A stretch of DNA of 48,069 nt from Bacteroidaceae bacterium. Its GTDB lineage: Bacteria > Bacteroidota > Bacteroidia > Bacteroidales > Bacteroidaceae. Positions 1 to 48,069 of the stretch are shown here, in pieces. The notes under the pieces were generated by a model that was not told where the DNA came from, searched no databases, and saw nothing but the letters and a program-made list of their open reading frames with translations. The first letter of the stretch is position 1, and each line of letters starts with the position of its first letter. A program made the position numbers and the translations under genes. The DNA lies in NCBI GenBank assembly GCA_017451645.1, contig JAFTNZ010000029.1, forward strand, positions 1-48,069, in the 5' to 3' direction.

Positions 1-138
1 GCTCCCGGTAAAGAGACCGCGATCAACGTTACCTATACCGCCGAAGAGGTAGGGGTGTTCCGCAAGACCATCACCGTCCACCTCAATGCAGCAGACAGTC
101 CTGTGCAGTTACGAATCAAGGGAGAGGTGAGGGAGTGA
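1..138 (+). CDS. C-terminal end of a DUF1573-like (Ig-like) protein, partial
   Basis: An open frame runs from the first base to a TGA at 136-138 and encodes 45 residues. The visible tail has an alternating hydrophobic beta-strand pattern (YTAEEVGVFRKTITV, then QLRIKGEV) typical of the last strands of the HYDIN/DUF1573 Ig-like domains that Bacteroidetes put in secreted or lipid-anchored proteins. The 5' part lies outside the window, so signal peptide and total length are unknown. The family call rests on a short tail. Confidence 0.6.
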   Translation, partial: APGKETAINVTYTAEEVGVFRKTITVHLNAADSPVQLRIKGEVRE

Positions 139-226
139 TGAGCTACGAGCGACAAGACATTGGCTGTAGGGACTCCCTTGCAAGGGTTTTCTTAAAACAT
201 TAACCAAAGAATAAAGATATGGAATG

Positions 227-380
227 GAAAGAGGTTACCTTTTTGACCGAAGAACTCTCTCCACCCCACACTCATCCCCCCCTCAAAAAAAGAAAGGAGG
301 TTATAGAAACAGAAAGAAGACAACAATTTAATCGGAACGGGCAAATACGCTGACATCCCTGTTGCAGAACGGTTCAAGAA
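227..380 (+). repeat. Leader repeat R0 (partial copy) upstream of the first NVEALA gene
   Basis: This block matches the 3' half of the longer leader repeats at 7159, 12447 and 15005: a TTTTTGACCGAAGAA core, a pyrimidine tract, an A-run, AAAGGAGG (293-300), then CAATTTAATCGGAACGGG. It lacks the upstream half that carries the promoter in the other copies. The rest of the 139-441 gap holds a short CCCTTGCAAGGG palindrome (175-186) followed by TTTT, possibly a weak terminator for the upstream gene. No clear TAnnTTTG promoter was found in the gap, so the first cassette may depend on read-through or on a divergent promoter. Confidence 0.75.
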
Positions 381-441
381 ACAGTTTGGGCAAAAAAGAT
401 TTGCAGAAAAATTTAATAATCATATTTTAAAAGAAAAAACA

Positions 442-747
442 ATGAGAAAGAACATCTTATATACGGCAATGGCGTTAGCCGTTGCCGCTGTGTGCGGGTA
501 CAATGTGTATCTGTCACAAACGGAAGAGAAACTGTCAGAGTTGGCATTAGCCAATGTGGAGGTATTGGCTGAGAATGTAGAACTTCCTGATGTCGTTGTC
601 ACATGTAGTTCTACCAATTATGGCAAATGTTGCAAACTGACACTTATCACTTCAACTATAGGTACACCTATTTGTTGGTATTGTAAACAATCCGGTGATC
701 CAAATGATTCATGTTCTATTTTTGACGAAGCCGCAGCGAATGCCTGA
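442..747 (+). CDS. NVEALA-type secreted small peptide precursor, Cys-rich (cassette A)
   Basis: The 101-residue precursor starts MRKNILY, has one hydrophobic segment (about residues 5-24) and then the NVEALA-family signature in the form LALANVEVLA at residues 34-43. The signature ends in V-L-A, compatible with signal peptidase I cleavage after Ala43. The predicted mature part is 58 residues with six cysteines, including a CC pair and a CWYC motif. NVEALA proteins are a Bacteroidales family of short precursors with no firmly known function. The gene heads a cassette of propeller, CxxC protein, transglutaminase-like lipoprotein, signal peptidase and Wzy-like protein. Export and disulfide formation are inferred. 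Confidence 0.85.
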   Translation: MRKNILYTAMALAVAAVCGYNVYLSQTEEKLSELALANVEVLAENVELPDVVVTCSSTNYGKCCKLTLITSTIGTPICWYCKQSGDPNDSCSIFDEAAANA

Positions 748-772
748 AACTCTCATTTTTTAATTATTGTAA

Positions 773-837
773 AATACGAATTACGTGATACTTTGAATTT
801 CTTCTAACCGAAATTTATCTTATCCGTAATTCGTATT
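773..837 (+). promoter_or_regulatory. Intercistronic hairpin after NVEALA gene A
   Basis: A perfect 13-bp inverted repeat (AATACGAATTACG at 773-785, complement at 825-837) extends by four more pairs across one bulged base (GATA/TATC). The loop is roughly 30 nt. It sits between the peptide stop and the propeller gene. No U-run follows, so it resembles an RNA-stabilising or processing hairpin more than a full terminator. Cassettes B and D have hairpins at the same place. Confidence 0.7.
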
Positions 838-874
838 CAAATAGTGACATAGAAAATTCATTAATGGTATTGAA

Positions 875-1990
875 ATGAAAAGACTTATTTATATCGTAGC
901 CTTTTTGGCATTCGTAGCTTGCAGTTCTAAGAATGCAGTTGAAGACTGTAAGGTAAAATTGGAAATCAATTCCGACTATTCTGTCCATGAATTGTTTTCA
1001 GAAATAGAACTTATTCCATTAGAAAGTCCCGACAGTATAGTTGTCGATTTTATAATTTCCAAAACGGTGTTTCATAACGGGTATGTTTATATATTAAATC
1101 CCCGATTGACCACCCTTTTCATATTTGATCAGGATGGGCATTATATGAACAAACTGGAAAAAGGAGATGGCCCGGATAGCTTCCTTTCACTTCTGGATTA
1201 TAACATTAACAGATTTACAGGGAATTTGGAAATTCTGACACAAAATAAGATTCTGATATATGATAATATTGGAAAAGAATTGCTTTCCGTTCAAAAAATA
1301 GCTACGCCACGTATGCCTGATTGTTTTATGAACATAGACAGAAACAATGATGTACTGTTTTGTCAATTGACAGATAAGAAAATTCTGTTTTACAACAGGA
1401 CAGATAATCTTGTCACAGATTCTTTGTACGAAATGCCACGATATATCTACAATACTTTGTTAGGATACAATGCTTCTCCATTTTATTTATACAATGACAC
1501 AGTACATTTCTTGCAGGGATATGACGGTTCACAATTTACGCTGACCATTAATGATGGGAAAAGCGCGATGTCACTTTGTTCAAAATGGGACTTTGGGATG
1601 GAGAGCTTCTCGTACAATGAGTTGGAACCCAACAAGAGTATTCCCGATTATATTAAAGATTGCAAAAGATTCTCTAAAAGTAAGCCGTTAGGATTCTTTT
1701 CATGCTTGGAAAACGACCGTTATATCATGGCGAATTTTTGGTATAAGGAAACTCCCATTACACTGATTTATGATAAGAATAATGGGAACAATGTAATTAT
1801 AGAAGAGTTTAAAGAAAAGATAGATTTCGGATTTTCTCACATAGATGAAAACTACTGTTATCTGTTGGTTCCCATAAATGATCTTTATTCTGTAGTCAAT
1901 GAAAGAGTTTTGAATCAAACCAATAGAAAAATTTTAAATAGCCTGAACGAAGAAAATAATCCAGTTATTGTGAAATATAAGTTCAAGTGA
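875..1990 (+). CDS. 6-bladed beta-propeller lipoprotein (cassette A)
   Basis: This 371-residue protein has an N-terminal lipobox (LAFVACSS, Cys16), so it is probably a lipoprotein. Repeated strands such as GYVYILNPRL, LFIFDQDGHY and KILIYDNIGKELL fit the Bacteroidetes 6-bladed beta-propeller family often found beside NVEALA peptides. The motif KGDGPDSF at the end of an early blade corresponds to GxGPxEY in the paralogs at 10634 and 15622; here it has drifted to Asp-Ser. No catalytic residues can be assigned, and a binding or scaffold role is an inference. The next gene begins within a few bases of its stop, indicating an operon. Confidence 0.8.
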   Translation: MKRLIYIVAFLAFVACSSKNAVEDCKVKLEINSDYSVHELFSEIELIPLESPDSIVVDFIISKTVFHNGYVYILNPRLTTLFIFDQDGHYMNKLEKGDGPDSFLSLLDYNINRFTGNLEILTQNKILIYDNIGKELLSVQKIATPRMPDCFMNIDRNNDVLFCQLTDKKILFYNRTDNLVTDSLYEMPRYIYNTLLGYNASPFYLYNDTVHFLQGYDGSQFTLTINDGKSAMSLCSKWDFGMESFSYNELEPNKSIPDYIKDCKRFSKSKPLGFFSCLENDRYIMANFWYKETPITLIYDKNNGNNVIIEEFKEKIDFGFSHIDENYCYLLVPINDLYSVVNERVLNQTNRKILNSLNEENNPVIVKYKFK

Positions 1991-1992
1991 TT

Positions 1993-2550
1993 ATGAAAAT
2001 TCAAAAAGTATTTTTTGTAATTGCCACATTGATAGCAATAATCCCATTATCTATAGGATGTAAAGAGAAAAAATGTAAAAACCATCCGGTTGCGAATGAT
2101 TCTATATTTGCATATACCTCTCTTGATTTAGCTTTATGGAATGGAGGCAAGTCAATCAGTTTGGACATTCTAAGTCAGTTGAAAGATAGCTGCATCCGCT
2201 TTGGGATAAACCCATCTGAACCCATACTGATTCTACGATATTCAAGATATTCGTGCGAACCTTGTGTTGAATTTGCAGTAACCGAATTTGAACATTTTGT
2301 CAACAATAAAAGCTTCAAGCAATATTTGACTATAGTTTCAGACTTTCAAAAAAGAGATTTGCCAAAGAATCGTCATCTTATAAATCTTGAAAAAAGGGAT
2401 TTGGGAATTCCAATGGACAAATGTGATATTCCATATATCTGCATCGTAAATGGAGGTGTTATTAACAGTATGATAATGCCAGATAAAAAATATCAGAAAT
2501 ATCTTGATTTCTATTTTCATAGGATTGAATCGCTCTCTTTAATCAAATAG
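1993..2550 (+). CDS. Thioredoxin-like CxxC lipoprotein (cassette A)
   Basis: The ATG at 1993 lies 2 nt after the preceding stop; an in-frame GTG at 1987 overlaps that stop and is an alternative. The 185-residue product has a lipobox (LSIGC, Cys23). Its central strand-plus-CxxC segment (ILILRYSRYSCEPC, Cys88 and Cys91) matches the position of the redox motif in thioredoxin folds, although the Trp-Cys-Gly-Pro-Cys consensus is absent. A late segment CDIPYICIVNGG resembles the cis-Pro loop (IPYI). A membrane-anchored thiol-disulfide protein is likely. Beside a six-Cys peptide, it may oxidise, isomerise or hold that peptide. A similar protein (CEAC) is encoded at 11821. Confidence 0.7.
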   Translation: MKIQKVFFVIATLIAIIPLSIGCKEKKCKNHPVANDSIFAYTSLDLALWNGGKSISLDILSQLKDSCIRFGINPSEPILILRYSRYSCEPCVEFAVTEFEHFVNNKSFKQYLTIVSDFQKRDLPKNRHLINLEKRDLGIPMDKCDIPYICIVNGGVINSMIMPDKKYQKYLDFYFHRIESLSLIK

Positions 2551-2579
2551 CAAATACCATGATTGAATATCGTCCGACA

Positions 2580-4550
2580 ATGAAACAGACATCTAAAGCT
2601 TTTGTATCTCTTTTATGCAGTGTGTTTGGCCTTTTTTCTTGCACTGACCACAGTGACATCTACCTGTCCCGCGATAGAATTTTAGAGATGAATCCGGGGC
2701 TCCAACGCGTACTCGACCATTGTCGTGGTGACGAAGAGAAAATGCGTGCAGCTGAATTTCTGATAGACAATCTGCCTTATCACAAAGGGATTTCCTACAC
2801 GAATCTCGCTTCCAACAAATTGGCCTATGAATTGTTCGGGTCGGGAGAATATACCCAATTTGAATCACGCGACTCTGCTGCAAACCGCTATGGATATTGG
2901 GGGGTAAAGAACCCTATGTTCCAAAGTGACATTTACATCAATCCTGATTTCTTAATAGACAATATTGATTGGGCATTCAAAGTGTGGAGAGAGCAACCGT
3001 GGGGGAAGAATGTTGATTTTGAGCAATTCTGTGAGTACATACTACCATATCGCTTAGGTAATGAGGAAATCTATCCTTGGCGTGAGAAAATCTATACACA
3101 ATTCCAACCTATCATCGATGCCATTCCCAATGACTCAAACATACAGCATCCGCCTTACATCGTCTCTGTGCTATTGGATTCTCTGCTGAAAGAGCCATTC
3201 TATTTCACAGGAGAAATCTCTTCTGAAATAAGAGTAGGGCCAAGCATTGTGGAGACGCGTGGAGGAAGTTGTCTGGATTTGTCGGACATGATGGCTTATA
3301 TTTGCCGGGCACTTGGTATTCCTTGCGGTATCGACTTTATGCCTATGCGCGGTGACAACAACGCACCGCATTCCATCAATTTTGTAGAAGACATTGATGG
3401 CAAATGCTACTACTTTTCCATTCTGTACAGGATGGGGCGTGTGTTCCACTGCGGACTGATACGTGATGTCTATGGAAAAATGTACCGGCAGACATTCAGT
3501 GTAAACAAAGAGATGGTCAAGCAAATGGACACACCGCTGAAAGACATACATCCATCTTTCAGATATCCGTGCATAAAAGATGTGACCTCGATTTATGCCA
3601 ATAAAAAATGTTGGAATCTGAAGCTTGCACGAAACAAGATTCTGCCAGATTATAAAGACATCGCAGACGATAAACTGCTTTATTTATGTATGTCTAACCG
3701 CTATTCATGGGAAGTTGTGGATTTCGGCAAATTCAGGAATGATACCCTCACTTTCAACGAATGCCACGGAGGTGTGACCTATTGCATCGGACAATACGAT
3801 TCCCAGTGGGGAGGCTTGACCATGATTACAAATCCGTTCTGGGTGGAAAAAGACAGCCTCCACTTGAAATTCTTCACCCCAGAAGAAGAGACTGAAGATG
3901 TGACATTGCTCAACAAATTCGGCATGGTTACAGAATTTTTTATCTGGCGGATGACCGATGGTATATTTGAGGGGAGCAACAATCCTGACTTCAAAAATGC
4001 TGATACGCTATACCAAATACCCGTTGCTCCACAAAGGTTGTGTACACGGGTACAGATAAATAATCCCAAGAAATACAAATACCTACGGTATAAAGGGAAA
4101 GAGGGGAGTTATTGCGATGTATCAGAAGTGGGATTCTACTCGGTGGACAACCTGGACCAACCATTGGCAGGTAAAATCATCGGACCTGTAGAAGGGAGCA
4201 AAGGAGACCATTCGTATTTCAACGTTTTCGACAAGAAGACTGATACTTCATACAATCATCCTACGCCTGATGGAGGATGGGCTGGAATTGCACTTGACAC
4301 ACCTGTTCAGATAGGAAAAATCATGTACACTCCACGCAATAGAGACAACTTTGTCCGTAAGGGAGATACCTATGAGTTGTTTGTTTTTAAAAGCGGTGCA
4401 TGGCTTTCACACGGGATACAAACCTCTCAATCAGACTCGCTACTTTACCATGACGTACCTAAAAATGCACTATTGCTTTTGCGCAATCATACACGGGGAG
4501 TTGCAGAACGGATATTTGAATATGAAAATGGGAAACAAGTCTATAAATAA
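2580..4550 (+). CDS. Transglutaminase-like lipoprotein with C-terminal discoidin-like domain
   Basis: The start at 2580 gives a lipoprotein signal (GLFSC, Cys21); the frame is open to 2559, but those residues would precede a normal signal peptide. The 656-residue product has a transglutaminase/protease-like core: GGSCLDLSDMMAYICRALGI with Cys231, then APHSINF with His264, and an Asp in the following EDIDGK, the usual Cys-His-Asp order. The last 170 residues (YCDVSEVGFYS, GWAGIALDTPVQIGKI, TRGVAERIFEYENG) look like the F5/8 type C-like module of Bacteroidetes surface proteins. It could cleave or crosslink peptides or bind glycan. It lies between the CxxC lipoprotein and a signal peptidase gene and is probably co-transcribed. 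Confidence 0.75.
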   Translation: MKQTSKAFVSLLCSVFGLFSCTDHSDIYLSRDRILEMNPGLQRVLDHCRGDEEKMRAAEFLIDNLPYHKGISYTNLASNKLAYELFGSGEYTQFESRDSAANRYGYWGVKNPMFQSDIYINPDFLIDNIDWAFKVWREQPWGKNVDFEQFCEYILPYRLGNEEIYPWREKIYTQFQPIIDAIPNDSNIQHPPYIVSVLLDSLLKEPFYFTGEISSEIRVGPSIVETRGGSCLDLSDMMAYICRALGIPCGIDFMPMRGDNNAPHSINFVEDIDGKCYYFSILYRMGRVFHCGLIRDVYGKMYRQTFSVNKEMVKQMDTPLKDIHPSFRYPCIKDVTSIYANKKCWNLKLARNKILPDYKDIADDKLLYLCMSNRYSWEVVDFGKFRNDTLTFNECHGGVTYCIGQYDSQWGGLTMITNPFWVEKDSLHLKFFTPEEETEDVTLLNKFGMVTEFFIWRMTDGIFEGSNNPDFKNADTLYQIPVAPQRLCTRVQINNPKKYKYLRYKGKEGSYCDVSEVGFYSVDNLDQPLAGKIIGPVEGSKGDHSYFNVFDKKTDTSYNHPTPDGGWAGIALDTPVQIGKIMYTPRNRDNFVRKGDTYELFVFKSGAWLSHGIQTSQSDSLLYHDVPKNALLLLRNHTRGVAERIFEYENGKQVYK

Positions 4551-4565
4551 GAAAGGTGGGAGAGA

Positions 4566-5462
4566 ATGAATGGCAAAAAGATGATACACCAAATGAAAAA
4601 TGTAGTTTATTGGCTGCTGATGAGTTCCTTAGGGGGCGCCTTATTGTACGGAATCGGCATCCTGTTCTGTTTTGCATCATTCTGCATACCGTCGGACTCT
4701 ATGGAACCGGCATTGATGGAAGGTGACCACATTCTGGTAGAGAAGTTCACTATGGGAGCCAGACTTTTCAATCTGAAACCTGCATTTAACAAAGAACGGT
4801 TCGCCATTTACCGGATGCCGGCATTTGGGAAGGTGAAGCGCAATGATATTTTGGTGTTCAACTATCCGTATCCGGCAAAGAAAGACAGCATTGGATTTGA
4901 TGTGATGCTCTATTATGTCAAACGGTGTATTGCTTTACCTGGAGATACTTTGGAGATACGGAATTCACATTACCATGTGCATGGCATTGTTGGCCCGTTG
5001 GGAAACATGGAAGCACAAGACTGCCTTGAGAAACTTTTTCAAAATGGAGAGTTTAAAAATCATAAAATCGTGTGGCGCTGTTATCCGAGAGACCGCAGAC
5101 TGAATTGGACCATCCGGCACATGGGACCTTACTACATACCTCAAAAGGGAGGGACAGTCAGCATGAATCATGCGAACTTCCATCTCTACCGGCCCATCAT
5201 CGAATGGGAACAGCAGCAGAAACTTCAGGAGGTGAACGACAGCACCTTTACCCTCGGCGGCCAACCGATAGCGGCCTACACCTTCCAAAAGAACTACTAC
5301 TTTGTGAGTGGTGACAAGATGGAGAATTCCAAGGATTCCCGTTATTGGGGCGTGGTGCCGGAGGAATACATCGTGGGACGCGTGTGGGGTATATGGAAAT
5401 CAATTGATGAATGGGGGGAGATGAGATGGAAAAGAATAGGGAGAGTGAAGAATGAAGAGTGA
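4566..5462 (+). CDS. Signal peptidase I (S26 family), accessory paralog
   Basis: The 298-residue protein has one N-terminal membrane segment (about 13-38), the catalytic Ser in PSDSMEPALMEGD (Ser45), the general-base Lys in YYVKRCIALPGD (Lys119) and the conserved SGDKMENSKDSRYWG box near residue 260. A long segment between the Lys box and that last box is typical of Bacteroidetes forms. It removes N-terminal leaders on the periplasmic side of the inner membrane. Its place in the NVEALA cassette suggests, without proving, that it cleaves the ALA/VLA site of these precursors. An AAGGTGGGAGAGA stretch just before the ATG is unusually Shine-Dalgarno-like. The downstream gene overlaps it by 11 bp. 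Confidence 0.88.
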   Translation: MNGKKMIHQMKNVVYWLLMSSLGGALLYGIGILFCFASFCIPSDSMEPALMEGDHILVEKFTMGARLFNLKPAFNKERFAIYRMPAFGKVKRNDILVFNYPYPAKKDSIGFDVMLYYVKRCIALPGDTLEIRNSHYHVHGIVGPLGNMEAQDCLEKLFQNGEFKNHKIVWRCYPRDRRLNWTIRHMGPYYIPQKGGTVSMNHANFHLYRPIIEWEQQQKLQEVNDSTFTLGGQPIAAYTFQKNYYFVSGDKMENSKDSRYWGVVPEEYIVGRVWGIWKSIDEWGEMRWKRIGRVKNEE

Positions 5463-7158
5463 AAAAATAAAATTTTCGTGGTTTGCCTTTACTATTGGGT
5501 TGTTCGTTAGCGGGCTTCTTCTTATTCTGCAACCGCTGTTTGCAGACGGACCGGCATTGAATGCAGATGCAGGACAAGCCGGAGGTTGGGCCATGTTATA
5601 CCGCTATGGAGGCATAGGGGTATCCATTTTGTGGATGTCTGTTCTGATGTGTCCCAAAAAGGTTGTGAGGGTGTTGCCCGATGTGGCAAGCCTGATGTTG
5701 ATGGGCTGTGTGGTATGGGAGGCCGTGGTGGCCTTGGAACAACTGTATGGAGATGGCATATCCAATCATGCACTCTATCGGTTTACGGGAACATTTCTCA
5801 ACCCGGGACCTTTCTGTGGATTCGTGGCTATGGGAGTGCCGTTGGCGGTACACTATTTAGTGAAGAGTGATAAGCTACAAGCTACGAGTGAAAAGCGCCA
5901 TCCGGATGGTAAACTTGTAGCTCGTGGCTTATCACTCGTAGCTCTGCTCACCCTCATCCTATGCCTGTTGCTGTTGCCTGCCGGAATGAGTCGTTCGGCT
6001 TGGATGGCAGCAATAACGGGAGGTGCGGCTGTCTATGGGATGCACTGGCGGAGCAAAATAAAGAACTGGAGTAGCAGACTTTTCCGGAGCAGGAAGAGGC
6101 TGATGATGGCAGGAGTTGCCTTGTTGACGCTGGTGGCCATAGGATGGGGAACTTTCCAACTGAAGGAAGATTCGGCTAACGGAAGACTGCTGATGTGGAA
6201 GATTTCCTGCCAAGCTATTGCTGAACGGCCATGGACCGGGGGCGGAAGTGAAGGCTTCCCAGCGGCATATGCCGAAGCACAAGAACGGTATTTTGCTGCA
6301 GGAAAGGGCAGCATAGAGGAAATCTATGTAGCAGGAACTCCTGAGCATGCATTCAACGAATACCTGACCATGGCAGTGAGGTATGGATGGGGTGGGTTGG
6401 CCTTTCTGCTTGCTGTGGGTATTGTGGCTGTTGTATGTGCTACACACCTGAGGGCTTATGGTATAGCGGGGGCACTGCTGACGGTGGCGGTGTTTGCTTT
6501 CTCATCGTATCCGTTGCAGTTGCCGGACTTCCTGTCAGCAGTAGTGATGTTGGTGACGGTGTCAGTCTGTTCGTACTTGAAGCACAACTCTTGTGGATTG
6601 CGCGGATTATGGATAATCTCTGTTCCTTTTTGTCTATACGTATCGCTAAAAGGTCTTCAGCAATCTGATGTCTGGCAAGCACGCCACGAGGCAGCCAAAG
6701 AGTGGAGAATGGTGCGCACGCTATATCACATGGAGGCGTATGCCACGGCCTGCGAAGACTATGCTCCGCTGTATGAAAGGATGAGATGGAACCACAACTT
6801 CTTGTTTGAATACGGGCGGGCGCTTCATCAATCGGGACAATACGAAGCCTCAAACCGCATCATGGAAGAGGCCGAACGATTGTGCGGTGACCCGATGATT
6901 CTCAATATACAAGGGAAGAACTATCAAGCATTGGGGAAGTTCAATCGTGCCGCTCTGCTATACAGACGGGCATACGACCGGCTACCCAACCGTATCTATC
7001 CACTTTATTTGGCAATGGAGATGTATGCTTCATCTGACTGTCGGCAGAAGGAGATGGCTAAAGAGTTGGCACAACGAATCATCAGCACGAAAGAAAAGAT
7101 TCCCTCGCAAGCTGTAAAAGAGATGAAAAAGAGGGCAAGAGAACTTTTAAGTGACTGA
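5452..7158 (+). CDS. O-antigen ligase/Wzy-like polytopic membrane protein with C-terminal TPRs
   Basis: The 568-residue product has about ten hydrophobic segments in residues 1-385, then a TPR-like helical tail (about 400-560, for example FEYGRALHQSGQYEASNRI and NIQGKNYQALGKFNRAALLY). NGRLLMWKISCQAI and the periplasmic-loop motif PEHAFNEYLTMAVRYGWGG match the Wzy_C/O-antigen ligase family, whose members transfer undecaprenyl-linked glycan to lipid A core or, in PglL/PilO types, to proteins. In a peptide cassette, protein O-glycosylation is possible but unproven. A short inverted repeat lies inside the gene (5867-5935) and encodes a low-complexity hydrophilic loop. The last 50 or so bases reappear at 12447. 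Confidence 0.75.
   Translation: MKSEKIKFSWFAFTIGLFVSGLLLILQPLFADGPALNADAGQAGGWAMLYRYGGIGVSILWMSVLMCPKKVVRVLPDVASLMLMGCVVWEAVVALEQLYGDGISNHALYRFTGTFLNPGPFCGFVAMGVPLAVHYLVKSDKLQATSEKRHPDGKLVARGLSLVALLTLILCLLLLPAGMSRSAWMAAITGGAAVYGMHWRSKIKNWSSRLFRSRKRLMMAGVALLTLVAIGWGTFQLKEDSANGRLLMWKISCQAIAERPWTGGGSEGFPAAYAEAQERYFAAGKGSIEEIYVAGTPEHAFNEYLTMAVRYGWGGLAFLLAVGIVAVVCATHLRAYGIAGALLTVAVFAFSSYPLQLPDFLSAVVMLVTVSVCSYLKHNSCGLRGLWIISVPFCLYVSLKGLQQSDVWQARHEAAKEWRMVRTLYHMEAYATACEDYAPLYERMRWNHNFLFEYGRALHQSGQYEASNRIMEEAERLCGDPMILNIQGKNYQALGKFNRAALLYRRAYDRLPNRIYPLYLAMEMYASSDCRQKEMAKELAQRIISTKEKIPSQAVKEMKKRARELLSD
5867..5935. repeat. Imperfect inverted repeat inside the Wzy-like gene
   Basis: GTGATAAGCTACAAGCTAC (5867-5885) pairs with 5917-5935 at 17 of 19 positions around a 31-nt centre. 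The same vocabulary (GATGAGCTACGAGCGACAAG) appears at 136-155 outside genes, so this looks like a dispersed repetitive palindrome that inserted in frame, encoding about 23 hydrophilic residues between two membrane segments. Confidence 0.65.
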
Positions 7159-7553
7159 ACCTTGTTTTATCACAGAATTTTTTCGCTCAAGGAATTACCG
7201 TTGAAAAGGGAAATTTTACTCTTACAAGAAAATGTGATAGGTAAAGGCCGGAAAAAGTTTCTGGAAAACTTGGTCATGAACCGGTGATTCCCTACTTTTG
7301 TGGATAAATCAGTCGGTTGGGCAGACTGTCGTATCTCGTGACTGAGCAAATGGAATGTTTGGCTCAACAGACAAAAAACGGGATGAAGAGATGTATCCTT
7401 TTTGACCGAAGAATTCTCTTCATTTCCTACACTCGCCCCTATCAAAAAAAGAAAGGAGGTTATAAAAACAGTAAGAAAAGTTGCAATTTAATCGGAACGG
7501 GTAAAAATACGCTGCAATGCTCCCCGGTGTCGGATGGTTCAGGGAATCGGACA
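7159..7553 (+). repeat. Leader repeat R1 (promoter plus long 5' leader) of cassette B
   Basis: This is the fullest copy of the leader repeat. Its first part runs from just after the Wzy-like stop to GGTAAAGG (7239-7246 region), then continues through the promoter, a TGAGCAAATGGAATGTTTGGCTC-type segment, TTTTTGACCGAAGAA, an A-run, AAAGGAGG (7452-7459) and CAATTTAATCGGAACGGG. It aligns with R2 at about 90% identity by eye and with R3 somewhat less. It fills the gap between cassettes A and B. No conserved protein explains it. Confidence 0.85.
7270..7300 (+). promoter_or_regulatory. Bacteroides-type promoter in leader R1
   Basis: TTGG (7270-7273), a 19-bp spacer and TACTTTTG (7293-7300) fit the Bacteroidetes -33/-7 consensus (TTTG or TTG, 19-21 bp, TAnnTTTG). 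The same arrangement recurs in R2 and R3. Transcription would begin near 7307, giving a leader of about 300 nt before the peptide ATG at 7616. Confidence 0.7.
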
Positions 7554-7615
7554 GACAAGAAGAAGTGATAGAGCAATAAGAATATAGTATATGTAAACTT
7601 ATAATAAAATAGCAA

Positions 7616-8014
7616 ATGAGAAAGACAATTTTGGGGATAATGGTTATTGCAATGTTCTCTCTAATCAATTTATATTTTATTTCATCAGACGGAACATTGG
7701 AAAAGCTTGTAATGCTAAGGAATATAGAAGTATTGGCCAATACCGAAGGGAGCAATAATGGAAAGGAACTTCGTTCTTTCTACTGTGAAAATGGAAATGA
7801 ATATTACGAATGTAGATATGCGGATTCTGATGATAATTGCGATTATTCTGAGGAAACATTCTGTGGAGCAGGTAATTCGCCTGCAGAAGGTGGAACAGAA
7901 AGTTCTGGAGAAGCTAATGATTTGTGTAAATATTCAGGTCACATTTTTTCAGAAACTCTTTGTTACAGGACCTGTATAAGATGTGGATTAACAACAAATA
8001 TCTGTAAAGATTGA
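7616..8014 (+). CDS. NVEALA-type secreted peptide precursor, nine Cys (cassette B)
   Basis: This 132-residue precursor starts MRKTIL, has one hydrophobic segment (about 5-22) and then LRNIEVLA, a divergent NVEALA signature at residues 36-41. Predicted cleavage after Ala41 leaves a 91-residue mature part with nine cysteines, a very acidic middle (YADSDDNCDYSEE) and a Gly/Ser-rich linker. It is longer than the peptides at 442 and 15390 and shares almost nothing with them after the signature, so the leader is conserved while the cargo varies. It heads the operon of MG2-type protein, propeller and CxxC protein. Confidence 0.8.
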   Translation: MRKTILGIMVIAMFSLINLYFISSDGTLEKLVMLRNIEVLANTEGSNNGKELRSFYCENGNEYYECRYADSDDNCDYSEETFCGAGNSPAEGGTESSGEANDLCKYSGHIFSETLCYRTCIRCGLTTNICKD

Positions 8015-8029
8015 TAGAAGAAAATAGAA

Positions 8030-8085
8030 GTCGTACTAAATTCTTCTCAATCGAGTTGTTTGGAATGAGGAGAATTGAGTACGAC
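8030..8085 (+). promoter_or_regulatory. Intercistronic hairpin after NVEALA gene B
   Basis: GTCGTACTAAATTCTTCTC (8030-8048) pairs with 8067-8085 at 17 of 19 positions with an 18-nt loop, followed by CTTTATTGTT. It may terminate part of the transcripts or protect the peptide mRNA 3' end. Its sequence differs from the hairpins in cassettes A and D, but the position is the same. Confidence 0.7.
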
Positions 8086-8105
8086 CTTTATTGTTCGTTA
8101 CAATT

Positions 8106-10628
8106 ATGAGAAAGTCCGTTATACTATATGTAATTGCATACATATTTGTGCCTCATCTATCTGCTCAATCCAATGTTCACCAATTTCATTTGCGTGAATT
8201 TATGAACAATCTTCGAACTTTCAACCACCTTTATCCACAGGAGAAAGTTTGGTTGCATTGTGATAATACGGCTTACTTTCAGGGGGATACCATCTGGTTT
8301 GCAGCGTACGTCACCTCTGCGGAAACATTGAAGCCAAACAATAATCTCAGTAAGACTCTCTATGTGGAGTTGCTCAATGAAGAGGGAGAAGTTGTGAGCA
8401 CCCAACGGTTGCAGATAGTGGACGGACATTGTCATGGACAAATACCGCTGAACACGGAAATGGAAAAGAGATTTGTAACTGAAACTGAACGTGAAAAGTC
8501 TTTCTATCCAGTGAATCCGTACACTGAAAATTATTATATGCCATTGCCGTCGGGATTTTACGAAGTGCGTGCCTATACCCGTGGTATGCTCAATTGGGGT
8601 ACGAATGTTTGTTTCTCTCGAGTCTTTCCTGTTTTTGATATTCCTGAGCGTGAAGGTGATTATTCATTATTGTCGATGGAGAATAGGGAGAAAAAACAAC
8701 GAGGCTTAATGGTGAACCCTATTCGTTCCAAAACTGCGAAAGAAAACTCGTTGAATGTTGATTTCTATCCCGAAGGCGGAAAAATTATTTATGGACTTCC
8801 TTGCAGAGTTGCTTATAAAGTGACGGACAAGGACGGACGCAACTCTACAGCTCAGTGTAAACTGCTGGCAGATGGACAAGTGTTGGTACAAACAATGACG
8901 ATACATGATGGTATGGGAAAATTCTCGTTTGTCCCACAGAAGGGAGTGAAATACAAGCTACAGGTAGAAACTGACGAGCGTGAACTCTTCTTTGAATTGC
9001 CCCATCCATCATCACAAGGCATTATGTTGACCGTGGATGCGACGGGAACGGATAGTGTTCGAATGGCCATAGCAGCAACGGATTCGTTGTTGCACAAAAC
9101 CTTTGGCATGAGCATTACTTGTCGAGGGAAACTACTTCGTTTCAACGTATATGATGGAATTGCTAAACATCCGACAAGGATACCTTCCATAGCAAAAAGT
9201 CGTCTATTGCCGGGTGTCAATCAAGTGACACTGTTTGATGCAGATGGACAGGTATATGCCGAACGACTTTTCTTTGTACATGACACGGCCATCGTGGGAA
9301 AAGATCCGATTGAATGCCTGTTGGATAAGGCTGATTATAAACCTTTTGAGAAGATAAATCTGTCAATTGCTTCTCATAAGGGAAAGGGGAGAGGAACGCT
9401 TTCTCTTTCCGTTCGGGATAGTGGTACAGAAATAGGGACTACTTATGCTGATAATTTGCAAACCTATTTGTTGCTTACCAGTGACCTGAAGGGTTATATC
9501 CATCGTCCCGATTATTACTTTGAAATGGATGATTCTGTACACCGTACAGCTCTTGACCTGCTGATGATGACACAGGGATGGCGACGGTATGAGTGGAAAC
9601 AGTTAGCTGGTGTGGAGGAATTCAAAAAAACTCATTTTATAGAAGATGGATTAACATTACATGGGCAGGTGAAACATCCTAAATACAGGAACACGTATTT
9701 GCCTAATATCCGTGTAGCCGCCATTGTTTCTAAAGAAAAAGAACCGATACAAAAAGGAAGTATGTTAACCGATAGGGAAGGATGTTTTACGTTCGTTATG
9801 ATGCCGTTTACCGGCAGATATAATCTTAATCTTAATCTGACCGACACTGAAAACAAACTGACCGACGGACGGATATTGCTACATCGTCACTTTTCTCCCA
9901 AGCCGAGAGAATATAATTCTATGGAGAAAGATATCTTGTCCATTCCTCAACCACCACAGATGTTGAAGGGGGCACTCTCTTTAACCGGTGATAATCTGTT
10001 GGAAGACATACAAGTGGAACGTAACCGTCGTCAATTTGAACCGTTCACATTGCATAATATCAAGGAAGAACGGGAAAAAGCTTTGGATATAGATGACCGG
10101 ATATTTCCCCAAATAAGCATAGAAGGTTATATTGAAGATAAATATACATTTTTTGAAGGAGAAGAGATATTATGGTCGTTTGAGGTCGGTGGGTATAAAG
10201 GGAAGAATCAAGAATTTGTCAGTTACAGAGATTTCAAAGGACGTAGGATTCAGGATTTTGAACTGGAATACGTTGATTATATCCGAGTGTACCATAATCA
10301 GACTTCGCATAGAAAAGTGAAATGGGCAAGTCCAATATCTACGCAAACGTTGAATAAGGAGTGGACATTCATCAATTGTTGGATATACCGTAAGCCTAAA
10401 GATATTAAAGGTCTGCGTACCACCCACATTGATGGCTATTCCGAAGTCATCGACTACTATCATCCACAATATAATCGCGAAATTATTCCCGGTGAGGTGG
10501 ATTACCGACGTACGCTTTATTGGAATCCGTGTGTAGAATTAAATGAACAAGGAAAGGTTGACATCATGTTCTATAACAACGGGACGTGCAAAAGGCCAAC
10601 GATATCGATAGAAACTTTAAATAAATAA
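8106..10628 (+). CDS. Large secreted MG2/macroglobulin-like domain protein
   Basis: ATG at 8106 gives a clean signal peptide (MRKSVILYVIAYIFVPHLSAQ) and an 840-residue product. The early segment YPQEKVWLHCDNTAYFQGD matches the first strands of a Bacteroidetes family of periplasmic or surface proteins with an MG2-like domain (usual form EKVYLHFDNTxYxxGExIWF). LLMMTQGWRRYEW near the middle is another hallmark of that family, and a carboxypeptidase-regulatory-like Ig fold follows (LHGQVKHPKYRNTYLPN). No protease or thioester motif is visible. Its role is unknown; a structural or carrier function for the cassette peptide is an inference. The next gene starts 5 nt after its stop. Confidence 0.7.
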   Translation: MRKSVILYVIAYIFVPHLSAQSNVHQFHLREFMNNLRTFNHLYPQEKVWLHCDNTAYFQGDTIWFAAYVTSAETLKPNNNLSKTLYVELLNEEGEVVSTQRLQIVDGHCHGQIPLNTEMEKRFVTETEREKSFYPVNPYTENYYMPLPSGFYEVRAYTRGMLNWGTNVCFSRVFPVFDIPEREGDYSLLSMENREKKQRGLMVNPIRSKTAKENSLNVDFYPEGGKIIYGLPCRVAYKVTDKDGRNSTAQCKLLADGQVLVQTMTIHDGMGKFSFVPQKGVKYKLQVETDERELFFELPHPSSQGIMLTVDATGTDSVRMAIAATDSLLHKTFGMSITCRGKLLRFNVYDGIAKHPTRIPSIAKSRLLPGVNQVTLFDADGQVYAERLFFVHDTAIVGKDPIECLLDKADYKPFEKINLSIASHKGKGRGTLSLSVRDSGTEIGTTYADNLQTYLLLTSDLKGYIHRPDYYFEMDDSVHRTALDLLMMTQGWRRYEWKQLAGVEEFKKTHFIEDGLTLHGQVKHPKYRNTYLPNIRVAAIVSKEKEPIQKGSMLTDREGCFTFVMMPFTGRYNLNLNLTDTENKLTDGRILLHRHFSPKPREYNSMEKDILSIPQPPQMLKGALSLTGDNLLEDIQVERNRRQFEPFTLHNIKEEREKALDIDDRIFPQISIEGYIEDKYTFFEGEEILWSFEVGGYKGKNQEFVSYRDFKGRRIQDFELEYVDYIRVYHNQTSHRKVKWASPISTQTLNKEWTFINCWIYRKPKDIKGLRTTHIDGYSEVIDYYHPQYNREIIPGEVDYRRTLYWNPCVELNEQGKVDIMFYNNGTCKRPTISIETLNK

Positions 10629-10633
10629 GCAAT

Positions 10634-11824
10634 ATGAAGAATTTAAGTTTGATTGTAACATTTATGTCATTTTTGCTATCATGCAGCAAGTCTCAAATCC
10701 ATATTAAAGAAATATACGCGCATGATACAATCAATATTCAGAGAGATGTCATTTGGCAGAAAACAATACCTTTTTCCAAATTGGTTGAGCGTATTAGATA
10801 TTTTCCTATACCTACAGATAAAGATTTCTTAATTGGGAAAACTAGTAAATTGATGGTGACAGATAGTTCTTTTATTATAATGGACAATCGAATAACTCAT
10901 TCCGTTTTTGCATTCCATAAAGATGGGTATTGGAAGTCTTGTATTCATCAACAAGGAAATGGTCCCACCGAATATTTACAATTGAGTGATATCTGTTACA
11001 ATCCTCAAAACAACGAATTGGGAGTGTATTGTAACATCAAGAATAAAATTCTGTATTATGATTTAAATAGAGGGAATTTTCTGCGGGAATTCAAACTTCC
11101 ATACAAAGCTGATATGATAGGGGTTGTTGGAGATAAAATGGTGCAATGTGCAGAATATCTGGAAAATATAGCTTTGAAAAAAGATGGTCTATATCCTAAT
11201 TTGATTTACTTACAGTCAGATTCATTCATAAATGTTATCGGGAAGAATTACTTTAAAGGTCCTGTCAATCGTGCTTTAGTGACAAGTTCTCAAAGTTGGT
11301 TCTCATCGTGGGAAGATACATTAAGTATCAAACCAGACCATTGTAATACGGTATATCATTGTACCAAAGATTCAATATTTCCTGCACATTTCTTGGATTT
11401 CGGGGTATGTAATGTTGGTAATCGATATTGGAGTAAAATTTTGGAAAAGAATATGACATCTAAAAAAATAAATGATTTTTGTAAAACTGAGAACCTATGT
11501 GAAACTATTTGGTATATGGAAAGTAAAGACTACATTTGTTTTACCTGTAAACAAAACGGAGAATTATCACGCGTAATTTATTCGAAGAAACGGAATAAGG
11601 GATTTCGATTCACGTTGTTGGAAAATGATATGGATCTGTTCTCCTCATTCCAACCTAAAGCTATTTTAGGGAATAAAATTTATGTTTTTCTAAGTTCACA
11701 TAATGTATCAACTATATCTCGCTCTTTAAATGAGAAACTTATACCGTTTAAGTTGAAAGATGTAAAAGAAGGAGACAATCCCATTATTGTGGAATTAACT
11801 TTAAAAGATTTTTTAATATTATGA
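10634..11824 (+). CDS. 6-bladed beta-propeller lipoprotein (cassette B)
   Basis: The 396-residue product has a lipobox (FLLSCSKS, Cys17) and blade-like repeats, including HQQGNGPTEYLQLSDICYN, which carries the GxGPxEY motif shared with the propellers at 15622 and 13560, and NKILYYDLNRGNFLREF. It belongs to the 6-bladed beta-propeller lipoproteins that accompany NVEALA genes. Base composition is strikingly AT-rich compared with the RND and sus genes, which suggests acquired DNA. It overlaps the following CxxC gene by ATGA (11821-11824), a sign of coupled translation. Confidence 0.8.
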   Translation: MKNLSLIVTFMSFLLSCSKSQIHIKEIYAHDTINIQRDVIWQKTIPFSKLVERIRYFPIPTDKDFLIGKTSKLMVTDSSFIIMDNRITHSVFAFHKDGYWKSCIHQQGNGPTEYLQLSDICYNPQNNELGVYCNIKNKILYYDLNRGNFLREFKLPYKADMIGVVGDKMVQCAEYLENIALKKDGLYPNLIYLQSDSFINVIGKNYFKGPVNRALVTSSQSWFSSWEDTLSIKPDHCNTVYHCTKDSIFPAHFLDFGVCNVGNRYWSKILEKNMTSKKINDFCKTENLCETIWYMESKDYICFTCKQNGELSRVIYSKKRNKGFRFTLLENDMDLFSSFQPKAILGNKIYVFLSSHNVSTISRSLNEKLIPFKLKDVKEGDNPIIVELTLKDFLIL

Positions 11825-12441
11825 AATATATTATTCAAATAGTTGTTTTTTGTTTGTTAATGTGCAATATTTATATCGGTTTTAAATATTATAAACTGAA
11901 GGATAGCGCATTATTAATTGCTGACAAATATGCTTCTCTATCAATTAGAGAAGAGCGAATTAACCAAAAACTGAAAAACTATTCTATTTATCAGCAAACG
12001 ATGGAAGGATGCGACATTCCAGATGTCATTATGGTTAATAGAGAAAAGGATTCTTTAACATTATCTTCTTTATGCAAGAATGTAACAGATACCATATTTT
12101 GTTTTCGTTTTAAAGATACTCATTGTGAGGCTTGTATTCAACATGCAATGAGACTATTAAATAGTATTGCAGAAAAAAATCATGGAAAAATTGTAGTTTT
12201 ATGTGGATATACTAACTATGTACATTTTGCTGCTTTCGTGAGTAAGCAAAATAATGAAATGTTAGTTTACAATATTGAGAATATCAAAGGATGGGATATT
12301 GATCAGATTGAACAATCTTATTTTTTCATTATCAATGATAGAAAAGTACATAACGTTTTTATTCCCTTGAAAGAAGATGATGAATACACACAACATTACA
12401 TCCATGTATTATTGCATAAGTATTGGAAAATGAATATATAA
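11821..12441 (+). CDS. Membrane-anchored thioredoxin-like CxxC protein (cassette B)
   Basis: The 206-residue product starts with one hydrophobic anchor (residues 3-20) and has a coiled stretch, then FCFRFKDTHCEACIQHAM with Cys102 and Cys105 at the end of a predicted beta strand, as in thioredoxin-fold proteins. The spacing and context match the CEPC protein at 1993, so the two are probably distant paralogs. It likely acts on thiols in the periplasm and is placed to serve the nine-Cys peptide at 7616. The gene is very AT-rich. Its stop is followed after only a few bases by the duplicated tail of the Wzy-like gene. Confidence 0.65.
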   Translation: MKYIIQIVVFCLLMCNIYIGFKYYKLKDSALLIADKYASLSIREERINQKLKNYSIYQQTMEGCDIPDVIMVNREKDSLTLSSLCKNVTDTIFCFRFKDTHCEACIQHAMRLLNSIAEKNHGKIVVLCGYTNYVHFAAFVSKQNNEMLVYNIENIKGWDIDQIEQSYFFIINDRKVHNVFIPLKEDDEYTQHYIHVLLHKYWKMNI

Positions 12442-12592
12442 GAGGTTTCCTCTCAAGCTGTAGAAGAGATGAAAAAGAGGGCAAGAGAACTTTTAAGTGA
12501 CTGACCTTGTTTTATCACAGAATTTTTTCACTCAGGGAATTACCGTTGAAAAGGGAAATTTTACTCTTACAAGAAAATGTGATAGGTAAAGA

Positions 12593-12892
12593 GGTTCTTC
12601 TGCAGTTTGGTTTGAAAAACTGTTAGCCTCCGGCATTATAGGTTCATCGGCCAAGTATCCTAAGATACTTCCCATTTTATCTTAACTTCTCGGGGCATTT
12701 ATCTTAAGATTCTTATTTCCCTCTTAAATTCAACGTCTTTTTCTGATTTCAGTAGACGGTTTTCTGTTTCATCGTTTAAATCAATAGACACCTTTTTTGA
12801 AAGCTCTCTGAAAGTCTTTACACTTTCGTCATTTCCATCCTGATATTGTTTACACCTGCGTAAAGATGGACAAGCTAAATTGCAGAAAAACC
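12593..12892. mobile_element. 300-bp non-autonomous insertion (MITE-like) with TIRs and 8-bp TSD
   Basis: The ends GGTTCTTCTGCAGTTTGGTT (from 12593) and the complement of 12871-12892 match at 18 of 22 positions, all four mismatches being transitions. The element is bracketed by GGTAAAGA at 12585-12592 and 12893-12900. Leader R1 shows the empty site (GGTAAAGG followed directly by CCGGAAAAAG). An 8-bp duplication and GG-starting ends recall several IS families including ISL3-type, but no full transposase is present. A perfect AAGTATC-CTAA-GATACTT hairpin lies inside (12653-12670). Confidence 0.8.
12699..12884 (-). pseudogene. Possible coding remnant inside the 300-bp element
   Basis: The minus strand has a 61-codon open frame without a start codon, entering from the right terminal repeat. 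It begins CNLACPSLRRCKQYQDGNDE and ends KSEKDVEFKREIRILR before TAA. Charged, helix-like composition suggests a true coding relic such as the end of a transposase or accessory protein, but no family is recognised. Confidence 0.35.
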
Positions 12893-12922
12893 GGTAAAGA
12901 CCGGAAAAAGTTTTTGGAAAAC

Positions 12923-12953
12923 TTGGCTATGAACCGGTGATTCCCTACTTTTG
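12923..12953 (+). promoter_or_regulatory. Bacteroides-type promoter in leader R2
   Basis: TTGG (12923-12926), 19 bp, TACTTTTG (12946-12953). The spacer differs from R1 at only two positions. Any transcript would run about 600 nt before the propeller gene at 13560. Confidence 0.6.
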
Positions 12954-13200
12954 TGAGGAAATCAGTCAGTTGGGCAGATTGTCGTATCTCGTGACCGAGC
13001 AAATGGAATGTTTGGCTCAATAGACAAGAAACGGGATGAAGAGATGTATCCTTTTTGACCGAAGAACTCTCCTCATTTCCTACACTCACCCCTCTCAAAA
13101 AAGAAAGGTGGTTATAAAAACAGTAGGAAAAGTCGCAATTTAATCGGAATGGGTAAAAATACGCTGCAATGCTCCCCGGTGTCGGATGGTTCAGGGAACT

Positions 13201-13487
13201 GCTTGGACAAAAGAAGTGGGCATAACAAAACGTGAAGAAGAAAATTGATTTATACTCTCATTCTATGGTGACCCTATATCGGATTGTCAAGGGTACATAT
13301 GCAAAGTGCCATATTGCAGAGAAAATATTCTTGAACTCATCGGGAATTGGTGATTTGGAGTTCATTTTCCCCTCTTGTTTATATATGCCTTTAATCGTAT
13401 CGTGATGCTTAATTGTTTGTGTTATAATGATTTCATCTCTTACAGAAAATTGTAATAGCTTACAATAAAAGAAAAGGTGGAAAAAGT
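13201..13487 (+). other. Gap between leader R2 and the cassette C promoter; no clear gene
   Basis: No NVEALA-like peptide can be read here although the leader that usually precedes one is present. An open frame from a GTG at 13232 to a TGA at 13405 (57 codons) lacks a hydrophobic leader or signature and is not convincing. The peptide gene may have been lost or replaced. Confidence 0.5.
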
Positions 13488-13518
13488 TTTGTGCATGATG
13501 CCTATTTGCCTACATTTG
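13488..13518 (+). promoter_or_regulatory. Consensus Bacteroides promoter for the cassette C propeller
   Basis: TTTG (13488-13491), exactly 19 bp, TACATTTG (13511-13518): a full match to the -33/-7 consensus. It is preceded by GGAAAAAG, as in the leader promoters. The ATG at 13560 lies about 35 nt from the expected start of transcription. Confidence 0.75.
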
Positions 13519-13559
13519 CATGGATGAACTTATAGAACCTCCCATATAATACTACAACG

Positions 13560-14636
13560 ATGAACCGTAAGAATAAAAGAACAATTTGCCTGTTCTTGTT
13601 GGCCGGAGCAGCCACGGGATGTTTCTCAACCGCAGACAGCAGAGCAGGAGACGAACGTATCACTTACACCCGATTTCCTGAAGAAGATACTCTGATAGCC
13701 GAGACCTTCACCCCCGATGAGGCCAACTATATGCGATACCCATTCCGCATACAGAAGCGCGGGAATCACTTCTATATCCACGACCTGCATGGTGAACAGC
13801 ATTTTATGCACATTTATGAGGTGGGGACAATGAAACATATCACCTCTTTTGCCCGACGTGGTGAAGGACCGGAAGAAACTTTGCGCGTGTCTGAGTTCCA
13901 CATCACTTCACCCGATTCCATTTGGTTGCTTGATGACAGCAAGCGGCAACTGACCCGTTGGAGCTTTACGCCTGACGACACCGTGGCGCGGCGGATGGAA
14001 GAAGTAGATATAGGAGAGGCTGTAGGTACACCCATGGATTTCTGTTGGCAGAATGACACCTCACTATTCATACCCGATTATCAGGGGAAATGCCGCATCA
14101 TGACGGTCAACAAAGCCGGACACATTGTATCCAAGCAGGGAGACATCCCTTCGGAAAATGGAATAAAGGATGAATATCGTGGAGCTGTAGCTCAGGCCTG
14201 GCGTTGTTTCATCGACTACCATCCAGGGAAACAGTTGCTTGTAGCCGCCACACAATTGGGGGATGTCCTCGAACTCTACGATTTCAAGAGTGGCAGTCGT
14301 AAGGTTCTTGTAGGTCCTGGTGAAGAGCCGGAGTATAAGCTTATGCCACAAGGATATGCTATTCCCGTTGGACTGATGGGCTACAGCGATGTGCAGGTAA
14401 CAGGCCATTATATCTATGCAGTCTATCACGGACGTACCTTCAAAGAAATTGCCTCCTCTCTCAGCACAGAAGATGGAGGCCGCTACTTGCGGGTGTTCCG
14501 TCTGGATGGAACTCCCGTCCGTTGTTACCACCTCGACCATGCCATCTATGGCATCCATGTCGATGAACAGCAGGGCATAGTCTGGGCCACCGATGTCAAT
14601 GTAGAGGAGCAGGTGCTCAAATATACGCTGAAGTAG
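13560..14636 (+). CDS. TolB-like/BF3164-like 6-blade propeller lipoprotein (cassette C)
   Basis: The 358-residue product has a lipoprotein signal (GAATGCFS, Cys21). The pattern HFYIHDLHGEQHFMHIYEV, ARRGEGPEETLRVSEF and SIWLLDDSKRQLTRW matches the Bacteroidetes TolB-like six-blade propeller lipoproteins (BF3164-like). It shares the GxGPxE motif with the neighbouring propellers but is GC-richer and diverged. It is monocistronic as far as can be seen, with its own promoter at 13488, and no peptide or CxxC gene beside it. Function unknown; extracytoplasmic ligand binding is the usual assumption. Confidence 0.8.
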   Translation: MNRKNKRTICLFLLAGAATGCFSTADSRAGDERITYTRFPEEDTLIAETFTPDEANYMRYPFRIQKRGNHFYIHDLHGEQHFMHIYEVGTMKHITSFARRGEGPEETLRVSEFHITSPDSIWLLDDSKRQLTRWSFTPDDTVARRMEEVDIGEAVGTPMDFCWQNDTSLFIPDYQGKCRIMTVNKAGHIVSKQGDIPSENGIKDEYRGAVAQAWRCFIDYHPGKQLLVAATQLGDVLELYDFKSGSRKVLVGPGEEPEYKLMPQGYAIPVGLMGYSDVQVTGHYIYAVYHGRTFKEIASSLSTEDGGRYLRVFRLDGTPVRCYHLDHAIYGIHVDEQQGIVWATDVNVEEQVLKYTLK

Positions 14637-14715
14637 AGTCCGCTTTAAAGATATTGTCAAGATGAAATTAGGGAAACTTTTTTGCATCCCCTCACAAGAG
14701 ATTAGGGGAAAAATA

Positions 14716-14786
14716 TGAATATATGTTCGTTGGCACTTGAATATATACTCCGTTGGCAAAGTAAGTATATATTAGTTGGGCAATGG
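14716..14786. repeat. Three degenerate 22-25 bp direct repeats
   Basis: Three successive units share (T)GAATATAT...CGTTGGCA: they start near 14716, 14738 and 14762, the third reading TAAGTATATATTAGTTGGGC. They lie in the 14637-15004 gap downstream of the cassette C propeller. No role is evident. Confidence 0.5.
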
Positions 14787-15104
14787 AGTGCAACTGCTTG
14801 GCAGTTCCTGGATGTACTGTTGGCAAAGACTCAGAAGAGCGGGCGGAACAACTTCGTTAGGAGACTATTGTAGGTCAACCGTTATGCAGCCACCGGACAG
14901 GTGCAGAATAACACCGTCCATATCATTTTGCACAAAGTCGTTGTGGTTTATAAAGGTATGGAAATGCGGGTGTGTGAGGAGGTGTTACGATTTTCTTTTC
15001 CCCATGAATTACCGTTGAAATGGGGACTTTTGCTCTTACAAAAAAATGTGATAGGCCCATATCGGAAAAAGTTTCCGGAAAACTTGGTCATGAACCGGTG
15101 ATTC
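14778..15104 (+). pseudogene. Possible decayed coding frame running into leader R3
   Basis: One frame stays open except for a single TAG (14871-14873) and reads WQFLDVLLAKTQKSGRNNF before the stop and QNNTVHIILHKVVVVYKG after it. It continues into the leader repeat to the TGA within ACCGGTGA. The frame tail (ELPLKWGLLLLQKNVIG) also exists in R1 and R2, but the differences among copies are mostly amino-acid changing. It may be a relic of a mobile-element or resident gene; no family is recognised. Confidence 0.3.
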
Positions 15105-15345
15105 CATACTTTTGTGGGTAAATCAGTCGGTTGGGCTGACTGTCGTGTCTCGCGAATGAGCAAACGGATGTTTGGCTCAACAGACAAAAAACGGGATGAA
15201 GAGATGTATCCTTTTTGACCGAAGAACTCTCCCCATCCCCACACTCACCCCTCTCAAAAAAGAAAGGAGGTTATAAAAACGGTGCAAAGGTAAGAAATTT
15301 AATTGAATTGGGCAAACATTCACCCCGCTGTGGAAAGGATTAAGC
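15005..15345 (+). repeat. Leader repeat R3 of cassette D
   Basis: This copy aligns with R1 from GAATTACCGTTGAAA through the promoter, the TTTTTGACCGAAGAA core, the A-run and AAAGGAGG (15263-15270). After that the resemblance fades and only ATTTAAT...GGGCAAA remains. It is more diverged than R1 versus R2. It provides the promoter and about 270 nt of leader for the peptide gene at 15390. Confidence 0.8.
15084..15114 (+). promoter_or_regulatory. Bacteroides-type promoter in leader R3
   Basis: TTGG (15084-15087), 19 bp, TACTTTTG (15107-15114). The spacer is identical to that of R1 except for one base next to the -7 box, although flanking sequence has diverged more. This suggests selection on the spacer itself. 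Confidence 0.7.
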
Positions 15346-15389
15346 AGAAAGTGAATGAAAAGATATTTGTAAGAGAAAATAAGAATGAA

Positions 15390-15590
15390 ATGAGAAAACA
15401 TTTTTTAGTGGCGACTTTGGCTGTTGCAATAATGACTGTATTCGGATATAGAAGTTATCTGTCACAAACAAAAAATGAAATCTCCGAATTTGCATTAGCG
15501 AATATTGAAGCTTTGGCAAGTGGGGATTTTGATATGCCTGAATGGTATGAGAAAAGAATGACAAGAAATACGGATTGCGCCTTTGTTTAG
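15390..15590 (+). CDS. NVEALA-type short peptide precursor (cassette D)
   Basis: The ATG at 15390 gives MRKHFLV; the frame is open further upstream into the leader, but only this start yields the family leader. The 66-residue precursor has a hydrophobic segment (5-20), YLSQTKNEISEFALANIEALA (signature at 38-43, the same spacing as the peptide at 442) and a predicted mature part of just 23 residues with one Cys. The short length may be natural or reflect an early stop; the stop lies in the loop of the downstream hairpin. It precedes a propeller and an RND efflux set. Confidence 0.8.
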   Translation: MRKHFLVATLAVAIMTVFGYRSYLSQTKNEISEFALANIEALASGDFDMPEWYEKRMTRNTDCAFV

Positions 15591-15610
15591 ATACAAAGCG
15601 TAATCCGTAT
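15568..15610 (+). promoter_or_regulatory. Hairpin overlapping the stop of NVEALA gene D
   Basis: ATACGGATTGCGCCTTTGT (15568-15586) pairs with ACAAAGCGTAATCCGTAT (15593-15610) apart from one bulge and one mismatch. The 6-nt loop contains the TAG stop. It is followed by AAAAAA, so it is not a plus-strand intrinsic terminator. The propeller ATG follows 12 nt later, so the fold could affect coupling or mRNA processing. Confidence 0.7.
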
Positions 15611-15621
15611 AAAAAACACCT

Positions 15622-16746
15622 ATGAAAGTAGAAATATTACTTATTATCGTCGGTATTATGGTCATTTCGTGCCAAAAAGAAGGGACAAGGCAGTCTGTTT
15701 ATTCAGACGTTAAAACCATTGAATTAGATTCATTACCAACCCAGAAAGTTTCTATAAAGAAACATCAATATATACTATTGGAAAATGGTAGCAATATTCT
15801 TTTAACCGGAATTTCAGAAATTATTCCTCACGATTCATTACTTCATATATTTGACCAAAAGGGAAAAACTATTAGTACGTACAATTTAAGGGATAAAAAG
15901 ATAGAACAAATTCATCGCATTGGAGCCGGTCCGGGAGAATATGTTGATGTATGGGATATGGATGTTGATAAGAATGGAAACATTTGGTTATATGATTTAT
16001 CTTTAATGAAACTTATCAGATATACATATCAGAAAGGAGAATTGTCATTCAAAGAATACAGAATTGGGAAACAATGTTTGTTCATCGGGGTCGAAGACAG
16101 TCTGAATATCTTTTTAGGCAACGTCTATGAAAAGGGTAAATTGACTGCGTGGTTGGGAAAAATGAATTTGGCTGAAAACAACTATGTACATTTGATTAAA
16201 AATGAAGAAAAATTAGATTTACCCTATACGGCTTCCACCTATTTCTTCCGAACCAAGGAAGAACTTTTCTTTTATAAAAAACACGGAGAATACCTCTATT
16301 TGCTAAATTCAGGAGAAGCTGTACCTTATCTGCATTTGGCTTCAAAACAACATCCGTCAAGGGAAGACTTAAATATCTGTCAGCAAGAAAAGAGTTCTTT
16401 CTCCCTGTATAAAAAAGGAAAAATCAATGAAATCGGAGGATTTTATGAAACAGAAACTCATGCATATTTGTGTGTAAATACTATCCCGACAAAGCATATC
16501 ATCATAGATAAAAAGGACTTCTCAATATCACAAATAGGGTTTGATGTAAATTCGGAATTGAATGGTCATCTTAAGGTCGTAGGTGCCACTGAAAAATACT
16601 TTATCGGATATTATCTGCCATCTGAAGGCACTTTAAAGTATTTGAAGAATAGGCAAGAGAATGTTTCCGGTAAAGATTCGGTGGACAAACTGACAGAAGA
16701 CGCAAACCCGATATTACTGATGTTTAACTTTCAAGAAGACGAATAA
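15622..16746 (+). CDS. 6-bladed beta-propeller lipoprotein (cassette D)
   Basis: The 374-residue product has a lipobox (IMVISCQKE, Cys17). Blades are suggested by LLHIFDQKGKTISTYNL and NIWLYDLSLMKLIRY, with the family motif RIGAGPGEYVDVWDM between them. It is the closest match by eye to the cassette B propeller. It lies between the NVEALA peptide and the RND efflux genes, only 11 nt before the GTG of the fusion protein, so an operon is likely. Periplasmic or surface recognition of the peptide or its target is an inference. Confidence 0.82.
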   Translation: MKVEILLIIVGIMVISCQKEGTRQSVYSDVKTIELDSLPTQKVSIKKHQYILLENGSNILLTGISEIIPHDSLLHIFDQKGKTISTYNLRDKKIEQIHRIGAGPGEYVDVWDMDVDKNGNIWLYDLSLMKLIRYTYQKGELSFKEYRIGKQCLFIGVEDSLNIFLGNVYEKGKLTAWLGKMNLAENNYVHLIKNEEKLDLPYTASTYFFRTKEELFFYKKHGEYLYLLNSGEAVPYLHLASKQHPSREDLNICQQEKSSFSLYKKGKINEIGGFYETETHAYLCVNTIPTKHIIIDKKDFSISQIGFDVNSELNGHLKVVGATEKYFIGYYLPSEGTLKYLKNRQENVSGKDSVDKLTEDANPILLMFNFQEDE

Positions 16747-16757
16747 ATAATACAACT

Positions 16758-17903
16758 GTGAAACAGACAAACATTAGCTTAATAGTTATAACGTTTTTTT
16801 TCACTTCCTGCCAATTGAGTGATACCCCTAAAGAAACTGACTCTTCCCCTGTAACTCCGTCCGAACGGAAACGGGAACCTGTTGAGACCTATGTGTTAAA
16901 AGGTAAAACATTCTATCAGGAGTTGGCCGGCAATGGAAAGGTGACAGCCAGACGGTCTGCCGAAGTACGCTTCAAGACTGCAGAACGCATTGCACACGTG
17001 TGGGTGAAGAATGGTGACCGGGTGCAGGCCGGACAGAAATTGGCAGAACTTGACAAGTTCCGCCTCGAACGGTCGGTGGCACAGGCAAAAGACAATCTGG
17101 AACAAAGCGGACTGAACTTGCAGGATGTGCTTATCGGAAGAGGATATACGTTGGAGGAAATAAACTCTTTCGTTGGAAAAGGACAAACCGGCAAACTGAC
17201 AAGCGAAAATCTGACGAGCAATCTTTCGACCAGAAAGGCTCTGACCCTTGAAGAGTTTCACTTGGCCAGTGTAAAGAGCGGCTACAACAAAGCATTGATA
17301 GCGTATGAATTGGCTGCAAAAGAGCTGGAACAGGCGACACTGGTGGCTCCCTTCAGTGGAACGATTGCAAACCTGACAGCCAAAGCTGATAATCCGGCTC
17401 CGACAGGCGAAGCCTTCTGTCTGGTGATAGATGACACACAGCCCGAAGTGAGTTTCACTGTGTTGGAAAGTGAACTGCCTATGGTGAAGACCGGCTACAG
17501 GGTGAGCGTCGTACCCTTTGCTGAAAGCGACCCGGAAGCACGGGTATGGGGAGTGGTGACGGAGATAAATCCCTATGTGGAAAGCAACGGTATGGTGAGA
17601 GTGAAAGCACGTGTGGCAAACAACGGACGGCTGATAGAGGGCATGAACGTGAAAGTGACACTGAGAAAACCCATGAAAGAAAGTCTGGTAATTCCCAAAA
17701 GTGCCGTGGTAATGCGTTCGGGAAAGCCTGTGGTGTTTACACTGACAAACGGCAAGACCCAATGGAACTATGTGCAGGTGCTGGCGGAGAACAGCGACTC
17801 GTGCACCGTGGCTCCACGCAGCAAGGAGTATGAGGGACTGGCTGCAGGAGATACGGTGATAGTGAAAGGAAACCTGAATCTGGCACACGACAGCGAACTA
17901 TGA
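16758..17903 (+). CDS. RND efflux membrane-fusion (periplasmic adaptor) lipoprotein
   Basis: GTG start at 16758; 381 residues. The lipobox FFFTSCQLS (Cys18) makes it a lipid-anchored adaptor as in AcrA. It shows the HlyD-type order: lipoyl half (RIAHVWVKNGDRVQAGQKLAEL), helical hairpin (about 95-180), second lipoyl half (ATLVAPFSGTIANLTAK), then beta barrel and C-terminal domain (LVIPKSAVVMRSGKPVVF). It links the permeases to the outer-membrane channel. It overlaps the permease gene by ATGA (17900-17903). Substrate cannot be predicted; the NVEALA cassette context raises peptide export or self-protection. Confidence 0.88.
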   Translation: MKQTNISLIVITFFFTSCQLSDTPKETDSSPVTPSERKREPVETYVLKGKTFYQELAGNGKVTARRSAEVRFKTAERIAHVWVKNGDRVQAGQKLAELDKFRLERSVAQAKDNLEQSGLNLQDVLIGRGYTLEEINSFVGKGQTGKLTSENLTSNLSTRKALTLEEFHLASVKSGYNKALIAYELAAKELEQATLVAPFSGTIANLTAKADNPAPTGEAFCLVIDDTQPEVSFTVLESELPMVKTGYRVSVVPFAESDPEARVWGVVTEINPYVESNGMVRVKARVANNGRLIEGMNVKVTLRKPMKESLVIPKSAVVMRSGKPVVFTLTNGKTQWNYVQVLAENSDSCTVAPRSKEYEGLAAGDTVIVKGNLNLAHDSEL

Positions 17904-20900
17904 TAAAATTTCTGCTACAACGACCCATTGCAGTGTTTATGGCATTTGCAGCCTGCGTGATTGTGGGAGTGGTGACCTACCAGACGCTCCCCATCTCTCT
18001 GTTGCCTGACATTGCCATACCTGAAATAACGGTGCAGGTGGCGGGAGAGAACACTTCGGCACGCGAACTGGAAAACACGGTGATGCGTGCGCTCAGGGCA
18101 CAACTGATGCAGGTGGAGAGGTTGGAAGACCTGCGGAGTGAGACACGTGACGGCATCGGACTCATCAGGCTGCGCTTTGAGTATGGCACCAACACGGATC
18201 TGGCCTTTATAGAGGTGAATGAAAAGACGGATGCCGCCATGAGTTTCCTGCCACGCACAACCCAACGTCCCCGAGTGATAAAAGCAAGTGCGACAGACAT
18301 ACCGGTGATGTATCTGAATCTGACGGAAAAGGACAGCCCCCATCCCGATTATCCCCAAGAGGAAGAGGAGGCAACCTCTTTCCTCGCCCTCTCTGATTTT
18401 GCCGAAAATGTGGTGCGCCGACGCATCGAACAACTGCAGGAGGTGGCGATGGTGGACGTGTCGGGACTGCTTCACCGGCAGGTGCAGATTGTACCGGACT
18501 TGAACAAAATGGAGGTGCTGGGCATCGGAATTGCGGACATAGAGAGTGCCTTGAACAGCAATAATGTGGAACCGGGGAGCATGACTGTGCGCGACGGGTA
18601 TTATGAATACAACATCCGTTTCTCTACAGTGGTGCGCACAGTGGAGGATGTAAAACGCATACCACTGCGACATGAAGGACGCATCTTCCGGTTGGAAGAG
18701 TTGGCAGAGGTGCAACTGACACCCACGGAAGAGTCGGGTATGGTGACCTACAACGGAAAGCGTGCCGTGAGCCTGGCCATCATCAAACAGGCTGATGAAA
18801 ACATGGACCGCATGAAGACGGCACTGACAAACACCGTACGTTCGCTGGAGAGGAACAATCCACATGTATGCTTCGATGTCACACGTAACCAGACGGAACT
18901 GTTGGACTATACGCTGACGAACTTGCAACAAAACCTGACCTTGGGATTCCTGCTCATCCTGGTGGTGACATCGCTCTTCATGGGAGGAGTGCGGTCGCCA
19001 TTGGTTATCGGGGTCTGTATGGTGGTGTCGCTGGTCATCAGCTTCATCTTCTTCTATCTTTTCGACAAATCGCTGAACATCATTTCGCTGTCGGGACTGA
19101 TTCTGGCACAAGGCATGATGATAGACAATGCCATCATTGTGACGGAAAACATCACCCAATACAGGGACAAGGGGTGTGCCGTAGATGAGGCTTGCCGACT
19201 GGGTACGGAAGAGGTGATAACCCCCATGCTGAGTTCGTCGTTGACAACCGTTGCCGTGTTTGTGCCGTTGGTCTTCATCAGTGGTATAGCCGGTGCCATC
19301 TTCATGGATGAGGCTTTTGCCGTCACAGTGGGACTGGCGGCTTCGTACATCACGGGTATCACACTGCTACCGGTACTTTATCTGCAGACCGGTAAGCTGC
19401 AACTGGGAAAGTTGACAAAGAGAAGCGAAGCCGAGTCCTCGTCAACCCGACACTCTGTTCTTTTATCTGCATGCTACAACCAAGGTATTGCCTGGGTATT
19501 CCGCCACAAAAGACCGGTACTTGGACTGACCTCTCTTTCTATCCCACTCTGCGTGATGATGTTTTATCTGCTTCCTAAAGAACGGATGCCGGAAACGAGC
19601 CGCACGGAACTGGCGGTGCGCATCGACTGGAACGAGAATATACACTTGGATGAAAACCGGTGGAGGATGGAGGAACTGGAGCAGGTGTGCCAACCCTATA
19701 TTGCAGAAAGCAATGCCCACATAGGAAATCAGCAATATCTGTTGGAAAGGGGGCAGACATCGGTTGCAGAGACAGACCTCTATCTGCGCACAAACACTAC
19801 GGAGCAACTTGACGAACTGCAAACTGTCATCTGGAAATGGGTGACCGGACACTACCCACCGGCCACTGTGAGATTTTATGCTCCGGAGAATGTGTTTGAG
19901 AAGGTGTTTGACACCAATGAACCGGAACTGGTGGTGGAACTCTACAATAAGGACAAAGCCTGTCTGCAAGAGACTGACCGGCTGCAGGCCCTGCAGCAGA
20001 CTGTCGATGGGATGGTGAACGAAGCATCAGCAGGACTGGCCGTGCAAGAGCAGATAGGATTGACCATTGACCGTGAAAAGCTGTTGCTCTACGGTGTGGG
20101 ATACGATGTCGTCATGCGCTCTCTGAAGACTGCTCTACGGGAGAACAAGGTGGCTACGCTACGCTCGTTCCAGAACTATCTGCCCATCAGCATCAATGGG
20201 AGGGAGCAGACGTTGGACGAGATACTGGCGCATACGTTGGTGGAAGTGCCCTCGCTGCTACGTGGTGAAAAGCAAAAGGTGCCGCTGAAAAGTTTCATTA
20301 CGACCTTTCCCGCTCAGGACCTGAAGACCATCGCTGCCGGTATAGCTGGGGAATACGTACCTCTGACATATACAGAGACAGGCCAGGCTGATGCCATTGT
20401 AGAGAAGGTAAAGGAACTGTTGGGTGAGAATCCCTCTTGGGACGCAGGGTTTTCAGGGGCATTCTTCTCCAACCACCGGATGATGGGTGAACTGATGGTC
20501 GTACTCGTCGTCTCGCTGCTGCTCATGTATTTTATACTGACTGCACAGTTTGAGAGTTTCCTGCAACCGCTGATTGTCTTGGCAGAGATTCCCATTGACC
20601 TTGGATTTGCCCTGATTGTAATGGCTGTCTGTGGAGTAAGCCTGAACCTGATGAGTGCCATCGGTATCGTGGTAAGTTGCGGTATCATTATCAACGACTC
20701 GATTCTGAAACTGGACATGATCAATGTGTTGCGTCAAGAAGGAATGCCCCTGATGGAAGCCATACATACGGCAGGAGCCCGCAGACTAAGGTCCATCATC
20801 ATGACCTCATTGACCACCATACTGGCAATGGTGCCATTGCTGTTCACCAACGATTTCGGTTCGGAACTACAAAAGCCTCTCTCTATAGCCATGATTGCAA

Positions 20901-21007
20901 CCATGAGTGTGGGAACATTGGTCAGCCTGTTTGTGATACCGCTGGTCTATTGGCTGATGTATAGGCGTATTCCCCTCAGGCCATCCGCAAAGCGGGGGCA
21001 GGAATGA
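17900..21007 (+). CDS. RND efflux permease, first subunit
   Basis: The 1035-residue product has the AcrB-like layout: TM1 at the N terminus (KFLLQRPIAVFMAFAACVIV), porter domain, TM2-6 (about 335-490), a second porter domain and TM8-12 at the end. The TM4 proton-relay segment reads GMMIDNAIIVTENI, with one Asp and an Asn where AcrB has Asp-Asp. The TM10 segment GIIINDSILKLDM lacks the AcrB-type Lys in the usual place. Such variants are common among non-AcrB RND permeases. The next gene starts on its stop (ATGA at 21004). A second permease in the same operon (22508) suggests a hetero-oligomeric pump like MdtBC. Confidence 0.88.
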   Translation: MIKFLLQRPIAVFMAFAACVIVGVVTYQTLPISLLPDIAIPEITVQVAGENTSARELENTVMRALRAQLMQVERLEDLRSETRDGIGLIRLRFEYGTNTDLAFIEVNEKTDAAMSFLPRTTQRPRVIKASATDIPVMYLNLTEKDSPHPDYPQEEEEATSFLALSDFAENVVRRRIEQLQEVAMVDVSGLLHRQVQIVPDLNKMEVLGIGIADIESALNSNNVEPGSMTVRDGYYEYNIRFSTVVRTVEDVKRIPLRHEGRIFRLEELAEVQLTPTEESGMVTYNGKRAVSLAIIKQADENMDRMKTALTNTVRSLERNNPHVCFDVTRNQTELLDYTLTNLQQNLTLGFLLILVVTSLFMGGVRSPLVIGVCMVVSLVISFIFFYLFDKSLNIISLSGLILAQGMMIDNAIIVTENITQYRDKGCAVDEACRLGTEEVITPMLSSSLTTVAVFVPLVFISGIAGAIFMDEAFAVTVGLAASYITGITLLPVLYLQTGKLQLGKLTKRSEAESSSTRHSVLLSACYNQGIAWVFRHKRPVLGLTSLSIPLCVMMFYLLPKERMPETSRTELAVRIDWNENIHLDENRWRMEELEQVCQPYIAESNAHIGNQQYLLERGQTSVAETDLYLRTNTTEQLDELQTVIWKWVTGHYPPATVRFYAPENVFEKVFDTNEPELVVELYNKDKACLQETDRLQALQQTVDGMVNEASAGLAVQEQIGLTIDREKLLLYGVGYDVVMRSLKTALRENKVATLRSFQNYLPISINGREQTLDEILAHTLVEVPSLLRGEKQKVPLKSFITTFPAQDLKTIAAGIAGEYVPLTYTETGQADAIVEKVKELLGENPSWDAGFSGAFFSNHRMMGELMVVLVVSLLLMYFILTAQFESFLQPLIVLAEIPIDLGFALIVMAVCGVSLNLMSAIGIVVSCGIIINDSILKLDMINVLRQEGMPLMEAIHTAGARRLRSIIMTSLTTILAMVPLLFTNDFGSELQKPLSIAMIATMSVGTLVSLFVIPLVYWLMYRRIPLRPSAKRGQE

Positions 21008-22500
21008 AGGACACACCTTCTGAGTATAATAATATAATAAGGTATATGAGACACATAAACATTACATGGTTGTGCATGGTGGTCTTGTCGTGGACTCCGG
21101 TGCATGCCCAAGAACTGCGTCTGACGTTGGACGATGCGATAGCCACTGCAGCGGAAAGTTCGCTGTCTGCCATCAAAGCGGAGAGTTCGTATCTTTCCGG
21201 ATATTGGGAATACCGGGCTTTCAAAGCTGAACGGCTGCCCAGTCTGACCCTGAACCTGACACCGGCACAATACAATCGGCGCATCGTGCAACGCTATGAT
21301 TCGGATGCTGACCGCGATGTCTATCGTAGCCAACAGGCATATTATGCCTCCGGAGGACTGTCCATCAGACAGAATGTGGACTGGACAGGAGGAACCCTCT
21401 ACGTGGATGCCAATCTGGATTATCTGCGCTATTTTGGAGCAGACACCTACACCCAATTCTCTTCTGTCCCTTTCCGTATCGGATATTCACAAAGTCTGGT
21501 GGGATACAATGCCTTCAAATGGGACAAACTGATTGAACCCTTGAAATTTGAAAGAAAGCAGAAAGAACTGACCTACAATATGGAACAGGTGTCGGAAGAG
21601 GCTATCAGATATTTCTTCTCGCTGGCACAGGCACAGGCCGAATACGACCTGGCTGTCAAAAATCTGGCATCGTGTGACACGCTTTGCACCATCGGAAGGG
21701 AAAGACATAAGATTGCCGCCATCTCTGAAGCAGACCTGCTGACGCTGGAACTTGATGTGGTGAATGCACGCAACACGCTGCGCAACAGCGAAATCACACT
21801 GAAGAGAGCTATGTTCCAGCTGGCATCATTCTTGAACATTGATAAAGGAAGAGACATACACATTGCTCTGCCTGAACGACCTGCATTTGAGGTTGTTGCT
21901 GCAGATGAGGCTTTGGAACAAGCCCGGAAAAACAATCCGCAATTCCTCAGCATCAGGCAAAACATTTTAGAAAGCAGGCGTACGGTGGACCGCACAAGAA
22001 AAGAGAGCTACTTCAACGTGAGTGTGAATGCCAGTGTGGGATTCAACCAAGTGGCAGACCGATTCAATGATGTGTGGCACAACCTGCTCCAACAAGATAT
22101 GGTGGCAGTGAGTGTCTCCATCCCATTAGTCGATTGGGGGGTGAGAAAGGGAAAATACAATATGGCCAGAAATAATCTGGATGTGGTGGAGACTTCTGCC
22201 AGACAGACAGAACAGAGTATCGAAGAAGAGGTCATCATGACGGTAAATGACTTCAATGTGCAAGGAGGTATCATCGAAAGTGCAGAGGAAGCACGCGGAT
22301 TGGCTGAATCGGCTTACGAAGAGACGCGTGCAAGATTCATCATCGGACAATCAGACATCAACAGCCTGTCGTTGGCTCTGAACCGCAAAGATGCTGCAGA
22401 GAAAAACTACATCGCTGCCTTGAAGAATTATTGGCTGAGTTATTACAAAATCCGCAGGCTGACGTTGTTTGACTTCGACAAACAACAGGCAATCAAATGA
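21004..22500 (+). CDS. TolC-like outer-membrane efflux channel
   Basis: The start at 21004 overlaps the previous stop; an internal ATG at 21046 gives a neater signal peptide (MRHINITWLCMVVLSW...VHAQ) and may be the real start. The product of 484-498 residues has two OEP repeats. Amphipathic helices include EEAIRYFFSLAQAQAEYDLA and the tail helix NRKDAAEKNYIAALKNYWLSY, and beta strands lie near residues 110-170 (TLYVDANLDYLRYFG). It would form the outer-membrane exit duct for the two permeases. Confidence 0.87.
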   Translation: MKDTPSEYNNIIRYMRHINITWLCMVVLSWTPVHAQELRLTLDDAIATAAESSLSAIKAESSYLSGYWEYRAFKAERLPSLTLNLTPAQYNRRIVQRYDSDADRDVYRSQQAYYASGGLSIRQNVDWTGGTLYVDANLDYLRYFGADTYTQFSSVPFRIGYSQSLVGYNAFKWDKLIEPLKFERKQKELTYNMEQVSEEAIRYFFSLAQAQAEYDLAVKNLASCDTLCTIGRERHKIAAISEADLLTLELDVVNARNTLRNSEITLKRAMFQLASFLNIDKGRDIHIALPERPAFEVVAADEALEQARKNNPQFLSIRQNILESRRTVDRTRKESYFNVSVNASVGFNQVADRFNDVWHNLLQQDMVAVSVSIPLVDWGVRKGKYNMARNNLDVVETSARQTEQSIEEEVIMTVNDFNVQGGIIESAEEARGLAESAYEETRARFIIGQSDINSLSLALNRKDAAEKNYIAALKNYWLSYYKIRRLTLFDFDKQQAIK

Positions 22501-22507
22501 GCAAGAC

Positions 22508-25500
22508 ATGAAGAAGACTGTCCGGACATCGTCGTTCGCACTGATAGTGGGATTCCTGTGTGTGGCACTGATAGGAGCTGCGCTGCTGCCACTGCTGCCT
22601 GTGAGGCTATACCCATCGCGTGTCACTCCTTCATTGACAATCAGTTTCAGTCTGCCAAACAGTTCTGCACGGGTGGTAGAGATGGAGGTGACGTCGAAAT
22701 TGGAGGCTATGCTGGCCCGTATGAAAGGGGTGAGAAGCATCAGCAGCCGCTCACGTAACGGAGGTGGAAGCATCTCTGTGAATCTGGACAAACACACCAA
22801 TATCGAGGCTGTACGTTTTGAGGCATCCGCCATAGTGAGACAAGCCTGGCCGGAACTGCCCGAAGGGACTTCATATCCACAAGTGAGGGTGAACAGTCCC
22901 GGGGACAATGCATCGCGCCCTTTCCTGACTTATACATTGAACGCCACAGATAACCCCGCCTTGATACAGCAATATGCAGAAGAGTTCATCCGACCGGTCC
23001 TGGCACGTATCAGAGGAGTCCGTCAGGTGGAGGTGAACGGTGCCAGCCCCATGGAATGGCAATTGGAGTATGACCCACACCAACTGGAAGCACTCGGACT
23101 GGCTCCCGGTGACATCCAGCGTGCCATCAGCGACTGCCTCCAGACTGAATATGTGGGGAATATAAAAATCCAATCAGGGTGTACCCAAAAGTCTGATGGG
23201 ACTTTCTTCGATGAGGATGTCGTCGTCAAAAACCGTAGTGGGCGGATCATTCACCTGAGTGAACTGGTGAAGATAAAGCATACCGAAGCGCCACCGCAAA
23301 GCTATTACCGGATCAACGGCCTGAACTCCATTTACCTGTCTGTCGCAGCTGAAGAAACGGCCAACCAACTGATTCTCGGTAAGGAGGTAAAAGAGGCCAT
23401 GGAGACATTGGAAAAGACTCTGCCTGCCGGATACGAGGTACACATCAGCTACGATGCTACAGAACATATAGGCGAAGAACTGGACAAAATCTACTACAGA
23501 AGCGGACTGACGGTACTGATATTGCTATGCTTTGTCTTGTTGCTTACCCGACGATGGAGATATATGCTGATGGTGACAATGAGCCTGACGGTAAACCTGC
23601 TGATGGCTGTAGTCGCCTACTATTTTTTAGGGATAGAGATACAACTTTACACATTAGCGGGGATTACCATATCGCTTAATCTGATGATTGACAACACCAT
23701 TGTGATGGCTGACCACCTGCTGCACCGGCATAATCTGAAGGCTTACCTCTCCATCCTGACTGCCACCCTGACCACCATCTGTGCATTGGGAGTGGTACTG
23801 CTTCTGGATGACAGACTGCGAGCCAGTCTGGAGGACTTTGCTGCAGTGGTCATCATCAATCTGGCAATCTCCTTGCTGACTGCACTCTTTTTTGTCCCTT
23901 CGCTGATGGACAAATTGGGGATGGCACGGCAATCCGGGAATAAAAGCCTCCGAGCCGACAGATGGAACAGACTCACTGTCCACTTTACACACGGGTACGG
24001 AAAAGTGATCTATTGGGCTTGTCGCTATCGGGCAGCGGTTTGCATACTGTTGGTACTTGCCTTCGGCCTGCCTGTATTTCTGCTTCCCGAAAAGATGGAG
24101 GATGATGAGGAATGGCACGGTTGGTACAACCGGACATTGGGGAGCGACTGTTACAAGGAAAAAATACGTCCCATCGTGAATACGGTTTTGGGAGGGACAT
24201 GGAGGCTCTTTGTAGAAAAGGTATATAACGGCAGCTATTTCAACGATGAACATGAAACCGTGCTACACGTCAATGCCACTCTGCCCAACGGAAGTACAAT
24301 AGGACAGATGAACGCATTGGTGTTACAAATGGAAGGATTTTTGCAGAATTATCTGCGGAATCGCTCCATTTCCCAATTCCAGACACGTATATCAAGCCCT
24401 TATCAAGCTTCGATAGACATCTTTTTCACAAAGGAACACCAACACAGCAGTCTGCCCTACCAACTGAAAGCTGAAATCACCTCGAGAGCCCTGGAATTGG
24501 GTGGCGGAAGCTGGAGTATCTACGGACTGGAAGACCAGGGATTCAATAACAGTGTGCGGGAGTCAGCCGGTTCTTACAGGGTGCGGTTGACCGGATATAA
24601 CTACGATGAGCTGTATGGATATGCCGAAGCACTCCGTGACAGTCTGCTGACCCACCGGAGGGTGAGGGAAGTGCTCATCAGCTCAAACTTCAAATGGTAT
24701 AAGGATGATTACCGGGAATTGCACTTCAAACTACGGAATGGAAGGCTGGCAGAAGCCAATCTGACTCCCATGGAGCTGTATGCTGCGATGCGAAATGTTT
24801 TTGCCCGCGATTTGTCATGTGGTACGGTGCGTTCGGCTACCGGAGGCTATGAACACATACGCTTGTCTTCGTCCAAAGCACGTGATTATGACAATTGGCA
24901 ACTGCAGCAGCAGACTTTGCTTTCTGGAGAGAAAGAGTTCAAACTTTATCCGTTGGCCGACATTGGCATTTACCAACAGGCTTCCGAAGTGGTAAAGAAT
25001 AATCAGGAATATGTCCTGTGCCTGCAATACGAATATATAGGAGCTTACCAGATGGGGGAAAAAATGCTGGACCAGACGCTGGAGAAATTCAACAAGGCAC
25101 TGCCTGCGGGATATAAAGCCAGCTCTGAAATGGGAGGACACCGTTGGACATCAAAAGACAACAGCCAATATTGGCTCCTGCTGCTGGTGGCATTGGTCAT
25201 CTTTGTTGTCACCGGCATTCTGTTCAACTCTTTCCACCGTCCCTTCGCAATCTTGTTTGTCATCCCTATTTCTTATATTGGTGTATTCCTCACTTTCTGG
25301 CTTTTTGAATTGAACTTCGACCAAGGAGGATTTGCCGCTTTCATCCTGTTGTGCGGTATCACAGTGAATGCCGGCATCTATCTGCTCGATGAGTATGCAA
25401 ACATGCGTAAAGCCCGACCGAACCTCCTTCCTGCTCGTGCCTACCTGAAGGCCTGGAATGTGAAAATTGTGCCTATTCTGCTGACTGTGTGTTCCACTAT

Positions 25501-25687
25501 CCTCGGATTTATACCTTTCATGATAGGAACGGAGAAGGAGGCGTTCTGGTTTCCTCTGGCTGCGGGAACTGTAGGAGGACTAATCATGTCTTTGACAGGC
25601 ATTTTCTTGTTTTTGCCTGTATTCTGCCTGTCGAAGCGCGGATTTGCAAAATCAAATCAAAAGGACAGTCGTCCTTCATCGTTGTAG
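22508..25687 (+). CDS. RND efflux permease, second subunit
   Basis: ATG at 22508 (7 nt after the channel stop) starts MKKTVRTSSFALIVGFLCVA; the upstream 13 in-frame codons overlap the previous gene and are unlikely to be used. The 1059-residue product has the RND arrangement of two porter domains and twelve TM helices. TM4 reads LNLMIDNTIVMADHLL with one Asp, and the C-terminal half has CGITVNAGIYLLDEYANM. It is divergent from its neighbour at 17900. Its 3' end overlaps radC on the other strand by 31 bp, leaving no space for an ordinary terminator. Confidence 0.85.
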   Translation: MKKTVRTSSFALIVGFLCVALIGAALLPLLPVRLYPSRVTPSLTISFSLPNSSARVVEMEVTSKLEAMLARMKGVRSISSRSRNGGGSISVNLDKHTNIEAVRFEASAIVRQAWPELPEGTSYPQVRVNSPGDNASRPFLTYTLNATDNPALIQQYAEEFIRPVLARIRGVRQVEVNGASPMEWQLEYDPHQLEALGLAPGDIQRAISDCLQTEYVGNIKIQSGCTQKSDGTFFDEDVVVKNRSGRIIHLSELVKIKHTEAPPQSYYRINGLNSIYLSVAAEETANQLILGKEVKEAMETLEKTLPAGYEVHISYDATEHIGEELDKIYYRSGLTVLILLCFVLLLTRRWRYMLMVTMSLTVNLLMAVVAYYFLGIEIQLYTLAGITISLNLMIDNTIVMADHLLHRHNLKAYLSILTATLTTICALGVVLLLDDRLRASLEDFAAVVIINLAISLLTALFFVPSLMDKLGMARQSGNKSLRADRWNRLTVHFTHGYGKVIYWACRYRAAVCILLVLAFGLPVFLLPEKMEDDEEWHGWYNRTLGSDCYKEKIRPIVNTVLGGTWRLFVEKVYNGSYFNDEHETVLHVNATLPNGSTIGQMNALVLQMEGFLQNYLRNRSISQFQTRISSPYQASIDIFFTKEHQHSSLPYQLKAEITSRALELGGGSWSIYGLEDQGFNNSVRESAGSYRVRLTGYNYDELYGYAEALRDSLLTHRRVREVLISSNFKWYKDDYRELHFKLRNGRLAEANLTPMELYAAMRNVFARDLSCGTVRSATGGYEHIRLSSSKARDYDNWQLQQQTLLSGEKEFKLYPLADIGIYQQASEVVKNNQEYVLCLQYEYIGAYQMGEKMLDQTLEKFNKALPAGYKASSEMGGHRWTSKDNSQYWLLLLVALVIFVVTGILFNSFHRPFAILFVIPISYIGVFLTFWLFELNFDQGGFAAFILLCGITVNAGIYLLDEYANMRKARPNLLPARAYLKAWNVKIVPILLTVCSTILGFIPFMIGTEKEAFWFPLAAGTVGGLIMSLTGIFLFLPVFCLSKRGFAKSNQKDSRPSSL

Positions 25688-26355
25688 CTATAGTATCGTC
25701 CGTCTGTGACGATGAGGTGGTCTGTCAGCCGGATGCTCATCAGTTCGCAGGCCTTTCCCAAGCGGGCGGTCAGCTGGTCATCTTGCCGGCTTGGCCGTAT
25801 GCTGCCTGAGGGATGGTTGTGGCAAAGCACCAAAGAGGTGGCACGTTTGACAATGGCTTCCCTCATGACTGTGCGTATATCCACCAACGTTTCTGCAATG
25901 CCTCCGGCAGTGATGCGCTGGCTGTCTATCACCTTGTTGGCAGCATTGAGCAACATGACCCAACACTCTTCCGTAGGCAACTCGCCCAATTTAGGATGAA
26001 AATAATGATAGATGTCCTGAGAACTCCTGATGAGTGGCCGTTCACCCATCTCTGAGAGTTTGCGCCGGCGTCCGAGTTCACAGGCTGCCATGATGGTGAT
26101 GGCTTTGGCCGGACCTATCCCTTTGAATGCACATAATTGCTCTACCGACAGTTTTCCTAACTCATTCAGATTATTGTTGCATGCGGCCAACACACGGCGC
26201 ATCAGTTCTACAGCCGTCTCGTTGGTGTTTCCTGAGCCGATGAGGATGGCCAACAGTTCGGCATCCGTCAGGGCATAGGCTCCCTTTTGCATCATTTTCT
26301 CGCGTGGCCTGTCTTCCTCTGCCCATTGGTTTATTGTCAGTCTGGTCGTTTCCAT
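25657..26355 (-). CDS. radC: RadC-family JAB/MPN domain protein
   Basis: The start at 26355 (METTRLTINQWAEEDRPREK) fits the usual RadC N terminus; an upstream in-frame start would add 13 residues. The 232-residue product has the helix-hairpin-helix part (AFKGIGPAKAITIMAACELG) and the JAMM metal motif in LCHNHPSGSIRPSRQDD. RadC proteins are widespread; the early DNA-repair role is not well supported and the biochemical role remains uncertain. It is transcribed divergently from the second RND operon and converges on the first. Confidence 0.92.
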   Translation of the reverse strand: METTRLTINQWAEEDRPREKMMQKGAYALTDAELLAILIGSGNTNETAVELMRRVLAACNNNLNELGKLSVEQLCAFKGIGPAKAITIMAACELGRRRKLSEMGERPLIRSSQDIYHYFHPKLGELPTEECWVMLLNAANKVIDSQRITAGGIAETLVDIRTVMREAIVKRATSLVLCHNHPSGSIRPSRQDDQLTARLGKACELMSIRLTDHLIVTDGRYYSYNDEGRLSF

Positions 26356-26382
26356 AAACGCTGTGGTCAATTGTTGCGGATG

Positions 26383-26413
26383 CAAAGATAGCATAAATAA
26401 TCAAGCGACCAAT
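26383..26413 (-). promoter_or_regulatory. Promoter of radC
   Basis: On the minus strand ATTG (26413-26410), 19 bp and TATCTTTG (26390-26383) fit the Bacteroidetes consensus. Transcription would begin about 20 nt before the ATG at 26355. Confidence 0.65.
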
Positions 26414-26493
26414 CGGTGTTGAATGAAAAAAGGCAACACTATTAAAGAAAAGATTCCGGGAATAATAAAAGAGGTTAATTATTTTCTTTATTT

Positions 26494-26524
26494 TTCGTTC
26501 ATTAACTTCAAAACCTTACCTTTG
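26494..26524 (+). promoter_or_regulatory. Promoter of the second RND operon
   Basis: TTCG (26494-26497), 19 bp and TACCTTTG (26517-26524). The ATG at 26567 follows 42 nt after the -7 box. The -33 box is imperfect. Confidence 0.65.
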
Positions 26525-26566
26525 AATCTTCAAATATATGTGCATATTAAAGAGAGAAATAATCGT

Positions 26567-27643
26567 ATGAACAAATGGATGAGATGGGGACTGGTTGCCG
26601 TTGTTGCTGTCGGGTTGGCAGGATGGGGGATATGGTCCCAAGTGCCTAAAGAGAATGAAGAACTGCTGTTGGCTGATCAGGTAAAAGGAAAAAGTGGCAA
26701 GAAGGCATTGAATGTAATGGCTGAAGTTGTCCGACTCCGATCATTGACAGATGAGATTGTGGTCAGTGGAAGACTATTGCCGGACGAAGAGGTGAACCTC
26801 TCATTCGAGACCTCCGGTAAAATCATTGGCATCCACTTTACGGAGGGAACCCGTGTGGCCAAAGGACAGCTGCTGGCCAAGGTGAACGATGGCCCTCTGC
26901 AGGCACAACTGAAGAAGTTGGAAGCGCAGCTGCAGCTGGCCCAGGACCGTGTATATCGTCAGAGCGCCCTGTTGCAGAAGGATGCGGTAAGTAAGGAAGC
27001 GTATGAGGAAGCGCAGACAAACTTGGCATCGTTGAAGGCTGACATCGAGTTGGTCAAAGAGAACATAGCCCAAACGGAACTGCGTGCTCCGTTTGACGGA
27101 GTCATCGGTTTGCGGCAGGTCAGCGAAGGAAGTTATGCTTCTACCGGTACGGTGGTGGCGACACTGACCAAAATCACCCCTCTGAAGATAGAGTTTGCTG
27201 TGCCCGAACGGTATGCCAGTGAGATCAAATCAGGAATGAATCTGAGCTTCAATGTGGAAGGACATCTGGAAAGCATGGATGCCCGCATTTATGCTACAGA
27301 GTCGCAGGTTGATCTGGCGACCCATACACTGCCGGTGCGTGCAATATACCCCAATTTGCATGGCGAACTACAGCCCGGACGCTTTGTAAACATCCATTTG
27401 AAGACAAAAGAGATAGCCGAAGCCATTGCAATCCCTACTGAGGCCATCGTGCCGGAAATGGGAGTGGATAAAGTGTTCCTCTACAAGGGTGGAAAGGCTC
27501 ATCCCGTAGAGATAGCCAAAGGGATACGTAATGAAGCCCGTGTGCAGGTGCTGTCCGGACTTGTTCCCGGAGATACACTGATAGTTACGGGTACAATGCA
27601 GCTTCGTACGGGGTTGGGTGTCACTTTGGATGAAGTGAAATAG
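26567..27643 (+). CDS. RND membrane-fusion protein (second efflux operon)
   Basis: ATG at 26567, just after the promoter, gives 358 residues with an N-terminal membrane anchor (WGLVAVVAVGLAGWGIW) and no lipobox. Lipoyl halves are VNLSFETSGKIIGIHFTEG and QTELRAPFDGVIGLRQ, separated by a helical hairpin rich in Gln and Ala. The C-terminal IAIPTEAIVPEMGVDKVF strand is typical of MexA/AcrA-type adaptors. It works with the permease and channel that follow. Confidence 0.9.
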   Translation: MNKWMRWGLVAVVAVGLAGWGIWSQVPKENEELLLADQVKGKSGKKALNVMAEVVRLRSLTDEIVVSGRLLPDEEVNLSFETSGKIIGIHFTEGTRVAKGQLLAKVNDGPLQAQLKKLEAQLQLAQDRVYRQSALLQKDAVSKEAYEEAQTNLASLKADIELVKENIAQTELRAPFDGVIGLRQVSEGSYASTGTVVATLTKITPLKIEFAVPERYASEIKSGMNLSFNVEGHLESMDARIYATESQVDLATHTLPVRAIYPNLHGELQPGRFVNIHLKTKEIAEAIAIPTEAIVPEMGVDKVFLYKGGKAHPVEIAKGIRNEARVQVLSGLVPGDTLIVTGTMQLRTGLGVTLDEVK

Positions 27644-27714
27644 CAGCCGGCAGACAGCTGTCGGTGACAGGAGAAAGAAAAAGATTCATCATCCTTTAAT
27701 TTATCATTGACAAC

Positions 27715-30700
27715 GTGAATATATCAGAACTTAGCATACGTCGCCCCGTGTTATCTACGGTAATGACCCTTATCATTGTGCTGTTCGGGCTTATCGGCTA
27801 CAACACCTTGGGTGTTCGCGAATATCCGTCCGTGGATAATCCTATCATTTCTGTCAGTTGCTCCTATTCGGGAGCCAATGCTGATGTGATAGAAAATCAG
27901 ATTACGGAACCTTTGGAACAGAATATCAACGGTATTCCCGGTATCCGTTCCCTGACAAGTGTCAGCAGTCAGGGACAGAGTCGCATCACGGTAGAGTTTG
28001 AAATGTCGGTCGATTTGGAAACAGCTGCCAACGATGTGCGCGATAAAGTGTCGCGTGCCCAACGTTGGTTGCCGGATGATTGTGACCCGCCGACAGTGTC
28101 CAAGGCCGATGCGGATGCTACCCCTATACTGATGGTGGCCATTCAAAGTGACAAACGCTCGCTGTTGGAAATAAGTGAGATAGCAGACCTTACGGTGAAG
28201 GAACAGTTGCAGACCATCCCCGATGTGAGCAGTGTGAACATCTGGGGTGAGAAAAAATATTCCATGCGCCTTTGGCTTGATCCGGTGAAGATGTCCGGCT
28301 ATGGCATTACTCCGGTGGATGTGAAAGACGCCGTACTTCGTGAAAACGTGGAACTTCCGTCGGGAAGTATCGAAGGCAATACGACCGAACTGACCATCCG
28401 TACATTGGGCTTGATGCATACGGCACAGGAGTTCAACGACCTTATCATCAAGGAGGACCTGGGACGTATTATCCGCTTCAGTGACATCGGTCGTGCAGAG
28501 TTGGAGGCACGCGACTTGAAGAGTTATATGAAGATGAATGGTGTGCCGATGGTGGGTGTTGTGGTTATCCCTCAGCCGGGTGCCAACCACATCGAGATAG
28601 CCGATGCTGTATATGAACGGATGAGGAGCATGGAGAAGGACTTGCCCGACGACGTGGAATATACGTATGGATTCGATAACACAAAGTTTATCCGGGCCTC
28701 TATTGCCGAGGTGGAGGAAACGGTGTTGGTGGCTTTCCTGTTGGTGATTGTCATCATCTTCCTGTTTTTGCGCGATTGGCGAGTCACGTTGGTGCCTTGT
28801 GTGGTCATTCCGGTGTCGCTTATCGGCTCGTTTTTTGTCATGTATCTCTGTGGTTTTTCCATTAATGTGCTTTCTATGTTGGCGGTTGTGCTGGCAGTGG
28901 GACTGGTGGTTGACGATGCCATTGTAATGACCGAGAACATATACATCCGCATTGAGCGTGGCATGGAACCCGTGGAAGCGGGTATTGAAGGGGCTAAAGA
29001 GATTTTCTTTGCCGTTATCTCCACCACAGTGACTTTGGTGGCTGTGTTCTTTCCCATTGTCTTTATGGAGGGAATGACGGGACGGCTGTTCCGTGAGTTC
29101 AGCTTTGTCGTTTCCGGTGCAGTCATCATCTCCTCTTTTGCCGCATTGACCTTTACACCCATGTTGGCCACCAAATTGCTGAAGAGGCGCGAACGTCAGG
29201 GGTGGTTTTATCGTAAGACAGAGCCTTTCTTTAACGGATTGAATCAGATTTATGCCCGTGGTTTGGAGGCTTTCCTGCGGCATCGTTGGGTGGCTTTGCC
29301 CCTTGTGGCAGGCACGTTGGCGCTTATCGGTTGGCTATGGAATGCTATCCCGGCCGAAATGGCGCCGTTGGAAGACCGTTCGCAAATCAGTATCAATACA
29401 CGTGGAGCAGAGGGTGTCACTTATGAATTTATCCGTGACTATACGGAAGACATCAATGCCTTGGTTGATTCGTTGGCGGGAGATGTACCGGCTGTGACGG
29501 CCCGCGTGTCGAGTGGTACGGGTAATGTGCGGTTGACCCTGAGCAATATACGCGACCGTAAATATACTCAGATGGAGCTGGCCGAAAAACTGTCAGCTGC
29601 CATTAAAAGCAAGACGAAGGCGCGTGCCTTCGTGCAACAGCAGTCAACATTCGGCGGACGTCGTGCAGGGATGCCTGTGCAGTATGTCATTCAAGCCACA
29701 AATCTGGAGAAATTGCAGGAGGTGCTTCCCGTCTTCATGGCCAAAGTCTATGAAAATCCGGTCTTCCAGATGGCGGATGTGGACTTGAAGTTCAGCAAGC
29801 CCGAAGCGCGTATCAACATCAATCGCGAGAAGGCAAGTGTGATGGGAGTGAGTACCAAGAACATTGCCCAAACGTTGCAATACGGCTTGGCCGACCAGCG
29901 TATGGGGTATTTCTATATGAATGGGAAGCAGTATGAGATTGTGGGTGAAATCAATCGGCAGCAACGTAACAAACCTGTGGATTTGAAGTCCATCTACGTA
30001 CGCAGCGACAAGGGTGAAATGATACAGATGGACAATCTGATTGAACTGGAAGAGGGTATTGCCCCACCGAAACTTTATCGCTACAACCGTTTTGCCTCGG
30101 CCACCGTCTCTGCCGGTCTGGCAGAGGGGAAGACCATTGGTGACGGACTGGATGAAATGGATAAGATAGCAGCGGAGGTGCTCGATGATACTTTTCGTAC
30201 GGCACTTGCCGGCGATTCTAAGGAGTATAGCGAGAGTTCGTCGAGCCTGATGTTCGCCTTCATCCTGGCATTGGTGCTCATCTACCTGATTCTGGCAGCC
30301 CAGTTCGAGAGCTTCAAGGATCCTATCATTATCATGCTCACAGTGCCGCTTGCCATTGCCGGAGCATTGGTCTTCATGGCGATAGACGGACAGACGATGA
30401 ACATCTATAGCCAGATAGGTATCATCATGCTTATCGGTCTTGTGGCAAAGAACGGTATCCTTATCGTGGAGTTTGCCAATCAACGGCAAGAGAATGGCGA
30501 GTCACTTGGTGAGGCTATCCGTACGGCCTCCGTCCAGCGTCTGCGTCCTATTCTCATGACGAGTGTCTCGACCATTTTGGGATTGATTCCTCTGGTGTAT
30601 GCTACAGGAGAAGGTGCCAATGGACGTATTGCCATGGGAGTAGCCGTTGTAGGGGGTATGTTGGTATCTACGGTGCTGACCCTGTTTGTGGTGCCTGCTA

Positions 30701-30768
30701 TCTATCTCTATATCTCCACCGACAGGAGCACAATGAAAAAGAGTAATAAACGAATCAGTGAAAAATGA
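27715..30768 (+). CDS. RND efflux permease of the AcrB/HAE-1 type
   Basis: The product starts with GTG (27715), 71 nt after the adaptor stop, and has 1017 residues. It begins MNISELSIRRPVLSTVMTL as in this family. TM4 carries the full Asp-Asp pair (GLVVDDAIVMTENIY) and TM10 the Lys (GLVAKNGILIVEFANQRQ), so the classical proton relay is intact, unlike in the two permeases of the first operon. GSSSGL-type porter features include FNDLIIKEDLGRIIRFSDIG. Substrates may be drugs, bile salts or lipids. The next gene overlaps by ATGA (30765-30768). Confidence 0.93.
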   Translation: MNISELSIRRPVLSTVMTLIIVLFGLIGYNTLGVREYPSVDNPIISVSCSYSGANADVIENQITEPLEQNINGIPGIRSLTSVSSQGQSRITVEFEMSVDLETAANDVRDKVSRAQRWLPDDCDPPTVSKADADATPILMVAIQSDKRSLLEISEIADLTVKEQLQTIPDVSSVNIWGEKKYSMRLWLDPVKMSGYGITPVDVKDAVLRENVELPSGSIEGNTTELTIRTLGLMHTAQEFNDLIIKEDLGRIIRFSDIGRAELEARDLKSYMKMNGVPMVGVVVIPQPGANHIEIADAVYERMRSMEKDLPDDVEYTYGFDNTKFIRASIAEVEETVLVAFLLVIVIIFLFLRDWRVTLVPCVVIPVSLIGSFFVMYLCGFSINVLSMLAVVLAVGLVVDDAIVMTENIYIRIERGMEPVEAGIEGAKEIFFAVISTTVTLVAVFFPIVFMEGMTGRLFREFSFVVSGAVIISSFAALTFTPMLATKLLKRRERQGWFYRKTEPFFNGLNQIYARGLEAFLRHRWVALPLVAGTLALIGWLWNAIPAEMAPLEDRSQISINTRGAEGVTYEFIRDYTEDINALVDSLAGDVPAVTARVSSGTGNVRLTLSNIRDRKYTQMELAEKLSAAIKSKTKARAFVQQQSTFGGRRAGMPVQYVIQATNLEKLQEVLPVFMAKVYENPVFQMADVDLKFSKPEARININREKASVMGVSTKNIAQTLQYGLADQRMGYFYMNGKQYEIVGEINRQQRNKPVDLKSIYVRSDKGEMIQMDNLIELEEGIAPPKLYRYNRFASATVSAGLAEGKTIGDGLDEMDKIAAEVLDDTFRTALAGDSKEYSESSSSLMFAFILALVLIYLILAAQFESFKDPIIIMLTVPLAIAGALVFMAIDGQTMNIYSQIGIIMLIGLVAKNGILIVEFANQRQENGESLGEAIRTASVQRLRPILMTSVSTILGLIPLVYATGEGANGRIAMGVAVVGGMLVSTVLTLFVVPAIYLYISTDRSTMKKSNKRISEK

Positions 30769-32105
30769 TGTATATGAAAATACTGACGATAGCCCGGTGT
30801 CTTCTTCCGGGTGCACTATTGGCCATTTGCCTTTTGGGGAAGGCACAGCACATATATACCCTCCAATCCTGTCTGGAGGAGGGGTTGAAGAACAACTATG
30901 CATTACGTATAGCCCGTGGCGAGGAGCAGATTGCCCATAACAATGCGACGCTGGCCAATGCTGGTTATCTGCCCACTCTTGACCTGACGGCTTCATACAG
31001 GGGAACTGTGGATGACAACGAAATGAAAGTGCGCTCTACCGGAGAGGTGCAGAGTGAGGATAATGTATTCGACCAGACTTATAATGTAGGAGTAAGCCTC
31101 AATTGGACTCTGTTTGACGGATTGGGCATACAGACAGCCTATAAACGGTTGAAGGAACTGGAGAAACAGGGCGAAACCCAGACACGCATTGCCATTGAAG
31201 ACTTCATTGCCTCACTCAGTGCCGAATACTACAATTTTGTACAGCAGAAGGTGAGGCTGAAAAATCTCCGTTATGCAGTCTCTTTGAGTAAAGAGCGTCT
31301 GCGTATCGTGGAGGCACGTTATAACATCGGTAGCTTTTCGCGGCTTGACCTCCAGCAGGCACGGGTCGATTTCAATGCAGACAGTGCGCAGTATATGAAA
31401 CAGCAGGAGGCGTTGCACACGTCGCGCATACGTCTGAATGAGCTGATGGCTGTGAGAGATATGAATGGGCCTGTTGTAGTGGCAGACACGGCGATAGTGC
31501 CGAACATCAGTCTGCGTTTCGAACGGTTGTGGAACCAGACGCTCAAGACCAATGCCACTTTGCTTCGTGCCGAGCAGGAACAGCGTATTGCAAAACTCGA
31601 CTTTCGCACCGTGCAGAGCCGCAATTATCCTTACCTGAAAATCAATGCCGGGTATGGCTATACGCACTACAAGTATGATATGGGAACCAATATCTATAAG
31701 GATAATTTGGGACTGAATTTCGGGGTGACGTTGGGATTCACGTTGTTCGATGGCAATCGCCGGCGCGAACAGCGGAATGCACGCATTGCCATGGAGAATG
31801 CCCGTCTGGAACGGGACGAACTCCAGCAAAGCCTTCGGGCAGACCTGATGAACTTGTGGCAGGCTTATCGGAACAATATCGATTTGCTGAATCTGGAACG
31901 GCAGAATCTCGTGGCTGCCCGCGACAATTACGAAATAGCCATGGAGCGTTATATGTTGGGCGACCTCTCAGGTATCGAGATGCGTGAGGCACAGAAGAGT
32001 CTGCTTGATGCTGAAGAACGCATCCTTTCGGCTGAGTATGACACCAAGATGTGTGAAATCTCTCTCTTGCAAATCAGTGGAGGTATTGCAAGGTATCTGG
32101 AATAG
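30765..32105 (+). CDS. TolC-like outer-membrane channel (second efflux operon)
   Basis: The start at 30765 overlaps the permease stop; an ATG at 30774 is an alternative. The 446-residue product has a signal peptide ending near GKAQH, then two OEP repeats with long amphipathic helices (SLSKERLRIVEARYNIGSFS, ENARLERDELQQSLRADL). The final LLDAEERILSAEYDTKMCEI helix is typical. It completes the adaptor-permease-channel set. No strong terminator was seen in the 206-bp gap before clpB. Confidence 0.9.
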   Translation: MMYMKILTIARCLLPGALLAICLLGKAQHIYTLQSCLEEGLKNNYALRIARGEEQIAHNNATLANAGYLPTLDLTASYRGTVDDNEMKVRSTGEVQSEDNVFDQTYNVGVSLNWTLFDGLGIQTAYKRLKELEKQGETQTRIAIEDFIASLSAEYYNFVQQKVRLKNLRYAVSLSKERLRIVEARYNIGSFSRLDLQQARVDFNADSAQYMKQQEALHTSRIRLNELMAVRDMNGPVVVADTAIVPNISLRFERLWNQTLKTNATLLRAEQEQRIAKLDFRTVQSRNYPYLKINAGYGYTHYKYDMGTNIYKDNLGLNFGVTLGFTLFDGNRRREQRNARIAMENARLERDELQQSLRADLMNLWQAYRNNIDLLNLERQNLVAARDNYEIAMERYMLGDLSGIEMREAQKSLLDAEERILSAEYDTKMCEISLLQISGGIARYLE

Positions 32106-32311
32106 TCTTTCAAAACAATGACGAGATGTAACAGTTTGTTGTATGTCATTCTGTCTCTTGGTTTTTATTTTCTCTGTCATTTTGTCTTCTTTTCTGTTTT
32201 GGCACTCCTTTTGATGTCTCTTTAGCAAAGACACACCTGTAAAACAAATGAAGCTTCGGAGGCGTTGTCAAACAAATGTGAGTAGAACAAAAAAGAAAGG
32301 AGATTAGAGAA

Positions 32312-34900
32312 ATGAACTACAACAACTTTACAATCAAATCGCAAGAGGCTCTTCAGGAAGCAGTCAACTTGGCTCGTATGCGTGGACAGCAGGCCATTGA
32401 GCCTGTACACCTGATGGCCGGTGTGCTGAAGGTGGGCGAGAATGTCACCAACTTCATATTCCAGAAGTTGGGAGTCAATGCCCGTCAGATGAATACGTTG
32501 ATTGACAGGCAGATGGATTCTCTACCCAAGGTAAGTGGGGGAGAACCTTACCTGAGTCGCGAGACAAACGAGGTGATGCAGCGTGCTGTGGAGTATGCCA
32601 AACAGCTTGGCGACGAATATGTGGCTCTGGAAGCATTGCTGTTGGCCATGTTGGCAGTGAAGAGTACGGTGGCTGCCATGTTGAAGGATGCCGGAGTGAC
32701 GGAGAAGGAACTCCATGCCGCCATCAGCGAGTTGCGCAAAGGGAACAAAGTGACATCGCAGTCGAGTGAAGACACTTATCAGGCTCTTGCCAAATATGCC
32801 GTCAACCTCATTGAGTCTGCCCGTTCGGGAAAGCTGGATCCGGTGATTGGGCGTGATGATGAAATCCGCCGTGTGCTCCAGATTTTGAGCCGACGTACCA
32901 AGAACAACCCTATATTGATAGGTGAACCGGGTACTGGAAAAACCGCTATTGTCGAAGGGCTTGCCCACCGTATTTTGCGAGGTGATGTGCCGGAGAACTT
33001 GAAGGAGAAACAGCTCTATTCGCTCGATATGGGAGCTCTTGTAGCCGGAGCCAAGTACAAGGGAGAGTTTGAAGAGCGTCTGAAGGCGGTCATCAATGAA
33101 GTGACAAAGTCGGAGGGAAATATCATTCTTTTCATTGATGAGATACATACGCTGGTGGGAGCCGGTAAAGGGGAAGGTGCCATGGATGCTGCCAACATCC
33201 TGAAACCGGCTTTGGCACGTGGTGAGCTGCGTGCCATTGGTGCCACTACATTGGATGAGTATCAGAAATATTTTGAGAAGGACAAAGCGCTTGAACGCCG
33301 TTTCCAGACGGTAATGGTGAATGAGCCGGATGTGCTGAGTACCATTTCCATCCTGCGGGGATTGAAGGAACGCTACGAAAACCATCACAAGGTGCGTATC
33401 CAGGACAATGCCATCATTGCTGCTGTAGAGCTGAGCAACCGTTATATTACAGAACGTTTTCTTCCCGACAAGGCCATTGACTTGATGGACGAGGCTGCGG
33501 CCAAACTCCGTATGGAGCGCGACTCTGTCCCCGAGGAATTGGATGAACTGAGCCGCCGGTTGAAGCAGTTGGAGATTGAGCGCGAAGCTATCAAGCGGGA
33601 AAAGGATGACCTGAAATTGCAGCAACTCAACCGTGAAATAGCCGAACTTAAGGAACAGGAACATTCGCTCAAGGCCAAGTGGCAGAGCGAGAAGGACCTG
33701 GCCAACAAGATTCAGCAGAACAAGCAGCAGATGGAACAGCTGAAGTTTGAGGCCGAGCGTGCCGAACGCGAGGGAGACTACGGTAAAGTGGCCGAGATAC
33801 GCTATGGCCGTCTGCAGGCTCTGAACGAGGAGATAACCTCTATCCAGCAGGAGTTGAAACAGATGCAGGGTGGCAGTGCTCTCATTAAGGAAGAGGTGAC
33901 GGCGGATGACATTGCCGATGTCGTTTCCCGCTGGACCGGTATCCCTGTGAGCAAGATGTTGCAGAGCGAGCGCGAAAAACTGTTGCATCTGGAAGAGGAA
34001 CTCCACCTGCGTGTGGTGGGGCAGGACGAGGCTATCCGTGCCGTCAGTGATGCTGTGCGTCGCAGTCGTGCCGGATTACAGGATCCGCGTCGCCCTATTG
34101 GTTCGTTCATCTTCCTCGGTACCACCGGTGTGGGTAAAACTGAATTGGCAAAAGCCTTGGCAGAATACCTCTTCGATGACGAACAGCTGATGACCCGCAT
34201 CGACATGAGTGAGTATCAGGAGAAACACAGCGTCAGCCGGCTCATCGGAGCGCCTCCGGGATATGTCGGTTATGACGAGGGTGGACAACTGACAGAGGCT
34301 GTACGCCGAAAACCCTATTCCGTGGTTCTGTTTGATGAGATAGAGAAGGCGCATCCCGATGTGTTCAACATCCTCCTGCAAGTGCTTGATGACGGACGGT
34401 TGACGGACAATAAGGGTAGGGTGGTGAACTTCAAGAACACCATCATCATCATGACCTCCAACTTGGGTAGCGGCTACATCCAAAGCCAATTTGAAAAAAT
34501 GGACGACAATCACCGGGAAACTCTTATCGAAGAGACGAAGAACGAGGTGATGGGGATGTTGAAAAAGACCATCCGTCCGGAGTTCCTGAACCGTATTGAT
34601 GAGACCATCATGTTCCTGCCTCTCGATAAGGATGAGATAGAGCGCATTGTCCTCATGCAGGTGAATGGTATCCGCAAGATGTTGTCAGAGAATGGTGTGA
34701 CGTTGGAACTGACCGATGATGCCGTACGCTTCATTGCCTCCACAGGTTACGATCCGGAGTTTGGTGCCCGCCCGGTCAAGCGCGCCATCCAGCGTTATCT
34801 GCTCAACGACCTCTCCAAGAAACTCCTTGCACAGGAGGTGGACAGCAGTCGTCCCATCCATGTGGATGTTGCGGGCGATGGGCTGAGGTTCAGTAATTGA
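32312..34900 (+). CDS. clpB: ClpB disaggregase (Hsp100 AAA+ ATPase)
   Basis: 862 residues, the normal ClpB length. Order: Clp N domain (1-145), first AAA+ module with Walker [12 protein letters not shown] (about 204) and Walker [11 protein letters not shown], coiled-coil middle domain (about 400-525, rich in Glu, Lys and Gln), second AAA+ module with [19 protein letters not shown] (about 602) and [13 protein letters not shown]. The middle domain and the absence of a ClpP loop point to ClpB rather than ClpA or ClpC. With DnaK it rescues aggregated proteins after heat stress. An AAAGGAG at 32296-32302 is an unusually good Shine-Dalgarno for this group. Confidence 0.97.
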
Positions 34901-34934
34901 AAGATTCAATCCCTTGCTTGTAGGGAAGAAAGAT

Positions 34935-34970
34935 AAAAGGGGACGGTCTCACGTATGGCCGTCCCCTTTT
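34935..34970. terminator. Bidirectional intrinsic terminator between clpB and the sus locus
   Basis: AAAAGGGGACGG (34935-34946) pairs perfectly with CCGTCCCCTTTT (34959-34970) with a 12-nt loop, flanked by T-runs on one side and A-runs on the other. It ends clpB (34900) and the convergent susF-like gene (34990). Confidence 0.9.
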
Positions 34971-34989
34971 TTTAAAAGGTTTTCATAAA

Positions 34990-36372
34990 TCAGTTCTTGG
35001 TGATTGTGCAGTAGAATTGGTCAGAGGTGATGCGCTCCAGATAGAACTTGATGGTATAGTTGCCATCTTCTGCTACCGGAATGTTGTCGCCACCAGCAGA
35101 CAGATTGCTGATGTCTCCACCATAGTTGACAGCCCAATCATCGTTGGCACGGAACTTGAAGCTCTTTCCGCCTGTCAGGTCAAGCGTGGCTACCAGGCAT
35201 TTCTCAGCAGTGTCATAAGTCATGTCAGTGTCAACATCCCATCCACCGGCTGTAGCATCGCCAATGACGCCCCACGACATGGGAGTCACAGCCCATGTAA
35301 GGTTTGCACAGTCGATGTTCACTGCATAGAATCCCTCTTCGGCCCACAGATTGCCGGCTCCGCCATCCGTAGAGAGGGTCGTTTCTGTTGCCCAACCATA
35401 GTTGGTACCATTCCAGTCAGCTTGTGAAGTGAGTTTGAAGCCACCATTCAGATAAGCATATCCTGTATATACTCCATCAAAGGCCGGAGATTGCATACGG
35501 GCAGCTGCACCATGGCTCCAACCGTTCTGGTCACCGGGTGTCCAAGCCCATTCTTCAAATGACAATGCCTCTATAGTGATGGTGTAGTCCATCATGTTCA
35601 AGGTGATTTTGTACATCTTGGCACCATCATCGGCCGGCTGTACAAAGTCAACTCCGGCACCGCCTACCACCAGTTTGGTCATGTCCTCACTGTCACCTCC
35701 GATGACTCCGTCCCACGTAGAAGGATCGTCGATAGAGGATTGGGGAGCGATTTTGAACTTGTTTTCGATGCGTTGTCCCTCTTCATCGCAAGGGGCAGCA
35801 ATGGCCAGCGTAAAGATAGGATCCTCATATACATCTTTTCCGCTGTGGTTGAACTTCAGCGAAGTGTCTCCCAGCGTCCAGCCGTTCAGCACCCCTACCA
35901 GGTAGTAGGCACTTTCAATGACAGGGGCTGTCAGTGTGATGTTGATGCTTCCCGTAGAGGTGTTCTTGATACTTTGTCCGTTGACAATCGTATAACCTAC
36001 GATGTCCATCGTCACAGTGCGCATTTCCGGACGTTTGCCATACAGGGTTTCTACTGCATTCTTCACATCGTCAGCCGATGCATATCCGTTGGCATCGGCA
36101 TCGATGGTCTGTGATGCTGTCGCATCAGCATTCCAGAGAGTCACCTTGTAGGAGGTGGTCTGGTCATCCTCAGCTGTCACTGTAGGTACGAACAACTGCA
36201 CCAGTGCAGAGTCGAGGGAAGCAAATTCCACGTCGGCAGCAGCGGCAGTGGCCAATGTCACCGTCTTGACCTCCTCTTGCGGATTGGTCTGGGGGGCAGC
36301 CCAATCATCGTAGTCTTCTGAGCAGCTTGCCACGAGCAAAGCCAAGCCCAATATGTTGATTATCTTTTTCAT
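34990..36372 (-). CDS. SusF-like outer-membrane glycan-binding lipoprotein
   Basis: The 460-residue product has a lipobox (LLVASCSED, Cys17). An N-terminal Ig-like SusE/F domain (about 35-150) is followed by three starch-binding-type modules, each with aromatic-rich strands: YYLVGVLNGW, WTPGDQNGWSHG and WGVIGDATAGGWDVDTD. This matches the SusF layout of Bacteroides, where such modules hold alpha-glucans at the surface. It is the last gene of the susCDEF-like set, 15 bp after the SusE-like gene. The exact glycan cannot be read from sequence. Confidence 0.85.
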   Translation of the reverse strand: MKKIINILGLALLVASCSEDYDDWAAPQTNPQEEVKTVTLATAAAADVEFASLDSALVQLFVPTVTAEDDQTTSYKVTLWNADATASQTIDADANGYASADDVKNAVETLYGKRPEMRTVTMDIVGYTIVNGQSIKNTSTGSINITLTAPVIESAYYLVGVLNGWTLGDTSLKFNHSGKDVYEDPIFTLAIAAPCDEEGQRIENKFKIAPQSSIDDPSTWDGVIGGDSEDMTKLVVGGAGVDFVQPADDGAKMYKITLNMMDYTITIEALSFEEWAWTPGDQNGWSHGAAARMQSPAFDGVYTGYAYLNGGFKLTSQADWNGTNYGWATETTLSTDGGAGNLWAEEGFYAVNIDCANLTWAVTPMSWGVIGDATAGGWDVDTDMTYDTAEKCLVATLDLTGGKSFKFRANDDWAVNYGGDISNLSAGGDNIPVAEDGNYTIKFYLERITSDQFYCTITKN

Positions 36373-36387
36373 GATTCTTTGATGTTT

Positions 36388-37596
36388 TTATTCGTTAGCA
36401 ATAAACATGTACTGGCCGGTGATGTCGTTCAGGAATACGGTGTACACACCAGCCTTGGCAGCGATGTTCGCACCGTTTTGTGTACCTGCACCATAGGGGA
36501 ATTCAACGGCACCCCAGTTGAAGTCCCATCCACCATCGGCAGCGAACTTGAGTTCGGTATCAGCATCCAAAGTCAACGTTGTTGTCCACATGTGGTTCTC
36601 TGCACCATCGTAGGTGAAGGTTGCAGTCATCGGACCACCGGCTGCATCCCATCCGTTGTGCCCACCGGGCATGGCGATGGAGGTGAAGACGCGTGGAGCA
36701 GTAGCCGTATAAGGTGCTATAGCGATGTCGCCGCTCTTGGTGTCGAGCGTTACGGTGTAATAGCCGGCAGCACCCTCCTTGACTACAACGTTGCCGTCAG
36801 CATTGCTTTCGAACAGAGTGGCATCGATGCCAGCGAACGAATCGAAGTTCTTCTGGATGTCCCAATTTCCAGGAATCTGGACGAGCTTGAACTGTCCGCC
36901 TGCGGGGAAATAGCCGGTATAGGCAATCTTTCCTGTACCGGTAGCCTTGTCATATTCTTCACCGGCAATGGTCATCAAAGGTATCAGTCCCTTACCGATG
37001 GCATCAGCACTGTTGCCCCATGAACCGTCGCCGATGCAGCTGCCCACGAGATACCACAACTGAGGAGCGGCATCCTTCAATTCTACATAGTACGGCAGTG
37101 TCTTGATGGTGACAACATTTGAATAGACCGTATCAGTACCTGCCAACACGGAGAATGCGCGCACATTGATGTCCTGTGTGGCGGGTACGGCATCTGCCTC
37201 CCAATGGGCTATCTGCTGTACGGCCTTAGACAGTTTGCTTGCATTGAGGGCACCTTTGGCCTCGGTATAGATGTCTTCAATCGTAGCATAGTCGGCCACT
37301 GTAGCACCGCTTTCGTCAGCTTCGGCCTCTGCTACCGACACATTCCATGTGTCAGTGAGCGACACTTGCAGCTGATACTGTGCTGCTACGGGGAAGCCAT
37401 ACGCCGGTTGCGACCATGTGAATGGAATCTCCGTGGATGTGGCCAAGTCATAACCGACCTCTGCATACGCAGGGGTATTCAGGGTGAATGTATCAGGCTG
37501 GAGCAGGGTCGGATTGGAGTCGTTGTCATCCTCACAGGCAGTGAAGAGGCAGACACCGCCCAGCAACAGTAATGATGATTTCAATATATTTTTCAT
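36388..37596 (-). CDS. SusE-like outer-membrane glycan-binding lipoprotein
   Basis: Start at 37596 (MKNILKSSLLLLGG); an ATG two codons earlier is possible. The 402-residue product has a lipobox (LFTACEDD), a SusE-type N-terminal domain (TFTLNTPAYAEVGYDL, IPFTWSQPAYGFPVAA) and two carbohydrate-binding modules (LWYLVGSCIGDGSWGNS; AMPGGHNGWDAAGG). By analogy with SusE it would position starch or a similar glycan for import by the SusC/D pair. It lies between the SusD-like and SusF-like genes on the same strand. Confidence 0.87.
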   Translation of the reverse strand: MKNILKSSLLLLGGVCLFTACEDDNDSNPTLLQPDTFTLNTPAYAEVGYDLATSTEIPFTWSQPAYGFPVAAQYQLQVSLTDTWNVSVAEAEADESGATVADYATIEDIYTEAKGALNASKLSKAVQQIAHWEADAVPATQDINVRAFSVLAGTDTVYSNVVTIKTLPYYVELKDAAPQLWYLVGSCIGDGSWGNSADAIGKGLIPLMTIAGEEYDKATGTGKIAYTGYFPAGGQFKLVQIPGNWDIQKNFDSFAGIDATLFESNADGNVVVKEGAAGYYTVTLDTKSGDIAIAPYTATAPRVFTSIAMPGGHNGWDAAGGPMTATFTYDGAENHMWTTTLTLDADTELKFAADGGWDFNWGAVEFPYGAGTQNGANIAAKAGVYTVFLNDITGQYMFIANE

Positions 37597-37615
37597 AACC
37601 ATTTAGTTTTTAAGA

Positions 37616-39220
37616 TTAGTAACCCGGATTTTGAATGATGGCTCCCTTGACCTGAGCAGCAGGGATGGCAAAGACGTTGCGGGTCTCCTCAAAATTGCGG
37701 CCTTCCTTCACGCCACCTTTCCATTGCCACATATAGTCGCCGTTGCCTCCGAATTTGCCATGGCGGATAAGGTCCACACGGCGGCGTCCTTCGAAGTAGA
37801 ACTCTCGGCTCCATTCGTCGAGGATGTCATTCATCGAGTAGCCGGCCTTTGGAGAGGCATTGGCACGTGTACGCAGTTCATTGATGTAGATGATACCCTG
37901 GTCGGTAGCCGTATTGTTGTTACCGCGTGCGGTAGCCTCGGCGTATGTCAGATAGGCTTCGGCCACGCGGAAGAAGAAGTAGTCCATGTCGGGGAAGCAG
38001 GCATCGTGTGTGGCACTGCCGTCGCTCTTGTAGTTGAGGAACTTGGCCACAGCATAGCCATCCTTGAAGTCTCCCAGATATCCCTTGCTGTTTTCGATGC
38101 TTCCGCGTCCTACACCATCGAACAGGGCACGGTCGTCGTTGGCAGCCACTGTCATCTCGTATGCAGGCACTTGGGGAGCATCACCGTTGGGGAAGAACTT
38201 CTTGATGAGGTCCGGACGGGCCTTGTTTCCGCCCCAGTTCTGGTCAGTACCGTTGGTTCCTGCATCGTTGGGGTTGGCATGCATGTCGGCATCAAAGGTC
38301 GATGCTATCAGGTAGAGTGAAGTACCCCAGCTGGTGGTAGTCAGACCATCCTGCAGAATGGGGAACACACATTCGTAGGCAGCGTTTGATTCGCCGTTGT
38401 CACCCATGAAGAGCATCTGATAGGCGCTCCATCCGTTGGCTCCTTCAGTGTGGAGTTTGTACGGCGATTTGATGACCTTTTCTGCATATTCTGCAGCCAG
38501 TTGCCATTCGGCTTTGCCGGTATATACTTCGGCATTCAGGTAAAGGCGTGAGAGCAGCATCCAGCAGGCAGCCTTATCTACCCGGCCGTAGTTCTCATCG
38601 CTTGAATTCTTGGCTTTGGCATCAGCCAGATTAGGTTCAATTTCCTTCAACTCATCCACCAGCCATGCATAAGCCTCGGCGCGGGTCAGGCGTGAGGGTT
38701 CTGACAACGTGGTGGCGAAGGGGATGTTGCCGAAAGCATCCATCAGCATATAGTAGTGCAAGGCACGCACAAAGCGGATTTCAGCTGTCATCGTGTCATC
38801 GTGTCCTGAAGCCACATTGAGATACTGGTTGCAGTAGGAGATACCGGTGGTCAGACGGGCATAGTATCCGTTGAGCATCGGATGAGAGGCATCGTAGGTG
38901 TTGTAGCAGAAGCTCTGGATACCATCGTCGCCCCAATGGCAGATAGCCTCGTCGGTCGTCAACTCATTGGAGTTCCACATCTGGCGGATGAAACCGGTCG
39001 TACCACCATCCAGACCATCGATGTCGCAGTCGCCGTTGGCACCGCCGTTGCCTGCCAATGCGATGTTGGCATAGCACTTGTTGAACAGGCCATTGACATC
39101 ATAGTCCAGAGCAAGGTTGGGGTTGATTGGATTCACGTCCAAATCATCCGTACAAGAAGCCATTCCGAGCGACAAGGCTATAGCCGTCACAGGAATAAAG
39201 TTTTTGATATATCTTTTCAT
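37616..39220 (-). CDS. SusD-like (RagB/SusD) nutrient-uptake lipoprotein
   Basis: 534 residues with lipobox LGMASCTDD and the family start DLDVNPINPN. Typical SusD segments are RALHYYMLMDAFGNIPFAT, the TPR-like helices around residues 200-240 (AACWMLLSRLYLNAEVY) and the C-terminal YFEGRRRVDLIRHGKF. It would form the lid over the SusC barrel and capture the oligosaccharide. It follows the SusC-like gene by 20 bp. Confidence 0.94.
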   Translation of the reverse strand: MKRYIKNFIPVTAIALSLGMASCTDDLDVNPINPNLALDYDVNGLFNKCYANIALAGNGGANGDCDIDGLDGGTTGFIRQMWNSNELTTDEAICHWGDDGIQSFCYNTYDASHPMLNGYYARLTTGISYCNQYLNVASGHDDTMTAEIRFVRALHYYMLMDAFGNIPFATTLSEPSRLTRAEAYAWLVDELKEIEPNLADAKAKNSSDENYGRVDKAACWMLLSRLYLNAEVYTGKAEWQLAAEYAEKVIKSPYKLHTEGANGWSAYQMLFMGDNGESNAAYECVFPILQDGLTTTSWGTSLYLIASTFDADMHANPNDAGTNGTDQNWGGNKARPDLIKKFFPNGDAPQVPAYEMTVAANDDRALFDGVGRGSIENSKGYLGDFKDGYAVAKFLNYKSDGSATHDACFPDMDYFFFRVAEAYLTYAEATARGNNNTATDQGIIYINELRTRANASPKAGYSMNDILDEWSREFYFEGRRRVDLIRHGKFGGNGDYMWQWKGGVKEGRNFEETRNVFAIPAAQVKGAIIQNPGY

Positions 39221-39240
39221 GACTGTTTCTTTGTTTATGA

Positions 39241-42200
39241 TTAGAGATTCAGGTTCAGACCGACGATGAACGAAATCGGGCGCGGATAGAGTTCGTTGTC
39301 ATATCCGTTGGAGATTTCCGGGTCAAGACCGTCGTACTTTGTGATAGTGAACACATTGGAAACCGTAGCATATACACGACCGGCCACTCCCTTGTAGGCT
39401 CCGCTCTTGAACAGGTTCTTGAAGCTGTAGCCCAGTGTGATGTTGTCGCACTTCAGGAAAGAGGCATTGTGCACATAGCGGTCAGAGAGCAGGGCTGTCG
39501 GTGAATAGGTCTGCCAGCTGTCGGCCAATGCAGAAATCGGACGGTTGGCGAGGTAGTTTGTAGCTGCCCACACTTCGTTCGGAGCCACGTTGGCATAGCC
39601 TGATTCGATGTTGTTGAACACATAGTTGTCGAAGCTGGCACGGAGTGAGAAGCCGAAGTCCCAGTTCTTGTATTCCAGTCGTGAGGTCAGACCCATGGTC
39701 ACGGGTGCTGCCGGGCTCTTGTAGAAGTAGCGGTCGCCTTCGGTGATGACACCGTCGCCGTCGCGGTCAACCACACAGTTCTCGATGGCCTTTCCGTTTT
39801 GGTCATAGACCTGCTGGTACACGTAGAATGAGTTCATCGGATACCCTACCTGGTTGTATTGCAGGTATTTGTCCGTACCGATGGTGATGCCTGTGTTGGC
39901 TATCGGTTCACCGTCTGTTGACACACCGCTGAGGTCTGTAATCTCATTGTCGTTGTAGGTGAAGTTGTAGCTCAGGGTCCAGTACCAGTCTTTTGAGCGG
40001 ATGGCTTTCCAGTCCAAAGTCAATTCCACACCCTTGTTCTCCAACGAACCGATGTTCTGCCAGGCCTGGTTACGGTAGGCCGACATGGCTACGGTAGGCG
40101 CATAGTTGAGCAGGTCGGTTGTTTCGCGGTAATAGACATCCACGCTACCGGTCAGCCGCTGGTCGATGATGCCGAAGTCAAGTCCCACGTTGTAGGTGGT
40201 TGTAGTCTCCCATTTCAAATCGGGTGTATAGTTGTCCGGGCGATAGAGTGTACCGTCGCCTACCAACGGGTAGAAGCCGTTTGTTCCTGTTGACATGGAG
40301 TAGGTAGGTATCCATGCATAGTCGTTTTTCACATCCTGCTGTCCGGTCTGTCCGTATCCGAGGCGGAGTTTCAGGTCAGAGAGCCATTCTACATTCTTCA
40401 GGAAGCTCTCTTCCTTCACCTTCCATGCCAGAGCTACAGAGGGGAAGAGCGACCAGTGGTCCGAGAAACGTGAAGAGCCGTCGTAGCGTACGGTGGCAGT
40501 CAGGTAGTAGCGCTCCATCAGTGTATAGTTGGCACGTCCGAAGAACGACACGAGGTAGTTTTCTGTCTTTTCCTTGTAGGGAGTGTGCGGACGTTCGGTG
40601 CCGGCCAGAGTCTCATCGTTGTTGGTCAGCGGATAGTAGCCCACATAGTCATTGCTCTTGCTTCTCCAGAAGTGCTGCCATTCATAGCCGCCCATGATGT
40701 CGAAGTGGTGATTCTTGTTGAAGTCCTTATAGTACTGTGCATAAGTGCTCAGTGAGAGGTTGCGTTTCAGGATGGATTCTGCGCCGTAGCTTCCATAGTA
40801 CACAGCGGAGGGCGATGCGGGGTTCACATTGGTCTGCTGGCGTCCGTTGGAGATGTCGGCACCCAATGTCATGTGCAGGCGCAAGTCTTCCAGTCCGTGC
40901 ACTTTGTAGTCGATGTCTGCACTTCCGATGAAGGCGCGGCTGTGAGCCACATCGTGCTTCTCGTTCAGGATAGCCAGCGGGTTCTTCTGTGCCTGGTTGT
41001 TGTAGGTGTGCGGCCAGGTGTCGTCGTTGTAGTTGCCGGCCATGGGCCATTCGAAGTATCCGCCGAAGTTCTCCATTGCACGTTGCATGGATGTGCCGGC
41101 AGGCAGTCCCTTTTCTGCGTCATATCCGTCGAACAGGTCTTTGTGGAACTGGGAGGTGAATGCATGCGGGTCCTGTGTCGGGTCGAACATGATGGCATCG
41201 CTGATGGCTTCGCCGTCGGCAAACTGGCTTCTCGAGTACATTCCCTTGGCATTCAGGTTCAGTGTCAGGTGATCGTCGAAGAAGCTGGGGTTGAGGTTCA
41301 GGGCACCGGTCACACGCTGGAACTCTGAGGTCTTGATGATACCCTGCTGGTCGGTATAGCCGACAGAGATGCGGTAGGGCAGGTTCTTGATCGAGCCTGA
41401 CAGCGTCACGTTGTGGTCGTGGCTCACGGCTGTGCGCATGATTTCGTCCTGCCAGTCGGTGTTGGCCGTACCCAGTGCCCTGTAGGCATCGCTTTCTTCT
41501 CCCCAGATGCCTTTGATGAATTCGCGGTACTGGTCACCGTCCATCACGTCGATGTTGTTCTTCTTGGCGCTGATGGTGAGGCTGCCGGAGTATGACAGCG
41601 TCGGTTTCTGTCCTTTGCTTCCTTTCTTGGTGGTGATGATGATGACACCATTCGAACCACGGCTACCATAGATGGCAGTAGAGGAGGCATCTTTCAGCAC
41701 GTTGAAGCTTTCGATGTCCTGCGGGTTGACGATAGAGAGCAGGTTGGCCACACCCTTCACACCATTGTTGTCGATGGCCACTCCGTCAATCACAATCAAG
41801 GGGTCGTTGTTGGCATTGAGTGACGAACCTCCACGGATACGGATTTGCGATCCGCCGCCCGGAGTACCGTCGCTGGCTGTCACGTTCACACCGGCCATCT
41901 TTCCCACCATCATGTCTTGTGGGTTCACCACCACACCTTTGTTCTTCAGGTCAGGTTTGATGGCTGTCACCGAACCGGTCAGGTCGGCCTTCTTGGCCAC
42001 ACCGTAGCCGATGACCACTGCCTCTTCCAGCAGTTCGGCATCATCTTCCAGTGTGATGGAGATGTGTGGCGCGGCTTTCACTTCCTGAGTCACATAACCC
42101 ACGAACGATACAACGAGCGTTGTCCCCTGCTTCACTCTGAGGGTAAAGTCTCCGTTGACATCGGTGATGGTACCGTTGCCGGGATTACCTTTCTCAACTA

Positions 42201-42345
42201 CATTGGCACCTATGACCTCACCCATGGCATCCTTTACATGACCCTTCACGGTGATGATGGATTGAGCATAAGCACCCACTGACAAGAATACCCCGAACAT
42301 CAGGGTAAGAATCAATCGAAAGATTCTTGAATCTACTTGCTTCAT
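39241..42345 (-). CDS. SusC-like TonB-dependent receptor
   Basis: ATG at 42345 gives a signal peptide (MKQVDSRIFRLILTLMFG) and 1034 residues; the frame is open to 42483, but that region holds the promoter. Order: carboxypeptidase-regulatory-like domain (ITVKGHVKDAMGEVIGANVV), TonB-box-like EEAVVIGYG, plug domain with NPQDIESFNVLKDASSTAI and GSRGSNGVIIITTKKG, then a 22-strand barrel ending FIVGLNLNL. It imports oligosaccharides through the outer membrane with TonB energy. It is the first gene of susCDEF-like. Confidence 0.95.
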   Translation of the reverse strand: MKQVDSRIFRLILTLMFGVFLSVGAYAQSIITVKGHVKDAMGEVIGANVVEKGNPGNGTITDVNGDFTLRVKQGTTLVVSFVGYVTQEVKAAPHISITLEDDAELLEEAVVIGYGVAKKADLTGSVTAIKPDLKNKGVVVNPQDMMVGKMAGVNVTASDGTPGGGSQIRIRGGSSLNANNDPLIVIDGVAIDNNGVKGVANLLSIVNPQDIESFNVLKDASSTAIYGSRGSNGVIIITTKKGSKGQKPTLSYSGSLTISAKKNNIDVMDGDQYREFIKGIWGEESDAYRALGTANTDWQDEIMRTAVSHDHNVTLSGSIKNLPYRISVGYTDQQGIIKTSEFQRVTGALNLNPSFFDDHLTLNLNAKGMYSRSQFADGEAISDAIMFDPTQDPHAFTSQFHKDLFDGYDAEKGLPAGTSMQRAMENFGGYFEWPMAGNYNDDTWPHTYNNQAQKNPLAILNEKHDVAHSRAFIGSADIDYKVHGLEDLRLHMTLGADISNGRQQTNVNPASPSAVYYGSYGAESILKRNLSLSTYAQYYKDFNKNHHFDIMGGYEWQHFWRSKSNDYVGYYPLTNNDETLAGTERPHTPYKEKTENYLVSFFGRANYTLMERYYLTATVRYDGSSRFSDHWSLFPSVALAWKVKEESFLKNVEWLSDLKLRLGYGQTGQQDVKNDYAWIPTYSMSTGTNGFYPLVGDGTLYRPDNYTPDLKWETTTTYNVGLDFGIIDQRLTGSVDVYYRETTDLLNYAPTVAMSAYRNQAWQNIGSLENKGVELTLDWKAIRSKDWYWTLSYNFTYNDNEITDLSGVSTDGEPIANTGITIGTDKYLQYNQVGYPMNSFYVYQQVYDQNGKAIENCVVDRDGDGVITEGDRYFYKSPAAPVTMGLTSRLEYKNWDFGFSLRASFDNYVFNNIESGYANVAPNEVWAATNYLANRPISALADSWQTYSPTALLSDRYVHNASFLKCDNITLGYSFKNLFKSGAYKGVAGRVYATVSNVFTITKYDGLDPEISNGYDNELYPRPISFIVGLNLNL

Positions 42346-42450
42346 GCGTTTTAAATTAAAAGTTAATGATACATTATTTTTTATTACTCTCTTTGTCAGG
42401 CCGGTAGCCCTTGCATTGCATGACCCGGACAACGGCATTCTGTGACGTAG

Positions 42451-42484
42451 CAAAATTATGATATTATCCACTAAGTGTGACAAA
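42451..42484 (-). promoter_or_regulatory. Promoter of the susCDEF-like operon
   Basis: On the minus strand TTTG (42484-42481), a 22-bp spacer and TAATTTTG (42458-42451). The spacer is slightly long, which could indicate activator dependence. A leader of about 100 nt precedes the ATG. Confidence 0.6.
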
Positions 42485-42514
42485 CATCGCTAAAAAATGT
42501 AATAAAGTCATAAC

Positions 42515-42550
42515 GCAAACGATTGCAGCCTATGTAGGCTGCCTGTTTGC
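42515..42550. terminator. Hairpin between glnN and the sus promoter, possible terminator
   Basis: GCAGCC-TATGTA-GGCTGC (42525-42542) is nested in GCAAAC/GTTTGC arms (42515-42520, 42545-42550). It lies just downstream of the glnN stop. There is no immediate U-run on either strand, so termination is uncertain. Confidence 0.5.
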
Positions 42551-42583
42551 CTTACACTTCTCTTCTTTCGGCCTTTGCTGTTG

Positions 42584-44773
42584 TTACCTGATAAACAGCA
42601 GTTCCCGGTATTTGGGCAGGGGCCACATCTGGTTGTCAACTATCAGTTCCAGTTTGTCGATGTGGTATCGGATAGCCTCCAGCATGGGGGCGATGGTGTC
42701 GTGGTAGGCGATGGCCTTCTCCCGTTCGTTCTCAATCCGGTTGGCCACTTTTCGTGCCTCAATCATTTGGGCCACGTTCTCCTCGATGAAGTTGTTGTGT
42801 GCTGCGATGTCTTCGATGAGTTCCAGATTTTTGGCCGAAAGCAGCGCCGCCTTTTCTGCGGGGAAGAGCTGCTTGGTCTTGTAGGCATTGTCGATGAGCT
42901 GGCTTTGGTATTTGGTGGCCACGGGGATGATGTGGTTCATGGCCAGGTCTCCGAGCACGCGGGCCTCTATCTGTATCTTTTTGGTGTAAGTCTCCCATTT
43001 CACCTCGTTGCGTGCTTTCAGTTCCTTGCGGGTCATCACACCGGTTGTCTCGAACATCCGTATGCTCGATTCGGTAAGGTAGTTGTCGAAGATGACGGGG
43101 CAACTGGTCTCGCAGTCGAGCCCTCTTCTGGCGGCCTCTGCTTTCCATTCGTCGCTGTATCCGTTGCCGTCGAAGCGGATGGCTTTGCACTTTTTGATAA
43201 GGCTGCGTAGCACGCAGAGGATGGCCGACACTTTGGGTTCGCCCCGTTCAATCAGTTCGTCCACCTCCTTCTTGAAGTCGGTCAATTGTTCGGCCATGGC
43301 CGCATTGAGTGCAATCATGGCAGATGCACAGTTGGCCTCCGCGCCCACTGCACGGAATTCGAAACGGTTGCCGGTGAATGCGAAAGGTGATGTCCGGTTG
43401 CGGTCGGTGTTGTCGATGAGCAGTTCCGGTATTTGCGGGATGTCGAGTTTCATGCTCGATTTGCCGGCAATGTTTATCAGTTCGTCGTTGCTGCTCTCTT
43501 CCAGGCATTCGAGCACTTTGCTCAATTGCTTCCCGAGGAACGATGATATGATGGCCGGTGGAGCTTCATTGGCTCCCAGCCGGTGGGCATTGGTGGCGCT
43601 CATGATGGATGCTTTCAGCAGTCCGTTGTGCCGGTAGGTGGCCATCAGGGTGTTCACCACGAAGGTGATGAATCTCAGGTTGTCCTCCTGGGTCTTGCCG
43701 GGTGCATGTAGCAGGATGCCGGTGTCGGTGCCGAGCGACCAGTTGTTGTGCTTTCCACTTCCGTTCACTCCTTTGAAGGGCTTTTCGTGGAGCAACACGC
43801 GGAAGCCATGGTTGCGCGCCACATTGCGCATGAGCGACATGAGCAGCATGTTGTGGTCAACGGCCAGGTTACACTCTTCGAAGATGGGGGCCAGTTCGAA
43901 TTGGTTGGGGGCTACCTCGTTGTGGCGTGTCTTGACGGGGATGCCCAGTTCGAGCGACTTCACCTCAAGGTCTTTCATGAAGGCAGCCACTCGGGGAGGG
44001 ATGGCTCCGAAGTAGTGGTCCTCCAGCTGCTGGTTTTTGCTCGATTCGTGCCCCATCAGGGTGCGTCCGGTGAGCAGCAGGTCCGGGCGGGCGGCATAGA
44101 GACCCTCATCTACCAGGAAATATTCCTGCTCCCATCCCAGGTAAGTGAACACCTTTTTCACTTCGGGGTTGAAGTAGTGGCATACGGCTGTGGCTGCTTC
44201 GCTGACGGCTCTCAGTGCTTTCAGCAGTGGAGCCTTGTAGTCGAGAGCCTCTCCGGTGTAGGCTATGAACACGGTGGGGATGCAAAGTGTGTCGCCCACG
44301 ACAAAGACGGGCGACGAAGGATCCCAGGCCGAATATCCGCGTGCCTCGAAGGTGTTGCGGATGCCTCCGTTGGGGAACGAGCTGGCATCAGGTTCCTGCT
44401 GCACGAGCAACTTTCCGCTGAACTCTTCTATCATGCCACCTTTTCCATCGTGTTCCACAAAGGCGTCATGCTTCTCTGCTGTGCCTTCTGTCAGCGGTTG
44501 GAACCAGTGTGAGTAGTGTGTCACCCCCAGCTCGATGGCCCATTTCTTCATGCCCAAAGCCACTTCGTCAGCTATGCTGCGGTCCAGTGGGGCACCATTG
44601 TCGATGACATCTATCAACTTGTCATAGACCATGCTGGGCAGGTATTTGAACATCTTGGCCCGGTTGAACACATATTTGGCAAAATATTCCGAAGGCCGCT
44701 CGGTCGGTTCTGTTACGGTTGCGGCTTTCTTCTTGAATGCGGTTTCGACGACTCTGAATCTCAACTCTGACAT
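42584..44773 (-). CDS. glnN: Glutamine synthetase type III (GSIII)
   Basis: 729 residues, the usual length of GSIII, which makes glutamine from glutamate, ammonia and ATP. Visible hallmarks: NGSGKHNNWSLGTDTG (substrate/ATP region), NRTSPFAFTGNRFEFRAVG and EVAPNQFELAPIFEE, all in the central catalytic domain. The N-terminal extension (FRVVETAFKKKAA) and long helical C terminus are specific to type III. Type III enzymes are the main form in many Bacteroides. It has its own leader and lies between pgk and the sus locus. Confidence 0.97.
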   Translation of the reverse strand: MSELRFRVVETAFKKKAATVTEPTERPSEYFAKYVFNRAKMFKYLPSMVYDKLIDVIDNGAPLDRSIADEVALGMKKWAIELGVTHYSHWFQPLTEGTAEKHDAFVEHDGKGGMIEEFSGKLLVQQEPDASSFPNGGIRNTFEARGYSAWDPSSPVFVVGDTLCIPTVFIAYTGEALDYKAPLLKALRAVSEAATAVCHYFNPEVKKVFTYLGWEQEYFLVDEGLYAARPDLLLTGRTLMGHESSKNQQLEDHYFGAIPPRVAAFMKDLEVKSLELGIPVKTRHNEVAPNQFELAPIFEECNLAVDHNMLLMSLMRNVARNHGFRVLLHEKPFKGVNGSGKHNNWSLGTDTGILLHAPGKTQEDNLRFITFVVNTLMATYRHNGLLKASIMSATNAHRLGANEAPPAIISSFLGKQLSKVLECLEESSNDELINIAGKSSMKLDIPQIPELLIDNTDRNRTSPFAFTGNRFEFRAVGAEANCASAMIALNAAMAEQLTDFKKEVDELIERGEPKVSAILCVLRSLIKKCKAIRFDGNGYSDEWKAEAARRGLDCETSCPVIFDNYLTESSIRMFETTGVMTRKELKARNEVKWETYTKKIQIEARVLGDLAMNHIIPVATKYQSQLIDNAYKTKQLFPAEKAALLSAKNLELIEDIAAHNNFIEENVAQMIEARKVANRIENEREKAIAYHDTIAPMLEAIRYHIDKLELIVDNQMWPLPKYRELLFIR

Positions 44774-44871
44774 AAATCCTACTTTTTTCTTTGTGTGTAT
44801 ATTACTCTCTTTGTTCTCTTTAGGGTGCTTCCGGCTGTGGCTCGGGTGACCTTTCAGCTGGAATTCCGTGC

Positions 44872-44879
44872 CAAAAGTA
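44872..44879 (-). promoter_or_regulatory. Candidate -7 box of glnN
   Basis: On the minus strand TACTTTTG fits TAnnTTTG, about 95 nt before the ATG; no convincing -33 box is at 19-21 bp, so an activator may be needed. Nothing else was seen in the 44774-45003 gap. Confidence 0.45.
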
Positions 44880-45003
44880 GGAATAATTCTTGATTTATTT
44901 GTTATAATTCCTGCTTTTGTGCACTTGCAGCCTGCATTTAGTGGGTATGTAACCCTCCGCAGGGTGTCTTCTGCCTCTTTATACCATATGCCATAGATAG
45001 AAA

Positions 45004-45041
45004 AAGAGGAGCCGCGCTTTCCTTTCGTCGCGGTTCCTCTT
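45004..45041 (-). terminator. Intrinsic terminator of pgk
   Basis: On the minus strand AAGAGGAACCGCG pairs with CGCGGCTCCTCTT (one G-U pair) around a 12-nt loop, followed by TTTCTAT. It begins 34 nt after the pgk stop. Confidence 0.85.
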
Positions 45042-45075
45042 CCTTATTAATTAATGTGGCGGGATGTCTTCCGGC

Positions 45076-46329
45076 TTATTCTCCCTTGATGGCAGCAATA
45101 CCCGGGAGCACTTTGCCTTCGATGGCTTCGAGCAGGGCACCTCCACCGGTAGAGATGTATGACACCTGATCGGCCATACCGAACTTGTTGATGCAAGCTA
45201 CAGAGTCGCCACCACCGATGAGTGAGAAGGCACCGTTAGCGGTTGCCTTGGCGATAGCTTCGGCGATAGCACGGCTACCGGCAGTGAAGTTGTCCATTTC
45301 GAACACACCGGCAGGACCGTTCCACAGGATGGTCTTGGCGGGTTCGATGGCAGCGGCAAATGCCTTGCGGCTTTCGGGGCCTGCATCCAGTCCTTCGAAA
45401 CCTGCAGGGATTTCACCTGAAGGGCAAATCATGGTGTTGCAGTCGTTCTTGAAGTCGTCACCGGCTACGCAATCAGTAGCCAACACGAGGTTTACACCCT
45501 TAGCCTTGGCCTGCTCCATGATGCTGAGAGCGAGGTCGAGTTTGTCGTTTTCGCAGATTGACTGACCTACTTCACCGCCCATAGCCTTGGCGAAAGTATA
45601 AGTCATACCACCGCAGAGGATGAGGTTGTCCACCTTGTCCATCAGGTTCTCGATGATGCCAATCTTGGTAGAAACCTTTGAACCACCCATGATGGCGGTG
45701 AAGGGGCGCTTGATGTTGCTCAAGATGTTGTCAACGGCTGTCACTTCCTTCTCCATCAGGTAGCCGAGCATCTTGTGGTCGGCATCGAAGTAGTCGGCGA
45801 TAACGGCAGTTGAAGCGTGTTTGCGGTGAGCTGTACCGAAGGCGTCGTTCACGTAGCAGTCGGCATAGCCGGCCAATGTCTTGGCAAACTCTTTCTGGCT
45901 GGCTTTCATAGCCTTCTTTGCCTCTTCGTAGGCGGGGTCTTCCTTGTCGATGCCTACGGGCTTGCCCTCTTCTTCGGGATAGAAGCGGAGGTTCTCGAGC
46001 AACAATGCTTCACCGGGTTGCAAAGCTGCAGCTGCGTCGGCAGCCTTGGCGCAGTCGGGAGCAAACTTCACGGCTACACCCAATTTCTCTGATACGGCGT
46101 CAACAATCTGGCTCAATGAGAATTTGGCGTTCACCTTGCCTTTGGGCTTGCCCATGTGCGACATGATGATGACACTGCCGCCATCTGCCAGAATCTTTTT
46201 CAGGGTAGGCAGAGCACCACGGATACGGGTGTCGTCAGTGATTTTGCCATTCTCGTCCAGAGGCACGTTGAAGTCAACGCGCACGATTGCCTTTTTTCCG
46301 GCAAAGTTGAAGTTGTCAATTGTCTGCAT
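45076..46329 (-). CDS. pgk: Phosphoglycerate kinase
   Basis: 417 residues, normal length. It transfers phosphate from 1,3-bisphosphoglycerate to ADP in glycolysis. N-domain substrate-binding residues lie in [20 protein letters not shown] and [12 protein letters not shown]; the C domain has the nucleotide-binding [15 protein letters not shown] and the glycine-rich [13 protein letters not shown] plus [14 protein letters not shown]. It has its own promoter and terminator. Confidence 0.98.
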
Positions 46330-46417
46330 AATCTTTTTAGCTTTAGTTCTTTATTTTATGATGATGTTTTTCTTGTTTCTTTTGCCGGTCTTCGTCAGAC
46401 CGTTGCATTTTCATCGG

Positions 46418-46449
46418 CAAAATTATTGCTTTCTTTCCGAAAAAACGAA
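46418..46449 (-). promoter_or_regulatory. Promoter of pgk
   Basis: On the minus strand TTCG (46449-46446), a 20-bp spacer and TAATTTTG (46425-46418). The leader carries a CGGTC...GACCG hairpin near 46385-46402. Confidence 0.6.
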
Positions 46450-46489
46450 AAAATCTTGCGAATAGTCAGCTGTCGGAGATTTCTTCCTG

Positions 46490-47155
46490 TCATTTTGTCC
46501 CTTTGATGGGGGTGGAAGTGTGTTTTTTGTAATGTTTGCATAGCAATCGGATGCCACACGTCCCGCATTTGGGTCGCAGGGCTGTGCAGGTGTATCTGCC
46601 GTGCAGGATGAGCCAATGGTGAGCCTTGGCCACGATGCCTTCGGGTAGGTGCTTCACCAGTTCCTTTTCTACGGCCAATGGTGTCGTGTGGCGGTCGCTT
46701 ACCAGTCCGATGCGGTGGCTCACTCGGAACACATGGGTGTCCACCGGCATGGCATCCCTTCCCCACACTACGGCCTGCATCACGTTGGCAGTCTTTCGTC
46801 CCACTCCGGGCAGTTTCACCAATTCCTCCAATGTGTCGGGCACCTCTCCACCATAGTCATCGACTATCATCCGGGCCATCCCCACCAGGTGCTTGGCCTT
46901 GTTGTTCGGGTAGGAGACGCTGCGGATGTATTCATAGACAACTTCCGGAGTGGCTTGAGCCAATGCTTCGGGGGTCGGATAGTCGCGGAAGAGTGGGGGA
47001 GTGACCATGTTCACGCGTTTGTCTGTGCATTGGGCAGACAGGATGACTGCCGTCAGCAGTTGGAACGGATTCTCGTAGTTGAGTTCTGTTTCCGCCACCG
47101 GCATGGCCTCGTTGAAGTAGGCTGTCACCTGGTCGTATAGTGCTTGCTTGCGCAT
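46490..47155 (-). CDS. nth: Endonuclease III, DNA glycosylase/AP lyase
   Basis: ATG at 47155 gives MRKQALYDQV and 221 residues; upstream in-frame codons overlap the promoter. The helix-hairpin-helix LPGVGRKTANVM carries the catalytic Lys and PVDTHVFRVSHR the catalytic Asp. The C terminus has the 4Fe-4S ligand spacing C-x6-C-x2-C-x5-C (CTALRPKCGTCGIRLLC). It removes oxidised pyrimidines in base-excision repair. Confidence 0.96.
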   Translation of the reverse strand: MRKQALYDQVTAYFNEAMPVAETELNYENPFQLLTAVILSAQCTDKRVNMVTPPLFRDYPTPEALAQATPEVVYEYIRSVSYPNNKAKHLVGMARMIVDDYGGEVPDTLEELVKLPGVGRKTANVMQAVVWGRDAMPVDTHVFRVSHRIGLVSDRHTTPLAVEKELVKHLPEGIVAKAHHWLILHGRYTCTALRPKCGTCGIRLLCKHYKKHTSTPIKGTK

Positions 47156-47179
47156 AAGTGTTTTCCTCTTTTTTGTCTG

Positions 47180-47187
47180 CAAAGATA
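47180..47187 (-). promoter_or_regulatory. Candidate -7 box of nth
   Basis: On the minus strand TATCTTTG (47187-47180), 24 nt before the ATG. No good -33 match was seen. Confidence 0.5.
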
Positions 47188-47266
47188 GCACAAACATTTT
47201 CTATAACAGTCGGATGAATAGTTTTTTTTGTGCGGATGTTGCAAAATGTCTGTTTTGCGGTGAGCA

Positions 47267-47310
47267 ACGAACTTGCCCATAAATAAAGACGAACTTGCCC
47301 ATAGATAAGG
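47267..47310. repeat. Two tandem 22-bp repeats
   Basis: ACGAACTTGCCCATAAATAAAG (two unit copies, 47267-47288 and 47289-47310) differ at two positions. They lie 110 bp upstream of nth, in a 479-bp gap between nth and the small peptide gene. Confidence 0.8.
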
Positions 47311-47358
47311 ATAAAAGTGGCCGACAGAAATCATTAGCATGCAACTCGAAAACTTATC

Positions 47359-47442
47359 CCAAGCTTTGGGATAACTAAACCAAGCTTTGGGATAACTGAA
47401 CCAAGCCTTGGGATAACTGGACCAAGCCTTGGGATAAAGAAT
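47359..47442. repeat. Four tandem 21-bp repeats with a palindromic core
   Basis: Four contiguous 21-bp units start at 47359, 47380, 47401 and 47422. Each carries CCAAGC(T/C)TTGGGATAA, whose CCAAGCTTTGG part is nearly self-complementary; an extra TTATCCC precedes the first unit. The changes are concentrated in the unit ends. Confidence 0.85.
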
Positions 47443-47597
47443 TGCTTTGTGCTTTTAAAAGTTTCAATGCGCTACATGTCTTTTTCGTTTGGGTATTTTC
47501 GAGTTTTTGCACAGTCAGATCGCTGAAGTACAAACGGCTTTATGCCGAAGCTCAAATAAATAAAAAAGAATCAATCATTAACTTAATTTAATGATTC

Positions 47598-47606
47598 GGG
47601 GGGGGG
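47598..47606 (+). repeat. Run of nine G upstream of the small peptide promoter
   Basis: A G9 tract lies 20 bp before a TATATTTG -7 box (47626-47633), that is, at the expected -33 position. Length change by slippage would alter the promoter region. Confidence 0.8.
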
Positions 47607-47625
47607 TAAAAGTTAAACTTTTTAG

Positions 47626-47633
47626 TATATTTG
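47626..47633 (+). promoter_or_regulatory. Candidate -7 box of the small peptide gene
   Basis: TATATTTG fits TAnnTTTG; transcription would start about 35 nt before the ATG at 47677. The -33 position is occupied by the G-run. Confidence 0.5.
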
Positions 47634-47676
47634 TCACGACAACACAGATTGACAACCTAATTAACTGAATGAGAGT

Positions 47677-47889
47677 ATGATGAAGACAAACAATTTGATG
47701 GAAAGAGAGTACACAATCGTGAGTGCCAACCACTACGAGGCTCCCCGGATGGAGGTCATCGAAGTGGCGGTAGAGAAAGGGTATGCTGCTACAGTAGAAG
47801 GCTACGCCTCTGACAGCGATGATAGCGAGTTCGGTGGCGCTTCTGAGCGTCGCGGTTCTTGGGGAAACCTTTGGGAAACTGGAAACTGA
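47677..47889 (+). CDS. Small acidic peptide of the Bacteroidales PxMEVIEV type
   Basis: 70 residues (ATG at 47677 or 47680), without signal peptide. YEAPRMEVIEVAVEKGYAAT resembles short Bacteroidales proteins often encoded just before surface lipoprotein or fimbrillin-type genes. The tail is acidic then Gly/Trp-containing (SDSDDSEFGG, GSWGNLWETGN). The stop lies inside the 14-bp repeat array. Function unknown; it may be a leader whose translation affects the lipoprotein downstream. Confidence 0.6.
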   Translation: MMKTNNLMEREYTIVSANHYEAPRMEVIEVAVEKGYAATVEGYASDSDDSEFGGASERRGSWGNLWETGN

Positions 47890-47951
47890 AAGGTGGAAAC
47901 TGAAAGGTGAAAACTGAAAGGTGAAAACTGAAAGGTGAAAACTGAAAATAA
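47882..47951 (+). repeat. 14-bp tandem repeat array, five units
   Basis: Units (G/A)AAACTGAAAGGTG start at 47882, 47896, 47910, 47924 and 47938, the last degraded. The array covers the last codons of the small peptide and the whole spacer to the lipoprotein ATG at 47955, and repeats GGTG-type purine tracts that could mimic ribosome-binding sites. Confidence 0.85.
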
Positions 47952-47954
47952 TAT

Positions 47955-48069
47955 ATGAATAAACTAGAGCATAAGATTTTGAATTGGATAAAGCTTTCCG
48001 CTTTAACCTTTCCCCTTTCCGTTTTCGTTGCTTGCAACGACAACGATGACATTGTGCCCGACACACCCG
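47955..48069 (+). CDS. N-terminus of a lipoprotein, cut by the window edge
   Basis: ATG at 47955 opens a frame of 38 codons to the last base: MNKLEHKILNWIKL, a hydrophobic stretch and the lipobox VFVACNDND, so the product is probably lipid-anchored at Cys27, with an acidic start of the mature part (NDNDDIVPDTP). The family cannot be told from the visible part. The gene follows the 14-bp repeat array by 3 nt. Confidence 0.75.
   Translation, partial: MNKLEHKILNWIKLSALTFPLSVFVACNDNDDIVPDTP

Follow-up and report, generated by a model that had tools for sequence, protein, structure and literature searches.

Bacteriocin regulons of the blp and plantaricin type place a signal peptide beside its sensor and combine this pair with further peptides that have partner genes and share a leader; the leader carries a double glycine and the exporter is of the C39 type. 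Polymorphic toxin-immunity systems join a constant delivery part to a variable C-terminal part with a linked, co-varying partner, and they include unpaired partner genes (PMC3482391, partial text). In the B. fragilis ubb locus, a secreted antibacterial protein adjoins propeller genes that vary even inside a single genetic type, and a 52-bp repeat lies 61 to 67 bp upstream of a propeller gene (PMC5705921, partial text). Finally, the rAID orphan immunity arrays of Bacteroidales consist of partner genes without their effector, in a setting of T6SS effectors and SUKH-domain immunity proteins (PMC12247911, partial text).

We analyzed a window of 48,069 nucleotides, contig JAFTNZ010000029.1 of a Bacteroidaceae bacterium, using ORF calls made for this analysis; all features given below lie on the + strand. 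Positions 442-25687 contain the NVEALA peptides A, B, and D, four propeller lipoproteins with six blades each, two CxxC proteins, and enzyme modules. A peptide/propeller array had been proposed there by a sequence-only reading, and it was borne out by Pfam matches, alignments, and leader repeats. The array probably starts upstream of the contig start, which cuts a DUF1573-type gene of family F1 down to its 3' end (1..138; BLASTP to L140:7221-8099, 46% over 39 aa, E 2e-12). A search for a plasmid origin gave no near match. At a probability of roughly 50%, we interpret the locus as a cassette array for exported peptides, in which a loop peptide would act as signal, antibacterial peptides as effectors, and cognate propellers as immunity proteins or surface receptors.

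Peptides A (442..747, 6 Cys in the core; PF14055, E 3.5e-9, 36.7 bits) and D (15390..15590, short, 1 Cys in the core; E 6.7e-10, 39 bits) qualify as NVEALA proteins under Pfam's own cut-off of 27 bits, the Pfam entry providing a name only. Peptide B (7616..8014, 9 Cys in the core; E 0.03, 14.5 bits) falls below this cut-off and is NVEALA-like, its kinship resting on the motif NIEVLA and a match to alignment A3 (E 9.8e-4). Thus, the earlier count of three units with an NVEALA peptide holds at the Pfam level for A and D, whereas B is placed by motif and alignment; a correction concerns unit C, which lacks a peptide and belongs to a different kind of unit. The leader peptide follows the consensus LSxLxLxNVEALAxxE and precedes a variable core with a median of 41 residues. 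The peptides differ from class II bacteriocins in that the leader has no GG and no C39 match was obtained among the 18 window proteins scanned. The leader-core architecture of RiPPs is present, and the same 18 proteins included no established RiPP-modifying enzyme. In the open-licence papers searched, we found no account of NVEALA-propeller pairing, of a loop subclass, or of a link to a sensor.

All four propellers scored above the Pfam cut-offs (DUF5128/TolB-like): A (875..1990; PF17170, E 4.5e-30), B (10634..11824; PF17170, E 3.8e-36), D (15622..16746; PF17170, E 1.3e-14), and the orphan propeller C, of the sensing-unit type (13560..14636; PF15869, E 6.8e-68). The GxGPxE-like motif proposed for the propellers of all four units was recovered in an alignment of 16 propellers, where the G is fully conserved and the P almost so. 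In a tree, propeller B groups with propeller L102:3461-4684 (support 0.997).

Two sets of relatives underlie the counts across genomes. The discovery set comprises 60 regions from 29 genomes besides that of the window, hand-picked from the profile matches rather than covering all of them (the matching genomes G061, G112, G216, G315, G390, and G396 were left out). The held-out set comprises 40 regions from 23 genomes, taken from matches to the loop-type alignment A3, a selection that favors loop peptides and is blind to sensors; it leaves out 4 of 27 new matching genomes (G466, G486, G500, and G549). The propeller was the next gene after the peptide for 87 of 112 discovery peptides and 71 of 92 held-out peptides. 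Neighbor genes recur in other genomes, so the half of the earlier refutation test that concerned their conservation does not refute the proposal. NVEALA and DUF5128 are present together in the same 8 of 15 genomes of the genus.

Between genomes, core similarity correlated with propeller similarity (r 0.50; null 0.05, sd 0.03, 0/2000 shuffles), also after removal of close genome pairs (r 0.38; null 0.054, 0/2000), while leader and propeller gave r 0.089 (null 0.079, 357/2000). In 61 of 71 cases (18.5 expected), the nearest core in another genome was accompanied by the propeller that matched best in that genome. Leader similarity was 0.57 within and 0.27 between genomes, against 0.12 and 0.12 for cores. 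Leaders are therefore genome-specific, and core and propeller travel jointly between genomes, whereas leader and propeller do not. Near-identical cassettes are common to G159 and G566, G458 and G475, and G458 and G583. Diversification by swapping of parts, as first proposed, stands insofar as the leader is shared and parts are exchangeable, but what is exchanged as one piece is the peptide core together with its propeller. Linked genes co-inherit anyway, so this co-inheritance is no proof of binding. As in polymorphic toxin-immunity systems, as far as the partial text of PMC3482391 describes them, we find a constant N-terminal part, a variable C-terminal part, a co-varying linked partner, and unpaired partner genes; unlike there, a short Cys-rich peptide makes up the variable part, and we infer its toxicity.

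A plain recount showed that 94 of 250 propellers do not lie directly 3' of a peptide gene, with 5 further ones at region edges; a stricter rule raises the unpaired propellers to 108 of 250. Among them are runs of 4 to 9, as in orphan-immunity arrays. The likeness to rAID lies in arrayed partner genes that lack their effector and the difference in the T6SS and SUKH-domain context there (PMC12247911, partial text). Many propellers that stand alone and some broken cassettes (five listed NVEALA matches contain stops or have no full reading frame) are what one would expect of a neutral array, in which duplicated genes sit on recombining DNA and peptide, propeller, and modules have no joint function. 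We regard this as very improbable, given that both families occur in the same genomes, that cores and propellers are paired between genomes, and that the S26 catalytic dyads described below are intact.

The leader DNA is repeated in the window. With the unit B copy (7240..7546) as reference, the copies of units C (12893..13198) and D (15063..15319) are 93% and 88% identical, and each of the three carries a promoter-like site (TTGG-N19-TACTTTTG at 7270-7300 in B; 12923-12953 in C; 15084-15114 in D). Unit A retains the 3' half only (221..352, 80% identity to the B leader; alignment A9), so that the claim of the same leader in all four units applies in full to B, C, and D. These four copies are the sole matches in the genome assembly of the window, which is 72.6% complete; a 31-base leader piece had 3 matches at no more than 3 mismatches vs 0 in 100 shuffles. 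In addition, the end of the Wzy_C gene and the DNA behind it (7094..7246) recur after unit B (12440..12591) as direct repeats D5 (88%) and D3 (98%). Across relatives, repeated DNA lies upstream of 110 of 181 peptide genes vs 36 of 591 control genes. Cassettes of core plus propeller are probably gained and lost when the leader DNA that they share recombines.

The promoter pattern is one that we take to be of the Bacteroides type. Its full form occurs in the upstream DNA of 16 out of 195 peptide genes, as against 29 out of 595 genes of other kinds, no clear difference, and a promoter enrichment was therefore rejected. An RNA element was also considered: the window gave no Rfam match at gathering scores, and the consensus fold of the four copies shows little covariation, as three of them are nearly identical, so we make no RNA claim. 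The locus resembles ubb, as far as the partial text of PMC5705921 goes, in an upstream repeat and in the setting of an antibacterial protein (candidate effectors here) beside variable propellers; the ubb toxin is ubiquitin-like rather than NVEALA, and the propellers are likened by description only. The authors of that report suggest that no immunity protein is needed there, a view that speaks against an immunity role.

The modules differ between units. Two CxxC thioredoxin-like proteins had been predicted and were found, in unit A (1993..2550; alignment A5, profile to thioredoxin 4fyu, E 5e-4) and unit B (F11, 11821..12441; 39% identical to L102:9809-10441), with both Cys invariant in 8 aligned proteins. 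The proposed unit A module likewise withstood inspection. Its transglutaminase-like protein (F2, 2559..4550) matches PF01841 below cut-off (E 0.0011), keeps Cys238 and His271 invariant among 15 aligned proteins, and has a C-terminal carbohydrate-binding-like region; the F2 profile A2 matches 2yb7 (E 1.7e-25). The other two members are an extra S26 signal peptidase (F3, 4566..5462; PF10502, E 9.9e-30; Ser45 and Lys119 kept), whose family has Ser and Lys intact in 24 of 24 members, and a Wzy_C O-antigen-ligase-like protein with TPR (F4, 5452..7158; PF04932, E 1.7e-16). Unit B encodes a protein described as MG2-type (F12, 8106..10628), an assignment that holds for its family in part: MG2 matches occur in 2 of 3 F12 homologues (E 1.8e-12 and 2.7e-8), each 26-27% identical to the window protein, and the family profile matches the same region of complement C3 (E 8e-4), but neither the window's F12 protein, which has no Pfam match to MG2, nor its closest homologue (48%) shows the domain. 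Unit D has the expected two-permease RND pump in the order HlyD-type adaptor (F6, 16758..17903; PF13437, E 1.8e-9), RND permease (F5, 17900..21007; PF00873, E 3.9e-162), outer membrane efflux protein (F7, 21004..22500; PF02321, E 2e-37), and second RND permease (F5, 22469..25687; PF00873, E 5.8e-95); adaptor, permease, and outer membrane factor of a tripartite exporter are thus all present.

Among the fetched loci of 53 genomes, the three RND families occur together in 13 genomes and the S26, transglutaminase-like, and Wzy_C set in 26; modules are not universal. F2 is not specific to NVEALA loci, with matches, many of them partial, in 13 of 15 genus genomes and 206 of 392 order genomes (E 0.001). 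In B. thetaiotaomicron grown in iron-poor medium, BT0662 (O-antigen ligase) and BT0664 (propeller) were lowered with P values of 0.132 and 0.353, which makes this a lead only (PMC10434189, partial text).

Genes for transglutaminase-like and Wzy_C proteins are also present where NVEALA is not, for example flanking a radical-SAM peptide cluster (L175), and such a pair of Wzy_C and transglutaminase-like proteins adjoins a pilin-like gene (L177). Together with structural matches of the propellers that include the peptide-amidating lyase PAL, these neighborhoods would suit propellers that act as maturation or display partners, either chaperones or enzymes, of structural or adhesive peptides perhaps glycosylated by the Wzy_C protein. 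We find this improbable: a general enzyme would have no need to diversify with each core, and runs of propellers have no adjoining substrate gene.

A new peptide subclass in relatives is defined by a short loop, C-x3-G-x2/3-C, and adjoins a sensor, either a membrane-bound transcription factor or a pair of histidine kinase and response regulator. The discovery set contained 16 peptides with loop and sensor, 9 with loop only, 2 with sensor but no loop (L084 and L105), and 78 with neither, after 7 of 112 peptides without a readable core were dropped; since the motif comes from this very set, the set is no test of it. In three of the nine loop-only cases (L087, L090, and L096), a sensor lies one gene off or below the clustering threshold. 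In the held-out set, from which 5 of 92 peptides were dropped likewise, all 10 sensor-adjacent peptides carry the loop (10 with loop and sensor, 5 with loop only, none with a sensor but no loop, and 72 with neither; p 7.5e-10). The linkage stems from few lineages.

PF00486 scored above cut-off in 4 of 6 sensors of a first scan, in L140, and in 6 of 8 of a later scan, with L143 left out; the L090 sensor has no Pfam match yet matches the sensor profile. A structure prediction for the sensor (pLDDT 47.7) was too poor for use. The C-x7-C form has a transcription factor next to it in 7 cases of the discovery set and 10 of the held-out set, and the C-x6-C form has a kinase/regulator next to it in 8 cases from one genus. 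The idea that loop length tracks sensor class was rejected, as a C-x7-C peptide of G387 adjoins a histidine kinase whose regulator is of the OmpR type.

Sensing-unit propellers form a clade of 16 in the tree, chosen as the best-scoring clade; 9 of 25 labeled ones fall outside it (8 of the kinase/regulator type and L098). L090, L096, L129, and window C received their labels once the propellers had been compared, and the others were labeled by gene neighborhood. Among the 8 unpaired propellers next to a sensor, two (L084 and L111) have no match to a loop-type propeller. Judged by its sequence, unit C is a sensing-unit propeller, with its peptide and sensor missing from the window. Indeed, no loop peptide was found near unit C among ORFs of at least 25 aa, loop-pattern ORFs elsewhere in the window lack the NVEALA motif by eye, and the sensor profile gave only DNA-binding-domain matches in the 72.6% complete assembly. 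Thus, the "response" part of the earlier proposal finds its counterpart in relatives, where a sensor lies beside the loop peptide, but both are absent from the window. Likewise, the linkage between a membrane sensor and a candidate signal peptide that a pheromone circuit requires occurs in relatives only.

The tie of the loop peptide and its propeller to a sensor could also mean pure signaling, with peptides as ligands, propellers as receptors or co-receptors, no toxins, and arrays that diversify self or kin recognition; unpaired propellers would then be eavesdropping receptors. This seems rather unlikely to us, as, of the 87 held-out peptides whose core could be read, 77 lack a sensor next to them, and many different cores are not easily read by few sensors.

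Within our preferred reading, the array of exported signal and effector peptides, the gene content, conservation, core-propeller co-inheritance, and sensor-loop linkage are observed; secretion, processing, sensing, toxicity, and immunity are what we infer. Each cassette would comprise genome-specific leader DNA and a leader peptide fused to a short Cys-rich variable core, followed by its own NHL-type propeller. The common leader or the disulfides are probably handled by shared machinery (the CxxC, DUF1573, S26, transglutaminase-like, and Wzy_C proteins), and transport of the product through the outer membrane may fall to the tripartite RND pump. The sensing unit, as seen in several relatives, combines a loop peptide and a propeller from a separate clade with a transcription factor or kinase/regulator. 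Most likely, the array is induced by the loop peptide as its signal, the remaining peptides act as antibacterial effectors, and each propeller is an immunity protein or surface receptor. More tentatively, and at somewhat less than even odds, we propose a Gram-negative pheromone circuit: an exported loop peptide with its own propeller would be read in the periplasm by an exchangeable sensor (ToxR-like or kinase/regulator) and would induce polymorphic disulfide-peptide effectors with cognate propellers for immunity or reception. The parallel with the blp and plantaricin regulons lies in the signal-sensor pair (in relatives), in peptides each with a partner gene, and in the shared leader; the differences are the lack of a double-glycine leader and C39 exporter, the Gram-negative host, the propeller partner, and the often one-component membrane regulator.

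NVEALA, a family without known function, thereby gains a testable role, with a signal peptide, its sensor, and matches of peptide to propeller. If true, these gut bacteria would have their own peptide communication and weapon system, and it would provide many natural small disulfide peptides with matched binding proteins.

Four successive cassettes occupy positions 442 to 25687 of the window. Unit A (442-7158) comprises an NVEALA peptide, a propeller, a CxxC protein, a transglutaminase-like protein, an S26 signal peptidase, and a Wzy_C-TPR protein, and unit B (7240-12441) comprises an NVEALA-like peptide, an MG2-type protein, a propeller, and a CxxC protein. Unit C (12893-14636) consists of leader DNA and a propeller, without a peptide, and unit D (15063-25687) contains an NVEALA peptide, a propeller, an HlyD adaptor, an RND permease, an outer membrane factor, and a second RND permease. 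The window is one entire contig of a 2.5-Mb, 72.6% complete assembly, and the array is cut upstream, since the window opens within the end of a DUF1573-type gene. The leader repeat of units B, C, and D is about 260 to 300 bp long and contains TTGG-N19-TACTTTTG, which is close to the Bacteroides promoter pattern; unit A retains the later half of the repeat only. The terminal part of the Wzy_C gene, with the DNA that follows it, occurs a second time after unit B (7094-7246 and 12440-12591; 88 and 98%), the kind of scar that would be expected if cassette B had arrived by recombination or duplication. The rest of the window (25657-48069) encodes RadC, a second adaptor/RND/outer-membrane-factor set, a Clp-type ATPase, SusD-, SusE-, and SusF-like proteins, a type III glutamine synthetase, phosphoglycerate kinase, and an HhH-GPD DNA repair protein.

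The NVEALA family (PF14055) was matched in 8/15 genomes of the genus, 29/392 sampled genomes of the order, and 9/396 of the class, and the DUF5128 propeller family was found in the same 8 genus genomes. One relative held 20 PF14055 matches, 15 of them within 32 kb. We compared 60 regions chosen by hand (discovery set) and a held-out set of 40 regions from 23 further genomes, which jointly gave 53 genomes with NVEALA loci. These loci contained propellers in 51 genomes, F1 (DUF1573/CxxC) proteins in 42, Wzy_C in 34, S26 in 33, transglutaminase-like proteins in 30, and the RND, HlyD, and outer membrane factor set in 13. The gene directly following the peptide encoded a propeller in 87/112 discovery and 71/92 held-out cases, and 94 of 250 propellers (plus 5 at region edges) did not directly follow a peptide gene, with runs of 4 to 7 and, in region L192, of 9. 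Ten propellers in all, together with three sensor-profile proteins, lie in L192 (2863-18000), where no NVEALA gene was called. By eye, transposase-like genes lie within or adjoin arrays in L139 (8393-9571) and L152 (1680-2645).

Among 142 peptide-propeller pairs from 49 genomes, similarity of the peptide core correlated with that of the propeller between genomes (r = 0.50), compared to 0.05 (sd 0.03) when the propellers of each genome were permuted among its cassettes, and none of 2000 trials reached the observed value. With three close genome pairs removed, r was 0.38 (0/2000 shuffles). Leader similarity showed no association with that of the propeller (r = 0.089 versus 0.079 shuffled; 357/2000) and, between genomes, likewise none with that of the core. 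When the nearest core (normalised score of at least 0.25) was sought in target genomes with at least two cassettes, its own propeller was the best match of the target genome in 61/71 cases, with 18.5 expected. Leader similarity was 0.57 within and 0.27 between genomes, core similarity was 0.12 in both comparisons, and within-genome repeated DNA lay upstream of 110/181 peptide genes versus 36/591 control genes. Together, these results indicate that the leader tends to stay with its genome and that core plus propeller is the exchangeable unit. The 140 distinct cores had a median of 41 residues and 7.9% cysteine; the cysteine number was even in 84 and odd in 32 of those lacking the loop motif.

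Glutamate occupied core position 3 in 110 of the 140 distinct cores. A-L-A, as at the end of the NVEALA motif, is a typical signal peptidase site, and serine and lysine were kept in 24/24 S26 proteins. The CxxC proteins of the window look thioredoxin-like and F1 proteins only weakly so; both would fit cysteine-rich products. The transglutaminase-like protein keeps its cysteine and histidine and has a carbohydrate-binding-like C-terminal region. In L175 (9579-19858), transglutaminase-like and Wzy_C genes flank a radical-SAM peptide cluster with a maturase in two ORFs, a daptide-type HExxH protease, an FtsX/MacB-type permease, and a cysteine-containing ORF of 86 aa without family match; in L177 (9691-17873), the pair adjoins pilin-like (N_methyl) and secretin genes. 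Their recurrence in both settings suggests that the two genes serve exported peptides as a helper module without being specific to NVEALA. On contig 12 of the window's own genome (L172, 1346-8570), a second, shorter transglutaminase-like gene accompanies a Wzy_C gene where neither NVEALA nor propeller genes are present.

In the discovery set, a peptide subclass with a short two-cysteine loop adjoins a regulator, mostly in divergent transcription. This regulator is either a membrane protein of ToxR-like layout, ending in an OmpR-type DNA-binding domain (PF00486), or a histidine kinase paired with a response regulator. Among 87 held-out peptides with a readable core, drawn with an alignment that favours loop peptides and is blind to sensors, a sensor lay directly upstream of 10, all with a C-x3-G-x3-C loop (P = 7.5e-10), although these ten come from few lineages and are not independent events. 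Five others carried the loop pattern but had no sensor next to them, and 72 had neither. The transcription-factor sensor occurs in two families (f1 and f95) and the kinase in two others, f96 with C-x3-G-x2-C (one genus) and f38 with C-x3-G-x3-C. In the f38 genome G387 (L193, 839-4324), the loop peptide and propeller belong to the transcription-factor lineage, yet the sensor is a histidine kinase with an OmpR-type regulator, a combination that looks like the outcome of a sensor swap. L140 combines two back-to-back sensors with two loop-type peptides. In L131 (11049-12979), a response regulator and a kinase that looks LytS-like by eye, possibly a third sensor type, are transcribed divergently from a many-cysteine NVEALA peptide. 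In L121 (1-6612), three related proteins, of which the one scanned is TPR-SpoIIE, precede an NVEALA peptide pair with CFGTRSWC-like short loops.

Sensing-unit propellers formed a clade of 16 (support, 0.96), picked as the best-scoring one, with four labels (L090, L096, L129, and window propeller C) assigned after an earlier propeller comparison and 9/25 labelled propellers falling outside. Propeller C of the window lies inside this clade, grouped with propellers of two same-genus genomes (support, 1.0), and shares 38% identity over 303 residues with the loop-peptide propeller of G387. From this position and similarity, the most plausible view of unit C is that it is what remains of a sensing unit or an outlying piece of one. 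No loop peptide was found in the window, and the sensor profile gave only DNA-binding-domain matches in the 72.6% complete assembly of this genome.

No description of an NVEALA-propeller-sensor system was found among the open-licence papers listed by our searches, and one may exist elsewhere; the main text of a Bacteroidales RiPP survey (PMC10352776) mentions neither NVEALA, propeller, nor transglutaminase. In B. fragilis, the gene for a secreted antibacterial protein has been described next to propeller genes that vary among strains and have a repeat upstream (PMC5705921), though the authors of that study suggest that no immunity protein is required. A constant leader, a variable cysteine-rich core, a co-inherited partner, lone partners, and one sensor-adjoining peptide together match the pattern of a pheromone-containing peptide effector regulon. 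Given this pattern and the B. fragilis precedent, we rank first, with a probability of about one half, that the peptides are effectors and the propellers their immunity proteins or receptors. The co-inherited propeller might instead be the receptor in a pure ligand-receptor system, which we place second and consider rather unlikely, or a maturation or display partner, which seems less probable still. Under the preferred effector reading, the special loop peptide beside the sensor would act as a pheromone, and the other peptides would be effectors with co-inherited propeller partners.
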